IMG/VR virus record: IMGVR_UViG_3300020156_000014
Location: 1 to 41,801 of that record
Strand: one strand, 5' to 3'
Origin: a virus
Length of the DNA stretch: 41,801 nucleotides
Part shown: piece after piece, positions 1 through 41,801 of the stretch
Position numbering within the stretch: position 1 is the first letter of the stretch
Layout: each line of letters begins with the position of its first letter
The notes under the pieces: generated by a model
Told to the model about the DNA's origin: nothing
The model's database searches: none
Seen by the model: only the letters and a program-made list of their open reading frames with translations
Program-made: the position numbers and the translations under genes

Positions 1-127
1 AAGTCGGAGCGATCAAAACCGCGTTCCTTATCGTTGGGGAAACGGTCATTGGTGAAGCGATTATAGCGAATCAGAATTTCACCGACTTTGTTAACAATCC
101 TGAACCGATTAAGACATTCTTAAAAGG
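1..127. repeat. Terminal direct repeat, left copy
   Basis: These 127 bases are identical to 41675-41801. The same reading frame continues across the joint, so this is the overlap of a circular or circularly permuted molecule rather than two gene copies. The length of 127 equals a common assembler k-mer, so it is probably an assembly overlap and not a biological terminal repeat. Confidence 0.95.
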
Positions 128-218
128 GCAATACGCACAGATTAAGCTATCCAACAACCGCGTAGAGCCGTTTGAAATCTTCGGTTTGAAATATGAAGTA
201 CGAGTCATGTCACGATAA
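1..218 (+). CDS. Tail hub/nozzle protein, C-terminal part
   Basis: This open frame has no start here and ends at TAA 216-218. It is the end of the gene that begins at 40318. Joining the two pieces over the 127-bp overlap gives one 524-residue protein in frame. The last residues (about 72 codons) are beta-rich with no obvious motif. See the 40318 entry for function. Confidence 0.85.
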   Translation, partial: VGAIKTAFLIVGETVIGEAIIANQNFTDFVNNPEPIKTFLKGQYAQIKLSNNRVEPFEIFGLKYEVRVMSR

Positions 219-230
219 AGGAGTGAGACT

Positions 231-599
231 ATGGGAGGACATGTTAACCGCACCACGCTTGAATCGTTCTATCAGAGCGCGGGCGATGTGTATGACGATG
301 CGAAAACTGAAGGAGCCTTAGAAGTCCTTGCGGACCAAATTGACGAGAATTGGGACGGCGTTCTTGGTAAGACGAACACTACAGCCTATACCCCAACTGC
401 CCAACATCATCCAGCGACAAAGGGTTATGTCGATAACGCCATTGTAGGTGTGGCGGTAGCGGAATTGCCGACAGGTTCTATTGGGACGGAGTACATTACG
501 GATGAAGCGATCACCTATGCAAAAACAGATGCAGACGTAAAGACCGCATTAAATGGCGGGTTAATTTATGCCTATAAAAATCTCGGAGGTGCTTTATAA
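231..599 (+). CDS. Small tail-fibre-like structural protein
   Basis: This 122-residue protein starts 12 bases after the tail hub, with AAAGGAGTGAG before the ATG. It contains the motif PATKGYVDNA (about residues 61-70), which is common in tail-fibre and appendage proteins of many phages. The rest has short beta-like segments. The stop overlaps the next start (TAATG), so the two are translationally coupled. It is probably a tail or fibre-attachment component; its exact role is unknown. Confidence 0.6.
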   Translation: MGGHVNRTTLESFYQSAGDVYDDAKTEGALEVLADQIDENWDGVLGKTNTTAYTPTAQHHPATKGYVDNAIVGVAVAELPTGSIGTEYITDEAITYAKTDADVKTALNGGLIYAYKNLGGAL

Positions 600-1039
600 T
601 GCCAGCGAATACACAACCAATTTTCCCATTAACACCGAAAGTATCGTGGACGGATAACATCACATCAGCAAACACCGCAAAAGACGGAACGGGTACGACG
701 AATCTTCTATTCACAGCAGGGGCAAACGGATCGAAGATCGACCAAATTAAAGTTCGTGCGAAAGGTACGAACGTGGCAACGGTCATGCGGTTTTTCGTGA
801 ACAACGGAAGCGACCCAACAACAGCTACGAACAACACGCTCGCGCATGAAGAAACCTTAGCGGCCACCACTCTTTCCGAGGTTGCTGAACTTGCTGACGT
901 GGATGTGACCATTGCAAAGAACACAGGCGAGGTCGCCGTTCCAATCCCTTACCTTCCCGCAGGATACCGTATCTATGTCACCATCGGTACGGCAGTAGCG
1001 GCGGGGGTACAGGCGACTTGTTGGGGCGCTGATTACTGA
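599..1039 (+). CDS. Virion structural protein, beta-sandwich-like
   Basis: This 146-residue protein is rich in Thr, Ala, Asn and Val, with alternating hydrophobic residues typical of beta-sandwich virion proteins. There is no signal peptide or membrane segment. The start overlaps the upstream stop and the stop overlaps the next start (TGATG), placing it in a tight fibre cluster. The protein at 39279 has the same length and a similar composition, so the two may be distant paralogues flanking the tail genes. I recognise no named domain. Confidence 0.55.
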   Translation: MPANTQPIFPLTPKVSWTDNITSANTAKDGTGTTNLLFTAGANGSKIDQIKVRAKGTNVATVMRFFVNNGSDPTTATNNTLAHEETLAATTLSEVAELADVDVTIAKNTGEVAVPIPYLPAGYRIYVTIGTAVAAGVQATCWGADY

Positions 1040-2301
1040 TGAACGGATTCCCACAACCAAAACGAACATCTAGTTCCTTTAATGGATTTATAGATAACGT
1101 CAAAGAAAAGATGTTTAAATGGTGGTCAGTTACAGATAGAACCATTGTTGCATCGGCGCTTGATTTAAGTGGGAGTAAAAAGAAATTCGTAATTCTTTCC
1201 AACGGATGGTTTGTCATAGCAGCTATCGAAAGTGGCGTAGGCGTTGTATTCGAGGTATCAAAAGACAGGGGGACAAGTTGGAGCGTTCTATGTCGCGTAA
1301 ACTTCGCGAGTTACAATGCCGTAGCAATGATTTCAACAGGGACAAGAGTAATTGCGGTATCATCGTATGCGTCTGGTGCTTTCGCATGGAACTTCGATGC
1401 TACTACCATCCAAATGGGAACGGACATGCAAACGGATACTGCTACGTACAGAACAGTACTCGACTCCGCTCAAACCGCATCAAGTGGATTGGATATTGAT
1501 ATCAATCAAACAGGAACAGCCGTCACCTCCGCATGGTCAAGCAAAAATGCCACTTTACCGAACTCGTTCAATGTAAGAAGCGTAAAAGGAACCATAGCCG
1601 CCAACGGAACAATCGCATGGACGAAACAAGATGGTACGGCTGGGGTAGATCAGGTTTCAACTATTAACACGGCGACGTACGACCACACCAATCCGTCCGT
1701 AGTCTATAACGATGATGGCAAACCTGTTATTGTCTGCCAAGGGTTAGAGGGTGGTGCATATTATATCAGGTGTTATCGCTATACAACGACTTGGAGTACA
1801 GCAGGATCGATACACACAGGGTCATCACACGCCCAATCCAACCCATGTATCATACGAGAATCCGCATCAAGTCCACACCCGAACCGTTTATGGTGCTTTT
1901 GGCAAGGTAGAAATGCAACCTACAACAAAGACACTTTATTCGGTAAATACTCAGATGACAGAGGGAGCAGTTGGAATAATGGCAATGGAGCAACCGAGGT
2001 TATTTTAGGTGAATCCAATATCCATCAATCAGTATCACCTACTTGTGATGCAAGCGGTAATGTGTACGTGATGTTTATTCGCAGGGACGGTTCTAGTATT
2101 GACCAACTCGCCAAGATTGTTTTTAACGGAACATCATGGGGAACTGTATCCATGCAAACTTCGCAGTCAGGGAACCAATCTTTTGCATCATCCCTATATG
2201 ACCCATCGTTCACCATTCTTTTTAGTGATCCATTAACAATCTGGAGAGACAGCACAGCATCCGCAGTCAAATTCCGTGGTACATGGCGAATAAAAGGGTA
2301 A
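1039..2301 (+). CDS. Asp-box (BNR) tail fibre/receptor-binding protein
   Basis: This 420-residue protein carries Asp-box motifs (S-x-D-x-G-x-x-W), seen as SKDRGTSW near residue 75 and SDDRGSSW near residue 304, plus degenerate copies. Asp boxes mark the outer turns of six- or seven-bladed beta-propellers of the sialidase type. In a tail-gene cluster this suggests carbohydrate binding or cleavage at the host surface. I do not see a complete sialidase active site (Arg triad), so binding is safer than catalysis. A second Asp-box protein lies at 38098. Confidence 0.65.
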   Translation: MNGFPQPKRTSSSFNGFIDNVKEKMFKWWSVTDRTIVASALDLSGSKKKFVILSNGWFVIAAIESGVGVVFEVSKDRGTSWSVLCRVNFASYNAVAMISTGTRVIAVSSYASGAFAWNFDATTIQMGTDMQTDTATYRTVLDSAQTASSGLDIDINQTGTAVTSAWSSKNATLPNSFNVRSVKGTIAANGTIAWTKQDGTAGVDQVSTINTATYDHTNPSVVYNDDGKPVIVCQGLEGGAYYIRCYRYTTTWSTAGSIHTGSSHAQSNPCIIRESASSPHPNRLWCFWQGRNATYNKDTLFGKYSDDRGSSWNNGNGATEVILGESNIHQSVSPTCDASGNVYVMFIRRDGSSIDQLAKIVFNGTSWGTVSMQTSQSGNQSFASSLYDPSFTILFSDPLTIWRDSTASAVKFRGTWRIKG

Positions 2302-2304
2302 ATA

Positions 2305-2313
2305 TGGTAGAAT
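2305..2313 (+). promoter_or_regulatory. Extended -10 promoter of the protease gene
   Basis: TGGTAGAAT is an extended -10 element 18 bases before the ATG at 2331. No good -35 is visible. It lies just after the fibre stop codon and would give the protease its own transcript, as expected of a moron gene. Confidence 0.4.
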
Positions 2314-2330
2314 AGAGTCGAGGTGATTCT

Positions 2331-3167
2331 ATGAAACGTATTTTAATAGCTTCTATCGCTTTCATATTGGCATTCTCAGGCGTGATTGCCTATGCGAGTG
2401 TGAATGGCTCATACAAGGGTAAATCGGTCATACGCGTGACGCACAACGGCGTAGAAGTGAAACCCGTTCAAGTACCTGGATACTTAGAGGACGGGTACAC
2501 CATGTTACCGCTTGGGATGCTTCGCTCGATGGGATTTACGGTCGAGTATAACAGCAAAACGATGACCGCTAATGTGGTGACGGAAACGAAACCTGTAGTC
2601 CGTGCAAAGACACCGTTGACGTTGGATCAGATCAAGGCGTTGAAAGATCGAATCGCATTGATCTATGCCCTCGACTCCAACGGACAGCGCAAGGAACAGG
2701 GGTCAGGCTTCGTTATTAACTCGAACGGACTCTTAGTAACCGCATACCATGTAATCGAGCAGTACGGGCAATACAGAGCCTTAGAAGTGCATGTACGCGG
2801 TAGAGTGTATAAAGTCCCTGCTGGCGTTACAGCGTTCGAGGATGCAAATTTGGACGTTGCAGGAGTGTATTTGCAGGATAAGGATGCTTTCCCTTATTTG
2901 AAGGTGGGTGTGGAGCCGAAAGAAAAGGATGCAGTTTATGCACTAGGATTTCCAGATGGCACATTCCTAACACAACCGAGCGAGGTATACTTTTTAGCGC
3001 GGGGTAATATATTCGACAACAAAGAAAAAGTCGGAGGAATCAGCGGCGGTCCATTGCTGAACGGGTACGGTGAAGTCATCGGAACTATAATCAATGGAGA
3101 CACGATAGGTGAATCTGTATCAATCTCGAAGGTTATGAAACTCTATCAAGACTCATTTAATCAATGA
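2331..3167 (+). CDS. Secreted HtrA-like serine protease with N-terminal stalk domain
   Basis: This 278-residue protein has a Sec-type signal peptide (residues 1-22: KR, then a hydrophobic run, then YAS). Next comes a copper-amine-oxidase N-terminal-like stalk domain (about 30-85, TMLPLGMLRSMGF). A chymotrypsin-fold protease domain follows (about 105-278). The catalytic triad is visible as His140 (TAYHV), Asp175 (ANLDVAG) and Ser238 (GGISGGPLL). The GGPLLNGYGEVIGT block is HtrA-like but there is no PDZ domain. It should act outside the membrane. It sits among tail genes with its own likely promoter and GAGGTGAT ribosome site, so lysogenic conversion is plausible. A virion-associated or maturation protease is the alternative, though the signal peptide argues against capsid maturation. 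Confidence 0.8.
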   Translation: MKRILIASIAFILAFSGVIAYASVNGSYKGKSVIRVTHNGVEVKPVQVPGYLEDGYTMLPLGMLRSMGFTVEYNSKTMTANVVTETKPVVRAKTPLTLDQIKALKDRIALIYALDSNGQRKEQGSGFVINSNGLLVTAYHVIEQYGQYRALEVHVRGRVYKVPAGVTAFEDANLDVAGVYLQDKDAFPYLKVGVEPKEKDAVYALGFPDGTFLTQPSEVYFLARGNIFDNKEKVGGISGGPLLNGYGEVIGTIINGDTIGESVSISKVMKLYQDSFNQ

Positions 3168-3170
3168 GTA

Positions 3171-3199
3171 TTTACATTTATAAATGGCGATGCTATGCT
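3171..3199 (+). promoter_or_regulatory. Promoter of the antisense antitoxin RNA
   Basis: TTTACA at 3171-3176, a 17-base spacer, then TATGCT at 3194-3199 preceded by TGC (extended -10). The predicted start is about 3206, directly before a strong hairpin and with no coding start downstream on this strand. Confidence 0.65.
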
Positions 3200-3212
3200 A
3201 ATAACATAAAGA

Positions 3213-3238
3213 GCCGCAGGTGTTAGCGCACCTACGGC
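3213..3238 (-). terminator. Terminator of the toxin mRNA
   Basis: Read on the minus strand, GCCGTAGGTG pairs with CACCTGCGGC (10 bp, one G-U, 6-base loop) and is followed by TCTTTATGTT. It lies about 80 bases after the toxin stop. The same hairpin read on the plus strand is the 5' stem of the antisense RNA, so the two RNAs share complementary stem-loops. Confidence 0.5.
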
Positions 3239-3300
3239 GATGAAAACAGTGGACACCCACAGCACGGAATCAGTAAACGAAAAACGAATACGGACGACGC

Positions 3301-3337
3301 AAACCACCTCTGGGCCGCTAACCTTTCGGTGGTTTTT
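3301..3337 (+). terminator. Intrinsic terminator of the antisense RNA and protease mRNA
   Basis: AAACCACC (3301-3308) pairs with GGTGGTTT (3328-3335) across a 19-base loop, and the stem runs into five T residues. It can end both the antisense RNA and read-through from the protease gene. Confidence 0.6.
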
Positions 3338-3425
3338 GTCTGTTAAAAAGAGACTTAACAACTACGAATAAACCGATAATTGCAGTAAGTAGCTTTATAA
3401 CTGATTCAACAAAAGTTATGTCCAT
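3318..3425 (-). CDS. Small hydrophobic toxin-like membrane peptide (type I TA)
   Basis: This 35-residue peptide starts at ATG 3425, preceded by AAAGGAGGG at good spacing. A longer frame extends upstream, but this is the only start with a ribosome site. It has one membrane helix (about residues 6-25, LLTAIIGLFVVV) and a basic tail ending NRQKPPKG. Size, single helix, charged tail, a minus-strand transcript of about 270 nt and an overlapping antisense RNA all match TxpA/BsrG-type toxins. Those toxins act at the membrane and are silenced by a convergent RNA. A lone holin-like peptide is the alternative. Confidence 0.6.
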   Translation of the reverse strand: MDITFVESVIKLLTAIIGLFVVVKSLFNRQKPPKG

Positions 3426-3483
3426 GGACAACCCTCCTTTCGAGGTTCGTGCCATGAACATGTCCACCGTTTCCACTATTAGG

Positions 3484-3492
3484 AGTATATCA
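3484..3492 (-). promoter_or_regulatory. Extended -10 promoter of the toxin gene
   Basis: On the minus strand TGATATACT gives TATACT (3484-3489) preceded by TGA. The -35 region (TTCTCG) is weak, as is common with an extended -10. The predicted start near 3477 leaves a leader of about 50 nt before the ribosome site. Confidence 0.5.
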
Positions 3493-3509
3493 CATATATT
3501 GTCGAACGA

Positions 3510-3534
3510 GAATCCGACCATCGGGTTCTTTTTT
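3510..3534 (+). terminator. Intrinsic terminator before the internal virion genes
   Basis: GAATCCGA (3510-3517) pairs with TCGGGTTC (3521-3528), one G-U pair and a 3-base loop, followed by a T-rich tract. It lies only 22 bases upstream of the next plus-strand start codon, so the 3556 gene needs read-through or a promoter I cannot identify. Confidence 0.55.
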
Positions 3535-3555
3535 ATTTCAAAGGAGGAGTGAACC

Positions 3556-4836
3556 GTGGCATTACCTTGGAACAGCATCAAAGCGGAAGATTTTAAAAAG
3601 TTAACTCAAAAAGCAAGCGCGCCAAGTGCAAGTTCAGGCATTCCAAACGTTGGCATAAGTACGCAAAGGCCTAGAATGGTGGGTTCTGGTGTTACTCCAA
3701 CAGGTAGCGACTTTTCGACGAAGACCGTAACCAACCAGCCTAAACAAACTTCACCGGTTTCGGGATTTGGTGGCTTTACTTATGGTACGGACCCAGCAAA
3801 AAGCAAAGCACTAGAATCCAATATTAATCTATGGAAAACAGATGCGAATGCAAAACAAAAGGAAATAGAGCGCACTTTATCCGTCAGAGATCAGTTACGG
3901 GCAGAGGGCAAGGATTATAGCGCACAAGACAAACATTTATACGGGACGCTAGGTTATAAAGATCCGTCTAAGGATACAACCATTCAACCCGAACAACCCG
4001 ACTACAAATGGCTAGAAGATCAAGTCATGAACGAGCTCGAAGCGCAGTCCAAAGCCATCATGCAAGAACTCGAACGTTTTAAACAAGACAATCAATTCGC
4101 GGTATCGCAAAACGAAAACTGGCTATCGGAGCAGATGAAACGGCTTGAAGAAAATCGCATCAAAGCCGGTGCAGAGATTAAGGATTTTCAGAATAGACGA
4201 GGTGGGTTCTATAGCGGGGGCACAGATTACCAACTCGCAACGAACAACGATTCCAGCACCGAAGCCAAGGAGAACGTAACCCGCGAAATCGGCGCACGTA
4301 ACGCTGACATATGGAGCAAATACAATCAGTTAGCACAGCAAGCGAGCGAGAAAATCACCATGTTAACCTCACAAGCGCCGTCTAAGATTCGGGAGTTGAT
4401 CGAAGCGCAAAAGGCAAAGGATGCAGCAGCGCAACTTGAAGCGAATAAATTCGCACTCGATCAGAATAAATTCGCTTGGAATCAATACACAGATACGCAG
4501 GATTTGGCACTACGCGATAGAGCGCAAACACTCGATGAAACAGAAGTAATCGCACGACTAACAGGATTCACACCTGATGGTCAACCAACAACAGATCAAC
4601 AGAAATTTATCCTTGATACTGCTTGGAAAACCATTGCTGAGATCGGCTATGTTCCTGCTAACCTAGCGAGTGTAGTCGGGGTTCCTGCTGGAACAAAGAC
4701 ACAGGACGCTATCCGCACAGCGATTCAGCAACAGAATGCCAATACATCGGCTTACAGCGCTCAGACTTCGAGAATGAATGCGGAAAATAAAGATGAACCG
4801 ATTTCAGACGAAGAGATCCTAAAATACCTCAAGTAG
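3556..4836 (+). CDS. Putative internal virion (ejection) protein, 426 aa
   Basis: GTG start with AAGGAGGAG eight bases upstream. The first 90 residues are Ser/Thr/Pro/Gly-rich and probably disordered. Residues about 90-330 are strongly helical with coiled-coil character (Gln/Lys/Glu-rich), and a short helical tail follows. There is no membrane segment. Its place directly before the 1202-residue LPD38-type protein and after the tail genes matches the internal core/ejection proteins of podoviruses. The function is inferred from position and composition; I recognise no catalytic motif. Confidence 0.55.
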   Translation: MALPWNSIKAEDFKKLTQKASAPSASSGIPNVGISTQRPRMVGSGVTPTGSDFSTKTVTNQPKQTSPVSGFGGFTYGTDPAKSKALESNINLWKTDANAKQKEIERTLSVRDQLRAEGKDYSAQDKHLYGTLGYKDPSKDTTIQPEQPDYKWLEDQVMNELEAQSKAIMQELERFKQDNQFAVSQNENWLSEQMKRLEENRIKAGAEIKDFQNRRGGFYSGGTDYQLATNNDSSTEAKENVTREIGARNADIWSKYNQLAQQASEKITMLTSQAPSKIRELIEAQKAKDAAAQLEANKFALDQNKFAWNQYTDTQDLALRDRAQTLDETEVIARLTGFTPDGQPTTDQQKFILDTAWKTIAEIGYVPANLASVVGVPAGTKTQDAIRTAIQQQNANTSAYSAQTSRMNAENKDEPISDEEILKYLK

Positions 4837-4846
4837 AGGTGAGAGA

Positions 4847-7800
4847 ATGAACACAGATAAAAAGAATGCTGATGCTGAGAAGCTATATAGCGCCATCAAG
4901 TCGGGCAAAGTCAAAATTGGCGACCTTAACGATGCGGGGAAGAAACTCTTAACTCCCTACATCGAAACAAAAGTCGCACAGCGGAAATCTGCCACTGACT
5001 CAAACGCTCTGCAAAAAGAGAAGTTGAGCATGGTCAAGGCACAGCCTGAGCGAACGCCATCGGTCAACAAACCGGACGTGAAGCCTGTTAATACCGGCAC
5101 GAGCCGCGCATTGTCCGATATGACGGTAAAGAACATGGGATTCTCTCAGACGTATCAACCGCCAGAACCACCTAAAATCGTCGCCAAGACGGAGAAGAAT
5201 TCACAGCCACCGAATTATCTACAGCAACAACAATTAAACGAGGCTAACGGCAAATGGCATGACTTATCGTTACCCGGACGGAATGTACCGGTACTTGGCG
5301 AGGTATTGCGTGCTGCTGATTCACTTGCGCGCTCAAAGGCTCAACATGTTGTGGCTGACGTTGGACAGATGGTCTATACGCCGGGCGCAGGAATGGCGAA
5401 TGTAGCTGGATTCATGCAAGGTGCAGGAAATGCCGTATCTCGTATCGCTCCAAAACTGGATGACTTCACAGTCAAAGGGTTCGGAGCTGGCAAAGTCGCA
5501 ACCGAAGCCATTAAAGAAGGTGCTGTAGGCGCTCCTGTTGGCTTTATGCAGTCGTTAGCGCAGGACAATGACTTAGGTACTGCTGTGAAACATGGTGCGT
5601 ATGGCGCGGCATTAGGAGCGGCAGGTGGTGGCTTAGTTACAGGTGCCGGTCCTGCTATCAACGCCGCATCTTCCGGAGTTAAAAAGCTAGCAGGAAATGC
5701 AGACAATTGGTTTACAGCCATGTACGGCGAGCAAGGTGTAGGCATTACACCGTTTGGAAGTCAAAAGCGAATAGGAAAAACACCGATCGACACGAAAGAT
5801 TCCATCGTGAGCAAAGCACTTCGTACTGATTCCGATAGTGTTATGTCCGATGTAGCAGCTCGCGCCCGTCAAACGTATCAAAACTTTGTTGACTCGCTAT
5901 CACCGCTTAAGAAGGTGAGTCAAGAAACCTACGAAACTGCCATTGATGCAGCGAGGGCAAACAATATCGCCAACAACATCATCGGTAAGGATTTTGTTAC
6001 TCCTGAAGGTATTCGGATTGGTGACGGACTTGAAACCATCTTTAAGAAGGTTGGTAGAGGTCAGGACAAGGACTTCATTGATTACCTTGTATTGCGTGAC
6101 GCTGAAACTCGCGTAGCGCGTGGAGAACGGGTATATGATGAAAGTCTTGGCATGACTCCGGAAAAGATTGCGCAGCGGATTAAACGCTATGACGCAACGA
6201 ATCCGAAGTTTGCTGCAATTGCGCAAGATTGGGACACATTCACAAAGAATCTCCGGATTACATTCGGACTCAATGAGGGTTTACTTAACGAAGCACAAAT
6301 AGCCGCCATGGAAGCATCCAGACCGAAATACACGCCAATGCGTAGGCAGTTCTCCAAAAGTGAAAAACCCGGACGCAATTGGGTACAATCGTCAACGGGA
6401 GCATCATTCAGCGGTCAGAAAGCACCGATTAAGAAGGTCAGTCCAACCGGTTCGGTTAGGGGCATTGTAGACCCTCGTAAAACAATGATTGAAGCGGTAG
6501 GGGCTTGGTCTAACGCAGCAATGCGTAATCGTGTGGGCATGCAGATTCTAAACGTTGTCAAAGAGAATCCGCAAGCATTCAAAGATATCATCGAGATTGT
6601 TCCGGACGGGTTTGGCACAACCAACAAGGCACAGGCCACACAAAAATCAATTGATGATATTAATGAGATTATCAAGAACGATGGCATGGAAGGACTCATT
6701 GAAAAGCTGAATAACGACTTTGAAGTAATGTTTAGGAAGGGCTCAAACTCCGGAACGACCGATAATGTCGTAACCTTCATGGACAAAGGAAACCCAATCA
6801 AAGTAGCGGTCAAAGATCCGGAAGTATTCAAGGCTATTATGAATCTTGGACCGCAACAATCCGGATTAATTGTCGATGTACTGTCCATGTTCGCGAATGC
6901 TACGAAACGCGGTGCAACAGGTGCGCTTGCTCCTTTGTTCGCCGCTCGAAGTGTAACCGTTGATCTTGTGCAAGCATTAATACAATCGAAGAATCCAGTA
7001 CGACATAGCGTGGACTTGGTTCATGCTATTTTTAGTTCCATCGGGGATAAATTCAACATACCAGGACTCCGCAACTTGGCTGTAGAGTTCCGGAGATCGG
7101 GCGGTGAATACTCGGCGGCATTGCGCGGGGAACGTCAATTAAATAAGGGTTTAGGACGATTAAAACGCGATCCTATTCTTTCTCCGGAGAATTTGGCTCG
7201 TCAAACATGGAATGTTGTAAAGTCACCATTTGCCGTAGGTGAAGCCATATCCGACGTGTCTGAGAATATCAACCGCATAGCTGCTTATAAAAGTGAAATG
7301 CGCCGGTTAGGTGGAGAACGAACGCCTGAGAATGTCAGAAAGGCGATTACAGCAGGGCGTGAAATCACCACAAACTTTAGCCGAAAAGGTGCTTATGCAA
7401 AGGAGTTAGAAGCACTATTCCCTTATCAGAATGCTGCAGTACAAGGTACTTACCGCATCATGAAGGGATTCAAAGATAATCCAGTCAAAACCACCTCGGC
7501 GGTATTTGCGCTTGCGATTGGTCCAAAACTGTTTGAATACTCGCAGTTCCATGACGATCCGGATTATCAGAAGCTGCCAATGCGCGAGAGAGTGCGTAAT
7601 CTAATCGTGAGTAAGAACGAGGATGGTACATTCGTTAAAGTGCCGATGGACCCTGCATATAACTCGTTCGGACAAATGACCATAGCAACGATGCAATACC
7701 TTAAGGAGAACGATCCTCAAGCATTTAAAGGCATGTCTGACGCATTGGCGAACGCATGGACACCGCCATTGGTGACAGGCGCGTTACAAGGTGTTACGCA

Positions 7801-8455
7801 AGGCACAGGTCCAGAAGGTTCGGGCAAAGGCCTAATGAATGCTATGTCAACTGCCCCATTGAACGCTGTACTATCGAACCAAAGTTTCACAGGTGCACCG
7901 ATTGTGCCACAACGCATGGAAGGTAATTCACCTGAATACCAATATGACGAACGGACTTCCAAGATATCGAAGTGGATTGGGCAGAAGACCGGACTATCAC
8001 CAATGAAAACCGATTATCTTATTAAGGCTTATGGTGGTGATCCGGCGCGGATTGTTCTACCACTCATGTCCGATGCAGGAGCAGGTACACCGCGTAACAC
8101 ATTGCTTAAAAACTTCATTGCTGATCCGGTGTTTACGAACACGCTATCGAATGATTTTTACACCGCTAGTGACGCATTCACACAAGCGAAGAACGATCAT
8201 GAAGATTTCGGAAAAGACCTTCCCGAGTGGTACTCTGAGGATCTATACAAGTTGGTCGCATCAAAGGCGAAAGACAAGCCATTGTATAAGATATCCGCTT
8301 TAACGACTCAGAAACGTACCATTAACGGAAATACAAATCTCTCTGCCAAAGAGAAAGCTGATCAACTACGCAACATTCAAGCGCAGATCAATGATATTTA
8401 CGCTGAGGTAAACAGTCAGTTAGCAAACAGAGGATTCAAATTTCCTAATCGCTGA
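4847..8455 (+). CDS. Large internal virion/ejection protein (LPD38-like)
   Basis: This 1202-residue protein has GAGGTGAGA before the ATG. Residues about 1-130 are polar and low-complexity. Residues about 165-285 are rich in Gly and Ala with several hydrophobic stretches that could insert in a membrane. A helical middle follows. Residues about 680-890 (LFAARSVTVD, TTNFSRKG, FPYQNAAVQG) resemble large polyvalent protein-associated domain 38, found in giant internal proteins of podoviruses and in mobile elements. It is probably carried in the head and injected with DNA, forming or guarding a channel. A strong terminator follows the stop. Confidence 0.65.
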   Translation: MNTDKKNADAEKLYSAIKSGKVKIGDLNDAGKKLLTPYIETKVAQRKSATDSNALQKEKLSMVKAQPERTPSVNKPDVKPVNTGTSRALSDMTVKNMGFSQTYQPPEPPKIVAKTEKNSQPPNYLQQQQLNEANGKWHDLSLPGRNVPVLGEVLRAADSLARSKAQHVVADVGQMVYTPGAGMANVAGFMQGAGNAVSRIAPKLDDFTVKGFGAGKVATEAIKEGAVGAPVGFMQSLAQDNDLGTAVKHGAYGAALGAAGGGLVTGAGPAINAASSGVKKLAGNADNWFTAMYGEQGVGITPFGSQKRIGKTPIDTKDSIVSKALRTDSDSVMSDVAARARQTYQNFVDSLSPLKKVSQETYETAIDAARANNIANNIIGKDFVTPEGIRIGDGLETIFKKVGRGQDKDFIDYLVLRDAETRVARGERVYDESLGMTPEKIAQRIKRYDATNPKFAAIAQDWDTFTKNLRITFGLNEGLLNEAQIAAMEASRPKYTPMRRQFSKSEKPGRNWVQSSTGASFSGQKAPIKKVSPTGSVRGIVDPRKTMIEAVGAWSNAAMRNRVGMQILNVVKENPQAFKDIIEIVPDGFGTTNKAQATQKSIDDINEIIKNDGMEGLIEKLNNDFEVMFRKGSNSGTTDNVVTFMDKGNPIKVAVKDPEVFKAIMNLGPQQSGLIVDVLSMFANATKRGATGALAPLFAARSVTVDLVQALIQSKNPVRHSVDLVHAIFSSIGDKFNIPGLRNLAVEFRRSGGEYSAALRGERQLNKGLGRLKRDPILSPENLARQTWNVVKSPFAVGEAISDVSENINRIAAYKSEMRRLGGERTPENVRKAITAGREITTNFSRKGAYAKELEALFPYQNAAVQGTYRIMKGFKDNPVKTTSAVFALAIGPKLFEYSQFHDDPDYQKLPMRERVRNLIVSKNEDGTFVKVPMDPAYNSFGQMTIATMQYLKENDPQAFKGMSDALANAWTPPLVTGALQGVTQGTGPEGSGKGLMNAMSTAPLNAVLSNQSFTGAPIVPQRMEGNSPEYQYDERTSKISKWIGQKTGLSPMKTDYLIKAYGGDPARIVLPLMSDAGAGTPRNTLLKNFIADPVFTNTLSNDFYTASDAFTQAKNDHEDFGKDLPEWYSEDLYKLVASKAKDKPLYKISALTTQKRTINGNTNLSAKEKADQLRNIQAQINDIYAEVNSQLANRGFKFPNR

Positions 8456-8476
8456 GGACCTTCGGGTCCTCTTTTT
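8454..8476 (+). terminator. Intrinsic terminator with TTCG loop
   Basis: GAGGACC (8454-8460), loop TTCG, GGTCCTC (8465-8471), then TTTTT. It begins inside the stop codon of the 1202-residue gene and separates virion genes from the lysis genes. Confidence 0.85.
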
Positions 8477-8490
8477 GATGGAGGTGAACC

Positions 8491-8640
8491 ATGATCCAAA
8501 TGGAAGTGCGCGTATGCCGCATAGATGACCGTCCCACAAACAAAAGTAACGCTTATAAACTCCTTCGATTCTGTCTAGGCAAGGAACTCGCTGATTCCCT
8601 GACGTACACGATACTTATCCCAAGGGATGATCCCGGATGA
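8491..8640 (+). CDS. Small hypothetical protein before the holin
   Basis: This 49-residue ORF starts with GGAGGTGAACC before ATG and overlaps the next start by ATGA. The protein is mixed in charge with two Cys and has no membrane segment. Tight coupling to the holin and amidase suggests a part in lysis, but no family is recognised. Confidence 0.6.
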   Translation: MIQMEVRVCRIDDRPTNKSNAYKLLRFCLGKELADSLTYTILIPRDDPG

Positions 8641-9248
8641 ACACACTCATAACCATACTGATAGATATAGGGTTCTACTTGCATGAAAACTGGAAAGTGT
8701 TATCTCTGCAAGCTGTAGCAACTTTTATCGCATTAACTGTCGGTAAAAGATGGGGCATAAGGTTCGCTGTGAATTACATTTACCGCGCAATCGGAATCCG
8801 CAAGAAAGAAATTGATTTACGTATGCTTGCAGAGGAAGTCCGATGGACACGCAGGCACGTTGAGAGGATGGTGGGTGAAAAATGGTCTGTCGAGCGTGGC
8901 AACTTAGAAAATCGCACTCATGGGAAACACTCACTTTACTTATGGATAATGAAATACCTTGCCCGTCCTGTAGGGTCATTCACAGTCCGCGGGGCGACCG
9001 TCCTATACACATTATTAAGGAGGATGAACATGAACAAGTTCAAATCGAGAAAGTTTTGGATGGCAGTCATATCGGGGGTTCTTGTAATCCTGAATGACGG
9101 AATGGATATTGGAATCGACAATCAGACGGTTATGGCGTTTGCCGGCATCGTAATGAGCTTTATTTTTGGTGAAGCGTATGTCGATTCTAAACGTACAGGA
9201 GGTAAAAACGATGCGCAACATTTCGGTGATTCCGGTCCTGCCGTATAA
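8637..9248 (+). CDS. Holin, with N-terminal membrane-protein extension
   Basis: The open frame encodes 203 residues. The last 73 (from an internal ATG at 9030 preceded by AAGGAGGATGAAC) are a typical small phage holin: basic start NKFKSRKF, a helix MAVISGVLVIL, a short turn, a second helix AFAGIVMSFIFG and a polar tail. The first 131 residues contain one helix (about 20-36) and a basic region. Either this is one fused protein or two in-frame products are made. The internal ribosome site is better than the one at 8637, so the 73-residue form is probably the active holin. It overlaps the amidase start. Confidence 0.7.
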   Translation: MNTLITILIDIGFYLHENWKVLSLQAVATFIALTVGKRWGIRFAVNYIYRAIGIRKKEIDLRMLAEEVRWTRRHVERMVGEKWSVERGNLENRTHGKHSLYLWIMKYLARPVGSFTVRGATVLYTLLRRMNMNKFKSRKFWMAVISGVLVILNDGMDIGIDNQTVMAFAGIVMSFIFGEAYVDSKRTGGKNDAQHFGDSGPAV

Positions 9249-9900
9249 GATACCACCGATTGAGGACATTACGGACGAGCTACCCAAGCACGCCGAAAAA
9301 GTATATCCCACTCGGGATCTCGAACAAATCGACTGTATTACGGTGCATCACATGGCAAGTGAAGCGCCGTTAATGAATCAAGCTGCATTCCATGTGAACG
9401 GAAGAGGATGGGCGGGAATCGGCTATCAGATGGTTATCTCAGATGGTCGATTGTATCAATGTCACGACCTCACCACGCAGTCTAATCATTCGTCAGGACA
9501 CAATGATCATTCGATAGCAATCTCTATTCGTGGCGACCTTTCTAAGCGTCCTCTGACACCTATAGAGCGCGAATTATTGTATTCTGGTATATTGACTCTC
9601 AAGTATTATATACCGTCCATTAAGTACATTGTCGGACATAATGAGCAATCAAAGACGAGCTGCCCTTGTATCAGCATGAACCAAGTTCGCCAGGACATTG
9701 CATCCCTCGAAGAACAAATGCAATTCGAATCCCAACCTAACAACCGAGTAGCGGACTACTTCAAAGCAAAAGAACGGTTTGCGGATCTCTATGATAAATT
9801 CGTGAATAAGGATAAGAAATGGCCTACAGTCGTACAAGCCGAAGCAGGACGTAAGCTTGGGATTGGTTATGCGTCTTTGAAGGAGAATGGATTTCTTTAA
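9211..9900 (+). CDS. N-acetylmuramoyl-L-alanine amidase (endolysin)
   Basis: This 229-residue protein starts at ATG 9211, after AGGAGGTAAAAACG, inside the holin 3' end. It is an Amidase_2/PGRP-fold enzyme that cuts the bond between muramic acid and L-Ala in peptidoglycan. Zinc-ligand positions are visible as HH in ITVHHMAS, the SSGHNDHS strand, and GHNEQSKTSCPC, which matches the family motif GHRD...T.CPG. A C-terminal segment of about 60 residues has no recognised wall-binding domain. Export presumably depends on the holin, since there is no signal peptide. Confidence 0.88.
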   Translation: MRNISVIPVLPYKIPPIEDITDELPKHAEKVYPTRDLEQIDCITVHHMASEAPLMNQAAFHVNGRGWAGIGYQMVISDGRLYQCHDLTTQSNHSSGHNDHSIAISIRGDLSKRPLTPIERELLYSGILTLKYYIPSIKYIVGHNEQSKTSCPCISMNQVRQDIASLEEQMQFESQPNNRVADYFKAKERFADLYDKFVNKDKKWPTVVQAEAGRKLGIGYASLKENGFL

Positions 9901-9902
9901 AA

Positions 9903-9929
9903 CAAAAACCGCCTCTTAATCGGGGCGGT
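9903..9929 (-). terminator. Terminator of the minus-strand accessory operon
   Basis: On the minus strand ACCGCC pairs with GGCGGT across a 10-base loop and is followed by TTTTTGTTTT. It lies immediately after the stop at 9929. It separates the convergent lysis genes and the minus-strand operon. Confidence 0.8.
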
Positions 9930-10126
9930 CACTTCCCATAAATACTCTTTACCTCTTCCATCGTAAACTCTATGGGTTTTCCTTCGTAATACTCCTTGGC
10001 TTTGAAGAACTCCCACATGATTCTCCAATAGGGTCTAGACATGATATCTTCTATGGATAATTCTCGGTGATGGACTTCTTTTAGATATTGTTGTACGTAT
10101 TCACAAGTTTGTTTTAATGTATCCAT
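9929..10126 (-). CDS. Hypothetical protein, 65 aa
   Basis: A helical, charged 65-residue protein with no recognised domain. Its ATG follows directly on the AGCCG end of a dispersed structured repeat, and the AAGGA ribosome site lies in the repeat's second hairpin. It is the last gene of the minus-strand operon that begins near 11646. Confidence 0.65.
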   Translation of the reverse strand: MDTLKQTCEYVQQYLKEVHHRELSIEDIMSRPYWRIMWEFFKAKEYYEGKPIEFTMEEVKSIYGK

Positions 10127-10168
10127 CGGCTACCGTCCTTCGGACTGAGCTTATTCGGTCGATACGAT
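10127..10168 (-). repeat. Two-hairpin dispersed repeat, copy 1
   Basis: Minus-strand orientation. It contains TCG-TATCGAC-CGA, then GTCC-GAA-GGAC, then GGTAGCCG, which touches the start codon at 10126. The second stem holds the ribosome site, so folding could affect translation. Confidence 0.7.
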
Positions 10169-10172
10169 GTCT

Positions 10173-10457
10173 TTATGGAGTGTATTCGTTGGGGTCGAAC
10201 GTGATAAATACATAGATGCCCTCATTCCAACAACGCTTCATTAATTCATCGAGGTCGAGATCATCGAACTTTCCTGTGTAGACGTGTTGTATTTCGCCCA
10301 AAAACTCAGAAATCAAGTTATCAGGTAGATACTCATACTCAAATTCGTCCATCTCTTTGATAATTTCTTTAATGCGTTCAATGTTAGTTACGGAGTCAGT
10401 ATATATTCTCCCCATACCTTTCCTTAAGAATGTCAGCTTTCTTTTTCCGTTATACAT
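10173..10457 (-). CDS. Hypothetical protein, 94 aa
   Basis: A 94-residue protein preceded by TAAGGAGGGATAGAGA. The N-terminus is basic, the middle is acidic and helical (EFEYEYLPDNLISEF, DDLDLDELMKR), and it ends in a short beta-like stretch. No family is recognised. It is co-directional and closely spaced with its neighbours. Confidence 0.65.
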   Translation of the reverse strand: MYNGKRKLTFLRKGMGRIYTDSVTNIERIKEIIKEMDEFEYEYLPDNLISEFLGEIQHVYTGKFDDLDLDELMKRCWNEGIYVFITFDPNEYTP

Positions 10458-10483
10458 TCTCTATCCCTCCTTATAAGTGATCC

Positions 10484-10771
10484 TCAATCAGCATAATCCT
10501 TCAATACTCTTATTGCTCCTTCTAAATCCATGACCATCCATTCAACAAGTTCCATCTTAGATAATGTAATTCCCTTTGGACCGCGAAGCTGTTCAACGTC
10601 TGATTCGAGTATTTTGACTAAACCGCTTATTTCTTTCCTCTGTTCTTCTATAAGGGAAAGGAGACTCTCCATTTGTTCAAATATCTCAGGTAAATCCCTT
10701 CCGTCATAAAAGCCGAGATTCGTTGATTTGTGGTTTTGAATCATTTGTTTTGCGCTTTCTATCCGTTCCAT
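10484..10771 (-). CDS. Hypothetical coiled-coil protein, 95 aa
   Basis: The ATG at 10771 is chosen because AAGGAG lies eight bases upstream. A GTG three codons earlier overlaps that site. The protein is helical with a predicted coiled coil (SLIEEQRKEISGLVKIL). No known domain. Confidence 0.6.
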   Translation of the reverse strand: MERIESAKQMIQNHKSTNLGFYDGRDLPEIFEQMESLLSLIEEQRKEISGLVKILESDVEQLRGPKGITLSKMELVEWMVMDLEGAIRVLKDYAD

Positions 10772-10772
10772 A

Positions 10773-10946
10773 TCATTCACTCCTTATTGCTCTTCTTAGT
10801 TCATTTATTGCGTAGTTAATGCCCCATAGTTGGCCGTTGAGGATGTCTGTGTTTTGGTTGTCTTCAAGTTTCTTTTTGATCGCTTCTTTAGTTGATTCCA
10901 ATTCTTCGAGTACGAGATTGACACTTTCAAATAGGTTATCGTTCAT
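10773..10946 (-). CDS. Hypothetical helical protein, 57 aa
   Basis: A 57-residue minus-strand ORF starting at 10946, after GGAGTGAATAAAAG. Its stop is one base before the next gene's ATG. The sequence is a single amphipathic helical protein (NLVLEELESTKEAIKKKLED). Function unknown. Confidence 0.6.
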   Translation of the reverse strand: MNDNLFESVNLVLEELESTKEAIKKKLEDNQNTDILNGQLWGINYAINELRRAIRSE

Positions 10947-10966
10947 CTTTTATTCACTCCTTACAC

Positions 10967-11176
10967 TTAATCCATTGTTAGTATATAGAAACACACAAAT
11001 CCAGCAGACGAAGATGCGACTATATCATAAAAAAAGTTTCCATTATACTCGTGAACTGGTAGTCCTTTCTTAAATCGGTCTTCATAATACAGCAATAAGC
11101 GAGCCGTCAAACAATACAATGAACGAATCATGCACAGAGAAAATATAATCCATAGTATAATCTTCACTTTATTCAC
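10967..11176 (-). CDS. Small membrane protein, 69 aa
   Basis: GGAGTGAATAAAGTG-type context upstream. Residues 4-25 form a hydrophobic helix (IILWIIFSLCMI), and a second hydrophobic stretch lies at 55-67 (SAGFVCFYIL). It is probably an inner-membrane protein with two segments. Its position in a lysogeny-side operon would fit superinfection exclusion, but that is inference only. Confidence 0.55.
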   Translation of the reverse strand: MNKVKIILWIIFSLCMIRSLYCLTARLLLYYEDRFKKGLPVHEYNGNFFYDIVASSSAGFVCFYILTMD

Positions 11177-11185
11177 TCCTTAACC

Positions 11186-11443
11186 TTATATCTGAACTCG
11201 AATATCATCAATTCCGACAACATAACGCGGCTCTCCGTAATGTTCAATGATTTCTCTAACGGTCATTAAACCTCGGTTCGTCATCGTTTGGAGGGAATCA
11301 TCTACGATCTTTATTGGCTGCCCATGTGCGTCCACTTCGTATAGATCATCCGATGCCAGTTCATACGCTTCTTCCTCGTTATGAGCAATTACAATGTCTT
11401 TTATGTGTTCGTTCCATATGATGGCGTACATATGTAATTTCAT
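11186..11443 (-). CDS. Hypothetical protein, 85 aa
   Basis: An 85-residue soluble alpha/beta protein (MYAIIWNEHIKDIVIAHNEEEAYELA) with no recognised motif. A second ATG four codons in is possible. It sits just downstream of the Cro/CI-type gene and is probably co-transcribed with it. Confidence 0.6.
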   Translation of the reverse strand: MKLHMYAIIWNEHIKDIVIAHNEEEAYELASDDLYEVDAHGQPIKIVDDSLQTMTNRGLMTVREIIEHYGEPRYVVGIDDIRVQI

Positions 11444-11445
11444 TT

Positions 11446-11646
11446 CTACGCATTCTCCTTCCCCAACAAATAATCAGTACTTACTCCGAACAATTCTGCA
11501 ATCTGCATTAGGCGCTCATAATTCGGTTCCGTCTCACGTTCCCACGCATTCACGTTTACTCTTGTTGTGTCCAGTCTATCAGCTAGTTCGTACTGTGACC
11601 ATCCTTGGGCTTTACGTAGCTGTTTAAGGCGATGGTGAAAGGTCAT
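11446..11646 (-). CDS. XRE-family HTH regulator, 66 aa
   Basis: A compact Cro/CI helix-turn-helix protein: residues 6-60 contain RLKQLRKAQGWSQYELADRL, TTRVNVNAWERE and the closing FGVSTDYLLG. It is first in the minus-strand operon 11646-9929 and follows AGGAGG. The operon's own long leader suggests it controls accessory genes rather than the main lysogeny switch at 15 kb. Confidence 0.85.
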   Translation of the reverse strand: MTFHHRLKQLRKAQGWSQYELADRLDTTRVNVNAWERETEPNYERLMQIAELFGVSTDYLLGKENA

Positions 11647-11715
11647 AATTCCTCCTAGATAAAAATTTTATCTGTGCAAGTATTTTTTAACCGCTCCATT
11701 ACAGAGCGGATAGAT

Positions 11716-11759
11716 ATACGGCTATCGTCTACGCCTAAGATGATTCGGTCGTTCCGAAG
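11716..11759 (-). repeat. Two-hairpin dispersed repeat, copy 2
   Basis: Minus-strand orientation: TTCG-GAACGAC-CGAA, a variable segment with CGT-AGA-CG, then ATAGCCGTAT. It lies about 70 bases before the XRE start at 11646. Confidence 0.65.
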
Positions 11760-11912
11760 GATTAGTTTATGTGCGGTTTTGTGGCATTACTGCTTGACCA
11801 TCCCATTTAAGGGTTCACCATAACCGCAAAGGCGCGTTTTCCAGTGACGGAATGCCCTTACTGACTCTCGCTCACACAACGGGCTCATCGTGTGACTGTC
11901 GATCATTTAAGT

Positions 11913-11972
11913 ATGATGTGGTCCCGCGCGCAAGTAACCGAAGAGGTTTCCGCTATCGACACACCACATCAT
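11913..11972. other. 60-bp inverted-repeat site, candidate attP
   Basis: ATGATGTGGT (11913-11922) and ACCACATCAT (11963-11972) are perfect 10-bp arms around a 40-bp imperfectly symmetric centre. Serine-integrase attP sites are about 50 bp, have inverted-repeat arms and usually lie next to the integrase gene, here at 12066. No direct proof is possible without the host junctions. A structured RNA hairpin is the alternative. Confidence 0.35.
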
Positions 11973-11979
11973 ATAGATA

Positions 11980-11988
11980 ATTATACCA
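11980..11988 (-). promoter_or_regulatory. Extended -10 promoter of the minus-strand accessory operon
   Basis: On the minus strand TGGTATAAT is a perfect TATAAT with a TG extension. A TTGTAC lies 20 bases upstream, too far for a standard -35. Transcription would run through the structured leader into 11646-9929. Confidence 0.6.
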
Positions 11989-12065
11989 TATATTTCAATT
12001 TGCTTGTACAATATTTTTCATTTAATTTGTGCTTCGTCTTTCCGATCCACAATAAAAATGAAACA

Positions 12066-13487
12066 TTATTCAAGCATATTCCACTGAATAACGGGATCTT
12101 CTCCCTTTTTCAGTATAACTTTACTTACCGCTTTGCGGATCATTATTTTTTGTTCTTCTTCTGTTGCGAAGTCCCATACCTCGCCAATCTCACGAATGAC
12201 GTAATACACTTGGTGAGGTTCTTTGAATACAGGTGTCGTGTCCACAAGATCATCGAGCTGCTTCATTATCATTTCTCGTTCTTCTTCAAGTCTGCTAATC
12301 CGCGACCCAACGGCTGAGACTTTGACTGTTCCCGTTTCAATCGCCTCATAAAGATTTTCTAAACCTGTGTTAACCTTATCGAGTTTCGATTTGACCGCAT
12401 CCAATAATGAATGGTCGGGAGATTCGTTTTTCTTCTTTTTAATGATTTCATGGATAGCTTTAGGTTGAGAAGTGATTCGTTTAATTTGGTTGATGACGTA
12501 TTTCTCAACTTCATCGCGCCGAACGTAACCCATTGAGCAAGTATTGTATTTATCTTTCGCTCGTACATGCTGATTTCTACACGCATACAATTCATATAGG
12601 TACTCACTGTTAGCGGTGGTTTTCTTCCGTTTAACGTGGACCACGTTTCCACCGCATACGGCACATTCGACTAATCCGGTGAGCAGATATTCTCCCACTG
12701 GCGATAAACCTTCTTTTCTTCGACTAATCTCTTTTTGCACAGCGTACCAGGTGTCATCGTCGATGATTTCTTTATGATTTCCATCAACAAGGGAACCGGC
12801 ATTCATCAATTTGCCATTGTACACTGGCCTGCTTAACATGTCTCGAATAACGGCATGATCGAATACCCGCGAATTAGTTCGAGTTACAACCCATTCCGCA
12901 ATAGCAAGCCTTGACCAACCTTGGAGATACTTTTTAAATATTTCCTTAACAAAGTAAGCTTCTTCCTCTACGACTTCAAGAGATTTATTTTCTTTGTCCC
13001 ACGTGTACCCGAATGGCACGCGACCGCCATACCAATTCCCTTTGCTGACATTTTGCCTGCGTCCTGATGTGGTGCGTTCAACGATCATATCACGCTCTAG
13101 TTGGGCGAATACAGCTAACATACCTATCGTGGCTTTACCAAATGCTGAGGTTGTATCAAAAGGCTCTGTGCTGGATCTGAATGCGACTCCATGTTTTTCG
13201 AATACATCTTCAAGTAAATACAAAACGTCCTTCTGTTTACGACTCAGTCGGTCTAGTTTATATACGAGGACAAGATCATGCTGCTTATCTTCGATATGTC
13301 GAATCATCCTAGACATAGCAGGGCGGTCTATATTCGTTCCTGTATATCCATCATCGACGTATAGTTTGAAGTCGTTCCATCCCTGAGAGGTGCAGTAGGC
13401 GACAAGACGTTCTTTTTGCATATCAATGGACGTACCGTCTGTTGCTTGGTCATCCGTACTTACGCGAACGTAAATTGCAACGCGCAT
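12066..13487 (-). CDS. int: Large serine recombinase (integrase)
   Basis: This 473-residue protein catalyses site-specific integration and excision. The N-terminal resolvase domain (about 1-150) has catalytic Ser10 in YVRVSTDD and the family segments DGYTGTNIDRP, YKLDRLSRKQ and LERDMIVERT. A recombinase domain (about 160-270, GRVPFGY, SRPVYNG) follows. Then come a zinc ribbon (about 285-335, CAVCGG ... C ... C) and a C-terminal coiled coil. Length and domains are those of phage-type large serine integrases such as those of A118 and phiC31. It starts at ATG 13487 after TAGGAGGTACACC. A separate directionality factor was not identified. Confidence 0.95.
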   Translation of the reverse strand: MRVAIYVRVSTDDQATDGTSIDMQKERLVAYCTSQGWNDFKLYVDDGYTGTNIDRPAMSRMIRHIEDKQHDLVLVYKLDRLSRKQKDVLYLLEDVFEKHGVAFRSSTEPFDTTSAFGKATIGMLAVFAQLERDMIVERTTSGRRQNVSKGNWYGGRVPFGYTWDKENKSLEVVEEEAYFVKEIFKKYLQGWSRLAIAEWVVTRTNSRVFDHAVIRDMLSRPVYNGKLMNAGSLVDGNHKEIIDDDTWYAVQKEISRRKEGLSPVGEYLLTGLVECAVCGGNVVHVKRKKTTANSEYLYELYACRNQHVRAKDKYNTCSMGYVRRDEVEKYVINQIKRITSQPKAIHEIIKKKKNESPDHSLLDAVKSKLDKVNTGLENLYEAIETGTVKVSAVGSRISRLEEEREMIMKQLDDLVDTTPVFKEPHQVYYVIREIGEVWDFATEEEQKIMIRKAVSKVILKKGEDPVIQWNMLE

Positions 13488-13504
13488 GGTGTACCTCCTA
13501 AAAG

Positions 13505-13523
13505 AAAAACCCCGAAGGGCTTA
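13505..13523 (-). terminator. Terminator after the EF-hand membrane gene
   Basis: On the minus strand AAGCCC-TTCG-GGGTTT is followed by TTCTTTT. It overlaps the stop codon at 13521 and insulates the integrase from the upstream gene. Confidence 0.6.
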
Positions 13524-13907
13524 TTTGCGTTTCAAGAATGTAATGATAATTGCCGTTATGCAAACCATGCCAAATACAACATAGAACGAGTAATCCAGAT
13601 GATAGTAGTGATTCGTTTCGTATGTATTTTCCGTTTTGTTTGCAGCTCTCACAGACGGTTCAGAACTATCGGAAAGTATGTATTCCTTATATTCGTGGTA
13701 GCTGATTTTACCGTTGTTATCGCTGTCTGCTTTAACGCGATCTTCGCCGCTCGAAAGAACATTCCAGAAATCGTCCGATTCCCTTGCTTTATCGAATTTA
13801 GTTTGTTCATCCTCGCGATATCGGTCTAATATACTCCCATTGGATATGGCTTCTCGTTCGTCGGCATATTTGCTTAATACTTCATCAGGTTTTGGAAGAT
13901 TGGACAT
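13521..13907 (-). CDS. EF-hand protein with C-terminal membrane anchor
   Basis: 128 residues from ATG 13907 (GGGGTG upstream); a start four codons earlier lacks a ribosome site. Residues 61-72 (DSDNNGKISYHE) fit the 12-residue EF-hand loop, with Asp61, Asp63, Asn65, Lys67 at the backbone position and Glu72. Residues about 106-124 form one membrane helix followed by KRK. A calcium-binding, tail-anchored protein is unusual on a phage. It sits alone between the integrase and the regulatory block, so a lysogenic role (exclusion, sporulation or envelope effect) is possible. A single EF-hand might be structural rather than a sensor. Confidence 0.7.
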   Translation of the reverse strand: MSNLPKPDEVLSKYADEREAISNGSILDRYREDEQTKFDKARESDDFWNVLSSGEDRVKADSDNNGKISYHEYKEYILSDSSEPSVRAANKTENTYETNHYYHLDYSFYVVFGMVCITAIIITFLKRK

Positions 13908-13919
13908 AACACACCCCAA

Positions 13920-14057
13920 ATGATTATTTAGTCCTAAGAAAATAGTAAATTTAACCTATATAAATCTTTACACCCTATGTCGAACTATGTAATATTGTAA
14001 CCAACGGTTCAATTTATGCATATTGCCAGTGGTTTCCATAGTAAATTATCAGAATTT
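13920..14057. other. AT-rich divergent intergenic region
   Basis: This region lies between the EF-hand gene (leftward) and the riboswitch transcript (rightward). It is AT-rich with several TA-rich -10-like stretches, but no element I can assign with confidence apart from the riboswitch promoter just to the right. Confidence 0.4.
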
Positions 14058-14066
14058 TGCTATAAT
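14058..14066 (+). promoter_or_regulatory. Extended -10 promoter of the riboswitch RNA
   Basis: TGCTATAAT combines a perfect -10 (TATAAT 14061-14066) with a TG extension. The predicted start near 14073 is just upstream of the aptamer. No good -35 is seen. Confidence 0.7.
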
Positions 14067-14079
14067 GTGGGGACAAATC

Positions 14080-14182
14080 GATAAAGGCACAACCGAGGAA
14101 ACTCGGTGTCGCAAAACTAAGGGGCTAATGATCACCTAGAAACTCAACATGATAATCTATGCCAGCCAGTTACCGTATGCCG
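14080..14182 (+). ncRNA. Cyclic di-GMP-I (GEMM-I) riboswitch aptamer
   Basis: GGCACAACC leads into a helix ACCGAG-GAAA-CTCGGT with a GAAA tetraloop. TGTCGCAAAACTAAG follows, then a long second helix returning through CTATGCCAGCC and GTTACCG. The tetraloop together with the receptor halves CTAAG and TATG, the xCGCAAAx joint and the closing GCCAGCC..TTACCG match class I c-di-GMP aptamers. GEMM-I aptamers are established in Firmicutes and in some C. difficile phages. The GTCGCAAAA segment differs slightly from the usual GACGCAAAG. A terminator follows at once, with no colinear gene close by. Confidence 0.8.
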
Positions 14183-14193
14183 TTGGTTATCTT

Positions 14194-14218
14194 CCACCTC
14201 GACAGGTGGTTTTTTTTG
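14194..14218 (+). terminator. Riboswitch expression-platform terminator
   Basis: CCACCT-CGAC-AGGTGG is followed by eight T residues (14210-14217). It sits about 12 bases after the aptamer and is the likely output: early stop or read-through toward 14.3-14.8 kb depending on c-di-GMP. Confidence 0.85.
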
Positions 14219-14233
14219 TCTATATTTTTAGTC

Positions 14234-14308
14234 AATGGAGTAAGTCACTCGGCTTACTGACCCGTTTCAGAGTAGAAAATCTTACTCTGAGTTAGTGCCG
14301 ACTCCATG
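14234..14308. other. Cloverleaf-like inverted-repeat structure
   Basis: ATGGAGT and ACTCCAT close a structure of about 75 bases that contains two inner hairpins: AGTAAG with CTTACT, and CAGAGTA with TACTCTG. It is not a tRNA because no T-arm or anticodon arm can be placed. It lies directly after the stop of the minus-strand XRE gene and downstream of the riboswitch terminator. It may stabilise or end transcripts from either side. Confidence 0.5.
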
Positions 14309-14310
14309 CG

Positions 14311-14523
14311 TTACTCTTCTTCATATTCATATAAATCTTCTATAGGAATACCGAAGAAATCTGCTACATTCTTAGCTGTTTTGAGCGACATGACTTTACG
14401 AAAGCTGGAATAGTCGTAAACCTGTTGTTTAGGCATTCCGAACTTTTCTGCAAATTCTGTCGCCGTTAATTTATTTTCACGCAATATATGGGGGAGTCGG
14501 CAGCGTACGGGACGCAATGCCAT
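14311..14523 (-). CDS. XRE-family HTH regulator, 70 aa
   Basis: A 70-residue Cro/CI-like helix-turn-helix protein: HILRENKLTATEFAEKFGMP (recognition region about 12-36), SFRKVMSLKTAKNVADFFGIP and IEDLYEYEEE. GGGGGTAACAC precedes ATG 14523. Its gene is read opposite to, and would be overlapped by, any read-through RNA from the upstream c-di-GMP riboswitch. It is probably a second lysogeny regulator. Confidence 0.8.
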   Translation of the reverse strand: MALRPVRCRLPHILRENKLTATEFAEKFGMPKQQVYDYSSFRKVMSLKTAKNVADFFGIPIEDLYEYEEE

Positions 14524-14581
14524 GTGTTACCCCCACGAACTATTGATGTTTACATATTCTTGATACAGTTTGGCAAGTTGA

Positions 14582-14601
14582 ATACGAACCGATGTTCGTA
14601 T
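14582..14601. promoter_or_regulatory. LexA/DinR (SOS) box in a promoter
   Basis: ATACGAACCGATGTTCGTAT is a perfect 8-4-8 palindrome with the core CGAAC-N4-GTTCG, the Firmicute LexA consensus. On the plus strand TTGAAT (14578-14583), 17 bases, and TAAACT (14601-14606) form a promoter with the box filling the spacer. LexA would therefore block rightward transcription until DNA damage. Confidence 0.65.
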
Positions 14602-14659
14602 AAACTATAGACATCATGAATGAGCGGCTGCTTAATTCTGACAACTGGACGGTGCAAGG

Positions 14660-14785
14660 ATGGAAACAGAAACAATCAAAAAGCTAAAAGAAAAGATGGA
14701 AACTATTAAAGGATTGGAGGGTAAAGATTCTCATAATATGTACATTCTTATCGTTTCTTTGTATAGTCAGCTAAAACAATCTTAA
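14660..14785 (+). CDS. Possible small SOS-controlled protein, 41 aa
   Basis: A 41-residue ORF (starts METETIKKLKEKM) lies downstream of the SOS-box promoter. It overlaps the 3' end of the convergent repressor gene by 38 bases. The ribosome site is poor (AAGG abuts the ATG). It has a faint likeness to short Spo0E-type helical proteins. The transcript itself, as repressor antisense, may be what matters. Confidence 0.35.
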   Translation: METETIKKLKEKMETIKGLEGKDSHNMYILIVSLYSQLKQS

Positions 14786-15095
14786 TTAAATCTTCTAATT
14801 TTTCACGTTGACCAGGTATAGTTAAATCTAAATTATAGTCTTGTACGATCTCACGGATAATGAAATCTGTTTCATTTGGGGTGAGGTCTTTGTATGTAGT
14901 AGTATCTCTTCCTAATAAGTAATCAATAGTTACTTCATGAAAATCAGCTATTTTTCTTATTGTGTCTGGGTCAGGGTCTCGTGATCCGTTTTCATATCCA
15001 GAATAGGTAGTCCTCGCCATTCCTAACCTTTTCGAGATTTCCCCTTGTGTCATTTTCTTTTGTTCCCTCAAAGCTTTTAGACGAGATTTCAACAT
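14748..15095 (-). CDS. CI-like lysogeny repressor, 115 aa
   Basis: Start at ATG 15095 (GGGTGGTG upstream); an ORF extension upstream lacks a ribosome site and runs toward the operators. Residues 1-65 are an XRE helix-turn-helix (LKALREQKKMTQGEISKRLG, ARTTYSGYENGSRDPDPDTI, FHEVTIDYLLGRD). The C-terminal half is helical and probably mediates dimers. There is no LexA/CI-type self-cleavage domain, so SOS induction cannot work by autoproteolysis. It is divergent from a cro-like gene, with operators between. It should repress the early promoter at 15188. Confidence 0.88.
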   Translation of the reverse strand: MLKSRLKALREQKKMTQGEISKRLGMARTTYSGYENGSRDPDPDTIRKIADFHEVTIDYLLGRDTTTYKDLTPNETDFIIREIVQDYNLDLTIPGQREKLEDLIKIVLADYTKKR

Positions 15096-15130
15096 AATTA
15101 CACCACCCTTCACAAATCGCGTCACTCTTC

Positions 15131-15136
15131 ATTATA
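15131..15136 (-). promoter_or_regulatory. Repressor promoter -10
   Basis: Minus-strand TATAAT with a poor -35 (TTTTAT, 15154-15159) at 17 bases. Operator O1 fills the spacer. This is a weak maintenance-type promoter that could be autoregulated. Confidence 0.6.
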
Positions 15137-15137
15137 A

Positions 15138-15154
15138 CGACGCAAAACGAATCA
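15138..15154. promoter_or_regulatory. Operator O1
   Basis: CGACGCAAAACGAATCA, a variant of the 17-bp consensus TGACGCAAAACGAGTCA, lying in the repressor promoter spacer. Confidence 0.7.
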
Positions 15155-15163
15155 TAAAATAAT

Positions 15164-15180
15164 TTACGCAAAACTCGTCA
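15164..15180. promoter_or_regulatory. Operator O2
   Basis: TTACGCAAAACTCGTCA is a second variant of the operator, between the two divergent promoters and 26 bases from O1. Confidence 0.7.
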
Positions 15181-15187
15181 TTATGTA

Positions 15188-15216
15188 TTGACATGACGCA
15201 AAACGAGTCATATAAT
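15188..15216 (+). promoter_or_regulatory. Early rightward promoter (consensus), with operator O3 in its spacer
   Basis: TTGACA at 15188-15193, exactly 17 bases, TATAAT at 15211-15216: a perfect sigma-A promoter. The 17-base spacer (15194-15210) is exactly one full operator, TGACGCAAAACGAGTCA. Bound repressor would therefore exclude RNA polymerase. It drives the cro-like gene and the early operon. Confidence 0.92.
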
Positions 15217-15228
15217 CAAATTACAGAT

Positions 15229-15245
15229 TGACGCAAAACGAGTCA
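15229..15245. promoter_or_regulatory. Operator O4
   Basis: A second perfect copy of TGACGCAAAACGAGTCA, just after the predicted transcription start and directly before the AAAGGAGG ribosome site of the cro-like gene. Confidence 0.8.
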
Positions 15246-15260
15246 AAGGAGGTTGATTGA

Positions 15261-15482
15261 ATGAGACACTGGCTTTTACAGTTCCGCAAAGCAAAGGGAC
15301 TTACTCAAAAAGAAGTTGCTTGCATAGCCGGTATATCTCGAAGCTACTACGCCGATATTGAGCAAGGTTCTAAAGGCGCAAGCGGCAGAGCTGCAAAAAG
15401 AATTTCCGTTGCATTAGATTTTCCAATGGATCTTTTTTTTGCAGATGATGGACGCAAAACGAGTCAAAACAAATCAGCATAA
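15261..15482 (+). CDS. Cro-like XRE regulator, 73 aa
   Basis: First gene of the early operon, with AAAGGAGGTTGATTGA before ATG. Residues 4-60 are a Cro/CI helix-turn-helix (FRKAKGLTQKEVACIAGISR, YYADIEQGSKGASGRAAKRI). It should compete with the repressor for the operators at 15138-15245. The coding sequence itself contains operator O5 near its 3' end, whose codons read GRKTSQ. Confidence 0.85.
   Translation: MRHWLLQFRKAKGLTQKEVACIAGISRSYYADIEQGSKGASGRAAKRISVALDFPMDLFFADDGRKTSQNKSA
15450..15466. promoter_or_regulatory. Intragenic operator O5
   Basis: GGACGCAAAACGAGTCA has 16 of 17 matches to the operator consensus. It lies inside the cro-like gene, 33 bases before the antirepressor start, where a bound repressor could block elongation into the antirepressor. 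Confidence 0.65.
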
Positions 15483-15498
15483 AGAAAGGGTGAATGAA

Positions 15499-16248
15499 AT
15501 GGGTCAACTCGAAAAAGTAACAAGTAAACCTTTTGGGAATCTGATCTGCGATTTCTACACCAACGAACACAATGACATTTTCATGTCATCAGACCAAATT
15601 GGACAAGCGCTCGAATATGCGTACCCTCGCGAGTCCATCAATAAGATTTACGAAAGAAACTCCGAGCGATTAAGCAAAATGTCAGTCGAAGTCAAATTGA
15701 CTTCATCTGATGGCAAGGATTACGAAACGCGCATTTATAACGAAAAAGGCATTTATGAAATCGCTCGGAGATCCCAACAATCGAAAGCAGACCTCTTTTA
15801 TGACTGGGTTTACGAAGTAATCGAAGATATTCGTAAAACTGGTTCCTACCATCACAAACCAAAATCACAAGCTGAACTGGCGTTAATAATGGCCGAATCA
15901 CTTGTCCAACATGAGCAACGCATGAAAGACCTCGAACACAAACTATTCATTGCAAACGAACGAATCAACTCGATAGACAAAATTGATATCAACGGCGACG
16001 AGCAACAGCAATTCAATAAAATGATTCGTGCCTATGCAAGAAAGTACGGCCGGACATTCCAGCAAGCTTACAGAGACTTCAAGGGCGCATATAACATTTC
16101 CGCTCGAACCAACACAACAATGCTACATGAAAATTACATGATGAAACACGGGAATTGTACGCTGCCTGAATTCCTAGTGGCGACGAATCGGATAGAAGAT
16201 GCTATTCGTGTAGCCGACAAGATGCTAAATGGCCAGATCACAGCTTAG
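15499..16248 (+). CDS. Phage antirepressor, BRO-N plus ORF6C-like
   Basis: 249 residues from ATG 15499 (AAAGGGTGA upstream); an in-frame start at 15439 lies inside the cro-like gene. Residues about 10-115 are a BRO-N domain (SSDQIGQALEYAYPRESINKIY, EKGIYEIARRSQQSKADLFY, WVYEVIEDIRKTGSY). A coiled segment follows, and residues about 165-249 resemble ORF6C (QQFNKMIRAYARKYGRTFQQ). Such proteins bind repressors or DNA and promote lytic growth. Because the main repressor lacks a protease domain, this is a likely way to relieve it. Confidence 0.85.
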   Translation: MGQLEKVTSKPFGNLICDFYTNEHNDIFMSSDQIGQALEYAYPRESINKIYERNSERLSKMSVEVKLTSSDGKDYETRIYNEKGIYEIARRSQQSKADLFYDWVYEVIEDIRKTGSYHHKPKSQAELALIMAESLVQHEQRMKDLEHKLFIANERINSIDKIDINGDEQQQFNKMIRAYARKYGRTFQQAYRDFKGAYNISARTNTTMLHENYMMKHGNCTLPEFLVATNRIEDAIRVADKMLNGQITA

Positions 16249-16259
16249 GAGGACAAGTA

Positions 16260-16442
16260 ATGGGAATTCGCAAGGTAGTCCCACTTCAACCGCAGCATAA
16301 AGTGGTACAGGGTGATGATATGAAAACCTTGTCCATCGACCAATTGAAAGAAGCTGCTTTCCTCAAGGATCTCATGGCTCAAATCTTAATCCGAGCAGAG
16401 AAGGAAGGAAAGTATCAACCAGCAAGAGGGGAAACCGCATAA
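16260..16442 (+). CDS. Hypothetical protein, 60 aa
   Basis: AGGAGGACAAGTA precedes ATG. A small, mostly helical basic protein (IDQLKEAAFLKDLMAQILIRA) just after the antirepressor. Its size and place would fit an excision or regulatory factor, but it has no recognised domain. Confidence 0.6.
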   Translation: MGIRKVVPLQPQHKVVQGDDMKTLSIDQLKEAAFLKDLMAQILIRAEKEGKYQPARGETA

Positions 16443-16487
16443 GGTTCCCTAGTGGACAAGCCTTAACACCAACTTAACAGTTTACCA

Positions 16488-16634
16488 ATGAATGTCAATA
16501 TCTTCTACAAACAAAGACAGGATTCTACGGCTTCCGCTATCGCTAAGCATATTCAGTCGGTTGATGGCGCAAGCGCAAAACAAAAGGAGCGAAATAGCAA
16601 TGACAGTCAAAGAGTTCTTAGAGTCAACGTTTGA
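16488..16634 (+). CDS. Doubtful small ORF, 48 aa
   Basis: This ORF (starts MNVNIFYKQRQDS) covers the 157-base gap before 16600 and overlaps the next gene in another frame. No ribosome site is visible. It is listed because the gap holds nothing else. Confidence 0.2.
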   Translation: MNVNIFYKQRQDSTASAIAKHIQSVDGASAKQKERNSNDSQRVLRVNV

Positions 16635-16947
16635 CCCGGAAAACCCATATCAAGTTAGAGATAGAGTTACTTGTCACGATGGTTACTCTATTTCAATTCA
16701 AGGCGGAACAGTCGGTCATTATTGTTCTCCACGTCAACATGTTAATGAATACGAGCAAGTAGAGCTTGGATACCCTTCGACAGCCGATGATGAATTAATT
16801 GAATACGCAGAGGACGGTAGCGACTTAACTGGCACAGTCTACGGATATGTCCCGATTGAAGTCATTGAGTCCATTATCGCTAAACATGGCGGGATAGTGG
16901 ATTTTTCGCAAGACTTCGAGCCGACCGAACAAACCCAAGCCGAATAA
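16600..16947 (+). CDS. Hypothetical protein, 115 aa
   Basis: Start at ATG 16600 after AAAGGAGCG; a frame extension to 16492 lacks a ribosome site. An acidic alpha/beta protein with no known motif. Its last codons overlap a copy of the dispersed repeat and encode FEPTEQTQAE; the 25583 gene ends similarly (LIDPTESV) for the same reason. Confidence 0.65.
   Translation: MTVKEFLESTFDPENPYQVRDRVTCHDGYSISIQGGTVGHYCSPRQHVNEYEQVELGYPSTADDELIEYAEDGSDLTGTVYGYVPIEVIESIIAKHGGIVDFSQDFEPTEQTQAE
16915..16942 (+). repeat. Two-hairpin dispersed repeat, copy 3 (short form)
   Basis: TTCG-AGCCGAC-CGAA, then CAAACCCAAGCCG without the second hairpin. It overlaps the 3' end of the 16600 gene and leads to the AAGGAG site of the next gene. 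Confidence 0.6.
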
Positions 16948-16957
16948 GGAGACTCAC

Positions 16958-17251
16958 ATGGAATACCCAAAACTAACTCCCATCGAACTCGAAGTGAATG
17001 AATACGACTTCAAAGTAGCAATAGCCAACGTAAGACGTTTACCAAACGGCAGTCCAATCGCTGACATATTGATGCGATGCTACAACAAGCAACAAAGGCA
17101 CATGAACGCTTTAGAAATCGAATTAGAAGTCATGGAGGGGATAAACAATGGCAAAGGCGATATGGGAAGTCCAGCAGAAAGCATCGGTCATACCGTTTCC
17201 GGTAGTGAAGTGCGCGTGCAAGCGTCCGACATGCGGACACATCAACCTTAA
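16958..17251 (+). CDS. Hypothetical protein, 97 aa
   Basis: TAAGGAGACTCAC precedes ATG. The first 65 residues are helical and natural-looking. The last third overlaps the next gene by 104 bases in another frame and looks like low-complexity read-out. No family is recognised. Confidence 0.55.
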   Translation: MEYPKLTPIELEVNEYDFKVAIANVRRLPNGSPIADILMRCYNKQQRHMNALEIELEVMEGINNGKGDMGSPAESIGHTVSGSEVRVQASDMRTHQP

Positions 17252-17402
17252 CGAACATGCTTACATTTACTCCCGTGTCACAGGCGAATATTACGCCGAT
17301 ATGGCGTGCATGAGCTACACGCTAGGGTTTGACTTCGACCTCATGGATACACGGCTTAGAAAGCGGTTTATGGAAGAATACGAAGCGGATTCGATTGGAT
17401 AG
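17148..17402 (+). CDS. Hypothetical Cys-containing protein, 84 aa
   Basis: GGAGGGGATAAACA precedes ATG. Contains CACKRPTCGH near residue 22, a possible partial metal site. The rest is mixed alpha/beta with an acidic end. It overlaps the previous gene by 104 bases. Function unknown. Confidence 0.6.
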   Translation: MAKAIWEVQQKASVIPFPVVKCACKRPTCGHINLNEHAYIYSRVTGEYYADMACMSYTLGFDFDLMDTRLRKRFMEEYEADSIG

Positions 17403-17414
17403 GGGGAATGGAAG

Positions 17415-17711
17415 ATGAATATAACGCAGTTTGACCGCATGAGAATCAATTCAGAATCATCAATCGTCGGAGCGGTGTTTATGGATGTTAGGGCGTTTGA
17501 CGCAGGATGTTCCAGTGGTTTTATGGCGGTGGCGTATGAGATACCGAGCTCCTATAAAGAATTTGCTGAACACAAAGTTGAAGTTCGAACTAAAGAAAGA
17601 CAAGTAGCTCTTATTACTTACAAATACAGCGACGCGGAGATTCCTGAGTGGTGGAGGGATGCTGAGGTGTTGTACTCATGGACACAGCCAAAGAAAGGGG
17701 AAAATCAATGA
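17415..17711 (+). CDS. Hypothetical protein, 98 aa
   Basis: AGGGGGAATGGAAG precedes ATG. An alpha/beta protein with aromatic residues near the end (IPEWWRDAEVLYSW). The stop overlaps the next start (ATGA). No domain recognised. Confidence 0.6.
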   Translation: MNITQFDRMRINSESSIVGAVFMDVRAFDAGCSSGFMAVAYEIPSSYKEFAEHKVEVRTKERQVALITYKYSDAEIPEWWRDAEVLYSWTQPKKGENQ

Positions 17712-18049
17712 CCCCTCAATTCTGGAAACACATTCAACCTCAACTAGATGAACAGATAAGAGACGTATTAAGTGAATGTAACCCTGCTTCTGACCTACTC
17801 AAAACGCTGAATGACACTTATTGGTGGGACAAGGCTCCTTTCAACAAGATGCGAGTATGGGACGAACGGAACGATCTTACATTAATCGAATGGTCCAACG
17901 CTGTCGGCTCGCTGATGGGTGATGATATGTCGGATATCTTCGATGAACTGATGAAAGAACGCCTAAAGGCAACCATTAATCACCAATGGGAATTACGGAT
18001 GCAAGACCTTGCGGAAGATTACGAAGCGGAAATGAGGAACGTAGCGTGA
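17708..18049 (+). CDS. Hypothetical acidic protein, 113 aa
   Basis: ATG 17708 follows AAAGGGG and overlaps the previous stop. The protein is acidic and Trp-rich (TYWWDKAPFNKMRVW). It is probably a soluble early protein; no family recognised. The stop overlaps the next GTG start. Confidence 0.6.
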   Translation: MTPQFWKHIQPQLDEQIRDVLSECNPASDLLKTLNDTYWWDKAPFNKMRVWDERNDLTLIEWSNAVGSLMGDDMSDIFDELMKERLKATINHQWELRMQDLAEDYEAEMRNVA

Positions 18050-18303
18050 ACATTGTATCAGCGTGTTGTCACAAAGAAGTTATTTCAACTACTCTACTTG
18101 ATTACCCGATGGGCAGACACTTTCCAGTCTCGTATAAAGCCGATGTGTGCGAGGGATGCGGTCAAGAGACTACGGCGATTGCATCTTGCGACTGTTGCGG
18201 TATTCCATCGGACAAGCTGACGGAAACAAGGCTCGGTGATTGGTGCATGAATTGCTTAACGGAACATGCAGAAGATTTGATTGTGAGGGAGGTTACGGCG
18301 TGA
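18046..18303 (+). CDS. Small multi-zinc-ribbon protein, 85 aa
   Basis: GTG start overlapping the previous TGA by GTGA. Four Cys clusters are visible: ACCHK near residue 6, CEGCG, CDCCG and CMNC. This pattern suggests two zinc knuckles or ribbons. It may bind DNA, RNA or a host protein. Coupled by overlap on both sides. Confidence 0.65.
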   Translation: MNIVSACCHKEVISTTLLDYPMGRHFPVSYKADVCEGCGQETTAIASCDCCGIPSDKLTETRLGDWCMNCLTEHAEDLIVREVTA

Positions 18304-18635
18304 AAGAGCAGATAAAGCAAGCGTTGGAAAATGCGAATAAACTTCCGTGGAGATTGGACAGTTTCGGCGCAGTAGTGAATTGCAACAACGAGTTAGTTCA
18401 GTGGTTCGAGGACGGACATGTAACCGCCGAAAAAGAGGATGCTCACCTAATCGCCAACGCTCCTGAATGGCTACGCTGGCAAAACGAACGTATCGAGCAG
18501 TTGGAGAAAGCGTTAAAGGAAGTTAGAGAATTGATTCTAATAACGCAAGAATTGCGCGAATCCCCTAGCCTACATCATAACGCGTCAACTATGGCAATTT
18601 ACAAAATCAACCAAGCACTAGGAAAGGAGGAATAA
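18300..18635 (+). CDS. Hypothetical protein, 111 aa
   Basis: GTG start after GGGAGG, overlapping the previous stop. It has a short beta-like N-terminus (NKLPWRLDSFGAVVN) and a C-terminal coiled coil (RIEQLEKALKEVRELI). No known family. Confidence 0.6.
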   Translation: MKEQIKQALENANKLPWRLDSFGAVVNCNNELVQWFEDGHVTAEKEDAHLIANAPEWLRWQNERIEQLEKALKEVRELILITQELRESPSLHHNASTMAIYKINQALGKEE

Positions 18636-18638
18636 CCC

Positions 18639-18797
18639 ATGTCCTACTATCAACAACTCCTACAGAACCATAGTGAAATCAAGAAAGCTATGGTGGAAAC
18701 CAAAGGAACAGCAGATCACATCATTTGGGTGAGAATGAACCGTTGGATTGTAGAAGAAATAAGACGCTATACAGTGGTCGAGACTGTTAGCGCCTAG
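18639..18797 (+). CDS. Hypothetical protein, 52 aa
   Basis: GGAGGAATAACCC precedes ATG. A small helical, mildly basic protein (MSYYQQLLQNHSEIKKAM) directly upstream of the recT region. Function unknown. Confidence 0.6.
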   Translation: MSYYQQLLQNHSEIKKAMVETKGTADHIIWVRMNRWIVEEIRRYTVVETVSA

Positions 18798-18873
18798 TGG
18801 CAGAGACACATGCTAGCGTGTTCTACCTGTCATTATACCATAACCAAACTCAAAATATACGGAGGTTTTATCC

Positions 18874-19659
18874 ATGTCAGTACAGTCCACTCAATTAACT
18901 GTGATTCATTCCAACTTAGATAAGCTGCTTGAATCCAAGCGTGAAGCAATGCCAGCCAACTTCAACAAAACTCGCTTTCTGCAAAACTGCATGACTGTCC
19001 TGCAAGATACCAAGGATATCGAAAAATGTGACGCTGTTAGCGTTGCTAGAACGATGCTGAAAGGCGCATTCCTAGGTTTGGACTTCTTCAACAAGGAATG
19101 CTACGCAATCGCTTACGGCGGTCAAATTAGCTTTCAAACTGATTATAAGGGCGAAAAGAAGCTTGCCAAGAAATACAGCGTTCGTCCGATCAAGGATATT
19201 TACGCAAAGCTCGTGCGTGAAGGTGACGAATTCATTGAAGAAATCATGGACGGACAGCAGACCATCCAATTCAAGCCCAAAGCATTCAATGACGGCAAGA
19301 TTCTCGGCGCGTTTGCGGTTGCATTGTTCGAAGATGGCGGTCTAGTGTACGAAGCCATGTCCGTAGCGGAAATGGAAGATGTACGAAAGAACTTCTCCAA
19401 GCAAGCCAACGGACAAGCCTGGGTAAAAAGCACAGGCGAAATGTACAAAAAGACAGTCTTCCGTAGACTCTGCAAAAACATCGAACTCGATTTCGATCAC
19501 ATCGAGCAAAAACAAGCGTTTGAGGATGGCGGTGACTTGGAAGTAGCAAGAGAAGTTAAACCAGCTCAACAAAGCCCTCTGAACGTGGTTGAAGCCGAGT
19601 ACACAGCGGTAGAGGAACCGGAAGAAGAGCCTGACTTACTCGCAGGATTCCAACCATGA
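18874..19659 (+). CDS. recT: RecT single-strand annealing protein
   Basis: 261 residues with ACGGAGG upstream. The core carries RecT signatures: VARTMLKGAFLGLDFFNKECY, IAYGGQISFQTDYKGEKKLA and VYEAMSVAEMEDVR. The protein anneals complementary single strands during phage recombination, fed by the exonuclease encoded next. The C-terminal tail is acidic and Pro-rich. Its last codons overlap the exonuclease start by 4 bases, so both are coupled. Confidence 0.93.
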   Translation: MSVQSTQLTVIHSNLDKLLESKREAMPANFNKTRFLQNCMTVLQDTKDIEKCDAVSVARTMLKGAFLGLDFFNKECYAIAYGGQISFQTDYKGEKKLAKKYSVRPIKDIYAKLVREGDEFIEEIMDGQQTIQFKPKAFNDGKILGAFAVALFEDGGLVYEAMSVAEMEDVRKNFSKQANGQAWVKSTGEMYKKTVFRRLCKNIELDFDHIEQKQAFEDGGDLEVAREVKPAQQSPLNVVEAEYTAVEEPEEEPDLLAGFQP

Positions 19660-20468
19660 TTCTAACCAAAGAGAATTACTTCTCCTTAGAAGCCAATCAG
19701 AATTATATGTCCGTGTCACAGTTTAAAGACTTCGCACCAGCTTTTGGCGGGTGCGAAGCAGGAGCATTAGCAAAGGTCAAAGGGGAATACACGCCTAAAC
19801 CGATTCAGGCGTTCGTAGAAGGGCATTACGTCCACGCTTGGAACGAAGGTTCGCTGGAAGATTTCAAAGCCAACAATCCTGAAATATACGCTTCTACAGG
19901 CAAGAACGCAGGGCAGCTTAAATCCGAGTACCAACGGTGTAACCGGATGATTCACACGCTCGAATCAGATCCTTTGGTCATGCAAGCCTTAGACGGTCAG
20001 AAAGAAGTCATAATGACCGCTGAACTGTTTGGGATCGAATGGAAAGTCATGGTTGACTCTTACAATCCTGAACTTGGTATCTTTACGGATTTAAAGACAT
20101 TGAAAGACATGGATTCTCGCTACTGGAATTCACACTCTCAATGTTTCGAAAACTTCCTAGATCATTACGGTTACAAATTGCAAATGTCCGTATACGCAGA
20201 AGTCGAGAGACGTTCACACAATCGAGAGAATTGGTTGATCCCACATATGGTTGTGATCACCAAACAGGACCCGCCAGACCATGAAGTCATCTACTTCGAT
20301 TCTGAAATGATCGAGCAGCATCTTAACATCGTGAGAAACCATATAGAGCGCGTGAAGTTGGTCAAGAGTGGTCAAGTCATTCCTGAACGTTGCGAAAACT
20401 GTGATTACTGCCGGTTGACGAAGAAAGTTAAGCGGATACGGCACTATTCAGAATTCAATCTCTACTAG
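19656..20468 (+). CDS. RecE-like PDDEXK exonuclease (DUF3799 type)
   Basis: 270 residues overlapping recT by ATGA. Family signatures are visible: AFVEGHYVHAW (about 48-58), a metal site formed by Asp in VMVDSYNPE and IFTDLKT (the D...DxK core), and later YGYKLQMSVYAE. The C-terminus has a Cys cluster (CENCDYC). It resects double-stranded DNA to provide single strands for RecT. Confidence 0.85.
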   Translation: MILTKENYFSLEANQNYMSVSQFKDFAPAFGGCEAGALAKVKGEYTPKPIQAFVEGHYVHAWNEGSLEDFKANNPEIYASTGKNAGQLKSEYQRCNRMIHTLESDPLVMQALDGQKEVIMTAELFGIEWKVMVDSYNPELGIFTDLKTLKDMDSRYWNSHSQCFENFLDHYGYKLQMSVYAEVERRSHNRENWLIPHMVVITKQDPPDHEVIYFDSEMIEQHLNIVRNHIERVKLVKSGQVIPERCENCDYCRLTKKVKRIRHYSEFNLY

Positions 20469-20479
20469 GAGGACTCCAC

Positions 20480-20797
20480 ATGGTAGGTTACTCCAAAGCT
20501 CAACAGACCAACAGCAAGCGTATAAAACTCACACGCTCTCAGCGTTCGAATTTAACGCCTAAAGAGGATAAACGACTAAAGACACGTTCCAATGGCGTAT
20601 GCGAACGCTGTGACCGTGCTAGAGCGTCAGAGAGGGCGCATATCGAGAGAAGATGGAAGTCTGAGACAAGACCGGTTGCAGAGGATTTCGCCCACCTCTG
20701 CACCACTTGTCATAAATGGTGTGATCGGAGCAAAGAAGGGCGCGAATGGCTGAAACAATTTGGCGAACGACTATGGAAGTTGAGAGAAGCTATGTAG
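20480..20797 (+). CDS. HNH-like zinc-binding nuclease protein
   Basis: 105 residues after AGGAGGACTCCAC. The pattern CERC ... SERAHIERRW ... LCTTCHKWCD gives two CxxC pairs around an AH box, as in small HNH proteins. Placed in the recombination block, it may process recombination or replication intermediates. Confidence 0.65.
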   Translation: MVGYSKAQQTNSKRIKLTRSQRSNLTPKEDKRLKTRSNGVCERCDRARASERAHIERRWKSETRPVAEDFAHLCTTCHKWCDRSKEGREWLKQFGERLWKLREAM

Positions 20798-20819
20798 CTC
20801 ATTAGAAAGGATGTTGAGA

Positions 20820-21092
20820 ATGGAAAACGGAGTTATTGAAGAAAAGAAAGATTCCTTCGCAAGATTGACCGATGTTATTTACTCGGCAGGCATGGATGAA
20901 GAAAGCGAGGAATTGCAGGAAATTTGGAATGAACTTGTCGAGGAATCAGATAGGTTGAACAAGGTTATCTATGACATGGGTTCGGATATTCAGCGATATC
21001 GTAAGGCATTACAGAAAATCGTTTGCTTAAATATTCCTATGCCTGATGAAGTATTCGAGATAGCCAACAACGCACTGGAAGAATGCGAATAG
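20820..21092 (+). CDS. Hypothetical acidic coiled-coil protein, 90 aa
   Basis: ATG 20820 follows GAAAGGATG; an ATG three codons upstream is possible. Very acidic and helical (EELQEIWNELVEESDRLNKV). No recognised family. Confidence 0.6.
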   Translation: MENGVIEEKKDSFARLTDVIYSAGMDEESEELQEIWNELVEESDRLNKVIYDMGSDIQRYRKALQKIVCLNIPMPDEVFEIANNALEECE

Positions 21093-21105
21093 GGGAGAAA
21101 GTTGT

Positions 21106-21267
21106 ATGCATGACCTTAGCGAAGAAGAGTTAAAGAAAATTGACGAAGAATTTTCTGTGTGTCAGGAGTGCGGAAAGACGTTAGACAGAGACAACAACGA
21201 ATACCAAAGAACATGGGGAACATGCGATTCACACTGTTACGGAAAATTGGTTGGTGTTTATATTTAA
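21106..21267 (+). CDS. Small zinc-ribbon protein, 53 aa
   Basis: GGGGAGAAAG precedes ATG. Cys pairs CQECG and C...HC suggest a single zinc ribbon. The N-terminus is acidic. It is one of several such mini-proteins in this operon. Confidence 0.55.
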   Translation: MHDLSEEELKKIDEEFSVCQECGKTLDRDNNEYQRTWGTCDSHCYGKLVGVYI

Positions 21268-21275
21268 AAGGTTTC

Positions 21276-21329
21276 GCGGCTTGCCGCCATCGGTTCGACC
21301 GAATCACCCAGCGATAGCGGCAGCCGTAT
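21276..21329 (+). repeat. Two-hairpin dispersed repeat, copy 4
   Basis: It begins with GCGGC-TT-GCCGC, then TCGG-TTCGA-CCGA, a short AGCGATAGC segment, and GGCAGCCGTATA. A second palindromic run (ATACCGG) follows before the AAGGAGG of the 21390 gene. Confidence 0.7.
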
Positions 21330-21389
21330 ACCGGAATTTCAAGTATATCAATCCATATACCGGATAAGCCGGTAAGGAGGAAAAGAAAG

Positions 21390-21650
21390 ATGATTACAGA
21401 GGATGGATATGACAAACATATCCACTGTGACGGGAGCCGAGAACACGTGCTTTCATATTCGATTCAAGGCATACATTGCAGTCACAAAAACTGCGTTGTT
21501 AATCGAGATAATCAATCAAACGTGTCGGAATGGATATTTATTGGACCACACAACAAACCCATACAAACGCAAGCGGACATAGATTTTAAGAAAGCGCTTA
21601 AACGAATTTTCGGTCTATCAGCCGAGAAAGGAGCAGAGGGCCATGACTGA
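21390..21650 (+). CDS. Hypothetical His/Cys-containing protein, 86 aa
   Basis: TAAGGAGGAAAAG precedes ATG. The spacing H..C....EH ... HCSHKNC suggests a small metal site. The C-terminal third is helical. Function unknown. Confidence 0.6.
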   Translation: MITEDGYDKHIHCDGSREHVLSYSIQGIHCSHKNCVVNRDNQSNVSEWIFIGPHNKPIQTQADIDFKKALKRIFGLSAEKGAEGHD

Positions 21651-21774
21651 GCGAAAGGAATCATTTTGGGAATGGTATTGGAGAACTCAGTTTGTTGAAC
21701 CAGCAAAGAATCCTGTGTTTTGGGTGATTTTCGTATTCTTATTAATTTTGTTTTGGATGGTGAAAGTTTTATGA
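21643..21774 (+). CDS. Small membrane protein, 43 aa
   Basis: ATG overlaps the previous stop by a few bases, with GGAGCAGAGGG upstream. One membrane helix is clear (VFWVIFVFLLILFWMV) after an aromatic N-terminus. The stop overlaps the next start (ATGA). Confidence 0.6.
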   Translation: MTERKESFWEWYWRTQFVEPAKNPVFWVIFVFLLILFWMVKVL

Positions 21775-22121
21775 CTGAATATACAAGGGAACAGATATTG
21801 TCGATGGAAGCAAGTTACAGCCTAAACGAACTTGTTGCCGAGAAGGTAATGGGGATAGCGGTCACGGCAAAGAGACGACGGTTCGAGTACGTTCATGTGC
21901 CTTCATATAGCCGTGACATATCCGCAGCTTGGGAAGTGGTGGAGAAGATGAAAAAGGATGGATGGGGTTTTACTCTTGAAGTTTGGGGCGATGATGTCGG
22001 ATACCGTGACGATCAGTACGAAGCAACTTACGGTTTCCAAAAAGGTCCGCACAAGGCTAGATGTGACACAGCCCCCGAAGCCATCTGCAAATCTGCTCTA
22101 CTGGCGGTGATGAATCTATGA
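21771..22121 (+). CDS. Phage ABA-sandwich domain protein, 116 aa
   Basis: ATG 21771 overlaps the previous stop. The arrangement VPSYSRDISAAWEVVEKM ... GW.F.LEV ... APEAICKSALLAVM matches a small phage ABA-sandwich family of unknown function common in Bacillus phages. Early, non-structural. Confidence 0.65.
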   Translation: MTEYTREQILSMEASYSLNELVAEKVMGIAVTAKRRRFEYVHVPSYSRDISAAWEVVEKMKKDGWGFTLEVWGDDVGYRDDQYEATYGFQKGPHKARCDTAPEAICKSALLAVMNL

Positions 22122-22528
22122 CAAGGGAACAGAAGATAGCGGATGAACAGGAATTACGAATGAGAAGTGAAATAAACGCCAACCTCAGCATGTATGATTT
22201 TCAAATTTCTCAAATGGATGCCAACGGTCTCAGTCTAAGAGTAGATGCATGGAAGCGAATGTATGTGAAGCATGTTGATTTCCTTCTATCCAGCGAACAG
22301 GCATGGAAAGAGGAGAATGCTAACTTAAGATCATGGCTCAAGAATGCAGAAGCCAAGGAACGTGAGTATGACAACTTGCGACGTAGATTTGACCAAGCTA
22401 TAGAAGTGTTGAATGAAACAAGCGATCAAGCTAGAAAACATGCCGATCCGCACTGTTTGTGTCCCGACTGTCGAGCATCTAGAAGAATAAGGGACTTCCT
22501 ATCCTCTCTACAGGAGGACAAGACATGA
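22118..22528 (+). CDS. Coiled-coil protein with C-terminal Cys motif, 136 aa
   Basis: The start overlaps the previous stop. Mostly coiled coil (residues 5-110), then CLCPDCRASRRIRDFL, a CxC..C motif. No family recognised. Confidence 0.6.
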   Translation: MTREQKIADEQELRMRSEINANLSMYDFQISQMDANGLSLRVDAWKRMYVKHVDFLLSSEQAWKEENANLRSWLKNAEAKEREYDNLRRRFDQAIEVLNETSDQARKHADPHCLCPDCRASRRIRDFLSSLQEDKT

Positions 22529-22590
22529 AACTCAAACATCGTATTCATATCCTCATAGCAAAGATATTAAGACCAGAATATTACCTCTGA
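22525..22590 (+). CDS. Possible 21-aa basic micropeptide
   Basis: ATG 22525 overlaps the previous stop by ATGA, with AGGAGG nine bases upstream. The 21 residues are basic and hydrophobic (KLKHRIHILIAKILRP). The start context is good but the length makes it uncertain. Confidence 0.35.
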   Translation: MKLKHRIHILIAKILRPEYYL

Positions 22591-22596
22591 CCTTAT

Positions 22597-22643
22597 ACGG
22601 CTACCGAGCCTAAAGGCTCTAAGCTATTCGGTCGAATCGAAGC
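22597..22643 (-). repeat. Two-hairpin dispersed repeat, copy 5
   Basis: Minus-strand orientation: TTCG-ATTCGAC-CGAA, TA, then GAGCC-TTTA-GGCTC and GGTAGCCGTAT. It lies downstream of the minus-strand RHH gene's terminator and faces away from the flanking plus-strand genes. Confidence 0.75.
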
Positions 22644-22653
22644 AAAAGAAAAA

Positions 22654-22680
22654 GAGAAGGAGTCACTTTTGCTCCTTCTC
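22654..22680 (-). terminator. Terminator of the RHH gene
   Basis: GAGAAGGAG pairs perfectly with CTCCTTCTC (9 bp) on the minus strand, followed by TTTTTCTTTT. It overlaps the last codons and the stop of the gene. Confidence 0.85.
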
Positions 22681-22815
22681 CATCATTCCTTTAAGCAGCT
22701 TATTAATCATCGAACTAACGGAGCGATCATCCTTTTCGGCAAGCTCCTGTATGAACTCATAAACTTCAATATCTAGCGTGATTGAAAGTTTCTCTTTATT
22801 GATTTGTCTCACCAT
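22663..22815 (-). CDS. Ribbon-helix-helix (Arc/CopG) regulator, 50 aa
   Basis: A minus-strand gene inside the plus-strand early operon. The 50 residues fit an RHH fold: basic start VRQINKEK, beta strand LSITLDIEVYE, helix FIQELAEKDD, then SVSSMINKLLKGMM. GAGGTG precedes ATG at 22815 and a perfect terminator follows. Its divergent spacer to the 22929 gene holds two tandem 10-bp repeats that may be its operators. Probably an autoregulated local repressor. Confidence 0.75.
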   Translation of the reverse strand: MVRQINKEKLSITLDIEVYEFIQELAEKDDRSVSSMINKLLKGMMEKEQK

Positions 22816-22832
22816 AAAAACACCTCAACAAA

Positions 22833-22841
22833 AATATAGCA
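22833..22841 (-). promoter_or_regulatory. Extended -10 promoter of the RHH gene
   Basis: On the minus strand TGCTATATT, 18 bases before the ATG. No clear -35. Confidence 0.45.
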
Positions 22842-22873
22842 TAATACAATATGTATCGGCTTAATATCTTCCC

Positions 22874-22893
22874 AAGTAGGATAAAGTAGGATA
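22874..22893 (+). repeat. Tandem 10-bp repeat, likely RHH operator
   Basis: AAGTAGGATA occurs twice head to tail with no gap, followed by AAATAGAG. It lies between the divergent RHH gene and 22929 and overlaps a possible plus-strand -10 (TAAAAT). RHH dimers often bind tandem sites at one-turn spacing. Confidence 0.6.
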
Positions 22894-22928
22894 AAATAGA
22901 GTTAAGATAATACTTGGAGGTAATGGTT

Positions 22929-23249
22929 ATGAACGGACTTAATCAGAATGACTTGGAATATTTGCAAGACATGATTGGTCGTGGTGAACTCACAGCATTG
23001 CAAGCGAATGTGGAAATGGTTCGTATGGCACGAGTTAGGGTGGTGGGTAACTCAATACCGTCACAGATTCGCAAAACTCTCAACGATGCAGTTAAGTCCG
23101 GATATCTTTCGCACAAGAAAAAGGATGGACGCAAACCGGAAGTCTACTATCATCCAAACTTTGAACATATAGCAAACCATGAAAGAAATCGCATTGAAAG
23201 AGAAACTCTTGAGGCTCTTGCGGGAGTTATGGAAAGACCTAGCTTTTAG
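22929..23249 (+). CDS. Putative winged-helix DNA-binding protein, 106 aa
   Basis: ATG 22929 after TTGGAGG. The segment IPSQIRKTLNDAVKSGYLSHKKKDGRK followed by EVYYHP resembles a winged helix-turn-helix with wing. Placed just after a divergent RHH gene, it may take part in control of the replication block. Confidence 0.55.
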   Translation: MNGLNQNDLEYLQDMIGRGELTALQANVEMVRMARVRVVGNSIPSQIRKTLNDAVKSGYLSHKKKDGRKPEVYYHPNFEHIANHERNRIERETLEALAGVMERPSF

Positions 23250-23272
23250 ATAACAAGAAAGGAGCGGCGAAC

Positions 23273-23461
23273 ATGACCAAGTTTTATTACCACACTTGGA
23301 CAAGCGAAGAAGATCGGAAATTAACGGAGATCATGACATCGGGGCACATGGCTAGAGAAAAGACACTGGCTCTGTTTAATAAAGCAGCTTCCGAACTTGG
23401 ACGAACGGCAAAGTCCTGTCAAAACCGTTGGTACGAACTTCGAGCGCGTGAGGCGGTGTAG
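23273..23461 (+). CDS. Myb/SANT-like small DNA-binding protein, 62 aa
   Basis: AAAGGAGCGGCGAAC precedes ATG. TWTSEEDRKLTEIM, then AASELGRTAKSCQNRWYELR, follow the Myb-like pattern (W..EED..L ... A..LGRT...C..RW) seen in RsfA-type Bacillus proteins. Likely binds DNA; target unknown. Confidence 0.65.
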   Translation: MTKFYYHTWTSEEDRKLTEIMTSGHMAREKTLALFNKAASELGRTAKSCQNRWYELRAREAV

Positions 23462-23466
23462 GTTGT

Positions 23467-24306
23467 ATGGCTTACATCGGAATAGACAGGGGCATCGTCA
23501 AACACTGGATTTATGAAGATGCTGAATACTTCAAAGTTTGGTTCGAAATCCTCTACCGCGCTAGGTTCTCTCCTGAACCTGAAAGGAAGATGATCGAGGG
23601 TAAATTTGTAACCATCGAATACGGACAATTCTTGTTTGGTCGGACAAGCTGGAGCGAGAGGTTAAAAGTGAGTGAACAGCGTTTACGAACACTTTTTAAG
23701 AAGCTTCAAACAGACGAAATGATAGAGCTTGTTCAGCAGTATCCGAAGTTCTCTTTGTTCACTGTCAAAAACTATGAAAAATACAACCAGCAGAGCAACC
23801 AGCAACAAGACCAAGCAGAACAAGGGATTTCGGGCATAGGCAACCAGCATGGCAACAGCACATCAACCAGCAACCAACCAGCAACTAACCAGCAGCTAAC
23901 CACACAAGAAGAAAGAAGTAATAAGGGTGTAACCAAGTCAACAAAGAAAACCATTAAAACATATACACCAGAATTCGATGAATTCTGGAATGTGTATCCT
24001 CGTAAACTTGGGAAACTTGAAGCTTTCAAAACATGGGAACGAATCATCAAGAAAGAATCACCAACAGTCATTATCCAATGTGCTTCAAACTACGCACAGG
24101 ATTGCATTAACAGGAAAACGGAAGAACGGTTTATTAAGCACCCTAAGACATTCCTGAACGATGAACGCTACAAAGATTACATGGTGATTGTCCTTTCACA
24201 ACCCAAGAAGCAACAAAACGTGTTCGATCAATTGCTTGCGGCAGAGGAGGAAAAAAAGAATGGAACGTACGGATATTATCAAACTGGTACGGATACTTTC
24301 AGCTAA
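23467..24306 (+). CDS. Replication initiator protein (phage O/DnaD-like)
   Basis: 279 residues. Residues 1-100 look like a winged-helix initiator domain (WFEILYRARF, SWSERLKVSEQRLRTLFKKL). Residues about 105-160 are a Gln/Asn/Ser/Thr linker. Residues about 165-255 match the C-terminal phage replication-protein pattern (EFDEFWNVYPRKLGKLEAFKTW). The linker-coding DNA holds six AACCAGCA iterons, as in lambda O, where the origin lies inside the initiator gene. The next gene resembles a G39P-type helicase loader. Confidence 0.75.
   Translation: MAYIGIDRGIVKHWIYEDAEYFKVWFEILYRARFSPEPERKMIEGKFVTIEYGQFLFGRTSWSERLKVSEQRLRTLFKKLQTDEMIELVQQYPKFSLFTVKNYEKYNQQSNQQQDQAEQGISGIGNQHGNSTSTSNQPATNQQLTTQEERSNKGVTKSTKKTIKTYTPEFDEFWNVYPRKLGKLEAFKTWERIIKKESPTVIIQCASNYAQDCINRKTEERFIKHPKTFLNDERYKDYMVIVLSQPKKQQNVFDQLLAAEEEKKNGTYGYYQTGTDTFS
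23785..23894 (+). other. Iteron cluster, likely replication origin
   Basis: AACCAGCA occurs at 23785, 23797, 23842, 23865, 23876 and 23887. The gaps of 12, 23, 11 and 11 bases are close to one or two helical turns. The array lies in the linker-coding part of the initiator gene, and an A-rich stretch (23908-23965) follows that could unwind. Confidence 0.6.
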
Positions 24307-24772
24307 CTATCGAAACTGGCCTGAGAACGGAAAAGAAGAAGACGTTATAACGCTGTGGGAAATGATGCTCAGTGATATGGACGTTGAAACCGCCAAGAAA
24401 GCCGCACAAGTACATCTGAGCCGTTCTGTCTACCCTCCAACTATCGCAGATATTCGAGATGCAGCGGCAAAGGTTTCCAATCCTCGGACATTGGATGCTA
24501 TCGAAGCGTGGGACTTAATCAGCCGAGCGATTCGCAAATTCGGAGTGTATCGACCTGATGAAGGATTGGCTTCTCTGCCTGACGATGTTGCGGATATGGC
24601 TAGGCGGTTTTCGTGGCGTGAACTGTGTCTGAATGAAAACATCGACACACTACGAGCACAATTCAGAATGGCGTGGGAAACGCAGTCTAAGCGTAAACAC
24701 GAAATGAACATATTCCCAGCGGAAGTAGTGCGAATGATTGACGGATCGAATGCGCTAAAGAGGTTGAAATGA
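24260..24772 (+). CDS. G39P-like helicase loader, 170 aa
   Basis: ATG 24260 follows GCAGAGGAGG; a start at 24188 lies inside the initiator gene and lacks a ribosome site. The N-terminal domain (about 1-75) follows SPP1 G39P: IIKLVRILSANYRNW, VITLWEMMLSDMDVETAKKA, HLSRSVYPPTIADI. The C-terminal half is helical. Such proteins load the host or phage replicative helicase on origin DNA opened by the initiator. No phage helicase is seen, so the host DnaC is the probable partner. Confidence 0.78.
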   Translation: MERTDIIKLVRILSANYRNWPENGKEEDVITLWEMMLSDMDVETAKKAAQVHLSRSVYPPTIADIRDAAAKVSNPRTLDAIEAWDLISRAIRKFGVYRPDEGLASLPDDVADMARRFSWRELCLNENIDTLRAQFRMAWETQSKRKHEMNIFPAEVVRMIDGSNALKRLK

Positions 24773-24999
24773 AGCCAACTTATCTAAGAAAACGCCAAAC
24801 ACGCGAATTCAACTCCATATTCGATAGTCTAGCTCCCTTTATCAGATCAGATTTAGAACGCATTGACGGGCGAATCGAACGAATCATGTTCGAAGCTACC
24901 GCATGTGGAGTGTCGAAGGAAGTCATACACCGTGAATTAAACCGCAGATGGATTGAGTTGTTTTTGGAAGTAGCGAATAGAGAGAAGGTGGCAGGGTGA
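24769..24999 (+). CDS. Hypothetical helical protein, 76 aa
   Basis: Start overlaps the previous stop by ATGA. A basic helical protein (FIRSDLERIDGRIERIMFEA) with no recognised domain; probably a replication-block accessory gene. Confidence 0.6.
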   Translation: MKPTYLRKRQTREFNSIFDSLAPFIRSDLERIDGRIERIMFEATACGVSKEVIHRELNRRWIELFLEVANREKVAG

Positions 25000-25094
25000 A
25001 AAGTTGTAAAACGTGCAAGTGGGCGTCTTGTAAGCACTACGGTTATGATCGTCAGCCATGTATTAAATACATTGCGGAAGGGCGAGGAAAATGA
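24996..25094 (+). CDS. Cys-rich micropeptide, 32 aa
   Basis: GTG start overlapping the previous stop. CKTCKWASC ... C gives four Cys in 32 residues, probably one zinc site. The stop overlaps the next ATG. Context is good for a short gene. Confidence 0.5.
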   Translation: MKSCKTCKWASCKHYGYDRQPCIKYIAEGRGK

Positions 25095-25282
25095 AAGAAC
25101 CGAAGCGATATACATGCAAGGATTGCGGACATAAAAGTTCAAGACGCAAAGTTGTATGGATTGGACAATGCGGTGTTGCTAGATGTACAAAGTGCTCTGG
25201 AATCCTGAAAGAAAGCGATGAATGGACAATGTGGAACAACAAGAAGTTGGACGAATGGAGATTTGCTGCAACAAGGATTTAA
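25091..25282 (+). CDS. Zinc-ribbon protein, 63 aa
   Basis: ATG overlaps the previous stop. CKDCG ... CTKCSG form a classic four-Cys zinc ribbon around a basic beta strand (SSRRKVVWIGQCG). The tail is helical. Possible nucleic-acid or partner binding. Confidence 0.65.
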   Translation: MKEPKRYTCKDCGHKSSRRKVVWIGQCGVARCTKCSGILKESDEWTMWNNKKLDEWRFAATRI

Positions 25283-25283
25283 T

Positions 25284-25328
25284 GCGGCATAGCCGCCACC
25301 GATCCGACCGAATAAATCCCAAGCCGTA
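25284..25328 (+). repeat. Two-hairpin dispersed repeat, copy 6 (short form)
   Basis: GCGGC-ATA-GCCGC, then GATCCGACCGAATAAATCCC and AAGCCGTAGGAGG. The second hairpin is missing, as in copy 3. The repeat's end runs straight into the ribosome site of the 25339 gene. Confidence 0.7.
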
Positions 25329-25338
25329 GGAGGACGTT

Positions 25339-25506
25339 ATGATACTCAAACACATCAAAATCGAACAACCACCCATCATCAAGAAATCCATATCCGACTA
25401 TCCCTTAGAAGATCAAATCAGATGGGCAAATGTAAAACCGTATAAACCCGTAAAAACCATGGAAATCGAAACAACAGCAGCGAAATCAAAACGTAAGGGA
25501 GCTTAA
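25339..25506 (+). CDS. Hypothetical basic protein, 55 aa
   Basis: TAGGAGGACGTT precedes ATG. Lys/Pro-rich with Ile-rich N-terminus (KHIKIEQPPIIKKSI). It is bracketed by two copies of the dispersed repeat, in opposite orientations. Function unknown. Confidence 0.55.
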   Translation: MILKHIKIEQPPIIKKSISDYPLEDQIRWANVKPYKPVKTMEIETTAAKSKRKGA

Positions 25507-25508
25507 TC

Positions 25509-25549
25509 TACGGCTACCGTTTCACTAATCGTATTCGGTCGAGTCGAAG
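25509..25549 (-). repeat. Two-hairpin dispersed repeat, copy 7
   Basis: Minus-strand orientation: TTCG-ACTCGAC-CGAA, then TACGATTAGTGAAA and CGGTAGCCGTAG. The second stem is weak. It lies 33 bases before the 25583 start, facing away from it. Confidence 0.65.
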
Positions 25550-25582
25550 CTTTTAAAACCAAAATCAAAGGAGAAATGCAAG

Positions 25583-26023
25583 ATGAGAGAGGTTAAGTTC
25601 AGAGCATGGGATAAGAAACGTAAGGATATGCGTGATGTGAAATTAATGGATTGGGCGGAATGGTGGGTTAGTACAGATAACACCTACGGAAAATCGAAAC
25701 CATTGGAATTTGGAGAACGAAACAGCTTCAAGAACGAGGAAACTGACCGTCATATCCTCATGCAATACACCGGACTCAAAGATAAGAACGGCAAGGAGAT
25801 TTATGAGGGGGATATCATACAGTGCCCCAAATACTATGAGACACCTGAATATGGCTACAATCCGATTGAATTAGCAGGGCATGTAGTCTTTGAGGAAGGT
25901 GCATGGAGACTGTCGGAAGGTAGTTATCTTCACAATGAGCATGAGTCATATGGTGGAGATCTTGAAGTAATCGGCAACATCTACGAGAACCCCGAACTCA
26001 TCGACCCGACCGAATCCGTTTAA
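25583..26023 (+). CDS. YopX-family protein, 146 aa
   Basis: AAAGGAGAAATGCAAG precedes ATG. Starts with the family motif REVKFRAWDK and continues with MQYTGLKDKNGKEIYEGDI and IGNIYENPEL, as in YopX of SPbeta. These proteins are common in Firmicute phages; their function is unknown. Its last codons lie in repeat copy 8. Confidence 0.9.
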   Translation: MREVKFRAWDKKRKDMRDVKLMDWAEWWVSTDNTYGKSKPLEFGERNSFKNEETDRHILMQYTGLKDKNGKEIYEGDIIQCPKYYETPEYGYNPIELAGHVVFEEGAWRLSEGSYLHNEHESYGGDLEVIGNIYENPELIDPTESV

Positions 26024-26041
26024 CCCGAAGGGTGGAAGCCG
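26000..26041 (+). repeat. Two-hairpin dispersed repeat, copy 8
   Basis: TCG-ACCCGAC-CGA, then ACCC-GAA-GGGT and GGAAGCCG, followed immediately by the ATG at 26042. The second stem contains the ribosome site GGGTGG. The copy overlaps the YopX stop codon. Confidence 0.7.
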
Positions 26042-26296
26042 ATGAAGAAAAGAACCATAAGTCCATACGCTCAAAACCTATTTACATCAGGTAGAGGAGA
26101 ACACCTAATAAAACTCTTTATACAAGAACTCATACTTTCTAAACGTATTCCAGACCATCGAGTAAGCAAGAAGGAATTACAAGCTAAACATAGGGAGAAG
26201 GTGAAGCAAAGTGATTCAGTTCACGGTTTTCGGAAATCCGCAAGCACAAGGCAGACCGAGAGGGGCAATACAGAACGGCAAAGTACGAATGTATGA
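26042..26296 (+). CDS. Hypothetical basic protein, 84 aa
   Basis: ATG directly after repeat copy 8. A basic helical protein in its first 55 residues. The last 30 overlap rusA by 86 bases in another frame and are low-complexity (STRQTERGNTERQ). Function unknown. Confidence 0.5.
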   Translation: MKKRTISPYAQNLFTSGRGEHLIKLFIQELILSKRIPDHRVSKKELQAKHREKVKQSDSVHGFRKSASTRQTERGNTERQSTNV

Positions 26297-26624
26297 CCCG
26301 ACCGACTCAAAGAACTATAAGCAGTATGTGGGCATGATCGCATCCCAACACCGTCCAAAAGAATTGATAGAGTCAGCGGTATCGCTCACGGTGAAAGTAT
26401 ACCGACCCATTCCAAAGCTGAGTAAAGCCAAACATCGGCAAGCCGTAGAAGGGATTCTAAGACCCAAGAGCAAGCCTGACCTATCCAACTACATAAAGGG
26501 CGTTGAAGACGCGATAGAGGGCATACTGCTCAAGAATGACAGCCAAGTAGTGGACTATGGCGAAAGTGGAAAGTGGTACAGCGATACGCCGAGGATAGAA
26601 ATTATTTTACGAGAGGTGGGATAG
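26211..26624 (+). CDS. rusA: RusA-like Holliday junction resolvase
   Basis: 137 residues from GTG 26211. The RusA fold signatures are visible: FTVFGNPQAQGRPR at the N-terminus, VKVYRPIPK, KPDLSNYIKGVEDAIEGIL with the acidic metal-binding residues (Asp in KPDLSN and in VEDAIEG), and NDSQVVDY. It cuts four-way junctions made during RecT-type recombination and replication. The ribosome site is modest, and the start lies inside the previous gene. Confidence 0.88.
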   Translation: MIQFTVFGNPQAQGRPRGAIQNGKVRMYDPTDSKNYKQYVGMIASQHRPKELIESAVSLTVKVYRPIPKLSKAKHRQAVEGILRPKSKPDLSNYIKGVEDAIEGILLKNDSQVVDYGESGKWYSDTPRIEIILREVG

Positions 26625-26625
26625 C

Positions 26626-26841
26626 ATGAATGCCAGCAATCCAAAACCGTTAATTACTGTTTACTGGACGGAAAACGGTGAACAAAAGAAACAAGACTAT
26701 TACGAAATGACCGGAACAGCAGGAGCAGAAGCGGCGATACTCAGATTAAAGCAAAACGGCGCATACTTTCATTGGGTTGAACACTTCCCGAAACAAGATC
26801 AAGCCTACGGAACAGACTGCCGTGGAGGATGTGACATATGA
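26626..26841 (+). CDS. Hypothetical protein, 71 aa
   Basis: GAGAGGTGGGATAGC precedes ATG, one base after rusA. Small alpha/beta protein with aromatic strands (LITVYWTENGEQKKQDYY). The stop overlaps the next ATG. Confidence 0.6.
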   Translation: MNASNPKPLITVYWTENGEQKKQDYYEMTGTAGAEAAILRLKQNGAYFHWVEHFPKQDQAYGTDCRGGCDI

Positions 26842-26933
26842 GTTACAAAGCCAAAGCATGGACATTGATGTTTGGTATCTGTCTCGTATTTTGGTACATG
26901 GTAGGAACTCTAATATGGGCGGTGGTGAGGTGA
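26838..26933 (+). CDS. Small membrane peptide, 31 aa
   Basis: ATG overlaps the previous stop (ATGA) with TGGAGGATG upstream. One membrane helix (WTLMFGICLVFWYMVGTLIW). The stop overlaps the next GTG. Coupling on both sides supports it. Confidence 0.5.
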   Translation: MSYKAKAWTLMFGICLVFWYMVGTLIWAVVR

Positions 26934-27211
26934 ATCTATCCCAACTCATTCAACTCAGAATGTATGCCAAAGAGAGTCCGCACAAGGTCATAAGCAAAGA
27001 GACGTTCCTAGAAGTCGTAGACAGCCATATAAAGGCGATTAGTGGTACAGATGAACAATCTATCCACCCAGTAATAAAAATGTCCTACAGCGAACGTCAG
27101 GAGCTTAAAAGTGGCATTGAACAGATCAGGCGACCACCACTTGACCACCAAGCACACGCCGAACAGGTTAGAAAAATTTACGATCAGGCTATGAACTATA
27201 AAACGTCTTAA
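26930..27211 (+). CDS. Hypothetical protein, 93 aa
   Basis: GTG 26930 overlaps the previous stop (GTGA) and follows GGTGGTGAG. A helical protein (LIQLRMYAKESPHKVISKET, HAEQVRKIYDQAMN). No recognised family. Confidence 0.55.
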   Translation: MNLSQLIQLRMYAKESPHKVISKETFLEVVDSHIKAISGTDEQSIHPVIKMSYSERQELKSGIEQIRRPPLDHQAHAEQVRKIYDQAMNYKTS

Positions 27212-27235
27212 TTTTTATATATCTAGTGCGAAAAT

Positions 27236-27266
27236 TGCTGATTCTTGCTAGATATTGTGTTAAAAT
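27236..27266 (+). promoter_or_regulatory. Possible promoter before the coiled-coil gene
   Basis: TGTTAAAAT is an extended -10, with TTGCTG 20 bases farther upstream. It lies in the largest gap of this operon segment (27212-27335) and could start a middle transcript. Confidence 0.35.
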
Positions 27267-27335
27267 GTAGATACCCAACCTTATAACATAACATACTGAA
27301 TAGAAAATTGTCGAATCGAAGGGAGAATAGAAAAC

Positions 27336-28457
27336 GTGAGTAAACTAGAGGAAAACCGAGCAGAACTTGAAAAAGTTCGGGAAGAAATGAGAAAGCTTAA
27401 CCGCAACAACAAAGACGAAGCAGAAGCATTCGCTGAACTCAAAGAACTGGAAGATGCACTCATTGACGAGATTCAGCGTTTACAGGCCGAGGAAACCGTT
27501 GAGGAAAAAAAAGAGCAAATCAGCGAGGAAGTATCTGAAAAGGTACTCCGCAGGAATTACAACGCACTCTTTGAAGACCCCGAAGCGAACAAACTCATTC
27601 ATGGCGACATGATGGAGCAAGCATTGGGGTATGAGAAAACCATCGCCGCCAAGGATGATAAAATCCAGACGCTGACGAAGCAAGGTATGGAAACTGAGAA
27701 CCAATTAGCAGAACTCCGTGACCAATTCGCCAAACTTCAAACAGAAGCTGACCAACTCCGCGCCGATAATACTCAACTCAACGAGCACATCGGCACATTG
27801 AACGCTGCGATCATGAACAAGGACGCACAGGTCCAGCAGCTTCAAGAACGGTTAGATGATGAAATCAAAGAGTCCCGTTTCTATCGCAACGAATCGGCAC
27901 GACTGACGCTGCAAAACCAGCAACAACAATCCGAACTTGACGCATTACGGAGCCAAAAGAAAGAATTCACTCGCAATGAAAGCCTGGACGATCTCGCAGC
28001 ACGAATTGCAGAGCGTTCCGCACACAAGAAAAAACAACTCGCCAACGTTCGTACGAATACAGATGGATCAATCACAGGTATCAATGCAGAAGGGAGCGAA
28101 GAGACCGTACCATGGTATGCAGTAAAATCCGTGGAAGCGGTTGAGTCCTTTCCCGAACCTCCTGAAATCATTATCGAGGAAGTTGAGGAGTCTTCTGTTG
28201 ATCCGGTAGCGGAAGAAACCTTTCACCAAGAAGAAGCTGAAACCATCGGACATACTGAACGAGCCGTGGAAGAGGAAAACGGACGAGATCCACAACCGAA
28301 TGTGGGAACGGTGGCAACGCAAACTTGGGAACAATGGATGAACACCAGCGTCCTAAAACTTGCAGAGGAAATCGGCGTAGAGATCGGTGAACCGCCAACA
28401 CAGACGAGCTTTGCAAGTGCGAAGACTGATAAATTATTCGAGCTGAAAGCTAGTTAG
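27336..28457 (+). CDS. Long coiled-coil protein, 373 aa
   Basis: GTG start with GAAGGGAG upstream. Residues 1-60 and about 95-215 are long coiled coils rich in Glu, Gln and Lys. Residues about 235-260 form a short beta-like patch (TDGSITGINAEGSEETVPWY), and the rest is acidic and Pro-rich. No catalytic motif. It is the largest unassigned gene of the early region and may be a scaffold or regulator. Confidence 0.6.
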   Translation: MSKLEENRAELEKVREEMRKLNRNNKDEAEAFAELKELEDALIDEIQRLQAEETVEEKKEQISEEVSEKVLRRNYNALFEDPEANKLIHGDMMEQALGYEKTIAAKDDKIQTLTKQGMETENQLAELRDQFAKLQTEADQLRADNTQLNEHIGTLNAAIMNKDAQVQQLQERLDDEIKESRFYRNESARLTLQNQQQQSELDALRSQKKEFTRNESLDDLAARIAERSAHKKKQLANVRTNTDGSITGINAEGSEETVPWYAVKSVEAVESFPEPPEIIIEEVEESSVDPVAEETFHQEEAETIGHTERAVEEENGRDPQPNVGTVATQTWEQWMNTSVLKLAEEIGVEIGEPPTQTSFASAKTDKLFELKAS

Positions 28458-28470
28458 GGGGATGATGTAG

Positions 28471-28614
28471 ATGTTTGCAGGGTGCGAAACATGCAGATAC
28501 GATTCGGGAGATAAAGAATCGTATGAAGAGCTTGCCGAGAAAGTAAAGGCTGACGGTGGGGACCTAGCAAAGTTCAAGTGTCCAAATGGGCATGAAGACT
28601 TGCACATAGACTAA
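28471..28614 (+). CDS. Small zinc-ribbon protein, 47 aa
   Basis: GGGGGATGATGTAG precedes ATG. CETC ... CPNGH gives a CxxC/CxxxH site. Acidic middle. Function unknown. Confidence 0.55.
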   Translation: MFAGCETCRYDSGDKESYEELAEKVKADGGDLAKFKCPNGHEDLHID

Positions 28615-28617
28615 CCC

Positions 28618-28660
28618 TTCGATGCGACCGAATCACACAGCAACGGAGTTGCGGAAGCCG
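28618..28660 (+). repeat. Two-hairpin dispersed repeat, copy 9
   Basis: TTCG-ATGCGAC-CGAA, TCACACA, then GCAAC-GGA-GTTGC and GGAAGCCG. The five-base second stem differs entirely from the other copies but still pairs. Confidence 0.75.
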
Positions 28661-28789
28661 ACAATAATTAAACTAGCACTATGTATAGAGTGTGGGGATA
28701 AGCTTTATCTAGGTGATGAACCTATTAAGCACCCCATACTCTGTAAACGATGTAGGGGAAGTGAGAAGAATGGAAAGGCGAGTCATTAA
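28622..28789 (+). CDS. Possible zinc-ribbon protein, 55 aa
   Basis: ATG 28622 lies inside repeat copy 9. It gives a 55-residue frame with CIECG ... CKRC (four-Cys ribbon). No ribosome site before that ATG; a TTG at 28649 after GGAG would give a shorter form. The Cys pattern makes the frame credible although the start is uncertain. Confidence 0.4.
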   Translation: MRPNHTATELRKPTIIKLALCIECGDKLYLGDEPIKHPILCKRCRGSEKNGKASH

Positions 28790-28991
28790 GACAATATTGA
28801 TTGAAGTTGATGATATACACCCAGATGATTTCGACCCAGAGGAAATGGTATCGGTAGAGGATATTATATACTCCGAATTGCGGAAACTTGGATGGGACAA
28901 TGCGAAAGTGGACGTGTTGTCAACCAAAGAACCACCGACACTAGGAGACAAGCTAAGGGACGATTTCATAAAAGCATGGAAATGTAGATAG
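28770..28991 (+). CDS. Hypothetical acidic protein, 73 aa
   Basis: ATG 28770 after AGGGGAAGTGAG. Begins with a beta strand (VIKTILIEVDDI), then acidic helix-forming sequence. No known family. Confidence 0.6.
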   Translation: MERRVIKTILIEVDDIHPDDFDPEEMVSVEDIIYSELRKLGWDNAKVDVLSTKEPPTLGDKLRDDFIKAWKCR

Positions 28992-29017
28992 GATGCGCAG
29001 GGAAAGGAGAGAAGCGA

Positions 29018-29449
29018 ATGGACAGAAACAAAGTCACTGAGCTATTAAAGAACTACCCGTACTACAAATACGCGGTAAGGCAGTACGAGAAGCACCAACG
29101 TACTCCTGTAGCGGCAGTAGCCAGTTATGACGATATGCCGCGTTCATCCTCATTCGGGTCCAAGATGCCGACTATGAGCGATGGAATCAGCTTGCAGGAC
29201 ATAGCAGACTATCTCGCATACAAACACACTGTAGACGAGATTGAAGGGGCGCTAGACGTACTGACTGAGGACGAACGAGCGGTGATTGAACTCAAATGGA
29301 TTCGCAACGTGACTCTCCGAAAGATTGAGGAACGGCGGTTCATGGGTAGAGACTACGCCAAGAAGATCCACCGTAGAGCCTTGGAAAAGCTGGCGATTTG
29401 CCTGAGATTCACTGATGTTCCCGAAATCGAGATCATCATTGTTGCATGA
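29018..29449 (+). CDS. ArpU/sigma-region-4-like late transcription regulator
   Basis: 143 residues after GAAAGGAGAGAAGCG. The C-terminal half follows sigma-70 region 4 and ArpU/RinA-type late activators: ALDVLTEDERAVIELKWIRN, VTLRKIEERRFMGRDYAKKI, HRRALEKLAI. Position as the last early gene just before the packaging module is typical of these activators, which turn on late transcription. Confidence 0.78.
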   Translation: MDRNKVTELLKNYPYYKYAVRQYEKHQRTPVAAVASYDDMPRSSSFGSKMPTMSDGISLQDIADYLAYKHTVDEIEGALDVLTEDERAVIELKWIRNVTLRKIEERRFMGRDYAKKIHRRALEKLAICLRFTDVPEIEIIIVA

Positions 29450-29464
29450 TATCCCCTTTTTATC

Positions 29465-29514
29465 CCCACAACCCTGTTATTATGAAATTGTGGGAACGTT
29501 CAACGAAGCTTCGT
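29465..29514. promoter_or_regulatory. Inverted repeats upstream of the late genes
   Basis: CCCACAA (29465-29471) faces TTGTGGG (29488-29494) around a TTATTAT -10-like core. Directly after it lies the palindrome ACGAAGCTTCGT (29503-29514). Location between the late regulator and the packaging genes suggests a late promoter or activator site; a packaging site is the alternative. Confidence 0.4.
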
Positions 29515-29640
29515 AATGAATCCCAATTGAGCGTACACTTAGCACCCAAAAAGATAAGTCTGACCTCTTCGGTCGGGTGAAGGATCGGGGTATACCGGTC
29601 GGCTAGGTGGTACGCCAACTAAACTATGAATGCCAAAGAA
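29515..29640. other. Non-coding GC-richer stretch before the late genes
   Basis: No credible ORF. It contains GACC-TCTTC-GGTC and the palindrome GGTATACC, plus one degenerate half copy (reverse) of the dispersed repeat near 29565. It could be a leader, a packaging site, or both. Confidence 0.35.
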
Positions 29641-29663
29641 AAGCATCCTTCGGGGTGCTTTTT
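29641..29663 (+). terminator. Intrinsic terminator, TTCG loop
   Basis: AAGCATCC-TTCG-GGGTGCTT followed by a T tract. It separates the early operon, including the late regulator, from the late region, so late transcription must start after it or read through. Confidence 0.8.
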
Positions 29664-29686
29664 GCATTGAGTTAGGCGGTGAAAGG

Positions 29687-29905
29687 ATGGACTACAACCT
29701 CCGAGACATAGACAATCACATTTACGCATACATGCAGAGGACCTATAACGGATTCAAGAGCATCAAAGAGACTGGCGCAGGACTAAACGCAGTCAAAGGG
29801 ATACGAGACATATCCTTTCGATGCCAAAAGCAAGACTACTCTTATTGTGAACTATGGGTGTATTACCACATCGAGAGTGGAGATATTCAGGTGGAACAGA
29901 GGTGA
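29687..29905 (+). CDS. Hypothetical protein, 72 aa
   Basis: ATG 29687 chosen because the longer frame runs through the terminator. A small alpha/beta protein (RDIDNHIYAYMQRTYN, YCELWVYYHIESGDIQ). No known family. Confidence 0.55.
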   Translation: MDYNLRDIDNHIYAYMQRTYNGFKSIKETGAGLNAVKGIRDISFRCQKQDYSYCELWVYYHIESGDIQVEQR

Positions 29906-29911
29906 GAGGGA

Positions 29912-30043
29912 ATGAATTGGTTTAAACGTATCCTCCATGATCACAAATGGAATCTTGTTAACTCACGTTTGATAGATTGCGGAAGGAACAAGATGTTTTA
30001 CTATGAATGCTCGTGTGGTGCCAAGAAAGCGAGGACGCTATGA
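29912..30043 (+). CDS. Hypothetical Cys-containing protein, 43 aa
   Basis: GGTGAGAGGGA precedes ATG. Contains C...YYECSCGAKK, a CxC with another Cys before it, and is basic. The stop overlaps the next ATG. Confidence 0.5.
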   Translation: MNWFKRILHDHKWNLVNSRLIDCGRNKMFYYECSCGAKKARTL

Positions 30044-30372
30044 AACCATATGTTTGGCAGGATGGAATAAGTTCAGAGGAAGCTAAGAACGGCGCATATT
30101 GGGAGCGAAACATGTTGGCACTTATGCTTGCAAAACTCACTAACGAAAAAATGACGGTATGGGAGAACTCGTATCGTAGTGGATGGTATTATCATGGCGA
30201 GTGGGATGGATGGAGCAGAGTAATCAGTATAAACCGCGGACAAATCACATTTCATGTGCCCGATGATTTTGATTTAGGAAACCTGCCGCAGATAACCCCG
30301 AATTGGGACGGACATACCACAGAAGAAAAGTGGCGAAGAGTTGCCGAAATATGCGGAGTAATTTTGGATTAG
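30040..30372 (+). CDS. Hypothetical protein, 110 aa
   Basis: ATG 30040 overlaps the previous stop (ATGA). A Trp-rich alpha/beta protein (SGWYYHGEWDGWSRVISINR) with no recognised family. The stop runs into repeat copy 10. Confidence 0.6.
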   Translation: MKPYVWQDGISSEEAKNGAYWERNMLALMLAKLTNEKMTVWENSYRSGWYYHGEWDGWSRVISINRGQITFHVPDDFDLGNLPQITPNWDGHTTEEKWRRVAEICGVILD

Positions 30373-30428
30373 GCGCAACGCGCCATCGAAACGACCGAAA
30401 TACTTAGCGCGTAGCGCGGAAGCCGTAT
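30372..30428 (+). repeat. Two-hairpin dispersed repeat, copy 10
   Basis: GGCGC-AAC-GCGCC, then TCG-AAACGAC-CGA, TACTTA, GCGC-GTA-GCGC and GGAAGCCGTAT. It is the last copy; none is seen in the head and tail genes. Confidence 0.75.
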
Positions 30429-30469
30429 CATATCGAGCATGTCCTCGTAATGATCATGGAGGGGTATTC

Positions 30470-30646
30470 ATGAATCCAAGCGGAGACGCTAAAACCTTCT
30501 ACAAAACACATCAATCCAGAGAAGCGAGGGAATTAGCGGAACAGAAAGCAAAGGAAGCGAGAGAGCAGCTAAGAGATAAACTCGGATTAAGCGAAGTCAA
30601 CCGCATTATAGCGAGTAAATCTGATGCGCCTAGTGCGCGGAGGTGA
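30470..30646 (+). CDS. Hypothetical helical protein, 58 aa
   Basis: GGAGGGGTATTC precedes ATG. A single charged helix (SREARELAEQKAKEAREQLR). Unknown function. Confidence 0.55.
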   Translation: MNPSGDAKTFYKTHQSREARELAEQKAKEAREQLRDKLGLSEVNRIIASKSDAPSARR

Positions 30647-30677
30647 TCCACTATCTGCAAGGCAAAGAGAAAGGAGA

Positions 30678-30845
30678 ATGGTTGTGGATGCGATTGTGAT
30701 ACTGCGAAACGGCAAACAGTACGAGATGGACGGTGCAAAAGGCAAGATCGTAGAGTTAACAAAGAAGTTGAATAGGCACAGATTCTTACATATCGGAAAC
30801 GTAATTATCAACACAGCAGAGATTGAATCAATTGAGTTCAAATGA
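30678..30845 (+). CDS. Hypothetical protein, 55 aa
   Basis: ATG 30678 or GTG 30684 after AAAGGAG; the latter has better spacing. A beta-rich small protein (AIVILRNGKQYEMDG ... FLHIGNVIINTAEIESI). It looks like a compact domain but no family is recognised. Confidence 0.55.
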   Translation: MVVDAIVILRNGKQYEMDGAKGKIVELTKKLNRHRFLHIGNVIINTAEIESIEFK

Positions 30846-30929
30846 TAACAAACTGTATCAACAAGAGAAATGAATGCCAATCTCTCAGCGACCGGATATA
30901 CCAAACTGTAACATTCTGAGGTGGAACTG

Positions 30930-31121
30930 ATGGAACAGAAAGAATATGAACACATCCAAACCATACTTTGCTTTAAAGAATGCACCAAGAAAGCCAAATG
31001 CATGGTAGCGAGCGAACAAGGAACATTCTATCCAGAAATCCGCATGAGAAAAGACGATACATTCTACATCGTGTGTGGCGATTATGAAGCGGTACAAACA
31101 GAGGAACCAGTAACGGAGTGA
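30930..31121 (+). CDS. Hypothetical protein, 63 aa
   Basis: ATG 30930 after GAGGTGGAACTG. Cys at three places (CFKEC, C) and an acidic tail. Directly precedes the terminase genes. Confidence 0.55.
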   Translation: MEQKEYEHIQTILCFKECTKKAKCMVASEQGTFYPEIRMRKDDTFYIVCGDYEAVQTEEPVTE

Positions 31122-31131
31122 GGTGGTGAAC

Positions 31132-31584
31132 ATGGCACGTCCAAGCAAATACGAGACAGAAGTGAAAGACAAGTTAATACTCGTTGAAGGTTGGGTACGT
31201 GACGGACTCACCGATGAACAGATATGTCATAACTTAGGCATATCAACAACATCACTCTATGAATACAAGTCCAAATACTCGGAGTTTGCGGAGTGTTTTA
31301 AAAAGGGTCGAGAGGTAGCAGACTATCTCGTTGAAAACGCACTTATGAAATCGGCGCTTGGATATCATTTTGACGAACATGTGATGACCAAGGAAGGTCC
31401 GGCCACCGTGACCAAGTATGCGCAACCAAACACAACCGCGCAGATATTTTGGCTCAAGAACCGTCGCTCTGACAAATGGCGTGATAAACCGGATGCAGAA
31501 GAACGATACAAGAAACTCATTGCATTGTTGGGCAAACTTAACCTAAGTGAAGACGAGATAAACGAGTTGGTGAGTAACCTATGA
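31132..31584 (+). CDS. terS: Terminase small subunit
   Basis: 150 residues from ATG 31132 after GTGAGGTGG. The N-terminal helix-turn-helix (LVEGWVRDGLTDEQICHNLG, TTSLYEYKSKYSEFAECF) is of the homeodomain-like small-terminase type. The segment AQIFWLKNRRSDKWRDK is a common marker of this family. It recognises the packaging site and recruits the large subunit, whose gene overlaps by 4 bases. Confidence 0.88.
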   Translation: MARPSKYETEVKDKLILVEGWVRDGLTDEQICHNLGISTTSLYEYKSKYSEFAECFKKGREVADYLVENALMKSALGYHFDEHVMTKEGPATVTKYAQPNTTAQIFWLKNRRSDKWRDKPDAEERYKKLIALLGKLNLSEDEINELVSNL

Positions 31585-33284
31585 GTACCGCCGAACTCTT
31601 GCAATATAAAGATGATCCGTTTGCTCAGAAGCTGATTAAATTGGTGCTGAGTAAGCAGAGCGCCATTAAATCAGCATTCGAGTGTAATTCCGCTTATGAG
31701 TGGATCATTAAAAACGGCTTTCTTAACGAGAACGGCGTGCCGATGGAATTCAATGATCGTGAATTTCTGATTGCACCGCTTTCGGATGAAGCTAAACTAC
31801 TCGCAGCCATAAAGTGTTCGCAAATAGGGTTTAGCACCATTTCGATATTCAAGACAATCTACATGTGCATCAAGTACGGCTACAACATCATCTACACGTT
31901 GCCGACTGATAGTGATACACAAGAATTCGCAAAAGCTAAAACGAATCTGATCATCGCAAACAACCCGATGATAAAGAACTACATGATCGACGATAGCCTA
32001 CATACAAAGTCGTTCAAGACACTGGACGGCTCGAATGTAGGTTTTTGGTTTAGTAAAGGCACATATGGTCAATCCGCCGCGATCATGCAAACAGCGGACA
32101 TTCTAATCAAGGATGAATTTGACCGTTCGAATCAGCCGGTACTGAATCAATACAAATCGCGTATCACCGCTTCAAGCTACGGTGCAGAATGGGAGTTCTC
32201 AAACCCAACGTTCCCAAGCTTTGGCGTAGATTATACATTCCAGTTGTCCGACCAAAAACACTATATCTACTGGTGCCCATCATGCGGTCATGCATCGTAT
32301 ATCACGTATGAGCCTGAGAGCTTCGATGGCGGTAACACTCACCACGTATGCAAAGAACGTAAAGAGTTTGTCTGCGGCTCCTGTAACGATATCCTAGACC
32401 GCAGGAAAGCGGATAAGGAATGGGTGAAGAAATACACCGATGATAAATACGGCATCAGCGGATATTGGATTAGTCAGTTCATGGCTCCGTGGGTGTCTGC
32501 ACAAAAATTGATTCGAGAAAAGAGCCTTACGAGACCGGATGTGTGGGCGAACTTTTTCGAGGGAAAACCTTATGCAAGTGGATCAAACACATTAGATCCA
32601 AACAACATCATAAAAAACATCCAGTATGACCAGAACGGGTACATCATGAAGAACCCGGGGAAGTACAACTGTCTTGGGGTGGATGTTGGTGGAACTGTAG
32701 ATAATCCTCACTTCCATTGCGTGAGAGGAACAGAACAAGGGATAAGTGAGATTATTAAAATACAAGGCGAAGAAGCACTTCACCGTTACATGAGAATGCA
32801 AAACATTAGCATGTGCGTGACTGACAACGCCCCATATCCTGAAATTGCTGTACGTCTCACTAAAGAATTCCCTGGGAAAGTGTTCAGATGTGTTTTCGAT
32901 TACAACGAAAAGCGTCGGGAGATTTACGAGACTGATTACAAAACACGCATTGTCAACGTACATCGAACGCGCATATTCGACAGAGTAGTTGATGGTTATT
33001 TAACGGGTGAACGCAAGGTATTCATAGAGGGGCTTGAACCGAGCCTATCTAGCATGGCGAACGGTACAGAGTCCCTTTGCCGTCATTGGAGTGCTCAACG
33101 CAAGGTTGGAACTCAGGGAGAAACAAGAAAAGAAGATAGCAACAATAAAGACATTAAGTTCGATCGGTTAGGCGAAGCGATTCCTCAATGGATCAACGAG
33201 GGTCCAGACCATTTTTCGCTCGGCGACATTTATCTGCAAATCGCACAATTGATTCAAGTGAAGTTCTCGGAAGGGGTGATATAG
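31581..33284 (+). CDS. terL: Terminase large subunit, lambda gpA type
   Basis: 567 residues. The ATPase domain has a deviant Walker A, KCSQIGFST (residues 78-86), resembling lambda gpA KSARVGYSK, and a Walker B at ADILIKDEFD (about 172-181). A Cys insertion (WCPSCGH ... VCGSCND, about 225-270) resembles a zinc ribbon. The nuclease domain starts near GVDVGGTVDN (about residue 368). It powers DNA translocation and cuts concatemers. The stop overlaps the portal GTG start. Confidence 0.9.
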   Translation: MSTAELLQYKDDPFAQKLIKLVLSKQSAIKSAFECNSAYEWIIKNGFLNENGVPMEFNDREFLIAPLSDEAKLLAAIKCSQIGFSTISIFKTIYMCIKYGYNIIYTLPTDSDTQEFAKAKTNLIIANNPMIKNYMIDDSLHTKSFKTLDGSNVGFWFSKGTYGQSAAIMQTADILIKDEFDRSNQPVLNQYKSRITASSYGAEWEFSNPTFPSFGVDYTFQLSDQKHYIYWCPSCGHASYITYEPESFDGGNTHHVCKERKEFVCGSCNDILDRRKADKEWVKKYTDDKYGISGYWISQFMAPWVSAQKLIREKSLTRPDVWANFFEGKPYASGSNTLDPNNIIKNIQYDQNGYIMKNPGKYNCLGVDVGGTVDNPHFHCVRGTEQGISEIIKIQGEEALHRYMRMQNISMCVTDNAPYPEIAVRLTKEFPGKVFRCVFDYNEKRREIYETDYKTRIVNVHRTRIFDRVVDGYLTGERKVFIEGLEPSLSSMANGTESLCRHWSAQRKVGTQGETRKEDSNNKDIKFDRLGEAIPQWINEGPDHFSLGDIYLQIAQLIQVKFSEGVI

Positions 33285-35362
33285 TGGCAGACAAGAAAGA
33301 CACAGACAAACTTAAAGCACGAAGGGACGCGGACTTAGAAACATCCAAGAAGTTCATGGACCCGATTCACCAAAAGATGGACAAGTACTATGAAATGTAC
33401 CGCAACCGATGGGACAACGAGGACGGATTCAAGATCAGCGACCTTTACGCTTATGTAGAGACAGTGGTCCCCATCCTCACCAACAATCGGGTGCGTTCAT
33501 CGGTCCACTCGGACTATCCCGACTATATCCAACACGCACAAGGCATGACGGATATCCTTGACCACACGTATGATATCAACGATTGGGACTATGAGTCGCA
33601 GGAAGTCGCACGTATGGCTGAGATATACCGCTCCTCACTCGCTTATACCGGCTTTGATGGCGACTACAAGAACGGTACAGGCAAGATTTGCATTAAAGGC
33701 ATGAATATACGGTGGGCGTACTTAGACCCAGCACCGACGAAGTTCGATGATTCGAGCTTCTTTTTTTATGTCGAGCCGAAGCGGAAAAGTGAGGTGATCA
33801 AGTCTCACCCTGACAAGAAAGCTGAAATCCTAGCGAGTGTCGAGAGTCGAGATAAGCAGAGTGGTGACGGGAAAAACCGCAAATGGTGGCAGTCGTTCAT
33901 TACAAGTGTGAAGTCTTATCTCAACTTCAACGACACCGCGACAACAGGACAGCGATTAAGCATCGGTCAGCCACTCGCGGAAATGAGCGAAGAGGACAAG
34001 CGTAAGAACTCGGTCGCTTATATCCACTATTGGTATCGGGACGATAACGACGGATGGCGCGTGTCCTTCTGGGCAGACGATGTATTCCTAGAGGACAGAG
34101 AAAACCCGTTCTGGCATGGTAAACTGCCGTTCGATATCTACAACCCGACTAAGGATATCCTCTCGTCGTTGGGCATACCGATGGGCGAGCATCTTGAAAA
34201 TTTGAACATTGAGCGCAATCTTTTGATGAATTATATCTCTGAAAACGCTGGTTTACATGCTGATCCTCCGTTAATTTATAACACGGCATTAGGGAACATC
34301 GGAGATCCGCGAGCGCTCAGAGAACAGTACAAACGTAACGGTGCAATCCCAGTTAACAACCCTGACGGATTGCCGTTGAATGCCTTGGTGGACAATATCC
34401 AACCGCCATCACTTCCTGCATATGTCATTGACTTACCTGACCGCTATGAAATGATGCAAGACCGCACAACGGGCGTGAATGACTCGTTTAGGGGCATGAG
34501 TGAAGCTACTAGCGGTAAAGAAGTGCAATTGAAGCAAGAAGCTGCCTATACGCGAATCAAAACGAAGATAGACAACTTCGAGCGGTTCAACAAATCCATC
34601 GCGGAAAAGGTCATTGTACTCGCCATGCAACATTACAAAGACGTGCGAGCATTCCGCATTAAGGGCGATTACACGAAGTATGAGTCGATGATGAATCAAG
34701 AGGGTGCGCCTTTCGAGGTTCAACCGATCCAACAGGGTGTGAATCCTGATACCGAGGAACCTGTCTATGACCGCTCAGAGTTCTACATGTACGCTAACCC
34801 TCATGAGTGGACAAAACAGCCGCAGGAAGCCGTTCAAGGCGTTGAGGGAGAGCCTACAGAAGAGGGCGTACAAGAAGCGTTTAAAATCATCCAGTTTACC
34901 GTTGAGATTGAAGCCGGTTCATCCCTTCCAACCTCGCGTCTAGCACGTAGAGAGGAAGCGATTGAACTCTACACCGCAAAAGCCATCGACCAAGAGTCGT
35001 TATTGGACGTGTACGACTGGCCTAAGCGTGATGATATCCGCAAGCGCATGGCAGAAGCCGCACAAGCCGAGCAAGAAGCCATGATGCAGATGGAACAGGC
35101 GAAAGCGGAGCAACAAGCACAACAGCAACAAATGCAGTTACAGAGCCAAATGCAAATGAAGCAGATGGAAATGCAATCACGCGAACAGCAGACACAAATG
35201 AACAACGAAGCCAAAGCACAGCAGAATCAAGCAAAACAAGCTGAACAGTTACCCGATATCGCGTCTAGTTTGGACAAACTCCGTCAAGCAGTACCCGAAT
35301 TAGCGCAGTTATCGGACGAAGAACTGTTAGCTTATGTGAATCAGATGCAATTGGGGGCGTAA
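33284..35362 (+). CDS. Portal protein, 692 aa
   Basis: GTG 33284 overlaps the terL stop by one base. It is long like podoviral portals (P22 portal, about 725 residues). The order of regions is a helical N-terminus, the wing/crown domain (SVAYIHYWYRDDNDG), the stem region (LNIERNLLMNYISENAG) and TGVNDSFRGMSEATSGKEVQ. The last 120 residues are Gln/Met-rich coiled coil, as in the P22 barrel. It forms the DNA entry ring. Confidence 0.87.
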   Translation: MADKKDTDKLKARRDADLETSKKFMDPIHQKMDKYYEMYRNRWDNEDGFKISDLYAYVETVVPILTNNRVRSSVHSDYPDYIQHAQGMTDILDHTYDINDWDYESQEVARMAEIYRSSLAYTGFDGDYKNGTGKICIKGMNIRWAYLDPAPTKFDDSSFFFYVEPKRKSEVIKSHPDKKAEILASVESRDKQSGDGKNRKWWQSFITSVKSYLNFNDTATTGQRLSIGQPLAEMSEEDKRKNSVAYIHYWYRDDNDGWRVSFWADDVFLEDRENPFWHGKLPFDIYNPTKDILSSLGIPMGEHLENLNIERNLLMNYISENAGLHADPPLIYNTALGNIGDPRALREQYKRNGAIPVNNPDGLPLNALVDNIQPPSLPAYVIDLPDRYEMMQDRTTGVNDSFRGMSEATSGKEVQLKQEAAYTRIKTKIDNFERFNKSIAEKVIVLAMQHYKDVRAFRIKGDYTKYESMMNQEGAPFEVQPIQQGVNPDTEEPVYDRSEFYMYANPHEWTKQPQEAVQGVEGEPTEEGVQEAFKIIQFTVEIEAGSSLPTSRLARREEAIELYTAKAIDQESLLDVYDWPKRDDIRKRMAEAAQAEQEAMMQMEQAKAEQQAQQQQMQLQSQMQMKQMEMQSREQQTQMNNEAKAQQNQAKQAEQLPDIASSLDKLRQAVPELAQLSDEELLAYVNQMQLGA

Positions 35363-35365
35363 GGG

Positions 35366-35503
35366 ATGCAAATAGCATTGATAATCGGTATTTACGCGGT
35401 AGCGATATGCTTGATCGTTCTCATTCCGCTCGTTTTTGTGTTGGTTTTTCACACAATCCCGCACTGGATAAAAGAGTTAATTGAAAAAACGGGGCGTAGG
35501 TGA
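35366..35503 (+). CDS. Small membrane protein, 45 aa
   Basis: GTAAGGG-type context before ATG 35366, three bases after the portal stop. One long membrane helix (IALIIGIYAVAICLIVLIPL) and a basic tail. A membrane peptide between portal and scaffold is unusual; its role is unknown. Confidence 0.55.
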   Translation: MQIALIIGIYAVAICLIVLIPLVFVLVFHTIPHWIKELIEKTGRR

Positions 35504-35561
35504 GAATCCTTCGCCCTAAAGTATCCAATAACCCGAATGGGACTGGAAAGGAAGTCATTCT

Positions 35562-36476
35562 ATGTTCAACGTAAGACAACCGTTTCACCAAGTTGACGAT
35601 ATGGGATGGGGAGAACTTGCCCAATCCATGACCAATGAAGTGCAACCCACCGAGGACACGGAGGTCTTAGACGAGGAAACGGAGATCACCGACGAATCAG
35701 CGGAGGAAATTACCGATGAAGCTGAGACAGAAGAAGAGGACGCTGCCGAAGTGCCTGACCAACCCGAAGAAGATCCCGAAGTTGATTTAGGTGAGGGACG
35801 CCAGCCGGTCAAACTATCGGAACTGAAATCGGGGTATCTGAGACAGTCTGATTACACCAAAAAGACGCAAATGCTCTCAGAAGAACGCAAGACCTTTGAA
35901 ACAGAGCGTGAACAATGGGCACCAGTGAAGAGCATGAGTGATTTTCTGCAAGCGAATCCGTATTTGAGTGAACAAATCCAAAGTTTCATTCAGGAATTCA
36001 CAACAACGGGTCAAATTTCGCTCTATGAAGCACTCGAAAACGCTCAATACGGTCAATACATCAACACGCTATTGTCGGAAAACAACCGGAAAGACGCAAG
36101 AATTGCTGAATTGGAAAGCAAGTACGGCGAATTGGAGTTTACCGGTACGTTCAAAGACCTCAAAACCGATTTAAAAGCCGATTACGGCGACTTGGTAACG
36201 GATGAATACCTATCATCCCTCCAAGAACGCGCAAAGGCTGAGAAGCTACCGCTAAACGTTCTGAAAGAGATTGCAGACGCTCACCTGACAAAGAAGAAAC
36301 TCGAACAAACCACGCAACAAAGCAAGAAAGTAGCAGCGAAAACCATTCAACACTTACAGGAGACAATAAGTTCATTACCACCGCAGCCGAGTTCGAAAGG
36401 ACCTGTTCCGAAAGTATCGGTCGATACATCGGGTATGTCCTATGCCGAACTCGCACGTATGCGAATGGGCGTATAA
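35562..36476 (+). CDS. Scaffolding protein
   Basis: 304 residues after GGAAAGGAAG. Residues 30-85 are highly acidic (Glu/Asp repeats). A coiled helical middle follows (TQMLSEERKTFETEREQW ... RAKAEKLPLNVLKEIAD). The basic, Pro-rich C-terminus would contact coat protein. Composition, length and position directly before the coat gene are typical of a scaffold. Confidence 0.85.
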   Translation: MFNVRQPFHQVDDMGWGELAQSMTNEVQPTEDTEVLDEETEITDESAEEITDEAETEEEDAAEVPDQPEEDPEVDLGEGRQPVKLSELKSGYLRQSDYTKKTQMLSEERKTFETEREQWAPVKSMSDFLQANPYLSEQIQSFIQEFTTTGQISLYEALENAQYGQYINTLLSENNRKDARIAELESKYGELEFTGTFKDLKTDLKADYGDLVTDEYLSSLQERAKAEKLPLNVLKEIADAHLTKKKLEQTTQQSKKVAAKTIQHLQETISSLPPQPSSKGPVPKVSVDTSGMSYAELARMRMGV

Positions 36477-36531
36477 CACCGTCAGGTGATGATTCCAGAG
36501 TCTTCGAGACAATGAAGGAGGAGCCAAACAC

Positions 36532-37488
36532 ATGGCAAACAATTTGGATAAGGTAATTGCAAGTATTAAGGATGAGATCCCTAAAAAGGTCTATAACAGC
36601 ATTGCGAAATCATCCCCGACCATGGCAATGCTCATGCGTAAAAAGAAAGTATGGGATAGCGGCGGCGACACGATCAAGCCACACATCAAGTACAAAGAAG
36701 CGGAAAACACAGGGTCCTACCGTGGCTATGACACGATGGATATCACGCCGCAGAACACCCGTACAGACGCGGAGTTCCGCTTGAAGCAATATTATGCTTC
36801 CGTGGTGTTCAACGGCTACGAGAAAGCCATTTCCAGCGGCGACAATGCGGTCTTCAACCTCGTGGATATCGCCATGAAGGACGCAGAGGACGCATTGAAG
36901 GACAAGTTCGCGACTGACCTGTTCGGTGACGGTACAGGCAACGGCGGTAAGGCTCTGCTCGGCTTGAACGCAGCGATTGACGATGGTACAAGCGTAGCGA
37001 CTTACGGTGGTATTCCTCGTTCTACCTACACATGGTGGAAAGCACAGTATGACGGTGCGGCGGCTGCTCTGACCATTGCTAAGATGCGGAACCTGTTCAT
37101 GCTTTGCGTACGCGGCGGCGTAGAAAACCGTCCTGACTTCATCGTAACGGACCTCAACCAATGGAACGCATACGCTGAACTGATTGACGGTAAAACCAAC
37201 ATTCAGCAGATCCCGAACAAAACGGCTCAAATGTTCGCGGACTTCGGATTCCCAACGCTTCACTTCATGGGTATTCCGGTCGTGTATGACGAGTACTGCC
37301 CTGCCGATAAGATGTATTTCATCAATTCGGAAACAGTGCAGCTTTGGACGAAGCCCGGTCTTGATTTCAAAATGACTGAACTTGTGAAACCTGCCAACAT
37401 GGACGCGAAAATCGGTCAAATCTTGTGGGGCGGCGAGCTCATTTGCACAGAACCACGCGCTAACGGCAAGATGGAAAACCTGACCTAA
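36532..37488 (+). CDS. Major capsid protein
   Basis: 318 residues, GAAGGAGGAGCC before ATG. The sequence has the look of an HK97-fold coat protein: N-terminal helix, an E-loop region (KQYYASVVFNGYEKAI), a long central spine helix (VFNLVDIAMKDAEDALKDKF) and conserved GGKALLGLNAAI and PDFIVTDLNQW. GC-rich optimal codons suggest high expression. No prohead protease is found, so maturation cleavage seems not to be used. Confidence 0.92.
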   Translation: MANNLDKVIASIKDEIPKKVYNSIAKSSPTMAMLMRKKKVWDSGGDTIKPHIKYKEAENTGSYRGYDTMDITPQNTRTDAEFRLKQYYASVVFNGYEKAISSGDNAVFNLVDIAMKDAEDALKDKFATDLFGDGTGNGGKALLGLNAAIDDGTSVATYGGIPRSTYTWWKAQYDGAAAALTIAKMRNLFMLCVRGGVENRPDFIVTDLNQWNAYAELIDGKTNIQQIPNKTAQMFADFGFPTLHFMGIPVVYDEYCPADKMYFINSETVQLWTKPGLDFKMTELVKPANMDAKIGQILWGGELICTEPRANGKMENLT

Positions 37489-37507
37489 TTAAAGGAGGAT
37501 AACGCAA

Positions 37508-37729
37508 ATGCCACAATCCAACACAAACAGTACTTTTAAACCGAACGCCCTTGCCAACGCAAGCGGCATGGGAACAAACGGCGTAGGAATGGAATTCACC
37601 ATTGAAGTCCTCTCCGCTGACCCAACATTGACCGCCGGTGTGTCCCGAATTTGGTTCAACACCACGGATAAGAAAATCAAAGTCTCGGTTGACGGTTCCA
37701 CTACGTATTCGAGCGCAGCCTTAACCTAA
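37508..37729 (+). CDS. Small head-associated or fibre-like protein, 73 aa
   Basis: AAAGGAGGATAACGCAA precedes ATG. The stretch GVSRIWFNTTDKKIKVSVDG resembles a beta motif at the tips of many phage fibre proteins. Just downstream of the coat gene, it may be a head fibre or decoration protein. Confidence 0.6.
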   Translation: MPQSNTNSTFKPNALANASGMGTNGVGMEFTIEVLSADPTLTAGVSRIWFNTTDKKIKVSVDGSTTYSSAALT

Positions 37730-37754
37730 TACCTGAACAACCTGTAAAGGACTC

Positions 37755-37787
37755 AGACCGCTATCTCTAACGAGGGCGGTCTTTTTC
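37755..37787 (+). terminator. Intrinsic terminator after the coat genes
   Basis: AGACCGC (37755-37761) pairs with GCGGTCT (37776-37782), then TTTTCTTTT. It probably lowers expression of downstream tail genes relative to coat protein. Confidence 0.8.
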
Positions 37788-37816
37788 TTTTATAGGACTC
37801 AGAAAGGAGATTCCAA

Positions 37817-38098
37817 ATGGATTTAGCAAAGATGATTTACCTCTACAACGATTCTGCACCGATCACGGCGAAATGGGACGGGAAAGAGTATGAGTTAACT
37901 TCCAATCCTGTTGAGGTGCAACTCGGTATTGCGGAACACTGGGTGAAACGATTCCCGAACGCGCAGTTACGCATTGAAGATGTGCCGACTGAGGTGATTG
38001 AGAAGCGTAAGCCGGTGAATCCGCTTGAGAGTAACGATAGAGGGACAGCGTTTGCAGAATTGAAGAGACCAGGCAGAAGGAAAGCGAGTGATGAGTAG
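37817..38098 (+). CDS. Hypothetical virion-region protein, 93 aa
   Basis: AAAGGAGATTCCAA precedes ATG. A short alpha/beta N-terminus (AKMIYLYNDSAPITAKWDG) and a basic Pro/Lys-rich tail. Stands between coat and fibre genes; might be a completion or head-tail protein. Confidence 0.6.
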   Translation: MDLAKMIYLYNDSAPITAKWDGKEYELTSNPVEVQLGIAEHWVKRFPNAQLRIEDVPTEVIEKRKPVNPLESNDRGTAFAELKRPGRRKASDE

Positions 38099-39264
38099 TG
38101 GGTAAACCGCCAGTTGATTTTGATATGCAAATGTCTGGTGATAGCGCGGAGTATGACGGAAGCGTGAGGGTGAGGGTCGCCAAAAGTTCGCCTTTCCCAC
38201 CGATGGTTACACCGACTTACAACACGAATCCCGGAAACCGTCTACCGAAATGGATGGATAAAGACGGGGTACTCTGGTCGAGTCATATGACTGACGGACT
38301 CTACAAATCTACCGACTACGGAGAAACATGGACATTTGTACAAGCTTCCCCACGTACAGACATTGCCGCAACGGCATTAATCATGACGGATACAGGTAGG
38401 GCGATTTGGTGTATTGGTAGCCGTTGGTTCTATGTCTCAAACGAAGCTAAATCTTCTTGGACTACAGCGTTTACTTTTGATGTCGGTTATGTGAGTACGT
38501 CTTACGGTTTTGACAAATACAAGAATGTAATTGTAATAAGTGCATATGGCGACAAGAACGGGGCAACGAGTCCATCGCAAGTCGTAATATCGAAAGACGA
38601 TGGTGCAACGTGGTCGCTTATTTATGATGGCGGCGACATGGCTGGGTATCATATCCACACTGTGGCAATTGATCCGTGGGCAGGAAATCGAATATGGATT
38701 TCCGAAGGTGACGTTGATCGGAGACAAATTGTGTACTCTGATGATTATGGAACGACATGGCGATACGTTTACAACGATGGTGATCCAACATCTCCAGTAT
38801 GGGGGCAGGGCATTCAACCTACACAGATTATCCCCACTCCGCATGGCGTACTGTTTGGAACGGACCAAGCGCCTGACGGATTCCACTTCTGGAAACGTCC
38901 GCAAGGTATTCTTCAACCGGAAGTTGATAAAAAAGACATTTCGCAGATATACACCGTCAACGGATCATCGAATTTGGAAGTTTTGATGGTGCGCGGATGG
39001 TACAATATCGACACTGTTGAACCTACCTACCTGTTTGCGGGACTTCCAGCCGATAGCGCAGTTGGTGGATATAGCCGCATCTTCGCTTCTGTGGATGGGA
39101 TGAACATCTATAATATTTGGACGTATCCGACAAAGAAAGAGTATAAACCAATGTGGATTGTCGGACCGCATGTAGATGATCCAAACCGGACATTTTGGGT
39201 GACCATTCAAAAAGCAGATGGAAACTATGTGCTGATGACAGCGCAGTTTCCACAATTCCTATAA
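38098..39264 (+). CDS. Asp-box (BNR) beta-propeller fibre protein
   Basis: 388 residues, GTG start overlapping the previous stop by one base. Three clear Asp boxes: STDYGETW (about 76), SKDDGATW (about 165) and SDDYGTTW (about 214), plus related W-rich blades. This predicts a sialidase-type propeller. It is a second such protein with 1039-2301, both in the tail block. Likely binds cell-surface glycans. No full catalytic set is seen. Confidence 0.7.
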   Translation: MGKPPVDFDMQMSGDSAEYDGSVRVRVAKSSPFPPMVTPTYNTNPGNRLPKWMDKDGVLWSSHMTDGLYKSTDYGETWTFVQASPRTDIAATALIMTDTGRAIWCIGSRWFYVSNEAKSSWTTAFTFDVGYVSTSYGFDKYKNVIVISAYGDKNGATSPSQVVISKDDGATWSLIYDGGDMAGYHIHTVAIDPWAGNRIWISEGDVDRRQIVYSDDYGTTWRYVYNDGDPTSPVWGQGIQPTQIIPTPHGVLFGTDQAPDGFHFWKRPQGILQPEVDKKDISQIYTVNGSSNLEVLMVRGWYNIDTVEPTYLFAGLPADSAVGGYSRIFASVDGMNIYNIWTYPTKKEYKPMWIVGPHVDDPNRTFWVTIQKADGNYVLMTAQFPQFL

Positions 39265-39278
39265 GGAGGGTGACGCAT

Positions 39279-39719
39279 ATGATTCCATGGTTCAAAATGT
39301 TCGGGCATGGACTAACAAAGAATACGGCATTGCCCACTATTACATACCCTCCTTACGAGGATATGGGGCAGGTCATTTCAGGTACGGTGGTTGCGGCTGG
39401 CGGCTACATTTGGAGCGATTGGATTGATGATCACGAATGGGTAAGGTTCATCATCGTCAACGGGCAGATGGACCAAGCTTTTGACCTAGTCATTAACCGC
39501 AGAATCAAGGAAACCGGACAGACCGGACAAATTGGTACATTATACGCCAATAACGCAACGTGTGCGAACAATACAGTGTGGCGCGACATGATTGTGCAGG
39601 GCGTGTCTAACCAAATTGGCGCATCTGCTCTTGGCGGGAACTCCTTCCGCATCGGATTGAAGAATATTGGGGCGAGTCCTTCGACATTTGCGGCGGCGAG
39701 ACTGCAATTACTCGGATAG
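39279..39719 (+). CDS. Virion structural protein, 146 aa
   Basis: ATG 39279 after AAGGAGGGTGACGC; the longer frame overlaps the fibre gene. Beta-rich with Gly and Asn (ASALGGNSFRIGLKNIG). Same length and a similar style as the 599-1039 product. Probably a tail or fibre component. Confidence 0.6.
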   Translation: MIPWFKMFGHGLTKNTALPTITYPPYEDMGQVISGTVVAAGGYIWSDWIDDHEWVRFIIVNGQMDQAFDLVINRRIKETGQTGQIGTLYANNATCANNTVWRDMIVQGVSNQIGASALGGNSFRIGLKNIGASPSTFAAARLQLLG

Positions 39720-39748
39720 CCGAAGTTTGATAGTAAAGGAGGTGCGAC

Positions 39749-40321
39749 ATGGGCGCTTCAACAACCGCTCAACTTATCACAAGAGCCAAAGCGGAAAATG
39801 GTTTTAACAATTCAGGCATATCAACCGACAGTCAATGGGTGGATTTCTTCAACGATGCCCTACGAGACCTTGTAGATGATGTAAAGATAGAGAGACTAGG
39901 CACACTCTCGTTCGTCGCAGGAACGCGAGAGTATGATTTGCCAGACGATTACTACGCGCTCGTCATACTCAATGATGGGAACCGTACAAGAGTCACGAAA
40001 CGCCGTAATTATGATCAAGAGTATCCACAAGGGTACTGGATCTTCAATCGTGGCGGGGAGTACATCATTGATTTATACGGCTACTCGTCTAGTCAAACGT
40101 TTAGTTTGATGTATCAAGCCTACCCCACAACGTTAACCGAAGCTGGAAAGACCACTGAATATCCCGAAGTGCCGAGTGTCGGAGAAAAGGCGTTGATCTA
40201 CTACGCCATTATGAAAGCTCTACGAAACAACAGCCAAAGCGAATGGAAAGATTACGCGGCCTTGTATGAGGAAGAACGAAAGAAAATCAGAAACGCAGTA
40301 GCGAGGGGTGGTGGGGTGTGA
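39749..40321 (+). CDS. Head-to-tail adaptor (gp11/gp4-like), 190 aa
   Basis: AAAGGAGGTGCGAC precedes ATG. TAQLITRAKAENGF ... QWVDFFNDALRDLVDDV, then LSFVAGTREYDLPDDYYAL, and a late helix set (VGEKALIYYAIMKALRNNSQ) follow the pattern of podoviral adaptors beneath the portal (T7 gp11, P22 gp4 type). The stop overlaps the next GTG start. Confidence 0.7.
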   Translation: MGASTTAQLITRAKAENGFNNSGISTDSQWVDFFNDALRDLVDDVKIERLGTLSFVAGTREYDLPDDYYALVILNDGNRTRVTKRRNYDQEYPQGYWIFNRGGEYIIDLYGYSSSQTFSLMYQAYPTTLTEAGKTTEYPEVPSVGEKALIYYAIMKALRNNSQSEWKDYAALYEEERKKIRNAVARGGGV

Positions 40322-41801
40322 AACGTTCGAATGTCACTTTGGAGCTGCCTAGCTTCTTAGGACTGAACACGGCGGTGTCGTTCGCGGAGATTGATATCAA
40401 ACAGTCTCCTTCTCTGTTAAACGTGATTCCAGGTAAGATTGGGAGTTTACGCAGGAGACCAGGAACTGCACCGCTCACCACTACTTCATTAGGTGGTGAA
40501 ATCTCAGTCCTCTGTAACCTGAGAATCGGGAATAACAACTCTATTCTCGCAACGTCAGGAACGACTTTATATAAATTCAATGCCACTGACAAAGACTGGG
40601 ACAGTCAGACCATGACCAACGCATTGAACAGCGCGAATATTGATTCAGCGCAATTCAAAAATGCAAGCGGCAGCGAGGTCTTAGTCATTGCAGACGGTGG
40701 AAACTTGAAGTACTACAACGGCACGACAGTGGCGAACATCACGCCCGCCGCGAACGACACAAGCCCATTACCGGCAAACGATATGGCGAATATCAATTCC
40801 ACGCATCCCGCAGTAGGGTGTATCATCCACAATAACCGAGTGGTGATATGGGACGGAACCGAGTACTTATTCCATTCCAAAGCGGGGTATTTCGACTATT
40901 TCCCTGCTGTGAACTATCAGCGGTATGTCAGAGAAAACGATTATGTCAAAACATGCGTCTCCTACCAAGGGGCGCTTTTAGTTTTTATGCGGCGACATAT
41001 CGGGGTCCTGTTCGGGGATGGATACTCTTCCACGCCTACAGACGGGGATTGGTCACAGGACTTCCTAGATACGTCTGACGGGTGCTTAAACGGTAAAACC
41101 GTCCAGTTGGTCACGTACCCTAACGGACAGCAAGAAATCTTCTATATGAGCGACAGAGGGATTCACAGCGTGTATCGGGTGGACACGATCTCGATGGATA
41201 ACTCAGCTCGGTACTCAACACGAAGCGTCACAGACGATAAGATTGATTGGAACGGATTAGAGGTCGCCAAGTCGGATTGGGAACAAGCTGTAGCGCACTT
41301 CCATGACGGAAAGTATTGGCTCATTTATCCCGATGGCGCGGATTGGAAGGGGTTAGTATTCAACACGCAGGACAGCGAGTGGTATCCGATTGATAACTTG
41401 GACATTAATTCGTTCTACAGCGATGAAAACTATCTCTATTTCGCCGGAACAGATGGACACTTGAAGAAATTCGATATTGAACTAAAAGCCGACTATACCA
41501 ACGAAGCACAAACGACCCGCAACGTCATAAACGCGTATTGGTATTCGATGCTCATGAACCCGAATGTAACTGGACTTGATCACTTTTGGGACACGTTGCT
41601 CGTAGAAGCTCGGCAGTTCAACGAATCCTCTCGTATTGACTTAGAGGTGAATACGTATCGGAATCAGTATCAACAAGTCGGAGCGATCAAAACCGCGTTC
41701 CTTATCGTTGGGGAAACGGTCATTGGTGAAGCGATTATAGCGAATCAGAATTTCACCGACTTTGTTAACAATCCTGAACCGATTAAGACATTCTTAAAAG
41801 G
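40318..41801 (+). CDS. Tail hub/nozzle protein, N-terminal part
   Basis: GTG start overlapping the adaptor stop (GTGA). The frame runs past the window end and finishes at 218, 524 residues in all. The start, FLGLNTAVSFAEIDIKQSPS, then SLRRRPGTAP, is typical of podoviral gp10/gp12-like plug or nozzle proteins. The rest is a beta-propeller-like series of aromatic strands (YFDYFPAVNYQRYV, YWLIYPDGADW). It closes the channel below the adaptor and carries the fibres. Confidence 0.78.
   Translation, partial: MKRSNVTLELPSFLGLNTAVSFAEIDIKQSPSLLNVIPGKIGSLRRRPGTAPLTTTSLGGEISVLCNLRIGNNNSILATSGTTLYKFNATDKDWDSQTMTNALNSANIDSAQFKNASGSEVLVIADGGNLKYYNGTTVANITPAANDTSPLPANDMANINSTHPAVGCIIHNNRVVIWDGTEYLFHSKAGYFDYFPAVNYQRYVRENDYVKTCVSYQGALLVFMRRHIGVLFGDGYSSTPTDGDWSQDFLDTSDGCLNGKTVQLVTYPNGQQEIFYMSDRGIHSVYRVDTISMDNSARYSTRSVTDDKIDWNGLEVAKSDWEQAVAHFHDGKYWLIYPDGADWKGLVFNTQDSEWYPIDNLDINSFYSDENYLYFAGTDGHLKKFDIELKADYTNEAQTTRNVINAYWYSMLMNPNVTGLDHFWDTLLVEARQFNESSRIDLEVNTYRNQYQQVGAIKTAFLIVGETVIGEAIIANQNFTDFVNNPEPIKTFLK
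41675..41801. repeat. Terminal direct repeat, right copy
   Basis: Identical to 1-127; see the left copy. Removing one copy gives a circle of 41,674 bp with an uninterrupted tail gene. Confidence 0.95.

Follow-up and report, generated by a model that had tools for sequence, protein, structure and literature searches.

The window analysed here, a stretch of viral DNA of 41,801 nt, carries a short repeat between and at the ends of its genes, and the locus raises the question of what this repeat is and does. The original prediction had counted ten copies of a two-hairpin element, which was thought to be either a phage-specific regulatory RNA or a mobile or recombination-promoting unit. We define the element as a DNA repeat of 45-60 letters at the ends of optional genes, which was not previously described.

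Architecture of the element and its copies in the window

The element consists of an optional GC hairpin (P1), the core TCGANN-CGACCGAA, a covarying hairpin (P3) and the motif RGCCG, in this order, and CGACCGAA is almost invariant among the copies. Screening of the window with the core pattern TCGANNCGACCGAA at one mismatch or less yielded ten matches and none for the reversed pattern used as control. At two mismatches or less 16 matches were obtained versus 4.35 ± 1.90 in shuffled sequences, and 16 or more were reached in none of the 100 shuffles. The predicted pattern taken literally, with its extra N, gave no match. All ten listed copies were recovered by pattern search, but the count was one short, as an eleventh, diverged copy is located at 16528..16576 on the minus strand, giving a window total of 11.

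Two copies were confirmed to end exactly at a start codon: copy 1 (10127..10169, minus strand, with core and P3 GTCC-GAA-GGAC) abuts the ATG at 10126 of the minus-strand ORF 9929-10126, and copy 9 (25999..26041, plus strand, core TCGACCCGACCGAA, P3 ACCC-GAA-GGGT) abuts the ATG at 26042. Copy 2 (11719..11759, minus strand, core TCGGAACGACCGAA) has an imperfect P3, copy 6 (22598..22642, minus strand, core TCGATTCGACCGAA) the P3 GAGCC-TTTA-GGCTC and copy 10 (28617..28660, plus strand, core TCGATGCGACCGAA) the P3 GCAAC-GGA-GTTGC. The 5′ GC hairpin, predicted for three copies, was found in four: in the diverged copy 3 (16528..16576; P1 GCGC-TT-GCGC, core with CGACTGAA, P3 GC-GATA-GC), in copy 5 (21276..21326, plus strand, 66.8 bits; P1 GCGG-CTTG-CCGC, core, P3 GC-GATA-GC), in copy 7 (25284..25326, plus strand; P1 GCGGC-ATA-GCCGC, core), which is a short form without P3 (TAAATCCCAAGCCG), and in copy 11 (30372..30425, plus strand; core, P3 GCGC-GTA-GCGC), whose P1 GGCGC-AAC-GCGCC begins at the last base of a stop codon.

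The remaining copies belong to two two-ended units. The gene of unit A (16600..16947, plus strand, 115 aa, no Pfam match) has copy 3 as its 5′ antisense end, and copy 4 (16914..16942, plus strand), a short form without P3 (CAAACCCAAGCCG), lies within its 3′ end and encodes the final ten residues FEPTEQTQAE. Unit B comprises a gene for a YopX family protein (25583..26023, plus strand; PF09643, E 6e-28), the last residues of which are also encoded by the element, and has copy 8 (25511..25549, minus strand, core TCGACTCGACCGAA, P3 GT-GAA-AC) as its 5′ antisense end. Copies facing away from plus-strand genes, as proposed, do exist; their number is three instead of two (16528, 22598 and 25511), the one at 22598 being antisense to its plus-strand neighbor and also downstream of a minus-strand ORF.

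The first predicted hairpin, TTCG-N3-CGAC-CGAA, did not hold: it is complete in five of the ten listed copies, the other five start with ATCG or ACCG, and the stem TTCG/CGAA exhibits no compensating change, the conserved block behaving as sequence. For the variable hairpin the stems GAGCC/GGCTC, GTCC/GGAC, GCGC/GCGC, GCAAC/GTTGC and ACCC/GGGT proved correct and are joined by GC/GC (two copies) and GT/AC, but the hairpin is missing in the copies at 16914 and 25284 and imperfect at 11719. Within the window alone the pairing signal is modest (sum 31 versus 24.0 shuffled, P = 0.01), and the strong proof comes from relatives.

Distribution and predicted folding in Paenibacillales phages

The covariance-model search that had been suggested with the prediction returned about 285 distinct copies of one architecture, all of them in phages or prophages of Paenibacillales, with up to 16 copies per virus in viruses of Paenibacillus-type bacteria. 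The term phage-specific has to be widened, the element being common to many phages of one bacterial order. When phage and plasmid records were searched by blastn with the 56-nt consensus, the matches were chance ones only, and no named phage was related to the regions taken from two carriers. Most of the 76 pattern matches in bacterial genomes were discarded as chance, the real ones being confined to Paenibacillaceae. Two copies from one genome resemble each other no more than copies from different phages do (61.7% versus 61.0% identity), and none of the 425 within-genome pairs reached 90% identity, which rules out an amplified repeat.

Among the relatives, the P3 helix is 97% paired, with GC 104 and AU 22 pairs and with CG 100, UA 19 and GC 3 pairs. 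The structure covariation score of 0.275, versus 0.168 in shuffles, was reached in none of 500 shuffles, and orthologous copies at one locus carry a compensatory change (AC/GT versus AT/AT) that keeps the pairing. Triloops follow GNA in 213 of 265 cases, and among tetraloops GNYA outnumbers GNRA by 63 to 10 (P = 2e-10, a value which ignores shared descent). According to a published rule, hyperstable DNA mini-hairpins have GNA or GNNA loops closed by at least two G-C pairs (PMC4686876), and the loops of the element are of this DNA type rather than of an RNA type. A long-range pairing between P1 and the 3′ part was also observed in two folds; it is not generally kept by P1 of the GCGC type. A C-terminal tag (PKAIETTE, encoded by P1 and core) is real in some genes. 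However, variation in the length of P3 disrupts the reading frame, and coding for protein is therefore not what mainly constrains the element.

A structured intercistronic RNA, acting in the messenger by processing, stability, coupling or antitermination, would fit the covarying hairpins and the position of the copies. They lie in gaps between codirectional genes, most commonly with P1 starting at the stop codon, and their outer end stands just ahead of the next ribosome-binding site. Where both neighbors were called, 89 copies were oriented sense, 24 antisense and 7 otherwise, and the sense share of 80% would suit an RNA function too. However, antisense copies are as well conserved as sense copies, with 0.94 core mismatches per copy and P3 in 74% (n = 35) versus 1.19 and 69% (n = 137), and the tetraloops avoid GNRA. 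U-runs follow P1 in none of 275 copies and the whole element in two of 275, so the copies are not intrinsic terminators. In a search of Rfam 15 no family matched the element, the sole match with E ≤ 1 being a c-di-GMP-I riboswitch elsewhere. The loops and the antisense conservation point away from a regulatory RNA, which has become the weaker of the two alternatives originally proposed and is considered unlikely.

Gene exchange at the element

Close copies often form an inverted pair around one gene, with cores and P1 directed inward. There are 22 such core-inward pairs versus 10.7 expected from orientation shuffles, a number reached in none of 5000. About 25 different cargo genes were found between pairs, among them genes for YopX, C5 methylase, radical SAM and Mom-like proteins, and the cargo start codon mostly lies 60-85 bases inside the outer end.

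From phage to phage, unrelated genes replace each other beside the element; the copy is retained, as is the far flank. Both flanks are common to L142 and L143 with different genes enclosed, six phages have the outer half in common from CGACCGAA onward and differ in the upstream genes, and the same element and leader precede unrelated genes in L216, L155, L156 and L164. L358 and L359, with a flank identity of 99.7%, diverge at NN|(C/T)GACCGAA; in two phages a radical SAM block spans from element to element; and at copy 10 the 3′ flank is shared with a relative (L017) in which the hairpin and the upstream gene end differ. The prediction of a mobile or recombination-promoting unit is supported in that genes are exchanged at the element, but not in the sense of an amplifying mobile repeat.

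Breaks at NN|CGACCGAA recur in several contexts, with further breaks elsewhere. Over 59 non-independent pairs, 17 break points fell at the CGACCGAA edge, 18 in P3, 14 in P1, eight in TCGANN and two left of P1, and, given this spread, a single site-specific break point was not supported. Ends of homology blocks are just 1.6 times as frequent near elements as at random positions. A search for empty sites revealed no clean one with target duplication; it gave one useful pair with a gene present or absent (L263/L023) and one with the element versus a homing-type HNH gene (L012/L178).

As breaks are spread over the element and also occur at ribosome-binding sites and repeated terminators, the exchanges could be accounted for by ordinary short-homology recombination, and possibly the element is no more than a patch of homology. 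In its strict form, with core, P1 and RGCCG kept as homology patches by frequent phage recombination and serving no dedicated function, this neutral explanation is very unlikely, since the compensatory changes in P3 and the loop rules require that structure be under selection and the element is conserved in both orientations and across unrelated phages.

Our favored, still tentative reading of the sequences is that the ends of single genes which Paenibacillales phages can exchange are marked by a DNA element and not an RNA, and that this element acts as a folded single strand. The region would become single-stranded during replication, recombination or DNA entry, P1 and P3 would fold into compact hairpins between which the conserved core stays exposed, and this core could anneal with that of another copy or be joined to it after cutting; the gene would be replaced with its neighbors unharmed. 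The single-strand folding shape and the copies flanking one gene suggest that the element may be a route of single-gene swapping.

The likeliest actors are general single-strand annealing proteins of the RecT or ERF type or a host factor. RecT was found in four and ERF in seven of 17 phages (one or the other in 11), and no single annealing protein is common to all 17. A phage integrase as common mover was ruled out, as the types differ among the 17 phages (large serine type in 13, tyrosine only in four); tyrosine recombinases (PF00589) occur in five and are missing in 12. A phage-encoded Y1 (HUH) transposase was rejected as well, being found in none of the 17 phage records. The searches revealed no recombinase common to the phages, and the break points are spread over the element, so site-specific action can only be conjectured.

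Among the 16 carriers compared, the only protein family present in all is a small helix-turn-helix family, no other specific protein being common to them. This presence, the near invariance of CGACCGAA and the occurrence of copies in both orientations across early and accessory regions would be consistent with an operator scattered over the genome, whose double-stranded core would be bound at many sites by a phage repressor or a protein of nucleoid type. Models are the mycobacteriophage stoperators and the repeated element of SPbeta (SPBRE) bound by MrpR, the latter a proven precedent (PMC10516654). We regard such an operator as rather unlikely; the helix-turn-helix family is generic, and two covarying hairpins, DNA-type loops, the stop-codon position and the inward pairs would be left unexplained.

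It has long been asked how temperate phages manage to exchange single genes so cleanly, and a widespread gene-end element which is shaped for folding as a single strand and is seen at the edges of swapped genes offers a testable handle on this question. The element is also a marker of exchangeable cargo, e.g., Mom-like modification genes and DNA methylases, and would serve as a tool for exchanging cassettes if it is active in trans.

Comparison with known systems

Like the element, SPBRE is a conserved site scattered between the genes of a Bacillales prophage. It is a 15-bp motif which lies in promoter regions and is bound by the repressor MrpR (PMC10516654); structured flanks of such kind are not described for it in that paper. 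The SAS/ESAS of cluster K mycobacteriophages are repeated intergenic elements, mostly in one orientation and half of them with variably spaced inverted repeats (PMC3203893). They resemble the element in being a conserved repeat that occupies many of a phage's accessory gaps, but their inverted repeats of 17 bp differ, they lie at gene starts whereas the element is mostly at stops, and their sequence is unrelated (GGGATAGGAGCCC had no match with two mismatches or less), as had been predicted.

The element recalls both REPs and integron attC sites, yet lacks defining features of both. REP, REPIN and BIME sequences with their RAYT are extragenic bulged hairpins with an unpaired motif and inverted pairs, recognized as folded single strand (PMC8266576, PMC3733652). 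A mobile repeat of the REP or MITE type, on which a host HUH transposase would act in trans and which would carry along the genes between inverted copies, fits the intergenic position, both orientations, the inverted pairs and the bulged hairpin with its conserved single-stranded motif, all of them features of REPs (PMC8266576). It is nevertheless quite unlikely: the GTAG or CGTC tag beside the hairpin occurs in three and none of 213 copies, the Y1 transposase encoded alongside REPs is absent from the 17 phage records, the many near-identical copies per genome are lacking, and orthologous copies keep their pairing by compensatory change, which decaying insertions would not. Unlike REPs, the element encloses single genes between an inverted pair.

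In attC sites the folded structure with an unpaired base is conserved and little sequence (PMC2727003). Like the element, they stand at the 3′ end of single-gene cassettes, keep structure while sequence varies, are diverse within one array and have genes exchanged between them. In contrast, attC sites carry R″ and R′ boxes (GTTRRRY/RYYYAAC), found in none of the 285 copies, and are accompanied in the replicon by the integron integrase, a tyrosine recombinase, a type which 12 of the 17 phages lack altogether; they are directly oriented and form one long palindrome, whereas inverted pairs are common for the element and P1 and P3 are separate hairpins. It is possible, though doubtful, that the phages possess a gene-cassette system of their own, in which single accessory genes would be traded at folded single-stranded DNA sites, integron-like but with unrelated sites and without the integron integrase.

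Anatomy and distribution of the element family

In a scan with the core and the 3' motif, 25 viral contigs were matched, most of which plainly carry the same element, a repeated DNA sequence of 45-60 letters at gene ends. The covariance model R1, built from 14 copies, recovered the element throughout the fetched loci of phages and prophages (L-numbers), yielding about 285 copies once duplicates were removed, with 1 to 16 copies per carrier. Within the host order Paenibacillales 54 of 395 genomes carry the element (E <= 1e-4), and the six carriers in a class sample of 399 genomes are all included in the host-order list. As a control, 44 loci were fetched with RecT and RusA of the window as the sole similarity criterion; the element occurred in one of them, an already known carrier.

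The element starts with the GC hairpin P1 (present in 216 of 285 copies), followed by [A/T], [TC]CG[A..]NN and CGACCGAA, with 91-100% conservation at each of the eight positions of CGACCGAA. After a few bases come YYA, the hairpin P3 (stem, loop, stem'), GG, one base, [AG]GCCG and an AT-rich end near TATAAGG. P3 is 97% paired in a 150-copy alignment, and stems like GC/GC, AC/GT, GT/AC, GTCC/GGAC and ATCCC/GGGAT can be read directly in the copies; 39 copies are short forms without P3. The covariation of the structure exceeded 500 of 500 shuffles of this alignment, which was fitted to the model and hence leans towards it, and was destroyed when the partner was shifted by one to three columns. 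As the YY facing GG is CC, CT, TC or TT, giving G-T pairs on the element strand, we infer that this is the strand that folds.

In the window, the core TCGANNCGACCGAA was confirmed at all ten places of the original prediction, more often than in any shuffle, and the minus strand carries one more copy, diverged, at 16528-16576, bringing the number to eleven. Of the two covarying hairpins predicted, the variable one is real, although the short copies 16914 and 25284 lack it and one other copy has it in imperfect form. For the first, TTCG/CGAA, which is complete in only five of ten copies, compensating changes are absent, and this block is treated as conserved sequence. The GC-rich intergenic stretch 29541-29620 contains a minus-strand CGACCGAA-like site (29568-29581, two mismatches), which the model does not call as a copy of the element. 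A c-di-GMP-I riboswitch (14076-14177, plus strand, 66.7 bits, E 5e-11) is located between the phage integrase region and the early genes.

Placement at gene boundaries and gene exchange

Among copies with both neighbors called, 89 are oriented with P1 at a stop codon and their outer end ahead of the following start codon, 24 show exactly the opposite orientation and seven are placed otherwise. Copies less than 700 bases apart form 22 pairs with cores facing inward, eight outward and seven parallel; with orientations shuffled within contigs, 10.7 inward pairs were expected on average and 22 was never reached. Single genes lie between inward pairs: counted from the outer end of the 5' copy, most start codons follow at a distance of 60 to 85 bases, and the stop codons are located at the 3' copy or within it. 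In the window they encode a YopX family protein and a 115-aa protein, and overall also a C5 methylase, a radical SAM protein, a Mom-like protein and small unknowns. Genes reading into the element (among others in L142, L168, L188, L211 and window 16600-16947) have PKAIE-x-TE, or a variant of it, as a common terminal peptide, mostly read in the same frame, which makes it a possible C-terminal tag.

Comparison of loci revealed differing genes beside common elements. L142 and L143, from one genome, have both flanks in common and differ in the genes between. L255, L261, L263, L268, L274 and L023 have the outer half of the element in common, starting at CGACCGAA and continuing into the first codons of the gene that follows; their upstream genes differ, except that those of L263 and L268 are related. 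Element and leader are common to L216, L155, L156 and L164, where they precede genes for two methylases, a PAPS-reductase-like gene and a gene for a small protein. The leader hairpin GGGGAGTTTCGGCTCCCC of these four loci is found about 30-90 bases past the element, 5' of the start codons of these unrelated genes. In genome G721, the flanks of two prophage stretches are 99.7% identical, yet the sequence between elements differs, identity returning one base before GACCGAA. Terminator and element abut in L023; in L263 a gene is inserted between them, and an HNH homing-type gene in L178 occupies the place of the element in L012. Over all cases the break points are spread and ribosome-binding sites also act as break points, for which reason we do not claim site-specific recombination.

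Other conserved blocks were observed in these loci. A second module, a terminator plus GTTGCTCTTTTTGTTTT(ATAAATAT) (L022 3680-3720, L025 3100-3530, L178, L263), behaves as another exchange point; compared with L022, an inserted gene in L025 brings its own copy of the module's terminator. About 100 intergenic bases (GGGGAAGTTGATCGGGGAGCTCCCGGCGTACCCAAGAGAGAGCGATACGTAACTACGC...) are identical in L208 (~6640-6800), L030 (~700-810) and L016 (~3150-3260), where the upstream genes are only about 70% identical; strongly conserved and noncoding, this block is perhaps an RNA. The block AGCATCCCGTAATCTAAACC.GAAACACCGAG.GGTGACGGTAAAGTAAGGTACACGGGAGA, conserved 5' of a gene (L257 6320-6400, L237 2070-2140, L179 2546-2620), looks like a structured leader.

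Nature of the element and candidate movers

Among unique hairpins, 213 of 265 triloops are GNA, and the tetraloops comprise 63 GNYA and 10 GNRA (counts ignoring shared descent), the latter being favored in RNA; GNAB and CNNG loops also occur. In the definition of Hirao and colleagues (PMC4686876), a hyperstable DNA mini-hairpin has a loop of the form GNA or GNNA closed by two or more G-C pairs, and the commonest P3, GC-GAA-GC, equals their d(GCGAAGC). Because of these loops, the few GNRA and a conservation of copies antisense to their neighbors equal to that of sense copies, the element is regarded as DNA rather than RNA.

An amplified repeat was rejected as an explanation, as were the phage integrase, whose class varies among carriers, and the phage Y1 transposase as movers. 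No specific protein was shared by all 16 carriers compared. RecT (four) and ERF (seven) are jointly present in 11 of 17 phages, a distribution consistent with, though no proof of, an involvement of single-strand annealing.

We tentatively propose that these structured extragenic DNA elements form a new family, located at gene boundaries of Paenibacillales phages and most likely acting, as folded single strands, in gene exchange or in processes around it. It appears rather unlikely that the element represents an integron-like cassette system without the integron parts.
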